This document shows, one piece after another, positions 1-64,000 of a stretch of 64,000 nucleotides of DNA. The stretch lies in the NCBI GenBank assembly GCA_963969365.1, contig OZ017749.1:3968001-4032000 (forward strand). The letters run 5' to 3'. The notes under the pieces are model-generated. The model was given only the letters and a program-made list of their open reading frames with translations. It was not told the origin of the DNA and did no database searches. How positions within the stretch are numbered: position 1 is the first letter of the stretch; every line of letters begins with the position of its first letter. The position numbers were made by a program, and so were the translations under genes. This DNA comes from Asterochloris sp. CNOR1 (Eukaryota > Chlorophyta > Trebouxiophyceae > Trebouxiales > Trebouxiaceae).

Positions 1-243
1 TGTTGTGCAAAGCCACCTGTGGCAGCGCCGTAGCCAGGACCACTGCACATGGTTGCGTCTTTGTGACTCAAGGCTGTGCAGCAGGGTGTGCCAGTCTGCA
101 ATTCATCACGGCAGGCGTAATGTGGCCTGTACCTGTGCAGAGCACTGTGGGGTTGCTTCCTGCAGGCTGGAGCTGTCAAGCAGCAGGTTTGCAGCTTTCT
201 TGGCTGCAGCCACGACTCCCCAGACCCCCATCACTTAACTCGG

Positions 244-285
244 CCTGCAGGTCAAACTTGGCTATATCCTTGCCCTGCTGTGAGT
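244..285 (+). repeat. Degenerate copy of a nucleoporin exon start
   Basis: The acceptor-plus-exon-start sequence at 391-425 (ctgcag, then an AT-richer stretch, then cgccctgctgtgag) has a weaker copy here, ending ccctgctgtgag, about 150 bp upstream. It fits the echo pattern of this window but the match is short. Confidence 0.4.
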
Positions 286-396
286 GCTGGTTTAGCCTCC
301 AGTGGCTGTTTGGAATCTCACCACAAGCCTCTCACTGGCAGATCTGCAAGGTCCCGAAGAGATCCCATGCCTGCCGTTCTGCTGGTGTGACTGCAG

Positions 397-3300
397 GACC
401 CCAATTTCCTCGCCCTGCTGTGAGGCAGCGTCGGCCACGGACGGCCGCCTTCTATGACACTGTTGGGGGCGGCCTGAATGAGGGTGAGTTTGGCTGCCTA
501 ACGTACGTCTCAAGTCACTGTCCGCTGTGGGCAGAGACCAGGTGTGTGAGCGCTCTGCATTGCCAAGACAGGTTGTGGGGTGGCAACCCCGTGCCTCTAT
601 TTGAGGGCGCTGACAGGAGTGCTTACCACCACTGGCCGCCACCACTGGCCACCACCACCACCACCACTACCACCACTCGCTCTGCTTTGCTGCTCAGCCT
701 CTGGCCTGAGCCCAGGCTTTATCCTGGCTCCTGCTTGGCCCTCATTGCCAGCAATGGCCTGGACTTAGGTCCAGTGTGAGGGTCAGTGGGAGTTGCCCGC
801 GCCTGATGGTTGTCTATCCCACCGGGCTTGCTAGATACATGTTGGGGGTGCACCCCAGAATTCAGTTGATAGACAGGTGTCTTCTTAAGTGTACCTTGGC
901 GAGGCCTGCAGGTTCAACAGCTTCAGGACTGACGACAACAAGCTGCATGCCACGTCAGACTGGCCCATGTCTCCAGCGTCAGCGATCTGTCTGTGCTGAC
1001 TCTTGCCCTTGACGTCCTGTGCAAAACAGCTTCAGCTGCAGGGGCAGACTTGTGCTATTGTGCTGCTGCAGATGATGAGGACTTTGACAGGCTTGCTGCC
1101 AACACGAGGAGAGTGCGCCAGAGGTGGCTGTACGCATGTGAGTTTGCTTCATCTTCGTTTCTGCACTGCCATCAACCCCAGCCACCCCTGGGATCATCAA
1201 ACAGCCTGCTGCCCTCAACAGCTGCCACGCCTGGTTGATCACACTGACTGCCTTTCCCTGGTGTGCTTTTGATGTGATTACACGCCCCATGACTCCTCAC
1301 CAAATTTCCACCGAGATCGTGTTGCTTTTGTTCCACCATGCAGCAGATTGTTTGCTTGCTTGTTTCTGCGCACAGCTGCCTCCAGCGGCAGCATGTCTCA
1401 TTGAGAGTTCCTGTGGCCTGCAGTGGTGCCTGTGCCATCCAAGGGAGGGCCAGCACAGCTGGGGCCGCCAACACAGGTCCTGCCTCCTGTGGCCGAGGAG
1501 CCTGGCCCCTCCGGCAGCCTGGGCGGTACCCAAGGTCAGTCAGTCAATGCGTTGAGTATGCTGAGGCGTGCATGCCAGTGCACAGTGTGTGCACAACAGT
1601 GAATTGCGCAACTGTAGAATGGCCACATTTTTGGCTGCCAGTGGGCCATGCCAAGCTGACATGTTGCTCGGGGCAGCCGGGGCGGTCCTCAAGGTCAGGG
1701 CAAGGCCCCATACAACACGTGCAACGGTGGCAAAGGGTGTTCGTCCTGCCGGTGACAGAGACCTTATTTCAAGCTGGATGGTGCTCGCGGGCAGTGCTGT
1801 CTTAAAAAGCTACTTGTACTTTCAGCGCACTGGAAGACCCACCTGGGGCAGGACCATAGGCAGTGCTGCTCTCAGTGCTGCGAGCCGGCAGTGGACAAGA
1901 CTCCATGCCTGTGTACACCGTTCCAGCCTGCCCTCGCTTTATTCACAGCGGCGCTGGGCTGGCTAGCTGCTGTCACTGATGTGGTCCCTCCCACAGCGGC
2001 GCCGGTCTGGCATGAGCGGCTGCCGTCACTAACTGTCATTTATGCCCCTGCTGCAGCTGACCCCTCAAATGCGCGGCCAGGCAGCAGCATGGCTCCCAGC
2101 ACCATCACATCTGGCCAGGGGCCGGCAGGCGCTGTTGACAAGGGCAAGGGGCCCACAGGCAGCACCTTCTCATCAGCTGGGCCTCCAGGTGGGTGGGATG
2201 TCTTGCTGACACTGTGTCCGTGCCAAAGTTTTCATACGTCGCTAGTCTGCCTTGAGTGCTCTGCATCTATCAGGGTCGCCTTGTACCAGGCTGCTCATCG
2301 GTCACTGCTGCGCTCAATGCAAGGGGGGCCATCTACTTCACAGCCTTCTGGCCTCGAGCATGACCCTCCTGCTGCAGGCTCTGCTCCAGCACCTGGCGCC
2401 CCGGAGCTGTCCCCGCCAGCCACCACTGCCGCCACCCATGGCCCATCTGCACCGGGGGCCGTGCCCTCGGCAGCTGCCGGCAGTGCCCCACCCTCCCAGC
2501 CGTCCCCTGGTCTCTTTGGACCCTCTCCTGGCACCACCACTTCTCTCACCGGCATGGCTCCTGCCAGCACACCCGCCTTCAGCTTCGGCGGCCCTGAACC
2601 AGCCTCAGGCACCACCACTGCCGCCACTGCCGGCGGGGCTGCAGCCAGCGCGTCCGTCTTCAGCTTTGGCGCCCCGGCGCCGGCCCCTACCTCAGGCGTG
2701 GCTGCGCCCGCTGCTGAAACAGCCGCAGCTTCCAGCGCAGGGGCCACAGCTGTGGCCCCAGCCAGCAGCCCCGTCCTGTTTGGATCCCCTATCAAGAAGG
2801 AGGAGCCCAAGCAGTCTGCAGGCGGCTTCACTTTTGGAGGGGCCAGCAGCGCGGCGCAGGCGGGGCCCCCCAAGGTCGAGCAGCCGGCGGCTTCTGGAGC
2901 AGGGTTCTCGTTTGGGTCAGGCGCGGGCGCGCCGCAGGCCTCTGCGCCAGTCCCCGTGTTTGGAGCCGCCTCTGGAGGCTCAACCGGTGGCAGTGCCGCT
3001 GCGCCGTCTTCTGCGCCAGCCTTCAGCTTTGGGGGTGCCCCTTCAGGTGAGGCAAAATTCGCCTGGCCAGAAACTAGATGTTGCAACAAGCATGGCATGC
3101 TGTGCACTCCTGGAGAGGCCCGTCCCTAAAAGCTTGTCCCGCTGAGCGCGCATGCTGCTTTCTCAGCATGCGCTGGCTTCAAAGCAAGCGTGAGGTGTCT
3201 TGGGGGCTAATCTGAGCTGTGTGGCAGGCCTGCCCCAAGGATGGGCTTCACTGCTGCATTGCGCAGCCATGACCCCTGCCTCGCTTCCTGCAGGTACAGC

Positions 3301-6300
3301 ACCCAGCAGTGCACCGAGCGCTGCAGCAGCGGCCTCGGCCCCCGCATTCAGCTTTGGAGGCCCCAGCTCGGCAGCTGCAACTGCCCCAGCGGCAGCCTTC
3401 ACGTTTGGCTCCACTGCCGCGGCTGCCGGCAGCGGCCTCAGCAGCGCGGCTGCCCCCAGCTTCACCTTTGGGGGTGGTGCCAGCGCTGCTGCACCCGCCG
3501 CGGGCGCCGCCCCGACCTTCTCCTTTGGAGCCAGCTCCGGCGCTGCCCCTGCAGCCAGCGTCCCCACCTTTTCCTTTGGGGCCAGCTCAGCGGCAGCCGT
3601 TCCCGGCTCAACGCCTGCATCTGGATTTGGGGGGACCCCAGCGTCGGGCGCCGCAACCTCAGCCCCTTTTTTCAGCCCAGGGACTGGCTCTGTAGCCGGC
3701 GGGGCAGGCTCGGCACCTGCCTTCACATTTGGGGCGCCACCAGCGGCAGCGCCTGCATCGGCTGCGGCGCCTGCCTTCGGTGCAGGGCCGGGGGGTACCT
3801 CGGGACAGCCAGGGGCGGGGAGCTCTGCACCCACATTCAGCTTTGGAGGCGGGGCGGCAATGACTGGCTTTAGTGGGCAGACCTCTGCCCGTGAGTTAGG
3901 CTGGCTGCTCACCCTTGGCTCCTGTGCATTCTGCTTGTGCTCGCTGCCCACCTGCTGCTCAGTCGTAGTGTTAATGCCTCTGTGGGGAACAAGTACAGGG
4001 TGAACACTCACTGACTCGCCCTGGGTCAGGCAATGTCTCACCAGGTCTGCGCTGCTTGCTGCCTGAGCTGCTGCCAATGTCGAGTGCATGTAGCTGCGTC
4101 TGTGGCAATCCTTTTCTTCCTGTGTCGCAGCAGCTGCTGACTCTGCCCTCAGCATAGGCTGTCAGTGCCACGTGTTGAACCTCAGTTGCTGGGTTCTGTG
4201 GATACAAATGCTGGAGTCTGGGGCTGGGACAGGAACCCATCAGCAGTCCCCCGTATGGGTACTCTCTGGCGGACTCATCAGGGTTGCGCTGCCTGTCTTT
4301 CCAGCAAAGCGTGCCCTAGTCAGTGGGGAAAGAAACTCTTTTGCCTGACAAGTGCCCCCTGTCCCTGCAGCGGCCTCAGCGCCCAGCTTCGCATTTGGGG
4401 GCCCTGCAGCGTTCCAGGCGCGAGGCGGCTCCGCACCCTCCACAGGGTTCACCTTCGGGGCCTCCAGTGCTGGCCCGGCCTTTGGGGCCTCAGGCAGCGC
4501 GGCAGCCTTTGGGTCCAGCTCAGCGGGTCCAGCGTTTGGGGCCTCAGGCTCGGTGCCTGGGTTTGGAGCGAGCACAGCAGCGCCGGCTTTTGGGGCCTCA
4601 GGCTCGCTGCCTGGCTTTGGGGCAAGCGCAGCGGCTCCAGCCTTTGGGGCCGCGGGGTCCGTGCCTGGATTTGGGGCAAGCGCAGCGGCTCCAGCATTTG
4701 GGGCTGGGGGTTCGGCGCCTGGCTATGGTGGTGGCTCTGGCCCTACATTTGGCACAACAGGTGGGGTTTCCATGCGGCAGAGGAGGCTGAGCATGAAACT
4801 GCTACCTCAGGTGCTGAGCGTCAATGGGCAAGCTGTGTGACAAGCAACTTGAGATACCTGCTGTAGCACTACTTGCCTTCGATTTGGCAGCAAACAGTGT
4901 TGCAAGCAAAATGCCTGGACTGATGCTCATGTCTTGCTGCTCTGGTCAAGGCTGCCTCAACTTCAGACACACGATACTGACAGGTGCCCCTGCGCTTGCA
5001 GTTGCCCCATACAAGATGTATACAGACACAATCAAAGCGATATCTGATTGTTGTCAAGAGGACTATGTGTATGTGCTGTTTCTGCAGGTGCACCTCCTGC
5101 CAGCGGCAGCTTTCCATTTGGACAGTCCCAGCCCACACAGAGCGCCCCCGCCTTTGGAGCGCAGCCCGGCGGGCAGAGCGGGCCCAGCTTTGGAGGTGGG
5201 CAGAAGGAGTTGCTTCTGGATGTGCAATAAAGTTGCCCTGATGAACAAAGATCGCTGTTTCGAGACCCTGTAGCTGTTGAGGTGCATTGCAAGGGAGTTT
5301 TCTAATCAGAGCCAGGCAAGCACCCGTGCAGGGCACCTGGGAGGCAGCTGGGGTTGCTAGTGAGCCTTGTCACAAGGCCTGACTGAGCCCTCTCTGGGCC
5401 ATGAGGCAGTGCAAGTGAAAGCTTGTCCCAAGGCCTGGCTGAGCCCTCTCTGGGCCATGAGGCAGCTACAAGTGAAAGCCTGCCACAAGGCATGGCTGAG
5501 TCCTCTCTGAGCTGAACGCTCTCTGAGCTAACCGGTCAGCACACAGGCTGCAGCACAGCTGTCAAGGATGAGACATCTGGGCTGTGTTTATTGGGGAGGT
5601 ATCTGCTGCAGTCATCGGCTCCTAGCTGGAACCATGGCCCTTGGGTGTGAAGATGCAGGCTGCTGCTGGACCAGACTGTTTCATTCCTGTTGTGCGCTTT
5701 GCTGTGCTGGTGCTGATGCAGGCGCCATGCTTACTGGGCAGCAGCAGCCATGTGGGACCTGACTCTGCTTGGGACCTTGTAATGGTCTTGAGCGCCTTCC
5801 GGACAGCAGCAGCCGTGAAGGACCTGACTCTGCACACTCTGGTGGTCCTGAGCTTTGCTGTGCTGGTGCAGGCGCCGCGCCTTTTGGGCAGCAGCAGGCT
5901 GGGCCTGGCGCGGGAGCCCCATTCGCTTTTGGCGCAGCCCCCGCACAGACCGCACCTGCCTTCAACTTTGGGGCACAAGGTTGGTCGTGCCTGCTGGATT
6001 CTGTGCTGTTTGTCTGGCCCTTAATCTGGCGCCTTAGCCAACGAGCACCTCAGAGTTCAGGGTTTCATCTCTAAGCCCACCCTCCCTGCCCAGCTGGCCT
6101 TCTCTGGGTTGTGCTGCTTGACGCTCAGGCACCATTGAGCTGGGACAACCTGCTTCTGCCCTGTCGCTGCTGCCTCCTGCTCCATCAAGGCTCCTGCTGG
6201 AACTGTGAAGCTCTTTCTTTCAGTGGCGGAGAGTGGTCCAGCATATTGTCCTGCATGTCATGCCTGTCTTGCATAGTCTGCTGCCGGCCGTCAAGCAGGC

Positions 6301-7371
6301 CCTTGCGGGTCTCAGCAGCAAGCAGATGATTGCCCAGAACGCTGAAATGTGGCACACGTCGCAGCATGACACCCCAGATCCAGCAATGACACCATGCCCC
6401 TCCCCTGAAAGTGTCTTGGTCTGCATGCAGGAGGTGCTCAGCCTGGAGCCCAGGCTGCTGGAGCGTTTGGGGCTGCACCAGCAGGTGGGCTGCCCTTGCA
6501 GCTGTTGCAGCTCACGCACTGGCTGTACATGACAGCAGCTTGACACCACAGCAGGCTGCCAGAAGACGTCACCTCAAAGCCCAACAGGCCTCAAAGCCCA
6601 ACAGGCTCAAGCCCTAAAGGTGTCTAGGCTTGTGCATGCCACTGCTTCGCCTTGCCCTCCCCCTGCAGCTGGCGCACAATCTTGTTGTGGGCGACTCTGA
6701 GCGCTGCAGACACCTGACCAGCAGCATTGCATGTGACCCCTCGCTGAGGGAATGCATGTCATGATCAGGACAAGGCAGCCCTGTGCAGGAGCCCTTGCAC
6801 CCCTGCTCTATGGTACCAGCAGCAGCCCCCCGCTGCCCAGCGCTCCACCACCCCTCCCCTGTTTTGCTGCAGGCGGTGGCTTCCAGTTTGGGGCGCAGCC
6901 AGGGGCCTCAGCGCCGACATTCGGGCAGCAGGTGGGCTCCTCACTGGGTCTGGTAAATGCTGGATCAGCCCATGTGTTGCATGGCCTTCCTAGGCAATGA
7001 TCAGATGTGCTGTGGGCTGTGGCAGCCCGCGGCCCCACGCTTCCCATGCTCACTGCCCAACTGTTGGCTTTGCCACATTCACTGCTCAAGGATGCGCATC
7101 CGCAGACACATCAGTTGCGTGCACTTGCTTCCAGCCGGCCACCATCGAGGGCTTTGGTGGCACCTGCTCTGCAGATCACACTGTGTCTGCAGGCTCCTGG
7201 TGGGTTCGGCAGTGCACCTGCTGGCGGCGGTGCCTTCGGCGCTCAGGCCTCTGGTCCAGCCTTTGGCCCTGGCCCTGGCCCTGCCCCAACAACAACCTGT
7301 TCACAGCTGGCAGCAACTCAACAACCGGGGCTGGGGGTCGCAGAATTGTGCGCAGAAAGAAACCCAGATAA
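397..7371 (+). CDS. FG-repeat nucleoporin (Nup153/Nup136-like), multi-exon
   Basis: A nuclear pore protein whose FG repeats would line the transport channel and bind import receptors. Coding blocks with good splice borders lie at about 397-483, 1018-1138, 1415-1531, 2057-2188, 2376-3047, 3294-3890, 4369-4760, 5089-5194, 5865-5981, 6872-6931 and 7195-7371. From 2376 onward the translation is dominated by FSFG, FTFG, PAFG and GFG units in Ala/Ser/Gly/Pro-rich spacers. The early block at 397-483 reads QRRPRTAAFYDTVGGG. The last block ends GRRIVRRKKPR-stop, like the basic C-terminus of Nup153/Nup136-type proteins. That tail is one base out of frame with the FG sequence before it; the FG frame itself runs to a stop at 7447. 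The true start was not found and may lie left of the window. FG class is clear; the exact nucleoporin is inferred from the tail. Confidence 0.8.
5365..5515 (+). repeat. 56-57 bp tandem repeat, three copies
   Basis: Three units share gagccctctctgggccatga and caagtgaaagc, with the core at 5385, 5441 and 5498. They lie in a nucleoporin intron and show no coding potential. Confidence 0.85.
5690..5770 (+). repeat. Decayed upstream copy of an FG exon start
   Basis: The sequence gctgtgctggtgctgatgca, then ggcgccatgcttactgggca, then gcagcagcc resembles the acceptor and start of the real FG exon at about 5855-5905 (gctgtgctggtgcaggcgcc, then gcgccttttgggcagcagca). The copy is about 155 bp upstream in the preceding intron. 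A shared ggacctgactctgc stretch also links the two units. Confidence 0.7.
6224..6764 (+). CDS. Non-FG exon pair lodged in a nucleoporin intron
   Basis: Two blocks in matching phase, 6224-6484 and 6669-6764, encode about 118 residues and end at a stop. The first follows a good acceptor (tttctttcag), reads WRRVVQHIVLHVMP and continues with helix-like sequence such as LLPAVKQALAGLSSKQM and EVLSLEPRLLERLGLHQQ, then has donor gtgggc. The second reads LAHNLVVGDSERCRHLTSSI and ends RECMS-stop. Neither has FG motifs, and FG exons resume at 6872. This may be an alternative 3' end, the tail of another gene that was captured, or a nested gene. I do not recognise the domain. Confidence 0.45.
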
Positions 7372-7447
7372 CCCACCACCCCCTCAACCTCGCATCTTGA
7401 AGCCTGGCCCTTGCTCTGCCGCATCCAGTGCTGCCCTGCCGCGCTGA

Positions 7448-9121
7448 CAAGATGTGAGCTTGATTGATGTTGTGCTAGTCCTTCAAAACTGCCAGTGGGC
7501 ATCAAGTGGCGAACACACCTGCCTGAAGTTTTGACGTGCTACCCATCACTACACTCGTGCACAGCCCACATCGGTGGTGGTCTGTACATGGGACTGTGAT
7601 TTCAATGGAATTTGTCTTGGGAAGAACACATGTTCTGCACATGTTGGCATTGGACTTGAACTTGATATCAATGCCTGTGCCATGTTTGTGCTACAAGCTC
7701 ACACTTTTGAAGAAAAACTGCCATTCATGAGGTACCACAGTGGCCTCCGGGACGTCTGAGGGAGGACAGACAGGACAAGACTTGACAGCTTCACCATCAG
7801 ATGGCAAGCTTAGTCAGCACCAAAGCCTTTTCGACTGCCACGCCTGCTCTGGCCGCGGCTGAACATGCAAAGCTGGCTTGTGCGCAGGTCTTCCACAGCA
7901 TACAGGCAATTTTGGAAATCAGTGCCAGTACAGCGTCAGTTTGGCAGCAAATAGCAGCACACTGACACCACAGTGTGCTTGCCAGGGGCTGCTCTCTAGA
8001 CTGCATCCTGAATGCAGTCTGCAGCACACACGACACGTGCCCTATGAGCCACCAGACTGCTGCAGTTGGTGCAGTTGCCCACCGCTCCCCAAGCTCTGCA
8101 GGGAAAGTATGGCAGCCTTGAGCCCTATGCACAGCGCTAGGGCGGCCAGGTCACCTCTTCTTTGGCATGGCCTGCATCGCTGTGCAGCGCGACATGTGAG
8201 CTTCCAGTCCCCGTGGCGGGTTATTGCTGAGCTTGAGCTCACCACTGCAGATCCAGTACATCCTAGCCAGGACCGCACAGTCCTGAAGGATGAGGACTAC
8301 TCCAGCAGCGGTATTATTCATTGAGGGCTGCTGCAAGCAGCAGCGGTAGTAAAGTTTGTTGCTGGCCTGAGCAAAGAGAGGCATGCTGGCAACACCATGG
8401 CCCACAGCCATGCAGCAAATGCAGGCTGGCCAGCTGTCAGTCACTTTGTCAGGCTGCTTGATCCGTATGTCAACGCTGCCACAGCAGACCAGGATGCAGC
8501 CAGCACAGGCCAAAGACACCTTGGTGGCAGGCTAGACAAGCATCAGTGACAAGTTACCAGATGTCATGGGAGCAGGGTCCTCATGAATTTGGGTGGGGTC
8601 AATGGGCTGTGCATGAAGCTGGGTCTCAGGCCCACAGCTGTGGTCCTGCCCTCCTCAATAGTGTTCAGACTGAAGCAACTGAAGCATGCTCAAGACCACT
8701 CACCCACTCTGGAGGTAGCAGGTTCCAGCTGTGCTGCACACACTGTCACCACTCCCAGCTGCAGATATTGTGGTTCCAGCTCGCTATTGCTTTCAGCCAC
8801 AGAGATCAAGCCCCAGCACTGCTGCTGTGCAGCGCATGCCCATTCAACCCTTCTTGGCAGCCAGGAGGTTCCTGTGCGTGGTGGGCCTGACAGGCTTGGC
8901 AGGGTCATCCCATGGCAGCAGCTGCGCTGCTTGGTTGAGCAAGCATGGCAGGACGTCCTGCCTTAGATGCAGCAGAAAGTGCGACCAGCGCTTTCCTGCC
9001 CAGCAGTAAATATTCCTTTGCAGCCATGGCACTCCAGCTTTGACCTTCTGTATTACCCTGACAGGACGGGGGAGACAACATGAAGTGATCATGTTCTCCA
9101 TCAGCCTCAAGGCACTGGCAA
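7448..9121. other. Stretch with no firm gene before the assembly gap
   Basis: No open frame here has both coding-like composition and matching splice phases. A 54-codon frame from 7801 (begins MASLVSTKAFSTATPALAAA) and minus-strand frames at 8151-8519 and about 8900-9026 look weakly protein-like. They may be pieces of an unrecognised gene interrupted by the gap. Confidence 0.5.
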
Positions 9122-9321
9122 NNNNNNNNNNNNNNNNNNNNNNNNNNNNNNNNNNNNNNNNNNNNNNNNNNNNNNNNNNNNNNNNNNNNNNNNNNNNNNN
9201 NNNNNNNNNNNNNNNNNNNNNNNNNNNNNNNNNNNNNNNNNNNNNNNNNNNNNNNNNNNNNNNNNNNNNNNNNNNNNNNNNNNNNNNNNNNNNNNNNNNN
9301 NNNNNNNNNNNNNNNNNNNNN
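9122..9321. other. Assembly gap, 200 N
   Basis: A run of exactly 200 unknown bases. The size is probably a placeholder. The RING-finger segment begins directly at its right edge, so its 5' exons may be missing. Confidence 0.98.
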
Positions 9322-10543
9322 AGGCACCTGTGCCAGACAAGGACACCTGCAACATCTGCCTGGACACTTTGGGAAGCATGGCGGCCCTCACAGCCTGAAC
9401 TGTGGTAAGAAAAGCACCTGATGAACACTGGGGTCACATCTTTTGGCGCTGCAGTGCCACGGCACCCCTGCACAGGATGCAGTCACTTTGTAAGCCCAGC
9501 TCAGGTGGGGCGCGGCGGCGTACCTGGAGTTGCCATGCGGCTGCTTGGAGCACTGCAGTGCACACTCACCCCAGCTGGGTGGGGAAGGACAGCAGCTGCA
9601 ATGCCGCTATCTCAAAGTAAGCAGATCTGCCTGGTGCACATTCAGCTGACCAGCAGCGCTAGCAGCGCTGCCACCGCTTACGCACATCTCTTTTTCAATG
9701 AAATGCGGCCCTGTTCGAGGGTGGCTGACCTGTGGGGGTCATCAGCAGCCTTGCCGCTGTGCAGCACTCAGCCACAGAGCATGGTTGGAAGGAGGACAGG
9801 TGTCCTGGAGTCTCCGCCCCTAAAGGATTGGGCCTCAGCATGTCCCTTGCCTCATGTGGACTTGCTGTGCAGCCCACATGCACCAGCACCAGGCACTGGC
9901 CTTCTGGGCGCCCATCATCACGTTTTGGTGGTGCCGCTGCTCTGCCTCGGCAATGGACAGCACGCCCTGCCTAGCCCTGGCTGAATTTGCACGACTTGGG
10001 CTGCCCCACAGCAGCAGCTCTGCAACAACTCGATGCCCTCACAATACCCACTTTGGCACCGTGTCCAGCCAACACTGCATCTTTTCAACTACCAGTGGCC
10101 GTAGCCTTTGTGTGCTGGTGTGCAGCTGTTAAGCCTGACCCAGGACAGGCTTCTCGCAGAGCTCTGTCTGTGAGGCATGCGGCCCCTTGAAGCCGCACAC
10201 AACATGTTGCCTGCAGGTGCCGTTGGTGCAGCACAGCTTCATGTTGCATGTGCTCAAAGGGTGAGTCAGGTGCCTCCCTCTGTGAAGGGCACTCTCAACT
10301 GCTGCTGCCTGTGCAGGCCACGCCCTGCCCACGCCACCCTTCAGCTCACCCAGCACAGCTGCAGACTGTGTGAGCCCCAATACAGGTACTGGCTGCTGCG
10401 CACGGCACGAGTTCTGCACCTCCTGCGTCCGGTAGGGTGGCAGCAGCGCTCCACGCGGTGCCCCGTCTGCCGCGCAGACCAGGGCATCATCGTCCGTCGC
10501 TCTGGGGCTGGGCCGCGGGATGCCGGCAGTCACATGCCATCAG
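9322..10543 (+). CDS. RING-finger protein segment, 5' end in gap, frame broken
   Basis: RING fingers of the C3HC4 type bind two zinc ions and usually mark E3 ubiquitin ligases. Right after the gap, frame 1 reads DKDTCNICLDTLGSMAALTA. A second block from about 10386 reads GCCARHEFCTSCVR, and then, in a shifted frame, RSTRCPVCRADQGIIVRRS up to a donor at 10543. Together these give CxxC, HxxC, CxxC and CPxC in RING order. Each block contains a one-base frame change: at about 9390, where the sequence runs into a stop just before LNCG, and at about 10434. Both could be assembly indels or real decay. No substrate-binding domain was recognised. It may be joined to the RING segment at 12.5 kb. Confidence 0.6.
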
Positions 10544-10975
10544 GTGAGCCTCTTCACTCTCATTTCTGGTGCATGCAGCTTGCCCCAGAGTCCCGGCGGT
10601 GTGGTAGGGGCAGTCACTGGCTGTCGGGTGAGTCTCTCCACTCTCCCTCCTCTGCTGTATGAAGCTTGATGCGGAGTTGACACAAGGATCTGCTGGGGGC
10701 AGTCACACATGATCAGGGGAGTCTCTCCACTCCCACCTCTGCTGCATGAAGCTTGACGCGGAGTTGACAAGGATCTGCTGAGGGCAGTCACACGCGTTCA
10801 GGTGTGCCTCTCCACTCCCCCCTCTGCTGCATGCAGTCATCGCTAAAGGTGCAGGGGTCTCATCACGGCAGCCACATGTAGTGGGAATGAGCCTCTTTGC
10901 TCCCCCTTTCTGCTGCATGCTGCTTGCCCCAGAGTTGCTTAGGACAGTCACATGCCTTCAGGTCAGCCTCTTCCC
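10525..10975 (+). repeat. Array of exon-end plus donor copies after RING exon
   Basis: The real exon end and donor, ggcagtcacatgccatcag then gtgagcctct (10525-10553), recur as degraded copies at about 10607, 10697, 10783, 10867 and 10953, spaced roughly 80-90 bp. Each unit also holds a pyrimidine-rich stretch and ctgctgcatgcag, so each carries donor-like and acceptor-like signals. Copies at 10783 and 10953 keep ttcag followed by a gt dinucleotide. Confidence 0.85.
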
Positions 10976-12514
10976 TCCCACGTCTGTTGCATGCAGTTTG
11001 CTGCCCCAGAGTAATCAGAAGTAGGTCAGCTGGGGCACGCCTTGCCAGCTGGGCAACTGTCCAGGAGATGGTCATACCGTCACTTGCGCAGCAGCCTCAC
11101 AGGTGCATGTGCATGGGAGCGGTCTCTGCAGCACCAAACCTCATCTGCTGTGCTGCAGGAGGCGCTGCAGCCGCCATGAGCCTCATGCTCACGCTGCAGC
11201 ACATGAGGGGAAGTCCTAGCTCACCTGACCTGTCAAGTGAGCATGTAACCCTGATCTGTGCACGAAGCGGCAGCCTGCTGGCAAGCACTAAATAGGTTGC
11301 CCTGGTGGCGCTGGCGCCGCACTGCTGCATTGCACTGTGCCTCTGGCGGCAGCGCAGCCTGGTTGCTGCGGCCGTGATTTGACCAGCAGCGCCATCTCTG
11401 CCCACCAGCATGGAGGCTGTCTTGGTGCACATCTGGAGGCCCCAGTGTCACCAGCCAGCACTGCAGGTGCTGCAGCTCACAGAAAGCTGCCTGGCCTGCT
11501 GGCCACCTGCCGTCTGCTGCCCACTCTGCTGCTCCAGCTGCCATTCAATTGACACCTTACATTCAAAGCAAGTGATGCTATACGCCTATGTCCTTGCTGT
11601 GTGCTGTGTCCTAAGGGTGTTGACAGCCCGAAGCAACCCTCCCGCTGACACCCTGCCTCCTGCACTGCCTGCAGTGCAAGCTGTGGGCAGCTTCGCCAGC
11701 CTTGACGGGCACTTCCAGGCTCAGGACACCAGTACATCACTCAACACGCCAGTGAGTTCTGCATTTTCAGCATGAAAACTGAAGGACTGTGCCCTGCATG
11801 CCATGTGGTGGCATCGCCAATTAGCTTCACTTCTGCTTGAGCTGATGACATGCCAGCTTGTCAACAATGGTCCTTTTAATGTCACAACCTGAGATTTGAT
11901 GTTGTGTGCAGCCCCTCGTTCTGTCCCAGACAATGGAAGCAGACGTGATTGACCTCAGCGGGACCACACCTCCTGCAGCGCGCGCGCCAGTGACCTTGGC
12001 TATCTGAACATCGCCAACCACAATGTTGTGAACCTCACAACATCCTTCAGCACAAGTGTGCTGCTTCGCCGACCCCAGTGAAACCTTTGCTGTAGGAAAT
12101 TTTTCAGATCCAAAGTGACCCAAGTGCAGAACCTGTGCCTGACAGCACTGTGTTACATATCAGCGTACCCCCTTGTACACATCTGCTTTGTTGTGCACAC
12201 CCACAGTGCTGCTATGGTGGGCCTGCCACATGATGCATGCTCCATGTGTTTGCATTCTGAACCTGGTGCCCACTAGGTGTGAGATGCCCAGTGTTGTGAG
12301 CTTTGCAGTGACGCCGTGTCAATCCTGAACAGCAGCAAGCAGAAATCTTCGCCCTCCTTGGGCTATGTGAGTCAGCATCTGAAAAGGCAGATTTGGTGAA
12401 TTGCTGACTCAGCACCTTTGAATGCAAGGCTGTGTTCAGGTGGTCATAAGCAGGCTGCCAGCCCTGCAGGCAGCCTGGGGACCTTAGCCACATGGCCTCA
12501 TGCCATTCTTGCAG
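10976..12514. other. Poorly resolved stretch between the two RING segments
   Basis: Possible short plus-strand exons occur at 11672-11750 (frame VQAVGSFASLDGHFQAQDTS, donor gtgagt) and about 11915-12000 (MEADVIDLSGTTPPAARAP). A minus-strand frame at 11827-12123 also looks protein-like. None could be linked by phase to a recognisable product. Confidence 0.35.
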
Positions 12515-14162
12515 CATCTACACCCACACTCTGGGCATTCACGGGGGTGTGCAGACACTGGAGTGTGGTAAGGCTGCCTCTGCAGCCAGCATTAAACTGC
12601 TTAGTGGTCCTCATTGGCATTTGCCAGCCAGAGAGTACCAGCTTCAGTTTGCAAACGAAGACGTAAAGCATGGGGGGGCTGCATGAAGCAGATCAAACTG
12701 CTTGAGTGTTCCACTCTACTTGCGGCACACCCACTTGAGAGGCAAGGCCTGAGGGCTGCCCGGCTGTGCAGGTCACCCCTTCTGCAGCAGGTGCATCCAG
12801 ACCTGGCTGCAGCGGTCCGCAGCGTGCCCCATCTGCAGAACACAGCAGCAGGTGCCGCGCCCAGCGTTGTCGCTGCGCCCTCAGGCAGTGGCACCTAGCG
12901 CGCAGCAGTTGGAGGTGGTGTGCAGTCAACCAGTGCGCTGCAGCTGTGAGTGATTTCCACCCTTTTATTGCAGGCTGCAGCAGTAGCTGTCAGGAGGCCC
13001 AGCCTTGAGCTGGGTCAGCCGGCCTGTGTAGCAGGGTGGCATGTGGAGAGGGTACTTTGTCTGCACGTGCTGATCCCTTCAACAGCGCTGCAGGTGTGCA
13101 CCATGACGAGGTGAATGCAATCGACCCCCGGCCTCCTGTAGAATGGCGGTATGCTCCTCAGGGGGCTGCCTTTGACAGCACATCTCAGGATGGGTCCCTG
13201 CTACTATATTCATGTGGCAGCCAGCAAAGTTTTCCTCTGTGCTGCAGCCTCATGAATTGCCTCAGCAAAACGGCAGCCACGCATGGCAACCAGCCCACTT
13301 GCGCAATGCAACACAGGTGTTGCACTACCTGCAAACACAGTCTGACTGACATCGTTCCTGCCTCAGGACATGATGTGAGCCTGCTCGAGGAGCCAGACCC
13401 TTGGGAGCATGACAGTGTTCAGAACGGGTGGTCTGCTGAGCAGCAGCTCCCTGCCAGGCACAACTGGCACACAGGTATGGCTTCTATTGGGCATTATGAT
13501 ACATATATGAGGCTATGGAAGCATGACAGTGTTCAGAGCAGGTGGTCCGCTGAGCGACAGCCTTCCGCCAGGCACAGCTGGCACATAATGTTGCTTGTGC
13601 ATCCGGCTGCTGGCCATGCTCTGCTCTGCAATGTTTGAGAGTTTACCTCTTCTGGCTCTGCAGATTTCCAACCCCTTGAGGCAACAATTGAGGAGTTTGC
13701 TGCCCTAGGCTGGCATCACTTAGCCACATCCCACCCCATACCAGGTGAAGCACTGGATGCTCTAACTGGCAGGCATATGCAGACACAGCTGCACACCTCA
13801 GCTTTCTGCCTGTGCAGATTTGGCTAGGTACAGTGGCAGTCGTTTGCTGCTGTGGCTTTGTGTTTGCACGTTTTGTGTTTGCATCTGCAAGCTTGCAGAT
13901 GCAAACAAGTCTTAAGACTTCAACCTTTGGCAGCACAGGTTTGCATTGCAAGCACCCCAGTGCTGACGATGTGCTTGTAGTGCAGTCACTTGAGGCCAGC
14001 TACCATGTTGCCCTGGGCCCTCTGGCCACTGGAGCGGTGCTGGGCGCTTGCTGGCCTCTGCCAAGCTATGCAGGACTGACCACCCCTCTGGTGCAGCGCA
14101 TCACAGCCTTCCTGGACTTGCTGCCTAGAAGGGCCCCGTCAGCCTGTCTGGGGCGCAGGTAG
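12515..14162 (+). CDS. RING-finger protein, 3' part
   Basis: Exon 12515-12567 ends VQTLECG and is joined in phase to an exon from 12772 to about 12945 that begins HPFCSRCIQTWLQRSAACPI and continues CR. Together they give the CGHxFCxxC...CPIC core of a RING finger, so ubiquitin ligase activity is likely. Upstream of it only C-S-I-Y is seen where a CxxC pair is expected, so the first zinc pair is incomplete or lies in an exon I missed. Later blocks at about 13094-13200 (HHDEVNAIDPRPPVEWRYAP), 13368-13472 (DVSLLEEPDPWEHDSVQNGW), 13663-13744 (DFQPLEATIEEFAALGWHHL) and 13938-14162 (SLEASYHVALGPLATGAVLG, ending SACLGRR-stop) are not recognised. It could be the 3' half of the 9.3 kb RING gene or a tandem relative. 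Confidence 0.55.
13515..13595 (+). repeat. Recent-looking copy of the 13.4 kb exon end
   Basis: The sequence around gagcatgacagtgttcagaa to ccaggcacaactggcacaca in the exon at about 13405-13472 is repeated with modest changes at 13517-13590 (gaagcatgacagtgttcaga ... ccaggcacagctggcacata), about 110 bp downstream and past the donor. It is one of the least diverged echoes in the window. Confidence 0.85.
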
Positions 14163-14928
14163 GCTCTGTGTGTCTTGGCTTGGCCAAGTTGCTGGGTGCC
14201 TGTATGTTTAAACATACATTTTAAATTTAAAATGCTGGGTACCTGCTTGCATGAGTTGCTGATTGCCCACTTGGCCAAGTTACTGCGCGCCCTCGCATCA
14301 TGTAAGATTTCCCCTGTTTGTTCACAGGAGAGCAGTGCAGCGTCATACCATGCAGTTGGTGCGCTTGACACCGGGTCATGAGGTTATTGTGTCATTATTG
14401 CACTCACAACAACAGTGTTCATCAATGCAGTCGGCTGAATTGCCAGAGACGTCGGGCTCTGGCTGGCAGCGCAACAATGCCTGATGGACCCCCAATCCTC
14501 TGAGCACCTTAGTGTCAGAAGGTTACCAGCACCACCAGGGTGCAGCTGAGAGTTGCAAAAATTCCACTTCCAAACAGTTATTACCGAAGAAAGAGATGTC
14601 TGTGAATGTCTTAGGCGCAAGTGCATTTGCTAGTCAAAAAGCATGCATTCCAGGTTCAAGCAGGCAAAAGTGTACACAGCAGGCACCAGCATACAGTGCC
14701 AGGCAAATGAATTGATTGAACAGGAAGTAAAGTACCAGTTCAGGGCTGATGGAGAGACCGAGAGACAGTACATGCAGGCCCATCCTGCATGCTCTGCAGA
14801 GACAGCGAATGGACGCAGCTGGCTCACATCATCAGTGATGTGCGTCTGCATAGTTGCCTGCCATGTGCCCATCGTAGGCAACAGCGATGTCGGCCATCAT
14901 CTGCAGGGCATTATCTTCAGAAGTAGGT
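14163..14928. other. Convergent intergenic region
   Basis: It lies between the RING gene and the kinase gene. TGTAA at 14301-14305, 139 bp after the RING stop, is a plausible poly(A) signal for the plus-strand gene. No supported exon was seen. Confidence 0.5.
14301..14305 (+). terminator. Candidate TGTAA poly(A) signal
   Basis: TGTAA lies 139 bp downstream of the RING gene stop. This pentamer is the common poly(A) signal of chlorophyte nuclear genes. Confidence 0.45.
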
Positions 14929-23114
<8,186 letters not shown>

Positions 23115-23466
23115 GGCGTTCAGCAGGAGGCACTTTCAGTCTGAAAATGGTTGGCCCCTCTTTGTTCAATGCAGCTGGATGGTGTGGAGACTAACAAGGG
23201 CACTTGGCCAGCTTCAACCAAGCCTAGATTGCAAATATGACAAAATGTTGGAAGATGCCCGTGCAATCCGCAAGCCAGCTCTCACATTGAATTCACGTCA
23301 ATTAGTGAATAGGCGATGGCCTGTCAGCATGAGCTTCCTACACAATGAATCTTGTGCACGCCTGTGTTTTTCTTCCAGGACCGCAGCTGCGTCCTCATCG
23401 CATCCTGAGTGCAATCTCGTTTCCTGGAGGTGTTCGAGGCTTGCCGGACTGCAGCCAGTTTCCACG
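23115..23466. promoter_or_regulatory. Divergent PDK1/Lhca3 intergenic region
   Basis: 352 bp separate the PDK1 and Lhca3 start codons, so both promoters and both 5' UTRs must fit here or overlap. No clear TATA box or light-responsive element was recognised. Confidence 0.5.
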
Positions 23467-26400
23467 ATGCAGACCATGCTCAAGGGCGCCGCTTACCTGC
23501 AGGTGGGGCTTGGTGCTGCCGTCTGCCAAGATCATCGGCAGCCATGCCCCTGCTCAAATGTTTGTGCTCAATGTAGGCCCCCAAGGCTGCCCCCGCTGGC
23601 CAGCCCAGGGCTCTTGCACCTCTGCCAGTCAGGCACAATGCGAGGTGGGTGACCCGGGCTGAGAGCGGCAAGGTCGAGAAGAAGGGGGACGACAAGGGCT
23701 CCAAGAAGGTTCAGAAGGTGAAGCTGTGGCCAGCAGCAGCGAGCAGCTCGGGAGTGTGGCAGCCAAGTGCCCGATCTCGGGCCAGCTTAGGCCTCTCTAA
23801 TGCTCCAGGAGGGCAGCAGATTGCCTGATGCCCTCTAGCAGGCTGGCGATTGCCAGATAAGCAATGAGCAGATGCCGTCACTTTGCCACAATCCAGCTTT
23901 GCCACAATCCGGCTTCCAAGCGACCAAGGCTGCAGTCCTGCTGCCCAAGCCTGCACTGGCTCTGCTGTCCTGCTGCAAGAGCTGAGGTTGTGTGGCAGTT
24001 GCACTCACTTACTCTGGCGCTGCACTGTACAGCCTCTTATTGCCTTGGACAGCCCCCAACTCGGCAATGCACACCATTGCACAGCTCTGTGCCACAAGGC
24101 CTGTGTGTGCCCAGCTCACGCTGGGGGGCTCAGCATGACCTGCGTCTCTCCTGTTGCAGGCCGACCGCAAGGGCGACACCCTGTTCTTTGCTGACGACAA
24201 CTCCCTGACATACCTGGACGGGACACTGCCAGCAGACTATGGGTGAGCTTCGGCTTCTAGCTTAGCAGACGATGATGGTAGATAACTTCTCCAGCCCTGT
24301 CTGGACTGGTCACGATCCTGTCAGGGACGCCCAGTGCTTAGCACTAGCTTGCCTCCTACATGCAGTCGCAGCTCCTTGTATTGGACACAGTGCTTGCTGG
24401 TCCTTTCAGCTCTACTGGCGGTGGGGCAGGCGGTTGCCAAAGGCCACTGCTGCCCCATAGTGGCTGACACTGTGCCAGGCATCCATGCATGAGCTGAGCT
24501 CCCTCCTGTGGCAATGCAGGTTTGACCCCCTTGGCCTGAGCGACCCCGAGGGAGCTGGCGGCTTCGTCAACCCAGAGTGGCTGAGGTGCGTGCACTCGTG
24601 CAGCAGGCCTGACTGCTCCCAGTTGTTTTTGGTTGCTGCTTGTCATTGCTCACAATGGTTGCTCTCAGTGCCACTGCTTTAACCTCTTCTCTGAGTGGGC
24701 TGGTTGTGATGAGTTGTCACAAGCGCCTTGAGTGTAGTGTTGTGGACAGAGTTGACTCACTGTCCTGTTCCTTCCCACATGGACAGGCATCTCAGCATTG
24801 GCATGCTGAGGGAGTGGCGGCCTGGCGGCCTGCCATCTCACCCCTGTTTTCTCTCTGTGTCTGCCTGGGCTTGGGATCACAGCACCAAGCATCAGCATGG
24901 CAGCGGCAAATGGCTGTTGTTTCTGCATCTTCAATCTGGCAAGGCCACAGTGCTGAGCTGGGAGCGGCGCAACTGACATGCAGGCAGCTGGCACTGGCCT
25001 TGTGCTCTGGCATCTGCTTTAGCTCAGTGGACAGCTGCTTGTTCTGAAGCCACCATCCCTGCTGCTTTTGCTGCACAATCGTGCACAGTGCAGCATTGCA
25101 GAGTAGAGGTTTCCTGAGAAGGAAACCTTCTAGGTCCTTCAGGTCATGTTGCTGGCAATGCGAGGACATGAGGGGGGGGGGCTTGCATATTACATCGATC
25201 TGCAATGCTGCAGGTACAGCGAGGTGATCCACGCGCGGTGGGCCATGCTGGGCGCAGCGGGCTGCATCGCCCCTGAGATCCTGGCCTCTGCCGGCGTCAT
25301 CCCCCAGACTCCTGCAGATGTTACCTGGTTCAGGACCGGCGTGATCCCCCCTGCTGGGCAGTATGGCAAGTACTGGTGAGTTCACTATGTGGTAGTGGTC
25401 AGCAGTGGTCGTAGCAGCACATTCCCATGCTGACACAATCATCGGCCGTGGCGAGCAGTGGTAGTAGCAGTGGCCAGCAATGGTAATAGCAGAGAAATGC
25501 CTCGCTGAAGCGGTTGACATCCCAAGGTCAGCTGAACATGTGAAGCGCCATCGGTTTGGTACTGCACAGTAGAAGCTGCAGAGGGGCTGCAAGTTTGATG
25601 TAGTGGGCTGCTGCGGCCATCTTGGTGAACAAGGCTGCTGGGGCATTTTGGTGTTTTCTGTACCATGAGCAGGGAGCCAAGGACCCAGTCCACACTAGGC
25701 AAATGCCACTGTCCTCCTGTTGCAAAGGGAAGGGATTGAAGGGCATCAGATCTTCAGCTTCCTGAGCTGTGGAGCACCTCTGCAGCACTTATCACCATTG
25801 GGAACGGTGTGGTCCAGAGGAGCCAGTATCAAATACGAATCGAAACCGATGTCAGACCATGGGCAGACTGCTGACCCTAGCCCTCAACCCTGAGCTTCAG
25901 CCGCCCAGCAGGCCTGCCTAGCAGCTGCAACTGGCTGTCACGACCAGCCGGCCTGAAGACAGACTGACCAGAAAGGTACTTGAGATTGTCTTCTCCTTGG
26001 CTGCCCACTCACAGTGATGCACTGCTTCCCTGCAGGACTGACCCCTACACCCTATTTTACCTGGAGGTGATCGCCTTCCAGTTTGCAGAGCTCCGCCGCT
26101 GGCAAGACTTTAAGAAGCCCGGCTGCATGAGCGAGCAGTATTTCCTGGGCTTTGAGTCTGTCCTGGGCAACACCACCGGCAACCCCTCATACCCAGGTGG
26201 GCAGGCACATGGCTACACACGCTTGGCTGGCAGGCCCCCTGTGCACAGCCTGCAGTCTCAGCATAGCATAGACCATCCTACATGACCCAAGAAGGTATTT
26301 TATATATAACCCTACATAAGTCCAAACAGGGCCCTGGCAGCAACCCTCTCAGCGCATGATGGCAGCCTGCCTCCTGTAGCAGGCAGTACGCTGTCTGCTG

Positions 26401-27706
26401 TCTGCGCCCTGAGCTGCATCAACTAAATAAGGCGCTCACGAAGACCAGAGTCAGAATCTGCTGAGCTCAGCAGGAATGTGACACTTGCCCTGCGCCGCTG
26501 TAGGCGGCGACTTTTTCAACTTTGCTGGCTTTGGCAAGAAGGGCGAGAGCGAGCTCAAGGACCTGCAGACAAAGGAGATCAAGAACGGCCGCCTGGTAAG
26601 TGGGGGGAGCCATCAGTAGGCACTGCATGCTTGTTGCTTGATGTCCCTGCATCACATAGCATCCTTGCAGGCAGCTGCTGGGCTGCTTGCGGCAATGCTG
26701 CATGGCACTCACAGTGGTCACCTTGCGCGGGGAGTGGTGGGCATTGGGTCCGAGCGCTGACTGAGTTGCTTGCATTTTGCAAGTATGAACAACAGCAAGC
26801 ACGCCAGGGGCAATGGAGCCATCCCTGGCACTTGCAATTGACACATTGTCAGGATGATACTGAAAGCTGGGTTGCAGTGCTGACTGAGCTGCCTGCATTT
26901 TGCGGGCGCCATCAACACCAACAGTTGAACCCTGAGGGACAATAAGCCATCAGTTACCCAAAAAGTTGCCAAAAGGGTTGCCAGAAGATTTTGCCAAAGC
27001 CAGCATTAGCCCCGTGCACCTGACGCCTTGTGCGTATTGACAATAAGCAGCAGCAGTGGGAGCCTGGCCGCTGAGCCAGCTGCTTCCAGCGTTGCAGCAC
27101 CCAGCAGGGTCACAACACTCCGCTGCCATACCACTAGGTGCTGGACTGCTGGCAACCTCCCACTCATATATCCAGGGTTGATCGCCCACCAAAATCAGGT
27201 CAAGCCCTGGAATGCACAAGAGGAGCATACACCCAGGGGTCAAACAGGGGCCCTACTCTTGGTCCAATCAGTTCCTGATCCTGTCATGTGTTCCTGCAGG
27301 CTATGGTAGCGGTCTTTGGCTACGGTGCCCAGGCTGTGATCACCCACCAGGGCCCCTGGGCCAACCTGCAGGCTCATCTGGCAGACCCTTTCAATAACAA
27401 CATCTTGACCAAGTGAGCCGGCCATGTTTAACCTCCATAACACCCAATTACTTGACCCTAATAGCATTCAAAATGCCAAGCAACAAAGTGCGGCCTTGCT
27501 TTGTACAGAAGCGCAAGCTTCTAGAAACACCTCCTTTCGCCCATGCAAAGCATTCCTGTGCTGCTTGCTATGCGCATGGCCAGTGGCGTGTTGCGCTCAG
27601 CCTGATGTATGTGCAAGATGCATTGCTTGGCTCTCTGGCTGCTAGTTGCTGTGCTTACCACCTGGTGCCTGCTTGTCCCTGCAGCTTTGGGAAGCTGTGG
27701 CAGTAA
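23467..27706 (+). CDS. LHCA3: Photosystem I antenna protein Lhca3
   Basis: A chlorophyll a/b-binding protein of the PSI antenna in the thylakoid membrane. Nine exons fit in phase: 23467-23502, 23577-23717, 24160-24242, 24520-24585, 25214-25375, 26036-26196, 26504-26595, 27300-27412 and 27685-27706, giving 291 residues. The N-terminus ([12 protein letters not shown], then an Ala/Arg/Pro-rich stretch) is a plausible chloroplast transit peptide. Mature landmarks are [19 protein letters not shown], helix 1 [42 protein letters not shown], helix 2 [30 protein letters not shown], helix 3 [18 protein letters not shown] and the C-terminus [17 protein letters not shown]. The GVIPPAG and EQYFLG signatures and the spacing match Lhca3 rather than other Lhca/Lhcb. 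A second in-frame ATG at 23476 is an alternative start. Confidence 0.95.
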
Positions 27707-28499
27707 ACCCACGCTGAGCGCTCATACTGGGGTGGATGCCTCTCCAGCAGCCAACCTCCTGTTCCCATTGAATTTTTGGCAGCCCCCCCTTACCTTGAAG
27801 CTGCATGCCTCCCACGGCATTTGCCCTCTCAGCGCGAAGGGTGATGCTGTGGTGCACTTTGTATCTGCTTGAATGTGGGCAGCATTCAGGCCTCCAGTCA
27901 AGGCAGATTGAGAAGACTCTGTAACCACACTTTGTAGCTGCTGTGGTGCTCTTGGGACACAAGCAGTGGTCAAGCTGGTAGCAAGCATTGGCAGGAAATG
28001 GGGGGGAAGCAGGGGCAAGACCAGAATGGCGTCAAGCTCTGTCATCAGACTCTGGCGTTTTTGACTCTGATGCCGACCATTCACCAATCAGGGCGCCATC
28101 ACTCCTCTGTTTGATGGTGGGGGCGCGATTGTAGCGCAGCACAACTCTCAGAAGAGCTGTATCCACGGAATATCTGCAGGCGGCAGCTGCGCTCAGGTCC
28201 TTTGGGTCCAAGCAATCCCAGCACGTGACACAGCATCAATAATTGATCCAGCACAGGGCAGATGTCCCACCCGCTCAACGATCACAGAAAACAAAACTAT
28301 CATCTGCGAGACGCTTTAGCATGAGTGTCGTAGGGGTCACTGTGAACCCTGCGGACTGAACGCTTCAGATGAGCAGGCACAGTTCAAGTGTGGCACCCAT
28401 CCTGTAGAGTCATAGACCACAGCAGGAAGCAGAGGCCCAGCCTGAGGCGGGATCAGGACATAATGCTTGTGGCAGTCCGCGTAGCCTGCCCCCAGTGCC
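27707..28499. other. Convergent region between Lhca3 and gene X
   Basis: It holds the 3' UTRs of two convergent genes. No open frame with supported splice borders was seen. The minus-strand frames at 27642-28087 show no recognisable domain. Confidence 0.5.
27921..27925 (+). terminator. Candidate TGTAA poly(A) signal of Lhca3
   Basis: TGTAA lies 215 bp after the Lhca3 stop. Confidence 0.45.
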
Positions 28500-29838
28500 T
28501 CACTTTGCAGCTAGCTTTGGGACATCCACACCAGCAGCCCTGCGCTCCATGAGGTGCACATCCTCAAAGAGGGCATGCAGCGACTGTGTGGACATGCGTC
28601 CCGTGTCATCCCTGTGCTGCCGCGCTGCCATCACGGCACTATGTGACCCCTGCACAGCGTGGTTGCACAGCTTGGGGTGGTGGAGAAGCAGCGCTGCCTG
28701 CTGGCAGACGAGTCTCTAGATCTAGGGACTCCCGCCTGGGGTCAAGTGGCCACTCCCTGCCTGCGAGTGCCCATGCTGACCCTCATGGCCTTGCATGCAG
28801 TCCCTGGTGCCTTGCAACGGTGCAGGTTGGCACGCGTGGGGCATTCACTTGGGCTCAGGCATGCCCCTGCTGCCGTCAGGCCAGGGCAGCATCCCGGTGC
28901 AGCAGGTCGGAGGTGATTCCCCCTGGCTCTTGCAGTGTGAGGCGTCCCCCGGTCACTGGCTGAGCTTGGAGTCACACACAACCCCGACTGCCTGCTGAGT
29001 CCATCTGAAGAAGGGTAGACACCTGCTGGCCCTTGGTGATGCATGTCTCACAGCTTAGGCCTGCAGAGGCAGCCCTGCTGCCAAGGTCAAGGTGGCTGGG
29101 AAATCCCACCTGATCACGCAGAGCCAGTTGCCGCCGCCTGCCAATGGACCCGGACAGCTGTTCGAGCTCAAGGTGTTGGGTGAAACCCACCTGATCACGC
29201 GCGGCCACTCGCTGCCGCCGGCCAATGGACCCGGACAGCTTGTCCAGCAGTGAGCCCAGGTCTGCATCCCTCCTGTGCTCCGCCGTCTGCAGCTCGGAGG
29301 GAAGGTCGGGCAGCTGTGTGGGCCCAGACTGGGGGTCTGCACATGCAGGGCCACCCTGTTGCAAGACTGGTGGTTTCTGTCTCTGCCCACAAACCAGCAT
29401 CTGGATCCCACACACCACCCACAAGGCAGGCCTTGCTTGGAGCTCGTCATGCTTAGCAAGTAGTGTGGATGCACTCAGCTTGAGCAGAAGGAGGCGGTCA
29501 CAGCAACCTGGAAAACTTGACGATCATCCGTTATGCTGCCAGACACTGCCAGCCAACATTCCTGAGGGTCACCATACAGTTGTGCTGCGCCATGAATTGC
29601 AAGCGCATGGTTGTTTCGGGCAGAAGCCACACACACCTGCAGCCATGTTCTGCTGCGCCTGTACATGCAGAGGCTCCACCGGCTTGCTCCCACTAGCTGC
29701 AGGAGGGTTGATCTCTGTCATGGGCTGAGGGCGCGCCTGCGGGCTCTGCTCAGCAAATTGCCTGGGCGCTTTGGTGAAGGCACGTGGCGCTTTGCTGCCT
29801 GCTCCCCCCATGCTACAGGATTTGCTGTGTGAGGACAC
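28500..29838 (-). CDS. Unrecognised 187-residue protein (gene X)
   Basis: Three exons join in phase: 29838-29637, 29336-29191 and 28715-28500 (stop). The protein starts MSSHSKSCSMGGAGSKAPRA, has a Pro/Gln-rich N-terminal third, then a probably helical middle (LGSLLDKLSGSIGRRQRV) and a C-terminal part with QQAALLLHHPKLCNHAVQG, MSTQSLHALFEDVHLMERRA and the end VPKLAAK. No signal peptide or membrane span is visible, and I recognise no domain. The final acceptor (atctag) is unusual in having a purine-rich approach. It is head-to-head with the ERI2-like gene. Confidence 0.6.
29105..29165 (-). repeat. Copy of gene X exon 2 end in the next intron
   Basis: Plus-strand cacctgatcacgc ... gccaatggacccggacagct at 29189-29245 (the real exon end and donor) recurs at 29108-29165, one period of about 81 bp downstream in transcript direction. 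In frame, LSGSIGRRQRVAARDQ becomes LSGSIGRRRQLALRDQ, so both copies are still open and both end at a GT donor. Confidence 0.9.
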
Positions 29839-30063
29839 AAGTTGTCAGGACTCAGCCCTTGCTCTGTCTCATGCCAGGCCCAAACTGTGCTATGGCAAGT
29901 TTCATTGACTACACGGTTTGTGACTAGTCGTGAGCCTTTCGAACGAGAATCATGGCTTGGATCTGCGCACGACTTGTTGCTTTGGGTGCAGCAATGCCAG
30001 CATGAAATTGCAACAGGACCTATGTTACTCACGTTCTTGCATCCCCATCTCAGCAGCTGAGAG
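29839..30063. promoter_or_regulatory. Divergent gene X/ERI2 intergenic region
   Basis: 225 bp lie between the opposing start codons, so the two promoters are likely shared. No specific motif was recognised. Confidence 0.45.
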
Positions 30064-32853
30064 ATGAAGAAGAGGAAACTGCCTGTGTCAGCTGCCACAG
30101 CTCACCTGAAGCAGGCCAAGCTGAGCTTTGGCCTGCATCCCAGGGATGCTGTTCTCTGTAGTTCTGGCAGCACAGAAAGTTCTCAGACAGTGGGACCAGA
30201 CAGCAGGCAGGCAGATGACGATGCCTTAGCTGGCACACATGCCCTGCAGCAGCAGCAGAGTTGTGAACAAGATGCGACCTCTGATGACGTTGCTCAGCAT
30301 GCTGCTGTGCCTGGGGCAGCAGCCAGGTTCAGGACACGGCCAAAGCAGAGCTACAACCTGTTCCTGGTCTATGACTTTGAGGCAACCTGTGACAAGCCGG
30401 CACCTATGCCAGTTCAAGAGTTGATAGAGCTTGCCTGTGCGGTACGCGGCAGCCATTGATCTGCCCTTGCAGCCAGGGATGCTGCATTCCGCACTGTTGC
30501 TGTGTGTCTGCCACGCTTGCAACTTGCTCCAGCTCCCAGCAAAGCTGGATATATGACTGATGTTGCTGCTCCAAGGATTGTTATGACCTGCCTGCAACTT
30601 TTGCCCCTCCAGGTCTTGGATGCAGACTCCCTACAGATTGTGGCCGAGCAGCAGATCTTTGTGAGGCCCTCAGAGTACCCCACGCTCACCGACTTCTGCA
30701 AGCAGCTCACGCACATCACGCAGACACAGTGAGTGGCAGCAGGCTGCGTGGCAACTGCAGAGTGGTCCGAGGCTGAGCACGATGATGCTGAGCTCTCTAA
30801 GCAGAGCCCCTTGAGAGGATGGCAGGCATCTCTGCGGTCAAGCTTGCACTGTTTAGGAACTTTTCTGTGCTCTTTTGCCTTTCTGTTGAACAGCAGGTTC
30901 AACATTGCAGCACAGTACTTACTGCCTGGGGGCGGCACTGGACCCACAGCGTGTGTGACTTTGTGTGACGTACCTGACACTTGAAGTGCCCGGCAGCACA
31001 GGGCATCTTGTTGCCCTACGCCCCAGGAGTGGCAATGCGTCTCATGTGCCACATGTCAGAGCATGACTCTGGCACCCAGCAGGCTGGACTCGGCCTTTCA
31101 GAGGAGCTGGCTTCATGGCATGCCCACTTGCTGCTGTCACAGTGTATCCATTGCCTCCCTGCAGGGTTGACAATGGCATCCCCCTTGCAGCTGCCCTCCA
31201 ACAACACCACGCCTGGCTGTGCGAGCACGGCTTTGTGGGGCCCAGCCAGAGGGCGGTGGCTGTCACGTGGACTGATTGGGATCTCAAGGTGCAATGGCCA
31301 GCCAGCTAGTTTGCACAGATCGCACTGCACAACAAGACCTTTGCAGGGCTTGGCTCGCTGCTCATGCCTATTGCCTTTGTCAGAGGTGCTGGCCCCTGTC
31401 GCCTCAGGCTGTTCAGGCCCAGAGGCACCCTGACCCGTCAAGCCCTGAGCCCTTGATTTGGTACCACAGCACAGTGTCTTAACATGCAGATTGCACTGGA
31501 CACAGAGTTTGAGGGCCTTACAAGGCGCTCTCCACAGGTCCAGCCGTACACAGCCTGGTTTTGTTTGCTACAGACATAGCGGGCGTCACAGCACCAAGCC
31601 ACAGCACCAATTTCACACAGCCCTCTGCTTCCCTGCAGAAAATGCTGGAGCAGGAAAGTGGCTGGCGCAAAATCACGGTGGCCCCCTACCTCCGCAGCTG
31701 GGTGGACCTCAAGCACGAGTATGCCCGCGTGTTCAACAGGTGAGGTCCCAGCAAGCCCTGCTGCATGAAGCACCATGTGTTGCTCTGGAGCAATGGATGA
31801 GGTGTGCCGTCCTCCACTGCGCCGGCTTCGACGTGGAACAACATGTCAGCATTTGGAGCAGCGCCTTCTGCACAGCGAGCCACAAATTGCAGGAGACATG
31901 CTCCCGACCACACTGTGTGTCTTCTGATGGACTTTGTTGACAGCACTGCCTTGCAGAGCTAGATACTTGTAGGGTGTAGAGCTTGTTACTCTGCAGCTCT
32001 GCCGCATATCAGTTTGCTGCAGGCCGGGCAACCTGAAGGCCAGCGTCCAAGCATCTGGCATCCCCTGGGAGGGGCACGCACACTCAGGCCTGGTCGACGC
32101 ACGCCATACTGCGCGGCTGGCAGCCCGTCTCATGCAGCTGGGGGCTGTTCTGCGGGTGACTGGCAGCTTCGCGGGGCTGGATCAAAGAGGTCGTCGCCAG
32201 ACAACCCTTCTCCCGCCTGGAGCCAGGTGATGATGCAGGCACCCAACTGCTGGTGCTCAGAGATGGCGGCCGCGCTGGGCACAGCAGTGCACCTCTCATT
32301 CGATGAGTGGGGCTGTTTGGCTGTAAATAATGGGCCAGTGCTTTGCCTCCGACATGAGACAAGGGGTGGGCTCAGAATGACACAATCTTGACATGCAGTG
32401 AGGGTCTGGCTTTCACATCAGATCTGTGCTGGCTCAAGCTCACAGCTCAGCCACATCTGCCTGCATGCAGACCTGTCCGCCACAGTACTACAGACAAGCA
32501 AGGCGCGTGGAATGGCAAATGTGAGCTCTGACTGGTTGCATTGTGCCAGCTCTTGGACTGTGTGAGGTCTGTCCCTCATGCTACTTTTGCAGCTGAGTAA
32601 GCTAGTGCACTCTCATAGCTGTTGCTCAGACCTTGTTGTCTTTGCAGGCGAGTGTGGGGTCCCTGCACACGAGTGTGTGGTCAAGCGCCCCGGCCCCAAC
32701 CTGGGGCGCCAGTTTTGGGCATGTGGGGCATGGAGCCTGCTCAAGGGTCGAGGCTGCCAGTACTTTTGCTGGGCAGATGAGCCTCCAGGAGGTGTTCAGT
32801 CACCATCAGCTCAGCCAGATCCTGTTGCAAGCCCATTTGCAAGCTTATTCTGA
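30064..32853 (+). CDS. ERI2: ERI2-like DEDDh 3'-5' exonuclease with GRF zinc finger
   Basis: The ERI1/ERI2 family trims the 3' ends of small and structured RNAs. Exons: 30064-30441, 30613-30728, 31165-31288, 31490-31537, 31639-31739, 32023 to about 32190-32230, and 32648-32853 (stop). Exo I is YNLFLVYDFEATCD (metal-binding D and E), followed by PVQELIEL. Then come YPTLTDFCKQLTHITQTQVD, WTDWDLK (second acidic motif) and HSGLVDARHTARL (catalytic His and last Asp). The final exon, CGVPAHECVVKRPGPNLGRQ then FWAC...CQYFCWADE, is a GRF-type zinc finger, the arrangement known from animal ERI2. The N-terminus is basic (MKKRKLP) and may be nuclear-targeting. The junction into the zinc-finger exon is not resolved, and one expected upstream Cys is not seen. 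Confidence 0.85.
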
Positions 32854-32866
32854 CAGATTTGCAGAG

Positions 32867-32876
32867 TTACATTACA
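32867..32876 (-). terminator. Two overlapping TGTAA signals for gene Y
   Basis: Plus-strand ttacattaca is two adjacent TGTAA motifs on the minus strand, about 150 bp past the gene Y stop and within 25 bp of the ERI2 stop. Confidence 0.5.
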
Positions 32877-33011
32877 ACTTACTCAGGCTCATCATCACAA
32901 TTGCTTGTGGGCCTCTTAGTACTCAACTCCCAGTTTTGTCAACCCACAAGACACTGGCTACAAGCAGTGAATGACATGACCAGGGGTGCAGGGTTTGGCA
33001 TATGATCCCCG

Positions 33012-33016
33012 TGTAA
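33012..33016 (+). terminator. Candidate TGTAA signal of the ERI2-like gene
   Basis: TGTAA lies 159 bp after the ERI2 stop and only 6 bp before the stop codon of the convergent gene Y. Confidence 0.45.
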
Positions 33017-33021
33017 ACTCT

Positions 33022-34761
33022 TCACACTGCCATGGCAACACTCGCGCACAGGCCCTCAATGGTCTTCAGCATCTGCTCAGCCTCCTGTAGGCGCAGCCTG
33101 ACCTCTGGCAGCCTCTGGGCGGCTTCCTGGGCGGCAGGCAACCCAGCCTCCAGCCTGGCAACATCATGCTGACAGGCAGCCTGAAGTTGCACAAAGTGAG
33201 CCAGGGTGGGCCCCCAGGTGGGCGATGCCCCAGGGAACTTCACAATATGCGAGACAGCGCTGAGCTTGTCCTGATACTTGGCCACCTGAGCTGCAGTCTC
33301 AGCTGCCTGGCTGCCTGCCGCCTCCTCTCCCTGCAGTCTTGCCACGGCCTCCCTCCAGTGCTTGACTTCTGCGTGAAGGCCCTTCATGGCCACCTGCACA
33401 TTCACCGCAGGGCTGTTGGGAAGCTGCTGTTGCAAGCAGAACAAGACAGCATGTCAATGTTCTAAGTGGCAAGCGGCGCAAAGTGCTGTTTTGCTGATGC
33501 TGTTGCAGGTGGCACGATGACAGCAGAGCTCGATAGACAGATACGGTTGTGATGTGCTTGGGAATGCAGGCCTTGCCTCTGTGGAGAGGGGTGCTGGCGG
33601 GATGTGGCTTGGCCCCGCTTCTTCCTCTGTTGGTCTCAATGACGGGCCAGCTGCAGCAGTGCAGCTGCTGTCAGCAATCTTGCCTTACCATTAAAGAAAG
33701 AACCGGACTGCGAGATCAGGAAGCAAGCCCACCCTGCTCTGCCTGCTGTTGGTTGATTCCTGCAGAAAGAGACAGCAAAGGCTCGGTACAATCATTGCAT
33801 TCTAGCAAGGACACCTACACCTGTCTCTGTTGCTCACTGGGAATGTGCATCATGTCCTCAGCGGTGGCTTTTGCGGCAGCAGTGCCTGCAGCAGGGCTGC
33901 AGTGCTCAGGAACGGGGCCATCGCAATCAATTGCAGCACACCACTGTGCGCAGGACTGACCGCTGATCAGGGTGGAGCTGAATGAGCTTTGGGTTGGGGG
34001 CTTGCCCCTCTTGCTGGCACTCTCTTCTCCATTCCCCTCCGGGGAACGGCTTCTTTCTCTTCTGTGGTCAGTGCGAACCACAGAGACAGTTCTACTGCGA
34101 GGCTGGGCGCCCTGCAGGCACACAAGGCCTTGTTAATGCCGTCGGAGGACATGTTCTGCACAGCATGACGATGCTTTCTTATTCAAAGAGGTACAAAGCA
34201 ACCCCAGCACAGCAACTGACTGGCTCAGACACAATTTCCTCAGACTGATCTGCCTGCTTGCAGTGTCTCTGTGTACGGCACCTGCTGATGGACCAGAGGG
34301 AGGCAGGCGCATGTCATGGTCTGCCAGAGGCAGCCTCCTAGCCACATTGGCTTGTGTTCGGTGCATGCTATGCTGTGTTTCCGTGAGTCATGGGGAGGCA
34401 GCACCAACCATTCTGGCCAGCCAGACCAGCAGCTTGTCCACGCGATCCACACCAGTCTCCATGCCCTCAAAGCAGTATTCTGGGTGAGCAGTCTTCCCAG
34501 GTTCAAGGGCCACTTCGATGCGTTTGTAGAATCTTTTGCCTTGCAGGAAGTCTGCGTTGGCACTTGCTCTGCAGCACCATGCACCTGTCAATGAGGTGCC
34601 TGCACAGCAGCTGTGTGGGCTCCGGTAGTTGGCATGCTGCGCTGAGGTTACACTCACGCCTGTCTCCACCCCTTCAGCCTTGGCTGAGTGGTGAGGTCGA
34701 CCTCGGTCCAGGCTCCGTAGGTCTCCTTGGCGGGGGGCAGCATTGGGTCTTGTAGTGTCAT
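33022..34761 (-). CDS. Unrecognised coiled-coil protein (gene Y), 297 residues
   Basis: Five exons join in phase: 34761-34658, 34568-34409, 34111-33961, 33650-33577 (GC donor) and 33426-33022. The N-terminal part has KRFYKRIEVALEPGK, CFEGMETGVDRVDKLL and VWLARM. The middle is basic and SR-like (RTDHRRERSRSPEGNG, SKRGKPP), so nuclear location is plausible. The last exon is strongly helical with heptad-like Leu/Ala spacing (LHAEVKHWREAVARLQGEEA, QMLKTIEGLCASVAMAV-stop), a likely coiled coil. An initiator further downstream (the second ATG, 34743) is possible. I considered kinetochore-type coiled-coil proteins but saw no diagnostic motif. Confidence 0.6.
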
Positions 34762-35316
34762 TCAGCTGGGTTCGCACTCAGCCCACAGTCAAACACAATC
34801 TGTTCAGCGCAATCGTCATCCGCTGTCAAAGGTGTTGCCAACAGAGCACTCAATCGAAGATAGAAGTCTTCACGGGCGCTGGACAGAAAGTGGAAAGTCA
34901 AGCCTCAACAACAAGGACCAGGCGCTACTGCTCTGGCAGCAAAGTGTTAGGCATCGTTTCAGAAATCACAGAAGCACGGGAGTGTTCACAAAGCGAAAGA
35001 AGCTGGTGAGGCAAGCAGTGCACAGAAGCTTGCCTCAGCGCCTGCAGGGAGGGCGGAGCTTTCACGGAACTAGCCGTGATGTGCAGAGCCTGGGTTAACC
35101 TTGCAGCATCTCAGCAGTTTCCCACCAAGCTTGTGACTCAGCGCTGCTCCTGCACGCAAGCCTGCAGGCATGAGCAGCAGTCCAAGAGGCACCTCTACCA
35201 CATGCTTCAGGGAGAAATGACACAGCTGGTCTCCTTTCCCATGCCTCAAGGCTGCTGCTCGACTGACTGCAGGCCAGAGCTGCATCGCAGTGGGACACCT
35301 CCAGGCAGGGGAGAGC
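34762..35316. promoter_or_regulatory. Divergent gene Y/gene Z intergenic region
   Basis: 555 bp between opposing start codons. Short open frames here show no splice-supported coding. No promoter motif was recognised. Confidence 0.4.
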
Positions 35317-38300
35317 ATGAGCGCTCCAGCAGAGGCACGTGCCACGTCAGCATTCGCGCAGGCTGAAGTGCAGCAGGCAGATGCTGGTGAGTCCTGCTGT
35401 CCTCGCACTGGGGATGCTGCAAAATGCCAGGTCAGCTCCCTGTGCCAGCAGCACCCAAGCCCGAGTTAACTGGGCGCCCAACCTGTTCTGAGGTGCCCGC
35501 TGCATTTGCAACTGCTGTGGCTTCATCTGTGTCCTGTGGGGATGCATAATACAACTCTCACGTGAGTGTGAGCTGTCCCTAGATACGGTCTTGCTGGAGA
35601 TGCTGCAGCCCTTGCAGATTGTCCCTCTACTGCACCTGGCTGATGATCCGAGTGGAGCAGTGACTGCTCTAGGCTCACCTGCATTGCCACTGTCTGCTGT
35701 GCAGCAAGAATGTCCGGTCATCTACACTTGCTTCAATGGATGTCAAGAGGCACAACAAGCTGTTTTTTGTTCAGCTGTCTGTCCAGTCTGACCTGCAGAG
35801 CCAATTATGATGCCCAGCTGACAGAACCCAACCCAATCACTTGCACACCTCAGTTGCCATGTGTGTTGCAGACGCTGAGGGTGGGTGGGCTCACAGGCCC
35901 AACCAGTCACCCTTGCTTGGCCCTGCACAATGGTCCGTTATTCACTGGGCTTATTCAGGGAGGCTTGCTCTGCCTCAGCTTTTGTCTCCTGCACCCATCG
36001 AGGGTGGCCACATTGGGGACGCCTGGGAGGGAGGCTTGCTCACTCAGCCATGTTGGCCTTGAAATTGGCAATGGGCCACGCTTCAGCATGAAGGCACAAA
36101 GCCTGTTGCTGCTGCCATTGCCAAGATGAGGGAGCTGTGAAGACCCATTGCGGGGAGAGCTGGGACACCTGGAGCCCTTCATGACCTGCCCAAGTCCATA
36201 GACACTTTCCTTTCTGCTCCACTGGTGATGCAGGCGGTAGCGCACCACTCGGCCCCTCTGGTTTGCAGCCTGAAAATCCCTAAGAGTCTTTCCACTTTGC
36301 AGGCGCCAAGAGTGGGGAGCTGGAGACGCCTCGCAGGGAGAACCTGGACACCCCGCGCAAGCCCTCCTCTTCCAAGATCTTCCGCGGCCTGAAGCGCCGC
36401 ATCAGCCGCGCCTTTGATGGCCCCAGCGGCAAGCCCCAGGGAGAGACCATCGATGGAGATTCGGCAGGGTCCACCCCTGTGACCACGCCCAACTCTGGCA
36501 GGATCAGGGCTGCGGCGCCAGGTAAGTTTGGGGGGGGGGGGGGGGGGGGGGGGGTTTGCACTAGATATCGCCTTCTAACATGTGCAGGGCCTTCACCATT
36601 GCATGACCCTGTTTGCCAGCTGGGGGCACCCTCAGAGTGTGGAGAGTTGCGTGTTGCAGCGTCCTCAGAGCGGCCCTGTAATGAGAGCTAGGAGTGAGGC
36701 GCCTCCCATTGTTGCCCTCACCGCGCATGTCGTGGAGCGCACAGTGTGCCTGGGCAAAGCTGCTGAAGCAACGCTGCCCTGCCTGCAGAGCATGAGGGGG
36801 AGCACCTCCCGTCGGAGGCGGAGATGAAGCAGCTGCCAGTGGCACCAGAGGTCAAGCAGGCAAGCAGCTTGCCTGTCCTGTGCACATGGTCACGGCAGCT
36901 GCACACTGCAGGCGTGCCCTCTGTGAGGGGCTCATCTTTGCAGCAGTGCAGCAGTGAAACACCAGTGAGGACTGCACATAATGCAGCAGAAAGCAGCCCT
37001 CGGGCTTAGCAGGCACTTAGCTGTGCTTGAAAAATTTATGAACCAATGCTAGTCAGCTTTTCACTCTGACGTGGTCGGGCTGCACTCTCCGGAAGCAGTG
37101 AGTACGTCAGAGGTCATGCTGGTCGGCCAGTCTCTGGCACCATCTTGTGAAGACCTCTGAGACTGATGGCGGCTGTTGGCTGTGTGCAGCGGGTGAACAA
37201 CCATATTGGACACACAGTTTCGTGAAGCACTCTGGCATTGATAGGCAGCTGATTTGGCTGTGTGCAGATGGTGGCAGAGGCCACCACGGGCGCAGTGGAG
37301 GGCAGCCAGCCAGCAGGTGCTGCTGCCAAGGGGAGTGGTGCCACCAGCAGCAGTCCAGCAGCATCAGGGGCTGGAGCGCCCCAGGAGACACATGCTCAGG
37401 TGTGGCCAAGGGTTGCTTTACGTTTGTGGCCGGCTCGACGCTGTGACAACCAGCTCTGCACCAGCAGGGGGGAGGGATGGGGTGGCCGGGGGCATGACAC
37501 ACGCTCAGGCAAGGTCACAGCTTGCCTTTGAGAATGTCCAGGCTTGAGGCCATGACAACCAGCCTTGCACCAGCAGCAGGATGTTTTCGGTAAGGCCCTC
37601 GCTCAGGCATGACAAGGCCTTGACATTGGGCCTGTGCCAGGCTGTGACAAGCAGCTCTGCACCAGCAGCAGGGGTCAGAGGGACCCAGGACACCCCCACC
37701 CAGGTATAACCAGGAGGCTCGCTTTGTGCTCATGCCAGCCCTCGGCCCATGGCAAGCAGCTTCAAAGGCGATCACTTCCCATTGAGGAGAGGAGGTTGGC
37801 TTGTCTCACCAAATATTCCAGGGTTACTCATGAAGAGAATGCCCAAACTACATTTATCATGTGGGTAACTCTACAAAGCGCTGTTGGCTGAGCAGGCTGT
37901 GTGAGCTGCTGACACGCTCGCATGCAGACAGGGCCTGCAGCAGCACTGCTCCACCTGTCCCTTGCTGATCTCAGAGGCACTGCCGACCACTGCCTGCAGC
38001 GTGCGGGGAGCGCTGCGCCGCTGGCAGGACCGACGGCCAGTCAGCTGCTGGACAAGTCCGTTGGAGGTGGCCAGGGCAGCGCGCCTGCAGGCGGGGCTCC
38101 TGCAGCCAGCGCCAAGGCAGAGGTGAGACACCCTTCCTTGTCAAACTTGTCTGCTGTCACTGCTGTGTGAATCCTGGACGCAGGGCTGAATCTGAACGGA
38201 TGTGAGTGGGTCTAATAGCATGCTGCCTATGAGACCATCCTGGACTGGTCCTGTCCCAAGGGCTAGAGACTGCCAGCGCACCGTGCTGTGCTGAAGCATG

Positions 38301-40498
38301 CACCTGCAGTGGGCACTCAGCCACTTCATGCACCAGTCACTCTGCTGCCGGGCTGGACTTGCACTGGAACCCTGACTGACATCTGAGCTGAGTGCTGATG
38401 GGAGCTTCCGTTCTTGTCACTGCTGGTGAGTATCGTGGACCACGGTCTGCGTACCTGCAGCATGTGGGCAGCACTGTGCCTCTGTCAAGGCATACAATGT
38501 GTATATTTATGAGGGGGGTGGGGGGCTTGGTGCCAATCACTTGCTGATCATACAGGCACTGCAGGCCACTCCCTCCCTGCCTGCAGCGATCGGGCAGCAC
38601 TGCGCCGCTGGCAGGGCCCACAGCCAGTCAGCTGCTGGACAAGTCCGTCGGGGGTGGCCCTGGCAGTGCGCCCACAGGCGGGGCTGGAGGCGGAGCACCA
38701 CCTGCAGGCAGGAGTGCTGGGGGGTCTGGCGGCGGGGCGCCACCTGCACCCCAACGTACTGGCAACGGGAGCCTGTCTGATGCAGGCAAGTGCTTGCGTC
38801 GTCCCTGTTGGGGGCTATGATTGTAGGCAGCGGACTTGCATGCTGACAGGTGAGCACTGTACATGGCAGGAGCTACAGCAAGGGCACTTTCAGGGCCACT
38901 TCAATACACTGCTGAGCTCCTGCTGAGCATAGTGGTCCACATGTCAGGCAAGGAGCACATGCATGGGAACACTTAGGCTTATTTCTTTGTGGAGGAGGCT
39001 CAGAGTGGGCTGCTGCATCTGCTTGCTGCCCAGCGGCACCCTGCTGTTCCCTCTCAGCTGTGGGTTCAGGCCGGCCTCCGAACCCGTAGCCCTCCCCTGT
39101 CACCTTGTTCTCAAAACACATTTCTGCTTGCCATGCCTGTTGCGGCGCTCCTCAAGCTGCACCTGCTGCCAAGCAGGGTGCATGCCCTTCACAGAGAGGC
39201 CAGGGGGCGCTGCGGTGTTCTCAACCTGTGCCTGCTGCTGCGGAGTGTGTTGCTCACTGGCGAAGCTGCTGGGGCCGCACACCCCTGCTTGCTGCCCCTG
39301 TCGCGGCGCTCCTCAACCGGCGCCTGCTGCCCTGCAGGGGGCGTGCCTCTCGCGGAGAAGCCGGGAGGTGCGGCGTGGGTGACGCCCAGCTCAAACCCAA
39401 AGGCCGACACGCCGCTGCAGGATGCCTTCAAGCAGAGCGAGGTGGGCGCAGTCATTTTGAAAAACGTTGCACTGCGTGTGAGAGAGCCGCTGGCTATCAG
39501 AATCTGCATGAATGGGAGAAAGTGCAAACATGCACGCCCTGAAAGTTGGCAAATGGGGTCATGATGTCGACAGCAACGCCAAAGTCACCTGAACATGTTT
39601 GTCACCGTAGCAATTGCGGAGCTCTTTAAAGCCTGCACCCTTGTGACAATTCACAAGGTAAGAAGCACAAGTTGCAGTGCAGGGCAGCCAATGTGATTAT
39701 GAGACATCTGCAGAAGGACCAGATTGCTTTCAAGGCATCTGTAGGGTAAGCCCACCCCTTTCAACTTCCTTCTGCTGGGTCCCTGTCGGCATATCATGGT
39801 GCAGACTGCCAGCAAACAGGGCCAGCACAATTGAACTTACTCCCTGCTGCAGCCTTAGGCAGAACATTGAGGGGTGCAAGCTGGCATCTGGGCCTGACAG
39901 CCTTGTTCTATGTCAAGTTGCAAATATAAAGGGCCACAGCTGCTGTTCCGCCAATGCAGCTATCGTGCCCATGCGAGAAAACACCTCTTAAAATCTGCAG
40001 GTTGGCAAGAAGAAGACTGGTGGTCGCAGGGGCCGCAGGGTGCTGGGGCTGCTGACCAAGGTGGCGGCTGTGGCAGCGGTGGTAGCAGCCGGCGCCTGGG
40101 CTGTACAAAGTAAGCACATGCCCGCAGGGCAATGGTTTTGCATGCCACAGTGTCCTGCACATGATATGATGCCTAGGCTGAGCACAGTGAGCGCTTGTGC
40201 CTGCTACAACGCCACAACTTTCTTGCAGGTTGACAGTCTCATGAGGCTTTGGCGTTGCCTTGGCCACTCTCGTTTGCAGGACATGATCTGTGCGCTGGCT
40301 CTAGCCGCTGCTGTGAATGGACAGGCCTGGCAGTGCTGTCCCAACCTGGACGTCTGCTGTCCCTGTGCAGACACAGAAGCTGGCGACAGGTGCAAGAGCG
40401 CCTGGGAGGACAACAAGCGCCGCCTGCCATGGACCCACCAGCATGGTCACAGCGAGGAGGGAGTTATGCCCCTGCGGAAGGGCGGCCTCCCGGAGTGA
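35317..40498 (+). CDS. Disordered protein with C-terminal anchor helix (gene Z)
   Basis: Nine exons fit exactly in phase: 35317-35386, 36303-36521, 36789-36859 (GC donor), 37268-37399, 38000-38122, 38587-38785 (GC donor), 39338-39441, 40001-40109 and 40371-40498, giving 384 residues. The start is MSAPAEARATSAFAQAEVQQ. Exon 2 carries TP-type sites (ETPRR, DTPRK) and a basic stretch KIFRGLKRRISRAFDG. The middle is Ala/Gly/Pro/Ser-rich. Exons 5 and 6 both encode APLAGPTASQLLDKSVGGG. Exon 8 has KKKTGGRRGRRVLGLLTKVA followed by about 15 hydrophobic Ala/Val residues, which looks like a short membrane-anchor helix with a basic flank. A polar tail of about 43 residues follows, ending RKGGLPE. No family was recognised. 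Confidence 0.7.
36530..36554 (+). repeat. Homopolymer of 25 G just after a splice donor
   Basis: A run of 25 consecutive G begins 8 bp inside the intron after donor gtaagt at 36522. Its length may be miscounted in the assembly. Confidence 0.9.
37440..37715 (+). repeat. Three copies of gene Z exon 4 end in the next intron
   Basis: The exon 4 end (agcagtccagcagcatcagg ... acacatgctcag then gtgtgg, 37345-37405) recurs in degraded form at about 37446-37515, 37552-37612 and 37640-37715. The copies share aaccagctctgcaccagcag and, in most, a gctcag or cccag followed by a donor-like sequence. Spacing is about 100-110 bp. Confidence 0.8.
39120..39240 (+). repeat. Copy of gene Z exon 7 start in the upstream intron
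   Basis: Sequence at 39137-39215 (gttgcggcgctcctcaagct, cacctgctgccaagcagg, agaggccagggggcgctgcg) parallels 39298-39385 (gtcgcggcgctcctcaaccg, gcgcctgctgccctgcaggg, agaagccgggaggtgcggcg). The downstream unit is the real acceptor and exon. The period is about 161 bp. Confidence 0.85.
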
Positions 40499-40687
40499 CG
40501 TCTGACCCCTCTGTCTCAGATCAAGGGCTGCCTATTGTGCCATAGCAGTTGTCTTTTCATTTCAGATGATAAAATGATGACCAGGACAGCATATTATGTG
40601 ATGGGGCCTGAATGAGCACTTGAAGAGGGACTGGGCACAGAGAGACATCTCTCCATGAGCACAAATTCTGTTCTGAGACGAGACTAG

Positions 40688-43600
40688 TCACTGCAATGGC
40701 ATGTCAGCTGTCAACGGAGACAGGTTTACAGGCCTCAGGATGTCCCACTTCCAATGCACCTGCTCGAGCTCTGCCTCTGCGCTGCTGCTCTGTGGGGCTG
40801 GGCCCTGTTCAGTGGGGTTCTCCCTGATGAACTTCATGGCTTCCTGCTGCTCTGAGACAAGCTGGCCCAGCTGCTGCTGCAGCACGCGTGCATCCTGCTC
40901 GTGATCTGCAGGTGGCGGCACAATGTCAGTGACAGGGAGAAGGTGTTTATCAGAAAATAACAGAGAGTGAATTGAAACTCCTTATTAGCAGTATTCTAGG
41001 CAGCTTGAGTTGGGATCTGGACATGTAGTGAGCTGACCATGTCACCACACAAAGAACAGCTCAAGTCACATGCAAACTGCAGTTGCAGGCGGCAGCAGGC
41101 ATCAGAGCCCTCTCTGGCTGCTTAGCCAAATGAGGTGCCTGGCCTTGCCCTCCTGCAACGATGCTTGGACCAAAGCGCAGGCCACTGAGCTTCACTCTGC
41201 TTCAGCAAGCTTTCCCTCAGATTGTGATGCTATGGCCCACCCTTACGTGCCAGCGTCATGGCAGCAAGCCTGCCCAGTGAGGTGTGACAGCCCAGCAGGG
41301 TCACCCAACAAAAAATGCTTGCAAATTCACCAAGCAAGATCAGCAGCTCGGCCAGCTGCCCCATCTCCTGGGCCTGGCGGGGGCTGACTGCCAGCTCCCG
41401 CAGGTGCTGTGCCAGCGCTGCCTCCTCCTGAGGGCTGCCTTGGCGGATGCGCAACCCTTTGGCCTGCAGGCAGGAACCAGGGCTTCTCAGTTTTTGCTGC
41501 TTTCTGCACAGCCCTATGAAAGAGACATGCAGCTGGGGTGTGGTAGTCAGAAAATTAGCACAGATGCAGAGAAGCTTTTGCAGTCCCAGCTTGTAACTTG
41601 TTCGCGGGCAAAGCGCAGTCTGGGGGCCTTAATCCTTGCTCGGTGTCAAGCCCACATAGCTTGCCCTTGGAACGAGTGGCACCTGGTAGCTATGCACAGG
41701 TTGACCAGCTATTCTGAGACCCATCTTGCTCCATCTCTCTTTTGACCAGCCGCCCGCTGCTGCTGGCTGATGAAGTCACAGTGCCCAAGCTGATGGGCAG
41801 TGTTGGCCCACCTTGCCCTTTTTCTTCTTGGCAGGCCTGCGCCCACCCACAGTGGAGGCCGGCCGCCCGCTGCTGCTGGCGGCTGCAGATGCCCCAGCAG
41901 GATCGCCGGTGGCTGATGTGTAGGCGCTCATCCCAGAGACCACGCTGGAGGCCTGGGACCAGGCATCCTCGTCTGCATCGCGAGCCAGGTCAGCAGCAGC
42001 ATCTTCAGCTGCAAGGGCCGCCTGCGGAAACAGCACTGTATCATCAGGACACTAATCCCTGCATGTGCATTGAGCACACGAGGGAGGTCAGCGCTTGCCT
42101 CCTGTGCTTCAAGAAGGGCTTGCAGAACTAACACGCTGCCATCAGGGAAATGTTCTCTGCACGTGCTTGGTTGCAAACAAGTTCAGCAGCTGCCTCCTTT
42201 GCTGCAGGGGGCCCTTGCAGGTTTACATGTTATCAGGACAGTGCTTCCGGCATGTGCACAGTGGCAAACAAGCTCATCAGCTGCCTCCTGAGCTGTAAGG
42301 TGGCCCTGGAGTAGTAGCTTGAGAATGTGGCTGCAAGGTGGATGGGCACGAGTGTCAGGCAATTTGGGGGGCGGCACCCTCCCGTTGCGACGGCGTGCCC
42401 GCAGCTGCAGCATGTCCAGTGCATCCCAGGCGTGCGCTGTGAGATTGAGGGGCCGGGCAGAGCTGCAGCAGCAGCATGGGCCCTTGCCAGGCCTTCAGAG
42501 TGGGGCCTCAGAAGAAGCTGCTTTTGCCAGCGCCATGCAGTTAGCTCAGTGCTGCCTGCTGCAGTGGGTTGTGCACAGGTGCAAAACAGGCGGCAGCTGG
42601 TGCACCCTTGATTGCAACTCTGCCGGCACCAATTCATCACCAAGGTAGCTCCATTGGGGCTGGGTTGGGACCGCCCAGAGATATCCCATGACTTGACACC
42701 CAATCGTGTACTCCACTGACCTCCATGGCCGCGCGCCGGCTGCGGACCTCCCTCAAGCGCGCCAGGTACTTGCGCAGGCGCTCAGCGTTGTCCCTCAGGT
42801 CGGACAGTGCAGCAGAGGCTGCCTCTGCCCCAGCAGGAGCGATGACTGTGTCTGCTAGGTCATCCCTCTGATGCCTGCATAGCAAAGTACAGCTTCAAGC
42901 TTTCCTGCAAACAGAAGACAGTTATGGGTCATTGGTGCCACCAGGTCATGCTGCTGCTGCCTGCAGAACACTCGACCGCTTCCCAGTATCCCTGTTTTAC
43001 AAAGTGTGTCATGATCAGTGGTGCTGCTCAGGTCGTCCCATTGCTGCCTGCAGGGCACTCAGCAGCAACAATGGTGCTGGATTAAAAGCTCTGGGAAAGT
43101 GCCTTGTAGTGGCAGCATCTGCAAAGTAGACAGTTTCTCAGGCTTGGCCTGACCTGGGACAGCATTGGTGTAAGAATGCACCTCCATGGAAGCATGCATG
43201 AAGCAGTCGCAGGGCCCCCCCACATGACCGTTCCAACAGTGAAACCGCTCTGAAGACGGAGGGTGGCTCACTGATGCGCCACGCGGGCAGTGCTTTCGCT
43301 ACTCCTGTGCATGTGCAAGCAGCAGCACTTCGTTTCAAGCACCCTACTCTTCAGACGCCGATTTGACTCACTGGTATGCCACGCGCAGTGCCTCCTGCCA
43401 CTCCCGTGCGCGTGTGAGCAGCAGCACCGCGTTGTCAGCATCCCTGAGATAGTGCTCGGCCACAGCTGCAGCCTCTGCCAAGGCGCCATTGCCGGTCAGC
43501 TGCTCCACTGTGTCACCGGCCAGGCGCTGCAGCTGCTCAATGGGCATAGCCATCCGCCCTGCAGCCACGCATCACATGATGTTTGATTGTGCAGGCGGGC

Positions 43601-46600
43601 ATGTCTGCCAGCCACTTCTCAAAAATGCAGTCCTGCACAACTGCTTGGGGGATATGCCCTGCAGCCAAGAATGCAGGTCTTCACAATGCCATTGATTTTG
43701 TGCAGGAAGATACTTTGTCACATAGCATGCAATTGCTCAGGGAGAGCAGTCATATGCCCTGCAGCCAAGAAGAGGCAAAGCCAAAGAGGTGCATTGCATC
43801 AGCCATCGAGCCTGGCCATGGCCGTGCAGCCAAGCATTACCACTAATCTTCATGTCGTTTATAAGCCCGCTTGTCAGCTGCCTCGCATGGCCCTGTGCCT
43901 TGTGCACAGGCAGAAAGGCCTCCTGCCATGTCCATTGCTTGTGCAGTTCATGGCAGTGCGTGGTGGCTGGTGTTGCATGAGGCATGCCCGTTGCAATGTT
44001 TCCAGCATTGCAAGTCCAGGGCCTGATCCTAGGCAGGGTTCTTCTGGGCAGAGCCTTACACCATAGCAGCCCAGCCAGTATGCCCCCCAACGCCTCCAGC
44101 TGCATGCAAAGGAGCTGCAGTGCTGCAAGAGTACAAAAGCATCCCGGAGGGACCCAAAATGCAGCTGCAGCTCAGTGAGTAAGCAAAATGCATACCCTAC
44201 CTGCCGATGCAGAGACCACACGGCGCGGCACCCCAGCTGGTATGCTCTCAGCACCTTGAGCTGCAAGGCAGTTGCAGCAGTGCAGCAGTAGAGAGCACCC
44301 TGGGGGGTCCAGACCTGCAGCTGCAGCCGAGTAAGAGAGAAAGGACATGTGTACCCCACCTGCCACAGCAAACACCATGCGCCACTGGCCGCCCAGCTGG
44401 TACGCCCTCAGCGCCTCTGGCAGGGCCCCAGCTGCCAGGAAGGCTGCAGCAGCGTCCTCAAACATATTGCGCTGCTGCAGGGACTCGCCATAGGCCAGCA
44501 GGACCTGTCGCCGCTGCTCCTTGCTGCTGCCCGTCAGGTGCAGGAGCTCCCGCAGCAGGCCCTGCAGCAGCCTTCCAGTGTGGGATGATATGCCGGTACA
44601 GATGCTATCTTTCTGCAGCGAGTGAGAGGTGGCAGTCAAGCCACCTGGACCTGCAGGCTCCCATAGCAAGCTCTGAAGCCGCACTTCAGCTGCCAGCTGC
44701 TTGGAATACAGTTATAGGAGGATGAGAAGCCGCCGTTAGGCACCTGTGGATCGTGACACCATCCAGAATCAAAGATTCATGCAGGACCTTGCTGGCAGCA
44801 GGTGCTGTAGCGAGCATGTGCCAACTGAATGCAGCACAGCAGCCACTCATATTGCTCACATCAACAGGCACAGTCTCCGCTTCTAGGTACCACTCACACA
44901 CACAGTACCGTGCAGCCCACCTTGCTCTGAGCCAAGGCTAGCGCATCCCCAAAGTGTCCCTCCCCCGCGGCCAGCAGGTGCTGCAGCGCGCGGTCCCAGC
45001 GGCGCAGGTGCACGTCGATGGCGTGGCGCGTCAGCGCGGTGGAGGGTTTCCCCGCAAACCCTTGCAGCTCCAGCAGGTACTCCCCTGGATCCCTCTGTGC
45101 GTGGGAGATCACCATGTAGGCCAGCTCCACGTCGTACATACCCAGGGCAGCCCTGCAGGCAACCATACATGGCTGCATGCCCAGCTGAGGGATGAGGTGA
45201 CGACGTGGAGCAGTCAGCGCACAGCCCTGGCACTCACAGCCTGTTCGCACCTGCACAGGTGAAAGTCAGGCTGAGTGATGAGGTGTTGTGGCTGTGCATG
45301 CATTGAAGGGCTTCAACTGCTGAGGTGGTGGGCCAGCAGATCTACATCATACATGCCCAGGGCAGCTCTGCAGGGATTATGCATGCCTGAGTACCCACAC
45401 ATGGCCGAATACCCAGCTGTCTGCGCATGGGAGGTCACAATGCAGGCCAGCTCTGAGACGTAATAACCTAGGACAGCCTGCAGGCAAACATACGTGGCTG
45501 CATGCCCAGCTGAGGGATGAGGTGAGAACGTGGAGCAGTCAGTGCACAGCCCTGGCACTCATAGCCTTTGAACCTGTGCACAGGGCTACCCTTGAAGTAG
45601 AACAGGGTTCAAGGATGGCAGCTGAGAGCTCTGCAGCATGCATGCGCATGGCAGCTCTCCAGGGAGAGCAGGGTAAACACTGGCCACCTGAGCTTGGACA
45701 TGCTCCTCAACCTCATAGTTGCCCAGGTGATGCCTTGTGAGAAATGCCAATCGCTGTGAGAGGACCCATGCAGTGAGTTGCCAGGACTTTAAGGTCAACA
45801 TCTTTCCTGGACCTGGCTGCTCCCTGAGCGGGCTCAGGAATCCCATGTTGAAGTATGTATGCCACACATCTCACCTGTAGAGCCGTTCGGTGTCAATTGT
45901 GAGCATGAGGTGCTTCATCCCTGCGCCAGCTGTGACGGGAGGTCCCGACGTAGGCTGGTCAGCTCCATGGTGACCATCTGCCTCGCTGTGCCCATTTGGC
46001 AGCGTGGGGTCTGGACGAGCCAGAGGAGCACCTGCAGCCACCCATCAACATGCTGCAGCGCCTTGAGATGTACAACGTGTGCTGGCTACCATCTGCAGCT
46101 CCTGCACCCGCTTTGCTGCAGCCTGGCAGCATCCCACCAGGCACAATTCTCCAGTTAAAAAGGAGGCAGCCTTGGAGCCTCCTTTACAGGAGCAGGGGTC
46201 TACCCTAAACCCTACATACCCTCCTCGTGTGCCATCTGCAGCTCCTGCACCACCTTCAGGAATGCCAGGGCGCCCTCCAGGTCATTGCAGACAGCAAAGG
46301 ATGTGAGCAGGGGCCGCAGGAAGCGCTCCTGCCCAGCCTGCTCCAGTGCCTGCCTTACAGCAGTGGCCACTGCCAGCACCTTGCCTTCGGGCTGAGCCTG
46401 CAGCAGCGCAGCGGCTTTTCTCAGCTATTGTCGTTGCCAGCACCTTGATATTTGGCTGAGCCTGCACCAATATGGCGTCTACTGCTGCCCACCTTATGGC
46501 AGTGGCCACTGCCAGTCCCCTGCATTCTGGTGGGCCTGAACCACCATGGCTTGAGCCTGCACCAGATATTGTTGCGTCTTGGAAAGGACATCGGAGCACA

Positions 46601-49600
46601 AGAGGCCATCTCAACACTGGTGACTGCAGCCTTGATTGCAGCTGACCCGGAGGCAGCCCGTCATGCACATCACATTGCATTGCTCCACAACAAATGCCTC
46701 CCTCACACTTGGATTTGGGTATTGCAGCCTAGCATTCACAATGCATCCCACCACAACAGATTTGTGACATGCACCTCACGCATCGCCAATTACCCAACAT
46801 GGAAGTCAGGGGAAGATTAGTAAAAGACTTGTTTTGTCCTGTGTGTCAGCACATCACAGCTGCAAGCTGCACACCAAAATGACTCCCACTTGGTGCAATA
46901 TAGCCTTGCCTGCATGGCAAAGGCAGCACTGGCCAGGAGGACACCCTCACAACTGGCCAGCAAGACACCCTCACAACTGGCCAGGAAGACACCCTCACAA
47001 CTGGCCAGGAGGACGCCCTCACAACCAAGCAGGAGGCGGCATCGGCATGCAGGCCAGACACAGGCCAAGCACCACATCATGTTTTGATGAATCTGCCTCC
47101 GTCTGAAGCAGTCAGTTAAGCCCAACCTGGGCTGTACCCCCAACTGATGCAAGCCAAATAGCATGTCTGCTCATGCCGCCTGTCCTTGCAGCTGATGCAG
47201 TCATTCTGGCTCAACTCTGGCTCATCTTGAGGATTGCCCCAACCCCGACTTGGACTCTCAACGCTGTGCAGGGCAGAGGGCCACGTCTGTGCCTGTTCTC
47301 AATCCCCTGCCTGGCACCTGATGCTCGCTACCTTGGCTCCATAATCAAGCAGGGCATAGTCAAACTTGCTGACACTCAAAACTGTGCCACCTCCACATTT
47401 GGCATTGCAATTCTGAATGTGCTACATCTGCTGCAAGCCTGACGTGAGGAGCTACATAGCCCCAAGCAGGCAGGCTTCTGTGACTTGGACAGACAGCTGT
47501 CATACTATCTGGGCAACATGTCAATGTCAAAGCCGGTCTGGGTGAAGTCTCATCTGTTCAGCCCATTTGGGCCAAAAGCTTATCGACTCAGCCTAGCCTC
47601 ACCTGCAGGGGCTGCCCAGCCTCGACCTGCACTGCTGCCGCATAGAGCCCGCCCTCAGCAGTCACGCTGGTGGGCCGCAGGGCTTGCAGCAGGTCCACCA
47701 TGTCCTGGTCAGCCTGCAGCAGCCCGTCAGCAGTGTCAGGCAGGAGCATGGTATGACTGCATGCAGCACACACGCCAGCCGTGGAAGCCCTGTCTAAAAC
47801 AGCAGGCCAGCTGTTGAAGTCAGGCATGCACTTCTGCCATGCTGGCAGCCATCAAAGCCAGTATGGAGGACACCGTGGCCTGCAGCAGCAGGCCAGAACT
47901 GTCAGCAGTCAGCCAGGGCCAGCGCAACCGCCCATTTGCAAGGCTTCCAGCTCCAACATCTGCTTGCAGCACATTGCAAGGCATGTCAAGCAAAAATTCG
48001 GATGGTACCTGCCCGGCCAATGATGTCGGCCTGCAGCATCAGTGCAGCAGTATGTCAGGTGGAAGCAAGGCGGCACCTGCCTGCAGCACGCAGGTCAGCA
48101 ATGCACGCTTGTACGTTGCATGTCATCCTTCACAAGCACAGCATTACCATTTGTTGCACAAGGCGAGATTGCAAGTTGACGTAGCATCACACTGGCAATG
48201 CAAGAGAGGGCACTGCAGTCACAATTTGCAGTCGTCACAGTTGACAACCAAAGTGCAACATAAATGTTTGGCGAATGCCAAATAGAGCAAACATGGTGTT
48301 GGCTGCGTGGCTGAAGACCTCTGCACTTGTGGCACCCTTGAACAGGTGCAGAGGGCCAGCGAGGGCGCTCACATGGCAAGCATGTCTTGCCAGCGCAGTC
48401 ACCAGCAAGAGCAGTTCAATTATGCAGCGGGCCAGAGAAGAGCATCCGCATCAAAAGTGTCTTCACTCCAGCAGGCCATGCTGGCAAGGATAGCCTGCCC
48501 CAGCATTCAGCAACGCACCTGTGCATTGCGGACAAACTCCCCTGCATGCTCCACAAAGTCCGGCCAGCCCAGGTCAACCATGATGTTCAGATCCACCCTG
48601 TTGGCAGTCGCTAGCTCCCACGCCTCTGCATAGCTGTGGGCCTGCGTTGCAAGGGAGCCAGTACTGAGTATCCCCTCAAGCTGATGATGTAACCTTAGAA
48701 TATGACTTTGGGGCCATTCACACAGCTGCCGTGGAGTGCCAGGGCTGCTTCCAGCTGCCCCTGAAGGTGTTCTGCACTGTTGACAGCTTGAACTCCTACC
48801 GTCACAGTGAGGAGCACATCTTGATGGCAGCACAAGGCTCCGGGTGCGTGCGAACCATCTGAGTTGAATAGGCAGCAACCCCTTAGCTCTAGCAGCACTG
48901 GCTGTGCAGCCTATCTCACCTGGAGCCTTCGATGATGAACATGCTGCATACAACAAGTACACTGCACACCAAGGAGAGGCGCAAAGCACAAGACGCTGGG
49001 ATCGTCAGACAGATTGAGGGAGCCCAGGCAGCAGACTGAGCATCCCCTCCTGCCAACATTTTGACACAGCAGCGCCCCTGAGCAGCCCAGTTCACCTGAA
49101 GCTCAGCTGCGATCGCCTTGAGCACCAGAATGCGTGGGGACACGACCTCTAGGTTCCCCCGCGGCAGCTGCAGCACAGCCACCGTGCCACCAGAGGGGAC
49201 AGCCACCAGGCGACTGCCAGGCTCCACTGTGCGCACTGCCACGTCCTGCGCAGCCAGCCCTGCAGCAAGAAGGGGCATTGATGGGCTTGCTCTGTGTGCA
49301 CTAGTCTGTCAGACAGTAGCCTCGCTGAACGCACTGCCATGTCATGTGCTGCCATTCCTGTGGCAAGAAGGGAATGTTGGATTGCAGTCTGTGTTGCCAG
49401 GTGCCCAATAGGTATAGACATTGGCTGTTCTGTGCAGACAGCCTGCAGAAAGCCGGGGCCGGTGGGGCTACTGCGGGACTGTGTGCAGCTGCAAGACATG
49501 GTTCCAAGACAAGAGGCTCCACCATGAGCAAATGCCGTGTCCCGCGCTGCCAGCCCTGCAGAGACAGCTGCTACAAACAGACTGCATGGAGCTGTGTGCA

Positions 49601-52600
49601 GGCAAGGGTGTGACAGGAAGGCAGGAGAGCACCTGCACGGTCACTCAGCACATGCAGTCACAAGAGAGACCGAGGCTGCTGCCCTTTGCTTCAACCTCAT
49701 GGTTTACGACAAGGTCAGGCATCTGACCGCACACCTGAGAGATGCATAATTGCAGGGGCGCATGGCTGCATGCATGCGTACTTTCTTTCTGCTTTGAAGA
49801 GCCTCTGCACTGTCATTCAGCTCTTGCAGTCACAGGCAATCACAAAGGGCAGAGAGGGTGCTGCCCTATGCTTCAAATACTATGCTGCACAGCAAGATCA
49901 GGTGTCTGACTGCACACCCGAGAGGCTGCCGAGACGCATCATTGCATGCATGCTTGCTTTAATTGTACTGTGGAGCATCTGACTGCACACCTGAGAGGCC
50001 GCCAGGACGCATGGCTGCATGCATGCTTGCATGCAGCTGGCTGGTGTTGCCGCCTGCCCAGGTGGTTGCAGATGGCTGACGAACAGAGGGGTGTGTCCTG
50101 CAGCAAACACGTCTTGCCCCTGACGAAGCACCAAACAGGCAGCGACATGCAGGGACATGACGGCGAAAGTGACTTCTGCTCAGTTCAATACATGGGTGAC
50201 CAATGGAAAGTCAGCCCTCCAAGCAGAGGCTGCAATTTGCAGGTGCTATGTTTGGTGACGTTCAAGGGTTTGCCTGCAAGTTAGAGTAGAGCCTGGGCTG
50301 CCATGCTGCCTGCAGCTTACTGTTGTGCCACCTCCTGCTGACACAAGGGGTGCACGGGGCAGCACATATTCAACTTGGGGCTGCACAAGGGCCTACATGC
50401 TGCAGAAGCTTGCAGCCCCCATGTGCAGCAGCACTTTGACAATGGTTCTCACAAAGAGACTGGCTCTCCTGCTGCAACTGCAGAATCACTCCAGAGATTG
50501 CCAGAAAGGATGGCTGCACCTGCCTGCTTGTGCGCAGGAGCACACCTCGGTGGCTCCTGATGCGCGAAGGTTGCTGATGCAAGGTGCCCACCTTGAGTCT
50601 GCGGCACCAGGCCCCTGCTTCACCCTGGCCTGGTCCACCAGCCAGGCCTGCAGCTGGCGGAAGGGGATGCTGTGCAGCTGGTGCTGGCGCGTGGTGAACA
50701 GCAGGAAGGGACCGCCCGGCCCCTCCTTCCTGACAGCCATGGAGGTGCAGTCAGGGGTGATGAGCTGGGTGCCCAGGTGGAGCTGCCCCTGAGGGGTCAG
50801 GCCGAGGGCCGGGGGCATACCTGCGGTGCAGGAAGTTAGAGCATTGAGCACAGAGCCTGAATGCACGCCATTGCAAGCTGTGAGGGGCCAGGCTGAGGGC
50901 TGGGGCCTGCCTGCAGAGCACAAATCTGGGGCAAGCGGCAGCGTTCAGCACATGCACGCAGGATGCCAGTCAGGCCATGCGCTGGCAAGCCTGTGTGCAG
51001 TGCAGGCAGATGGGGCATGCAGCTCAAAACATCAAGCACAGCTGCTGAGATGCATGTCGGCTTGCAGTGCCAGCACGACCCCGGGCTGTTGAGGCCATGT
51101 GTCGGGGGCATGCTCGCACTACAGGAAGAAGGGCCATGATGCTCAGTGTCCAGCACAGCAGTTGAGATGCATGTCTGTGGTCGTGATAACCCCTGCATCA
51201 TGGGCCTGCAGGCTCCAGCTGCAGCAGTACCCCACATGGTGCTGCAGGCCCAGAAGCACCAGATGCACTACCTAAAGTGCTCACAGGTGTGGCCGCCTCA
51301 TGCACTGCAGGGATTGGGGTCAGCAGCCCAGGCCAGATGGCCATTGTCACGCCTTGTGCTGATGTGGGTCTGCGAGTTCCTTACCTGGCAGCTGCAGGGC
51401 TGCGGCCGGCACAGGAACAACCTCTGCACAGGGACCGGGAAATCCTTGTAGGGCCCTCATGCCTCTGGCTGAGCAGTGGTGGATGGCGCCATTCTCGAGG
51501 TGCAGAAGCGCGCCCCCCGTGGGGCAGGGCAGGGCTTGCACCACCCTGGCTGGCAGACCTGCAGCCAGGGCGCCATTGTGATGCAGCTGACACCAATACG
51601 GCTGCGAGAGGATGAACATCTGGAGCTTAGCATCTCAATCAAGTGCAAGCTTTGCAGCAGCATGAAAACAAGCCCGTTTGCTTGCTTGCAAGGCATCCTT
51701 GTTGTGTGTGCTTTGCATCAACCTGCATAAGAAGCACCTTACGTGCTTTGCATGCACCTGCCATGTGCAAAGCAGCAAATGCAAAGTAGTATGTGTTTTG
51801 CTTTCCAGGGATATCAAAAAGTGCAAACCCCAACAGCAGCAGAGTTGCACAGGCAACAGCCTCTGCATTGGGAGCCTGCACAAGTAGCCACACAGAGCAG
51901 CCCTCAAGCAAATGCACCTGCACAGCTGAGGGTGGTTGGCTGGGCGCTGACAGTGTTGCCTGGGCCCCACTGAAGCTCCAGCATGACAGTGGCGTCAGAC
52001 CCTGCGCCGCTGGAGCCGACCAGCAGCAGCTGAGCCTCAGACATCCAAGCCATCAGCCTGCAGCACGTCAGAGGGGCACAGGTAACACAGCTGGTACTGG
52101 CAGCGGTCACCCAACACCAGAATAGGTCTTGGCAGGCAGGCCTCCCTCAAACAAGGCAGCAAACTTTAGCTTGACTACTCAAACGTCCGGCACCTACAGC
52201 TGATGCCCTACCCATCAGTAGTCGCCCAAAACCATGACGGCTGGGGTTGCAGGACTGCGCAGCCCTCGGCTGTACTGGCCATCCCCCACCTGATGAAGTT
52301 TGCAAACGTACTTCCGTGGGAGGCTCGACTCCTTATCAGTGTCAGATGTTCCCCAAATGGTGCTGGACACGGCCATGGCTGCGCGTGCACACACAGCAAC
52401 TGCAATGCCTGTGGGCAACACACCAGGGCTGAGGCCGCAGGACACAGGCAAACACCATTTTGGTTACCTGATCCTCCGAGCCTGATGCACCTCGATATGC
52501 ATCTGCACTTCCGTGGCGGATAGCTGCGGCTCATCATCAATGTCGCCCAGAGTGTTGGCGGCGCTGCTGTGGTCTGAGGCTTCGGCCGCCTCAGCAGCTT

Positions 52601-55600
52601 CGATCTGAGCATCCGGCCAGTTGTCCTCATCTGAACAATGCACCATGTGCAGCGTGCCAGCAGCTGTCAGGATGGCCACCACCTGCAATCAGCGGCAGTG
52701 ACCCCGGTCATAACCCATGCACTGGTGCAAGGCGCTCGGCTGCCAACTGTATTGTTACAGCACCTGCAAAAGCTGACAATGACAGCAGGAGAAGAATGGC
52801 GCTTACCAGAGAGCGCCCAACCACACAAAGATAGTCTGTACGTCATGAAATCAGGCCCGCAAATCTTAATTACAGCAGTGATACAATGATAGCATTGAAT
52901 CCAGACAGGTGAACGCACCTCTGCTGGGCCCTGGTCTCTGATTGCTACAGCCTGCACAGCGTGGGGGACCTGTACAGCAGCTGAGAACATGGGCGGCGGC
53001 ACGCACTCACGCCCAAGGGCTGTCAGCAGGACTCTGTGCCCATCCACCACCGCAACAGTGCCGCATTGGCTGGCAGCATAGGTGCTGGTGAAGGTCACCT
53101 GCAGGCACAGGGCCGTTAAGCACTCAACTTGAGGTCACCAACAGGGGCACAGGCCCTAGTGGAGTGAGCAGTCTGTGCCGAAGACACCAGCAGATACAGG
53201 GGTAAGGAAATGAGCAGGCGGCTCTAGCATGCTGCCTGCGGAGGCTGCCGCTCTTGTTGGCTCATGCCTTTCAGCCCAGCTAGCTATGAACATGGCTGAT
53301 GACGATTCCTCCTCTTGTGCCGAAATAAATCAAGCTTCCAGCACGTTCTTGAAAACAAGACCGACTTGATCTGCTTTGCAAAGCACTGAAAGTGATCTGG
53401 CAGGGCAACTGGAAGCAATCCTGAGTCATTCCCTGACATGGGAAGCAAATGTTCATGGTCCTTCCTTGCCGCATCAACGGCACCTCAGCATAGTGGTCTC
53501 GTGGATGGTGAAGGGACACAAGATGCAACTGTGCTGAATGCTGATAGAGGGTTGTGCTGTGCAAAGAAGCTGTCCAATCCACCTGTCCAGCTGGTAGGAG
53601 CCGGTGGCAGCAGTCGGTCACAGCCCTAGGGCACCAACAGCACCACTCGCACCCTCACCTGCCGGTGCAGGCCCTCTGCGGTGGTGGCTGCCAGCCGCAT
53701 GGGGTGTGCAGGGTCCCACTGTGCCACCACAGCAGCTGCGCCATCATACCAGTGCTCCGCCTTGCAGTACCACTTCCAGTTGCTGCGCTGCCAGACCTGC
53801 ACCCGGTGGTGCCCCTGTGGCTGTGCTGCCTGTGCAGCCCGCCCTGCATTCTGCCGCTGGGGCTGCTCAGCAGCTGGCTGCGACCTGGAGCCACAGCTGT
53901 GCTCAGCAGGCTGTGCTGCAGGCCCTGGCTGCGCCGCCTGTGCAGCCTGCCCATCAGCTGAAGGCTGGGGCTGCTCAGTGGCCAGCTGTGGCGCGGAGTT
54001 GCAGCTCTGCTCTGCAACGTGCCCGCTCTGCTGCTGCCTGCCAGCAAGGGATGCAGGGAGGCGTTCAGGTTGGCCCTCTAGGCCGTGTGCCGGCAGGCTG
54101 GCAGGTGACAGGACGACTGCCAGGCGCTCGGAGTCTGTGCTCCAGGCAAGGCTGCCGATGACTCCTGTAGGCACCAGCAGCAGTCTGCTTCAGCAGGCAG
54201 ATCTCTGGAGTATCCTGCCCTGAAGGTGCCTGGTGCTGGGTTCATTGCAGGCCAAGGGCCTATAATGCTCTCTGCCCTGAAGGCAGAAGCCAGAACTCAT
54301 GCTTAGAGCCTGTGCTCCAGGCAAGGCTGCTGATGACTCCTGTAGGTACCAGAAGCCTGTGTCAACATGCAAATCCTGTGGAGTATCCAGCCTGCAGGGT
54401 GCCTAGAACTGCTTCCAAAGCATCCTTTGGGCCCAGCAAGCCCTCTGTCCTGGAGGCAGTAACTAAAATGCAACCACAGCTCTGCTTTGTCACTGCTGCC
54501 TACATGCGCTGCTGTGTACTTGTACTTTGAAGGCTGAGCAGACCAACCCAAGTCTGTGGTGGAAAGCTGTGCGACACCCAGCAAGGACATTGGCCTGAGG
54601 GAAACAGCAGCAGCAAATGGAGATGTGGCCAGGGTGCAGATGTGCTCATGCGTCATGCTCAGCAATGTGTGCTCAGGCCCTGTGCGCAGACAGGTTCAAA
54701 TGTGTGAATGACAACGCTGATGAGCAATACCGTCAGTTGGTGCTGACAATCAATGGTGCTTATGTGACAGGACGCAGTGTGCAGGCAGGCTGATGCAGCT
54801 TGCCTTGGCCAGGAATCGAAAAGCCCCCATGTTGCAGCCCATTGGTCTCAAACAGCACCACCCGGTTGCCATGCTCTGGAGACGCCTGGGCAGCATACAG
54901 GTGGCGGCAGTTCGGCTGCCAGGCCAAGCAGGGCTGCAGTCCCTGCACCCCCTCCCCCACGCTGTGCAGGGCGCAGCTCTCACGTGTCCAGATGCGGACT
55001 GTGGCGCTCATCCCTGCAGACAAGCTGAACGTTGGTTACTCCTGATGTGGCAGATGAATGCTGTGTTTCTGCCTTCAGCCAGCTGGCACTGGGCGCATTC
55101 ACAGCTGCTGTGCTGGCGATCTCGCCAGGTGAGAACCAGCTCTTTATTGCTAAACAGCTAGAAAGTGGCAATGGACTACAAGAGAGCCCGTGCTCAAGCT
55201 CAGGGCTGCCATTAGCTGAAAGCAGCAGTCCCTCCTGAAGCAAAAATGGACACTGAGACCAGATGTGCATCAGGGCCTGGATCCCATATATTGTTACCAT
55301 CAATGATGTGCAAAGCAAAGCTTTAGGCAACAACAACCTGTTGAGTATGTTGTAAACCCCTTCTGCCTGTTGTCAGAACGCACATACGTGACTGCCCTTT
55401 TTCTGAGCTGGATGCCTTCACCCTGACAGGCCAGTCCAGGGCGTGCCCCAAGACGAGCATCACCACGTCAACAACAATGCTGAATTCAGTGGAGAAAACC
55501 TTTATACCGGTGGTAGGGATGCACAAAACTGGTGGAAAACCCCCTTCTACATGTGGTCAGAACGCACAGACGGGGACTGCCCCTTCCTGCGCTGGGTGCC

Positions 55601-57566
55601 TCTGCCCTGACAGGACAGTCCAGGGCATGCCCAAAAAGGGCTGCTGCTGACCTGGGGCCTGCCTGTCAGCGGATCTGATACCACCAATGATGTGCAAAGC
55701 AAAGCTTCACGCAACAACAAACTGACAAGTACGTCGTAAAACCCTTCTGCCTGTGGTCAGAATGCACAGACGTGACTGCTCCTTCCTGCACTGGATGCCT
55801 CTACCCTGACAGGTGAGTCCAGGGCATGCCCCAAAAAGGGTTGCTGCTGACCTGGGGCCTGCCTGTCAGCCGTGGCAAAGTATCTGCCATCCCCCCGCCA
55901 TGTGACTGCGACCTCCCCCGGCTGCAGCACTGCAGCAGACGGCGCTGCCTGGTCCTGAGGCCGCCTGCCTGTGTCCAGCCAGGACTGCAGGGGCACCTCT
56001 GCCAGCAGCTGCCAGTACTGCAGCGCAGTGAAAGCATGGTCTGCCAGTGCGCCTTGCAAAAAGTGCATCCCACGTCTGAAGATGGAAGGTCAGCATGATG
56101 ACACTTGATGAGCATCAGTGGAATGATGTGCTGATTTCCAGTAAGTGCTATCCTGCCTCAGCCCTGCAGTGGCTTGGAAAAAAGCACAATGCTGCTGTCG
56201 TTGAGAGATCATCCAACTCGCTGTGGTTTTGCTGACTGCAACATGTGGCACGCAAGGCGGGCAGGCATCTCTGCATCGGCATAGTCCTGCAGGTCACCAT
56301 GCTTCAGCAGCGCAGGCATGACTCCATGAGCAGCATCATGGGTCAGCACTTGCTGTCAGCAACCATTCCTTTATCTGCAATAGCTGACCAAATGATGGTG
56401 TAACGCCATGCGCTCAGCTGCTGCTGGCAGCCTCACCTTGCTCATGAGCAGCAGCTGGCGCTGCTGCGTGACCAGGACGACCAGCTCCCCATCAGGGCTC
56501 CAGGCAAAGGCAGCCAAGCCCCCCTGCACCGTGCCCACCTGCAGGCAACAAATTTGGGACAGCAGGGACAAAGCTCTGGCAGGGTGCTGAAATACCGTGG
56601 TGGTTGTTGTGCAGAGCCCCCTGGCAGGGCACAGCTGTGAAGCTCCTGGCAGCCTGTCACTGGTCAAAGGCCCATTGGTTGCCTCTTGCCAAGCATGGCA
56701 TGTCTACTATGCCCATCATGGTGGAAAGCGATGTGAAACTAAGCTGAAAACCTTCGAGACGTCTGGTCCCTGTGCACGTGGTGGGGCTACATGACTGAGT
56801 TGTGCATGTATATATGTCAGCTATGCCCGCACTGGGGGAAAGATTTAGGCAAGCTCAGGTTCATCTTGTTGTCCTTCATGGCAGCAAACCACCAGGTAGT
56901 CATGAAACTTGACAAGCTCTTTGGATACTTGCGGGGCACAGGACATCTCTCGTGCCACTCAAGAGGGGACCTGGCCCCAATGTTGTTGACCCTTGTTGTA
57001 CCTTGCCAAAACCCAGGAGCAGCTGATCCGCGCAGCGGCCCACCCACAAAAAAACGCTGTGCATCAAGTGGCACAGTAAGGAGGCTTTCATGCAGCAGAG
57101 CCCCCTAGACAACTCAGGCACATCAGTGTGCAAGCTTATGCAGTGTGGCAGTCCCTGAAGCCATGTGCTCACCACCTCGTGCCCGCCGCTCTCAGGCTCC
57201 AGCAGCAACAGGTCACCGCTTGACGCTGCTGCAAAGAGAGCACTCTCTTCTGGCAGGTACCAGAGCCCCACAGTCCCTGTTCCCTGGCAGACTTCTGCAC
57301 CTGGGAGCTCAGTGAGATTCCAGGCAGCAACAGCCTGCATGGCAGCGAGTAGTCATGCCAACTGTGTTTCTCTGGCAAAGCTTGCTAATTTACAGATCTG
57401 TGCTTTGCATTGGAGATACCTTGGAGTGCCGATAAGCTGTCACTGAGCATGCTGCATCTGCCACAAACAAAGTGCTGCTTTGGGCATCGAGGGCCGCACT
57501 GTGGATAGCACGCCCCTGTTGCGGCAGTTGCTGCCACTGATCACTTGTGTTCACCAGGTTACGCAT
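40688..57566 (-). CDS. ELP1: Elongator complex subunit ELP1 (IKI3/IKAP)
   Basis: The scaffold subunit of Elongator, which installs cm5-type modifications on wobble uridine of tRNAs. Start at 57566 (MRNLVNTSDQWQQLPQQG). Exons 57566-57420, 57334-57173 and 56538-56437 fit in phase (GTVGLWYLPEESALFAAASS; AFAWSPDGELVVLVTQQRQL). Further blocks: 56060-55825 (VAVTWRGDGRYFATADRQ), 55020-54790 (VRIWTRESCALHSVGE), 54165-53630 (SLAWSTDSERLAVVLSP, WYCKAEHWYD), 53098-52920, 52690-52480, 50830-50600, 49260-49100 (VLQLPRGNLEVVSPRILVL), 48640-48510 (YAEAWELATANRVDLNIMVD), 46370-46210, 45155-44920 (ALGMYDVELAYMVISHAQRD), 44610-44360 (FEDAAAAFLAAGALPEALRA), 43568-43368, 42885-42720, 42030-41820, 41450-41330 and 40915-40688. 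The C-terminal SSVVSGMSAYTS and KKKKGK stretches match the ELP1 tRNA-binding tail. The second propeller region holds a Gln/Ala-rich insert of about 70 residues. Confidence 0.93.
44030..44340 (-). repeat. Two copies of the AYQLGG exon end in ELP1
   Basis: The real exon ends EALRAYQLGGQWRMVFAVAGG with its donor near 44360. Degraded copies follow at about 44170-44290 (LRAYQLGCRAVWSLHRQVG) and 44030-44160 (WGAYWLGCYGVRLCPEE). Both lie inside the following intron, spaced about 160-190 bp. Confidence 0.85.
45320..45735 (-). repeat. Three copies of the ALGMYDVELAYM exon start in ELP1
   Basis: The real exon starts ALGMYDVELAYMVISHAQ at about 45157. Upstream in transcript direction are ALGMYDVDLLAHHLSS (about 45365-45320), VLGYYVSELACIVTSHAQ (about 45480-45425) and LGNYEVEEHVQAQ (about 45725-45685). 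The flanking intron (plus strand ccagctgagggatgaggtga, then cgtggagcagtcag) is copied with them, at 45181 and 45506. Confidence 0.9.
46290..46520 (-). repeat. Copies of an ELP1 exon start near the VATAVRQALEQAG block
   Basis: The real block (plus strand cagtggccactgccagcacc at 46363) has degraded upstream copies at about 46430 (gtcgttgccagcaccttgat) and 46500 (agtggccactgccagtcccc). Spacing is about 65 bp. Confidence 0.7.
46929..47024 (+). repeat. 24-bp minisatellite, four units, in an ELP1 intron
   Basis: The unit acaccctcacaactggccag plus ragg occurs at 46941, 46965, 46989 and 47013 with few changes. It lies between recognised ELP1 exons and is non-coding. Confidence 0.93.
49300..49570 (-). 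repeat. Two copies of the LAAQDVAVRTV exon start in ELP1
   Basis: The real exon (LAAQDVAVRTVEPGSRL, from about 49262 downward) is preceded in transcript direction by copies near 49385-49330 (GMAAHDMAVRSA) and 49560-49510 (LAARDTAFAHGGAS). The acceptor-side ctgcag context is partly preserved. Confidence 0.85.
54290..54420 (-). repeat. Copy of the SLAWSTDS exon start in ELP1
   Basis: Plus strand ctgtgctccaggcaaggctg, then cygatgactcctgtagg, occurs at the real exon edge (about 54135-54175) and again at 54309-54347, about 173 bp upstream in the transcript. Confidence 0.88.
55290..55870 (-). repeat. Multi-copy array after the ATADRQ exon of ELP1
   Basis: The segment ggtcagaaygcacagacg ... ctgacagg...agtccagggc recurs from 55373, 55556 and 55755. 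The sequence gatgtgcaaagcaaagctt occurs at about 55306 and 55691. The unit nearest the exon holds the real donor; the copy at about 55640-55670 repeats cagcagcaggtc-type donor sequence next to a degraded exon end. Confidence 0.88.
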
Positions 57567-57656
57567 GTGAATGTTGAGCCAGTCTTGGCTGACCTACTCA
57601 TTGTTTTTTCTTGTCTTAGACGCAGCTGTGGGGCTGAATCTTCCCGCTGTTGCCAG
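57567..57656. promoter_or_regulatory. Compact divergent promoter of ELP1 and DNAAF3
   Basis: Only 90 bp separate the two start codons. The interval includes a T-rich stretch (ttgttttttcttgtcttag). Because ttgccag directly precedes the DNAAF3 ATG, that ATG could instead be inside an exon whose acceptor lies here, with the true start upstream and overlapping ELP1 antisense. Confidence 0.5.
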
Positions 57657-60600
57657 ATGCCAAAGGTGCTGGATGATCACAATGTGCACCAGTTCTGGGG
57701 CCTGTCACCTGCAGTTGATCTGGCAGAGGCTGCTTCATGCAGCACCTCTGGTATTAGCAATGATGGCCCCATCCGCATCCTGCAGGTGATGCATCAAGTT
57801 CTACCCCTGCATGGAGTATGCCAGCAGCAACACCAAAACACAGCAACCCCTGCCTGCAGATGGGGGCCTATGACTGCAGACACACAGCCCTCACTCTGGC
57901 CCGCCGGGCCCAGCATGCTGCTGTCAGCAACAAGGGCATGCAGCTTTACATTGTGGAAGACGAGCCTGAGGTGCTAGCCAGGCACCTGCTGCTGCTGAGC
58001 GTCCTCCTGGACAGGGCACTCCCTATCAGGGCCAGAGTGGAGACCTTCTTGGAGCTGCACGGGAATGCACTGCTGCAGCAACGCACCGCAGAGTATGCAG
58101 GTGAGCTCCTCTTCCCTTCTGGCTCGTGCAGGGGAGCACGACCATGGGCGAGGGGGCTTGCCCGCAGAGCTGCTTGGGTGCATGCCAGCAACGCATGGGC
58201 TGCTCACAGCGCAGCAGCTCTGCAAGTTGTCCAGCGGCACAGCTACTGCATTGGTGGCAAGCTGCAGCACTCAGCGCCGCCTCAATTGAAATTGTGTCTC
58301 TGCTGCCAGCATCTAATGCCCACCTGACTGGAACAAACTGTTGCTGAAGACATCTGAAGTGCACAAGCGCTGGTGGTGCCACTTCCCCCTGCCCTGACAG
58401 CAGCAGTGTGCACTGCATTGAGGCATCCGTCACTGTTTTGCAGCCAAGCGGGGCCAGCTGCTGGAGGACCTGGTGCTGGACGGCAAGTCTCCCCAGGGGA
58501 TGGAGGCCCTGGCAGCGCTGGCGGACTTCAGCAAAATGAAGTTCAAGGACCGTGACGCAGTGGCGGCAGCCCTGAGGCAGCTGAACCTGAAGGTGTGGCC
58601 TGGAGCGCGCATGAGATCAAGGCAGTCTTGGCACGCCATGCTGAGCCTGTGGTGAGCCCAAGTGACACTGGCGGAGGCTGGGCACAGAACTAATGTGGTG
58701 GCTGCAGCAAGAGGTGCAGCTTGCAGCCAGGGTGACGTAGCAGCCACGACGTCTTGGCAGTCCAGCACCAGTCTGTGTACACAGGCAGCTCTGCAAGCCA
58801 GGAGGGTCTGACTGCTTGGGTGCACTGGTGCCAGCAGCTGCACCACAGGATGCCTGTGAGGTCTGGTGCCCTTGCTGCAGGTGGCGGGCACCGTCCAGCA
58901 AGTCTGGCATTACTGTTTGCCCTTGTTGCAGGCGGCATACCTCCACATGAACCCTGGCACCTTGCAGTGCTATGTCCTGCATGCTGCAAGCAGTCAACAT
59001 GCCTGGAACCTGCAGGCAGTGCGCACCATTGAAGAGAGATGCTGTGATTTTCTGCTGCAGGTGGCCTACGACATGCAGAGAGCCTGGGAGGCCAGGTGTC
59101 GTAGCTACTACCAGGAGCGATATGACACCATGCGCAATGCGGTGAGGCCGCTGCAGACAGACTGCTGACCTTGTTTGAGGGACGTCCCAGGCAGTGGGGT
59201 CTGGCTCCAACTGGTTTGACCAGACCTTTCAGAGCCACAGCTGGAGGCAGTGTATGTGGGTGCAGCCCCGTCAGCCCACTGCAGCCAGTCCTGCCTGCAC
59301 TGCTACATAGCATGCTGAGAGGTACACAGGCCCAGGTGGACGCCAGCAGTGCAATGGGGCGTCTGCATTGCAGGCAGGGTCCAGCTACACAGCAACGATA
59401 CAGCCGCAGCGGCTGTGTGCCTCATGCATGAGACCCCACGCGGCTGCTAGCACCTTGACACAGTCTCACACTGAAGACTGGCTTTGCTGGAGGACGTGCT
59501 TGTGTGGGCACTGTCCTTGGACGCTCTCTCGACCTGACGCATGGTGATGGGCCGTCTGTTGTGGCCCTGTGTGTATGCAGTGTGGGGGTGTTTTTGAGTG
59601 TCCTTCAAATTGTGTACTGTGGCAATGGTGCTGATGAGGTCAAAAGATAAGCCTGTCTGCGCACCTGTCACTGTATGCAGATCGACTGGGACTACCACAT
59701 GAAGCTGGCCAAGCCTGGCGCCCTGGGAGGAGACAGCACCCTGGCTGCACACATCATTGCCCTGCCACACTTCAGGTGAGGTTATGACAATGTGGTGGCA
59801 GCAAGCTGCTCTGAGAGGTTCTGCTGTTGGCATGAAAGCAGCCTTGCATGCACTTCTTGTCGCAGGCCCTGCTGAGCAGCTTGACATCTCTGCAGCTCAG
59901 CATTACGTGCAGGGTCAGATAGTTGGTGAGCAAGCTTTGCTGCTCCCCTGGCAGCGCAGCCAGTGCATGCTTGGCATGTCACCGCCACGTCCCAGCTTCC
60001 CGAGACGGCAGCAGAATGCTTGACTGCTGGCGCTGCTGGCTGCAGGACGTGGCGATTAACAGGTTTGGCATATGAGCAGAGGGACTGCAGCTACCCACAG
60101 CCCAACCGCTTGCTGCTCAGCACAGCCCAGGGGCGCAGCAAGGAGTTCAAGGACAGGTGGGCTGCCATACTGTCAACCTTGGTCTACAGCATGCTACACT
60201 GCGCTGCCAACAAGTATGGTGCAGCTGTCCCGCCCAGAGGTGGTTGGTCCCGTTTTGGTAAGTTTGCATGTAAAGCCGGCAGGCTGTGGCAGGGTCCCTG
60301 TTGCCGTGCCCAAACCATGCACAGCTTGCAGCAGAGCCCCATGACATGCGAGCACAGCTGTTGCGCAGCTTGCCAGCAGGAGCCACAGCTCAGGCAGCCC
60401 TGCAGTGCACAACCTGCAGCATTGCCATTCAACAAGCAAGCACAGCTGCTGCTCAGCTGGCCAGCAGAAGCCCCCAACTTGTGCAGGCAGGTGCGACACC
60501 TGTGGGGCAGTACGCTGGGCACTTGGGCCAGTTGTTGCAGCCATCAAGGGAGGGGGGGGGATGCCTGTTGATGCCTGCAGGGCAGGGCAACAGAAGGCTC

Positions 60601-62098
60601 TGTCCGGGCCACAGTACAGAACATGATGCGACAAGCAAGAGCGCAGCATCCTGGGCCTAGGACCTCTGGCAGAAGCTCGCAGGCGTCCAATTTGAGGCTT
60701 GCAGGCCCAGACAGTGCATGTGGGCGCAGCAGCCCTCTGAGCAAGCTTTCTGGAGCTTCGAATGCCTCTCTGAGAGATAACAGCCCTGCTGGTGCCTGCA
60801 GGCAGGGCAATGACCGTGGGCGCAGTGTCTCAGCTTGGGGCTTCTGGGGGGACATCCTCAACTCCCCATACCACTGCTTTGGCACAGCCTGCGAGGACCC
60901 AGCTCTCTTCCGCGTCAGCAACCAGCGGTTTGTGCACACCTCTGTGGACGTGGCAGAGCGCAATGTGGAGGTAAACGCGTAGCAGGCAGTCCCTGTGTAT
61001 GGAAATGGAGCGTTGGCTGCAACAGTGCCTGCAAGGACTCAAGAGCTGTGCTGTGTGAGTAGTTTGTGAACATGTCTGTAGGCGGCAGAGCAACACTTGA
61101 GGTGGGCTGAGCTGTGGGCAGTGATGCAAGCAAAGCGCTGCGTATGCGCAACTTGTAGGCACCACCATCTTCCAGCATGGTCATTCTGGGGACCTCCAGC
61201 CCAGCTGGCTGCAATTGCATTGCCATGCCTGGCTCTTTGACAGTTTGCAGATGGTCGTGCAAGCCTTTGTCAATGAGCTGGCTGCATGTCAGGCGGCACC
61301 TCACGGGAGTTGAGTCAGTGCTTTCCTGGCAGCAGGCCCTGATCCAGGCACTGGAACCCACCGTCGACGCAGCAACAGCAGGAGGTGCAGCTGAGGGGGA
61401 GCATGCAGGCAATGGGCATGCCAGCCCGGAGCCAGCGCAGCAGGTGTGTAATGGCATGGCTCACTGCTGCGTTATGCAGCCTCAGGCTAGATGTGTCTGC
61501 CCTCTGCAGCAGGCGTGGCCCACTCATTTACACCATGGGTCTGCACAAGACGTTTTGTGCTTGAACTTCAGCTGTGTGACGCGGTTTTGAGTGTCTCCTC
61601 TGTGTTATGAGCTTGCCATTTTCAAGGGCCTGGTGCTTTTCTGCAGGGTCGGCACAGTCAGCGGTGGAGCAACTGTAAGCTGACGTTTCTGACTGGTGCC
61701 AGCGCTAAGCAGCTGACAGCACAGACCAAGCTCCATGCGGCCTTCTCTGTCATCTGCCTGGGGAATCAGCACGTGCACATGTTGGACCAGAAGCACAACC
61801 TGGTGCAGCTTGCCAGACCCGGCGGACTGCTGCTGGTCGAGACAGCCAAAAACACCCTGCAGCTGAGCAAGCAACAGGTAAGTAGCCACAAGGCAATGCC
61901 AGCCACATCTCTTTCTTGCGCAGCCAGCATGACAACCACCACCCTGCAAATGCCATGCAGGTGCAAACCTTCGCTGTTCTGATAGCAAAGAATGCAGCAG
62001 CTCCTGGCTGGGTGACAGAGGCCAATGAGAGCATCTCTTCAGCATGCCCCCCAGACTTTGCCAAATTCAGACTCGCTGCTGGCATTCCGTCTTCGTGA
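57657..62098 (+). CDS. DNAAF3: Axonemal dynein assembly factor 3 (DNAAF3/PF22)
   Basis: A cytoplasmic factor needed to preassemble flagellar dynein arms. Exons in phase: 57657-57785 (NVHQFWGLSPAVDL, the conserved FWGLSPA start), 57860-58100 (MQLYIVEDEPEVLARHLLLL, ETFLELHGNALLQQ), 58444-58592 (DFSKMKFKDRDAVAAALR), 59061-59141 (RSYYQERYDTMRNA), 59681-59775 (IDWDYHMKLAKPGA), 60046-60156 (LAYEQRDCSYPQPNRLLLS), 60802-60970 (WGFWGDILNSPYHCFGTACE, SNQRFVHTSVDVAERNVE), about 61250-61443 (ALIQALEPTVDAATAGG), 61647-61878 (KLTFLTGASAKQL, HMLDQKHNLVQL) and 61958-62098 (stop). WGDI, NPxxFGI-like and HNV/RNV signatures match DNAAF3. The block near 61250 needs a non-obvious junction, and the last exon is assigned by phase only. 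Confidence 0.9.
58925..58965 (+). repeat. Copy of a DNAAF3 exon start in the upstream intron
   Basis: tgcaggcggcatacctccac atgaaccctgg (58928-58960) resembles the real acceptor and exon at 59055-59090 (tgcaggtggcctacgacatg cagagagcctgg), about 130 bp upstream. A weaker gcaggtggcgggcaccgt copy lies at about 58878. Confidence 0.65.
60570..60740 (+). repeat. Two copies of the DNAAF3 exon 7 start
   Basis: The real edge, ggtgcctgcaggcagggcaa at 60791, has copies at 60571 (gatgcctgcagggcagggcaa, offset by one base) and about 60693 (gaggcttgcaggcccag, then tgtgggcgcagcag). Spacing is about 100-120 bp, in the preceding intron. Confidence 0.8.
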
Positions 62099-62327
62099 AA
62101 CTCCATTGCCGGCCCTTCAAGGATGATATCATCATTGCATAGTGTGAAGGCAGGTAGCATGGGTAGGCGATTATGCGCAAAGCAAGTAAACAGTTCATGC
62201 AGGGTTTGGTTGAGGTGCCAAGACAATCGTTTAACCTGAACCAGGGCCTGGTGGAATGGAATTGTTGACGACATCGATGAGCGTTTTGCCTTTTGATCCC
62301 CTCCCGTTCTTGCAGCTGCCACAGATC

Positions 62328-64000
62328 ATGTTGCCTGTCATTGCAAGATCGTGCAGACCCAACCTCGTTCTACAGGCGTCTCGTGCACTTGCTGTGGTAG
62401 GTCATGCAGCACATGCGTTGTCTGCACATCTGTGATCCCCTCAGTCTGATCTTGTGTGCTGCCTGCAGACTGGAGATGCGCTGCCACCAGGCACCAGGAA
62501 CGCACCAGATCCTGCGCAACAAGACACACAGGCCCATGCGCGCCCCTCAGAGCTTCCCTCGGACGCGCAGGACGCCATGCACCAAGCAGTGCCAGCCCCT
62601 GAAGGCTCCACTGCAGCTGCAGCGGCATCCACAGACAACACACAGGCAGTGCCTGCACAAGCTTCTGATGAGCCCCAGCAGCCACAGCGGCGCAGACCGC
62701 GGCTGACAGTCAACGCACCCATGCCACGCTTCATTGTGCCCACCATAAAGTTGTTCAAGGATCAGATGAACTTGGAAACAGCACTAGATGTAGTGAAGGT
62801 GAGCATGCCAGAGGCTCTCACTGCCTGTGGTTGCAGTCAGCAGCATGTCAAGCACAGCCGTGCCATGGTCTCTGCCTGCACCTTGAGTGAATTACCACCG
62901 TTCACAACTCATGGCCTGCCTCTTGATGCGTCTGCTGAGTAGGCAGCACATCTGCCCTCCTCTGAAGCTTGCAATCTAGCCTGGCACTGCAGGCAGTCTC
63001 ACGCTGGCTGCCCGTGACGTCCTGCACCTGGAATTCCCATGTGAAGGGCCGATGCGGCAACCAGACCACTGGCTGCTGCACCGCGTGTGCAGTCTGCTGC
63101 AGTTCCCCTGGACGCAGGCTGGTGCAGCAGCCACAGCACCCACCTTTGCCCATGCAGGCCAATGCCAAGGCCAAGTTTGATGAGTCAGTCGAGATAGCCT
63201 TAAATTTGGGCGTGGACCCAAGGAGAGGGGACCAGACCGTGCGAGGCACTGTGGTTCTGCCCCACGGCACGGGCAAGTCCGTCAAGGTGGCGGTGTTTGC
63301 AGAGGGGGAGGACGCTGACGCTGCCAGGGCTGCCGGTGCGTGCTTCACCCTTTGCAGGACCAGGAAGCGTGCAGGGGACGTGCTGCTCACAGAGTATTCT
63401 GTTGTGGTCAGGGCTGCACGGCGGCAGCCTGATCACTGCTGAAATCTGGTTCACTTGTCATGAGGCAGAGGTAGAGCGAGCTGGTGGGCAGGGCCACCCT
63501 TTTGTAGCACCCTAACCCAAGCCATGCTGGGCCCCTCAGGAGGCGCGAGCTCGTCTGCAGAGAAAGCTCCCTCTCTGGCAGCCTGCGCAACCGAAGTGCA
63601 GTGCCAGGTCACCCATACAGTGAGGACATCTGCAGGGCCCTGGCCGCACACATGATTCCAGGTTGCGGCCCTGAGCTGCAGTCAACCTGTGCTCACGTTG
63701 GTTGCATGAAACCTCCTGTGCAGGCGCGGATGTGGTGGGCGGCCCTGAGCTCGTTCAGCAGATCAGCAGCTCTGGCGGGGGCAGCATCAGCTTCGGCAAG
63801 TGCGTGGCTGTGCCGGCCATGATGCCCCAGCTGGGGCGGGTGGCCCGCATCCTGGGGCCCAAGGGGCTCATGCCCAGCCCCAAGCTGGGCACAGTAACCA
63901 ACGATGTGGCTGAGGCTGTCAGGTGGGCTGCCCTGATGAAACGTAAGCAAGGCGCCCCATGGTGTCGCTGAGGCATCTGGGCCAGCTGCGCTTGGTGGGT
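62328..64000 (+). CDS. Organellar ribosomal protein uL1, 3' end beyond window
   Basis: Large-subunit L1-stalk protein. Exons 62328-62396, 62469-62798, 63158-63335 and 63724-63922 fit in phase, and more exons must follow outside the window. The start [20 protein letters not shown] is Arg-containing, has no acidic residue and suits a mitochondrial presequence. A Gln/Ala-rich linker and [10 protein letters not shown] follow. L1 motifs: [54 protein letters not shown] and [20 protein letters not shown]. The [17 protein letters not shown] box is the bacterial/organellar L1 hallmark. Proteobacteria-like [13 protein letters not shown] wording favours mitochondria over plastid, but this is inferred. 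It follows DNAAF3 in tandem after 229 bp. Confidence 0.9.

Follow-up and report, generated by a model that had tools for sequence, protein, structure and literature searches.

The window analysed here, a 64-kb stretch of Asterochloris sp. CNOR1 DNA with a GC content of 58%, carries long introns in predicted genes that include nucleoporin-like, RING-type, kinase, ELP1 and DNAAF3-type genes, together with an unnamed minus-strand gene and a gene at 35-40.5 kb. An Lhca3-type gene is also present; its protein was scanned against viral contigs and no relative was found among them. Taken with the base composition, the intron lengths and the acceptor consensus given below, this gene suggests a green alga; for comparison, Tetradesmus obliquus has been listed with 57% GC and a mean intron of 462 bp. 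A run of 200 Ns at 9122-9321 represents a scaffold gap. Exon edges were predicted using a gene model trained on the window itself and were anchored by Pfam and PDB matches. From 117 predicted exons, 20 were removed by hand and one with a score below 8, to give, with two longer replacements added, a final set of 98; the exons removed by hand were echo copies, weak models and the two which were swapped for longer exons drawn from homology and an open frame, and the removal of echo exons could bias the junction tests below in either direction. Both modelled splice consensuses read CAG/G, with acceptors reading CTGCAG/G (the slash marks the junction). The initial annotation had named genes X and Z without coordinates. 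Gene X was taken as the plus-strand gene at 35-40.5 kb, and gene Z, if it is the minus-strand coding sequence at 40.7-45.2 kb, is by its matches to TPR_ELP1 and HB_ELP1 (both above cut-off) the predicted C-terminal half of ELP1. Exon 10447-10543 is placed putatively in the gene that carries the RING match at 12.76 kb. The arrays and echoes are presented in Table 1.

Table 1. Local repeat arrays and exon-edge echoes in the window (positions in the window; lags in bp).
Gene	Feature	Positions	Strand	Detail
Nucleoporin-like	Acceptor-region copies upstream of exon 5872-5979	5693-5897	+	Splice-site copy at 5722; lags 65, 156
Nucleoporin-like	Intron-only tandem array	5366-5512	+	56-bp unit, ~2.5 copies
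RING-type (putative)	Six units: exon 10447-10543 donor region (predicted), then five decayed downstream copies	10525-11012	+	Spacing ~77-89 bp
Kinase	Exon-start copy lying upstream of the acceptor, exon 15120-15388	15344-15542	-	Lag 157
Kinase	Donor-side copy, exon 16547-16766	16307-16578	-	Exon matches Pkinase
Kinase	Two acceptor-side copies, exon 16547-16766	16699-16969	-	Lags 101, 197
Kinase	Donor-side copies, exon 17683-17810	17454-17746	-	Lags 82, 186
Kinase region	Donor-side copy, predicted exon 18478-18667	18213-18494	-	Lag 229
Unnamed	Donor-side copy, exon 29191-29336	29084-29248	-	Lag 81
35-40.5 kb gene	Copies downstream of donor of exon 37268-37399	37343-37725	+	Lags 92-304
35-40.5 kb gene	Duplicated exon (38000-38122, 38587-38789) and upstream intron	37958-38685	+	Both copies open
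35-40.5 kb gene	Acceptor-side copy, exon 39338-39441	39124-39375	+	Lag 161
ELP1	Donor-side copy, exon 43372-43558 (TPR_ELP1)	43264-43433	-	Lag 100
ELP1	Donor-side copies, exon 44360-44561	44066-44416	-	Lag 162
ELP1	Acceptor-side copies, exon 44921-45152	45094-45665	-	Lags 212-326
ELP1	Acceptor-side copies, exon 46220-46397 (A-sol_ELP1 match under its cut-off)	46347-46538	-	Lags 64, 139
ELP1	Acceptor-side copies, exon 49096-49259 (aligned to solved ELP1 chains)	49219-49561	-	Lags 98, 295
ELP1	Tandem array clear of predicted exons	49626-50030	-	Lags 73-256
ELP1	Acceptor-side copy, exon 53659-54164	54131-54459	-	Lag 175; exon extent from open frame and weak ELP1 alignment
ELP1	Three units downstream of donor of exon 55852-56017	55292-55870	-	184-200 bp apart
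DNAAF3-type	Repeat within intron, touching no modelled edge	60318-60472	+	Lag 88
DNAAF3-type	Weak 27-bp echo (60564-60590) of acceptor region 60785-60810, exon 60802-60970	60564-60810	+	

Local direct repeats were abundant. Analysis of the whole window by blastn gave 51 local direct pairs at E<=1e-2 and none in each of 10 shuffles. At E<=10 it gave 69 direct pairs and 1 inverted local pair, with 0-1 of each in four shuffles, and far pairs (20 direct, 23 inverted) which were close to the shuffled numbers (13-20); in this search, confined to the 64-kb window, no far direct pair was found at E<=0.1. As blastn seemed to miss lags below about 60 bp on the whole window (the smallest lag reported was 64, and TRF shows shorter ones), an independent ungapped search was added, which returned 89 segments at lags of 15-800 compared with 0, 0 and 1 in shuffles. 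With respect to reach, the ratio of direct to inverted 8-mer pairs was 2.2-3.1 at 10-200 bp, 1.39 at 200-300 bp and about 1 past 450 bp; all of these densities were benchmarked solely against shuffles and inverted repeats. A 32-bp self-palindrome was excluded from the pair counts. Repeat lags were mostly below 300 bp and each array was private to its own place, and the earlier description of degenerate local repeats, private to their site and produced by repeated local tandem duplication with decay of the extra copies, is supported. An assembly artefact, in which tandem copies were collapsed or mis-joined, could be suspected from the scaffold gap, but in 26 of 28 arrays the best copies shared 72-89% identity, a divergence which would exceed sequencing or assembly error, and we find such an origin hardly credible.

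Head-to-tail adjacency was directly visible where the aligned length was at least the lag, as in the arrays starting at 29084 (84 bp aligned, lag 81), 44066 (191, 162) and 10525 (310, 84). Elsewhere the lag exceeded the aligned length, for example at 15344 (42, 157) and 37958 (141, 579), where the units are presumed to have been adjacent; decay of unit ends would give the same pattern. A deficit of young copies was considered, as only 1 of 28 arrays was at least 92% alike, whereas simulation at a constant rate placed 28.5% in that class (P=0.001). This deficit failed in the ungapped catalogue (5/26), and for this reason no burst of duplication is claimed.

The relationship of introns to their own exons was measured using exon-only 60-nt probes. 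Scores of at least 30 were obtained in the probe's own adjoining intron for 17 of 168 probes, compared with 3 of 4200 comparisons with other introns and 1 of 168 with the reverse complement of the own intron. Median scores were barely apart (16-16.5 for own introns and 16 otherwise; by rank test, P=0.012 for own versus other introns and 0.21 for own versus reverse complement), so that the own-intron likeness proposed initially is real and is the property of a minority of edges. At least 15 bp of copy was present in 25 of 91 introns, and 23 of 189 edges lay inside or within 3 bp of a copy; introns are therefore not generally filled with junction copies, contrary to the initial claim. Copy-bearing introns were longer than the remainder (median 615 versus 354.5 bp, P=2e-5), in line with gain by local duplication but also with long introns being larger targets. 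The rule that donor copies lie downstream and acceptor copies upstream was followed by 29 of 32 mapped echo sites, the exceptions being a pair of sites that fall within exon 22515-22731 and the site at 38461, when referred to acceptor 38000 of the exon duplicated in the 35-40.5 kb gene. Arrays clear of predicted exons made up 13 of 40 in the blastn catalogue or 14 of 37 in the ungapped catalogue, and 3 of 40 or 4 of 37 lay within exons. For the DNAAF3-type gene, a junction echo had been reported and is indeed present (score 35, with 200 shuffles reaching at most 24 and 11 other DNAAF3 edges scoring 16-26), but it is weak, extending over about 27 bp, and the longer array in this gene lies away from any modelled edge.

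Mismatches between exon and intronic copy were spread almost evenly across codon positions (42/277, 49/272 and 55/276, or 15%, 18% and 20%, in 22 pairs), compared with 24/160, 19/159 and 47/161 (15%, 12% and 29%) in five exon-exon pairs, a contrast to which no P value is attached. The even spread in the intronic copies is that of sequence free of coding constraint. In the 35-40.5 kb gene, the two copies of the duplicated exon differed at 3, 1 and 10 sites by codon position. Within copies, identity was 82.3% in the exon part and 82.8% in the intron part. As one of its copies is constrained, the exon part should be the better matched, which counts to some degree against the neutral reading: an advantage of 2-6 points was expected from ungapped simulation and one within 1 point from gapped simulation; the equality was discarded as an anomaly, near equality being obtained in the gapped simulation, though not in the ungapped.

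Splice sites within the copies were well preserved: the splice dinucleotide was identical in 27 of 29 echoes (E<=0.2) versus 64% for other AG/GT in the same alignments (P=0.0003), and core bases were identical at 62 of 64 positions (all E<=10 pairs) versus 78% nearby. Such preservation would be expected if echoes were retained as alternative or decoy donors and acceptors, or as recursive-splicing points. These controls, however, count changes on both branches. With the real site fixed, loss is possible on the echo branch alone, and for this reason the conservation was not taken as evidence of function; counting that branch only gave P=0.07 (acceptors), P=0.22 (donors) and P=0.08 (combined). 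Echo sites also scored below real ones (mean 5.2 versus 7.4, with 6 of 32 equal to or above the real site), and the copies showed little codon-position bias. Retention for a splicing function is accordingly improbable.

Whether duplication is centred on splice junctions, as proposed in the initial annotation, depended on the measure used. By rotation, 17 of 32 arrays touched an edge at an 8-bp margin (P=0.06), with P=0.038-0.12 across margins of 3 to 15 bp (19 of 32 at 3 bp, P=0.038), and there was no rise in the number of distinct edges hit (18 observed versus 17.3 expected, sd 4.0). Random placement predicted 16.1 edge-touching arrays where 23 of 36 were observed (P=0.015). The observed 24 of 35 compared with a simulated fraction of 0.34-0.40 (P=0.0006 at 0.40 and 0.00001 at 0.32; ungapped simulation gave 0.31-0.38), and 24 of 33 compared with 0.45 gave P=0.0012, or about 4e-5 under stricter exon sets. 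The independent ungapped catalogue gave 19 of 33 (P=0.10 against 0.45 and 0.002 against 0.32). Array counts therefore lean towards junctions, with P from 0.12 to 0.00001 according to catalogue and null, but two geometry-controlled base-pair measures found no excess: exon-intron pairs supplied 26% of aligned columns in the blastn catalogue (95% 16-38%) against an opportunity of 33%, and 8-mer pairs that cross a junction, taken directly at lags of 30-250 bp, showed 0.72 times the excess of pairs within introns (95% 0.38-1.28). Direct-to-inverted ratios for edge-touching pairs were 2.48 versus 2.31 for intron pairs at k=8 and 1.61 versus 1.56 at k=7, and those for exon-to-adjacent-intron pairs were 1.82 and 1.31, respectively, below intron pairs. 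Duplication breakpoints were blurred at about 20% divergence.

As array counts and edge-touching 8-mers run above chance, there may be a modest junction preference or a longer survival of junction arrays. A stronger proposal is that splice sites are hot spots for junction-centred duplication, through CTGCAG/CAGGTGAG microhomology, R-loops or transcription-replication conflict. The array-count excess, weaker in the rotation test and the independent catalogue, agrees with this, as do the slight lead of edge-touching 8-mer pairs and the over-representation of CTGCAG (232 versus 135 expected). That enrichment is window-wide, however, and the driving role earlier suggested for the ctgcag/gtgag signals is conjectural; the base-pair tests, a number of distinct edges hit that matches expectation, the dependence of the array excess on catalogue and the third or so of arrays clear of predicted exons further argue against targeting, which we consider unlikely. 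Slightly more doubtful again is the extended form, kept in view by the array-count excess and the preserved echo dinucleotides, in which junctions are genuine hot spots through a tie to splicing or transcription, with arrays that lengthen introns and stock intact alternative splice sites.

These data are best explained by local tandem duplication of an ordinary kind, roughly random along genes and followed by neutral decay, to which we assign a probability of about three in four; the echoes look like its products and not like the work of a novel element that targets splice sites. Direct duplications, about 15-300 bp long in most cases, would repeatedly arise locally in introns and some exons through an ordinary process, for example replication slippage, microhomology-mediated repair or unequal exchange, with units placed approximately at random along genes. 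A unit wholly within an intron would produce an intron-only array, and one straddling an exon edge would produce an additional exon edge with a copy of its splice site. Provided the outer splice site remained in use, the extra copies would come to lie within the intron and decay free of coding selection, and their being trapped there would fix the side of the echo, downstream for donors and upstream for acceptors. Intron gain by local duplication, which would leave the two ends of an intron alike, could draw on the abundance of local duplication and on the CAG/G shared by both consensuses. When the donor window of each intron was set against its acceptor window, however, the two were unlike in all 82 introns compared (median score 16, highest 23), and although old gains may have decayed past detection, we regard this origin as very unlikely.

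Introns are conspicuously long in green algae around Chlamydomonas, and what is gained by keeping them so has been called unknown (PMC8226300). Small local duplications would provide a simple, transposon-free route to intron lengthening, and as a by-product spare splice sites beside the real ones could feed alternative splicing. No new mechanism is shown by the window itself, but it makes duplication-driven intron lengthening testable genome-wide.

Among the literature matches listed, judged mostly by titles and abstract openings, none described arrays of exon-edge copies. The initial statement that no element of this kind has been described nevertheless overlooks a published tandem genomic duplication spanning exon-intron structure (PMC4974935). 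In that report, a potato RdRp gene carries a tandem duplication of a piece comprising intron, acceptor and exon, as well as an 83-bp tandem duplication within an intron. As in the window, the duplication is local and carries intron, acceptor and exon; the potato copy is recent and made a new intron, whereas no new intron was detected in the window and its copies are decayed and numerous within 64 kb. The Rogers model, in which duplication of an exon segment containing AGGT leads to intron gain, likewise involves local tandem duplication, but expects the ends of one intron to be alike (PMC3443670), a likeness absent here. Introners, reported in green algae among others (PMC9860276), and introner-like elements resemble the window in placing repeats within introns but form dispersed families (PMC9860276, PMC3443670). 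The difference from introners drawn initially was upheld, as the copies are direct and local, neither dispersed nor inverted, and far repeats within the window are near shuffle level. Compared with the tandem duplication of exons with adjacent intron that underlies mutually exclusive exons (PMC6071210), most arrays differ in copying part of an exon or none; a whole predicted exon lay inside 1 of 40 arrays, that of the 35-40.5 kb gene, and in this one case of whole-exon duplication both predicted coding copies are open, as in the published system.

Self-comparison of the whole window at E<=1e-3 recovered 45 local pairs in direct orientation. A perfect 32-bp palindrome at 13876-13907 was the sole inverted repeat at this threshold. 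At E<=1e-2 the direct local pairs numbered 51 and neither far nor inverted pairs appeared (the 32-bp palindrome not being counted); no pair was found in any of 10 shuffled sequences. Relaxing the threshold to E<=10 gave 69 direct local pairs versus 1 inverted, while far pairs were 20 direct and 23 inverted, with 13-20 in shuffles. The ratio of direct to inverted 8-mers was 2.2-3.1 at lags of 10-200 bp, 1.39 at 200-300 bp, 1.13 at 300-450 bp and about 1 beyond. When the detected arrays (clusters of local direct repeat copies) were masked, a weaker excess of 1.1-1.7 persisted up to 200 bp, which suggests additional, older copies. An ungapped search which included short lags returned 37 arrays. 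Other repeats observed were a 24-bp tandem repeat in an ELP1 intron (46928-47025; 4.1 copies, 93% matches), a 108-bp direct repeat in the low-complexity linker of a presumed ELP1 exon (53818-54016), and a run of 25 G at 36530-36554, at the start of an intron directly after the donor of exon 36303-36521.

The genes in the window, which averages 58% GC over 64 kb, are of green-alga type and are listed below. The gene with DUF4470/DUF4471 matches is presumably of DNAAF3 type. As ELP1 TPR and three-helix-bundle domains exceeded cut-off within minus-strand coding sequence at 40.7-45.2 kb, this sequence belongs to ELP1; if it is the gene Z of the initial annotation, gene Z is part of ELP1. Exon edges were predicted by a gene model trained on the window itself, with consensus CTGCAG/G at acceptors and CAG/GTGAG at donors, and removal of 20 predicted exons by hand left 98 exons and 189 edges for analysis. 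Homology of ELP1 exon 54804-55013 runs beyond its modelled donor; by eye, the end of the exon seems to lie at a GC donor which the model missed, the edge list placing this end at 54806, approximately 2 bp off. Over the whole window CTGCAG (232 observed/135 expected), TGCAGG (323/146) and CAGGTG (155/90) were over-represented relative to dinucleotide expectation. A run of 200 N at 9122-9321 is an assembly gap.

Genes of the window and the basis of their naming
Gene	Position	Strand	Basis
FG-nucleoporin-like	about 1-7.3 kb	+	FG repeats in sequence
RING-type	zf-RING_2 at about 12.76 kb		match under Pfam cut-off
Protein kinase (putative PDK1, a label of the initial annotation)	15-21.4 kb	-	Pkinase match
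Lhca3-type antenna	about 24.2-27.7 kb		database match
Exonuclease-like with GRF zinc finger	30-32.9 kb (30064-32900)		RNase_T (exonuclease) match below cut-off
Taken as gene X of the initial annotation	35-40.5 kb	+	
ELP1	40.7-57.3 kb	-	database matches and gene model
DNAAF3-type			DUF4470/DUF4471 matches
Ribosomal L1			database match

The initial annotation had described introns filled with decayed copies of their own splice junctions. Using 60-nt exon-only probes and a threshold score of >=30, matches were obtained in the probe's own intron for 17/168 probes, compared with 3/4200 in other introns and 1/168 in the reverse complement of the own intron. Introns thus do resemble their own exon above other exons, but only at a minority of edges, and median probe scores were nearly equal for own introns and controls. 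At least 15 bp of copy was present in 25 of 91 introns, so that introns are not filled in general, and 23/189 edges lay inside a copy or within 3 bp of one. Among the clearest arrays were six units at 10.5-11.0 kb and three ELP1 units at 55.3-55.9 kb; the echo (intronic copy of an exon edge with its splice site) reported for the DNAAF3 gene was present and 27 bp in length. The rule that donor copies lie downstream and acceptor copies upstream held for 29/32 mapped echo sites. Were a different splice site used, the additional copy would enter the message; this rule is therefore a consequence of geometry and not separate support for a mechanism.

Whether duplication is centred on junctions, as had been proposed, received different answers from different tests. 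By rotation, 19, 18, 17 and 14 of 32 arrays touched an edge at margins of 3, 5, 8 and 15 bp (P = 0.038, 0.054, 0.060 and 0.12, respectively); with exon-internal arrays dropped, 19/29 and 17/29 did so (P=0.012 and 0.027). The number of distinct edges touched was not raised (18 versus 17.3 by rotation, sd 4.0). With placements that spared exons from destruction, 23/36 arrays were junctional versus 16.1 (P=0.015). Simulation with decay and detection gave junction shares of 0.31-0.38 (ungapped) and 0.34-0.40 (gapped); the observed 24/35 corresponded to P=0.0006 against 0.40 and 0.00001 against 0.32. Within genes, 24/33 were junctional against a share of 0.45 (P=0.0012; about 4e-5 with stricter exon sets), and in the ungapped catalogue 19/33 (P=0.10 at 0.45, 0.002 at 0.32). 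Array counts therefore show a junction excess whose size varies with method. By contrast, the base-pair test showed no junction excess: aligned columns comprised 771 exon-intron and 2202 intron-intron, an exon-intron share of 26% (95% 16-38%) versus 33% opportunity. The junction-crossing 8-mer excess was 0.72 times the intron-internal excess (95% 0.38-1.28), and a finer split gave direct/inverted ratios of 2.48 for edge-touching pairs, 2.31 for intron pairs and 1.82 for exon-to-adjacent-intron pairs. We give more weight to the base-pair tests, since their geometry is contained in the inverted pairs or in the full set of position pairs at equal lags, and less to the array test because an array is scored junctional even when only a small part touches an edge. 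Targeting is thus not established, and a modest junction preference of duplications is possible.

Decay was assessed in the 22 of 40 arrays that pair an exonic with a non-exonic copy, a single pair being taken from each. Mismatches by codon position were near even (42/277, 49/272 and 55/276), whereas five exon-exon pairs had theirs concentrated at third positions (24/160, 19/159 and 47/161). In the 22 pairs, exon parts were 82.3% identical and intron parts 82.8%, and no difference between parts was found in the 13 pairs with enough of both. Splice sites were mostly intact in echoes (27/29), a retention close to the prediction for a single decaying branch (P=0.08). In the 35-40.5 kb gene an exon and its upstream intron are duplicated at 37958-38685 with both copies open; mismatches of 3/1/10 by codon position fall mostly at the third, and this is an ordinary retained tandem exon duplication.

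Assembly error is a very unlikely source of the arrays, the copies being 72-89% alike in 26/28 arrays. Donor and acceptor windows of each of 82 introns were not copies of each other (top score 23), so intron gain by duplication was not seen. No far direct pair occurred within the window at E<=0.1, and the repeats are therefore not introners here.

Tandem genomic duplication is treated in PMC4974935 as a recognised mutation able to copy exon-intron structure. In the potato case described there, an intron plus exon was copied and the same gene carried an extra 83-bp tandem duplication in an intron. What stands out in the present window, compared with shuffles and inverted repeats, is the number of decayed copies within 64 kb.
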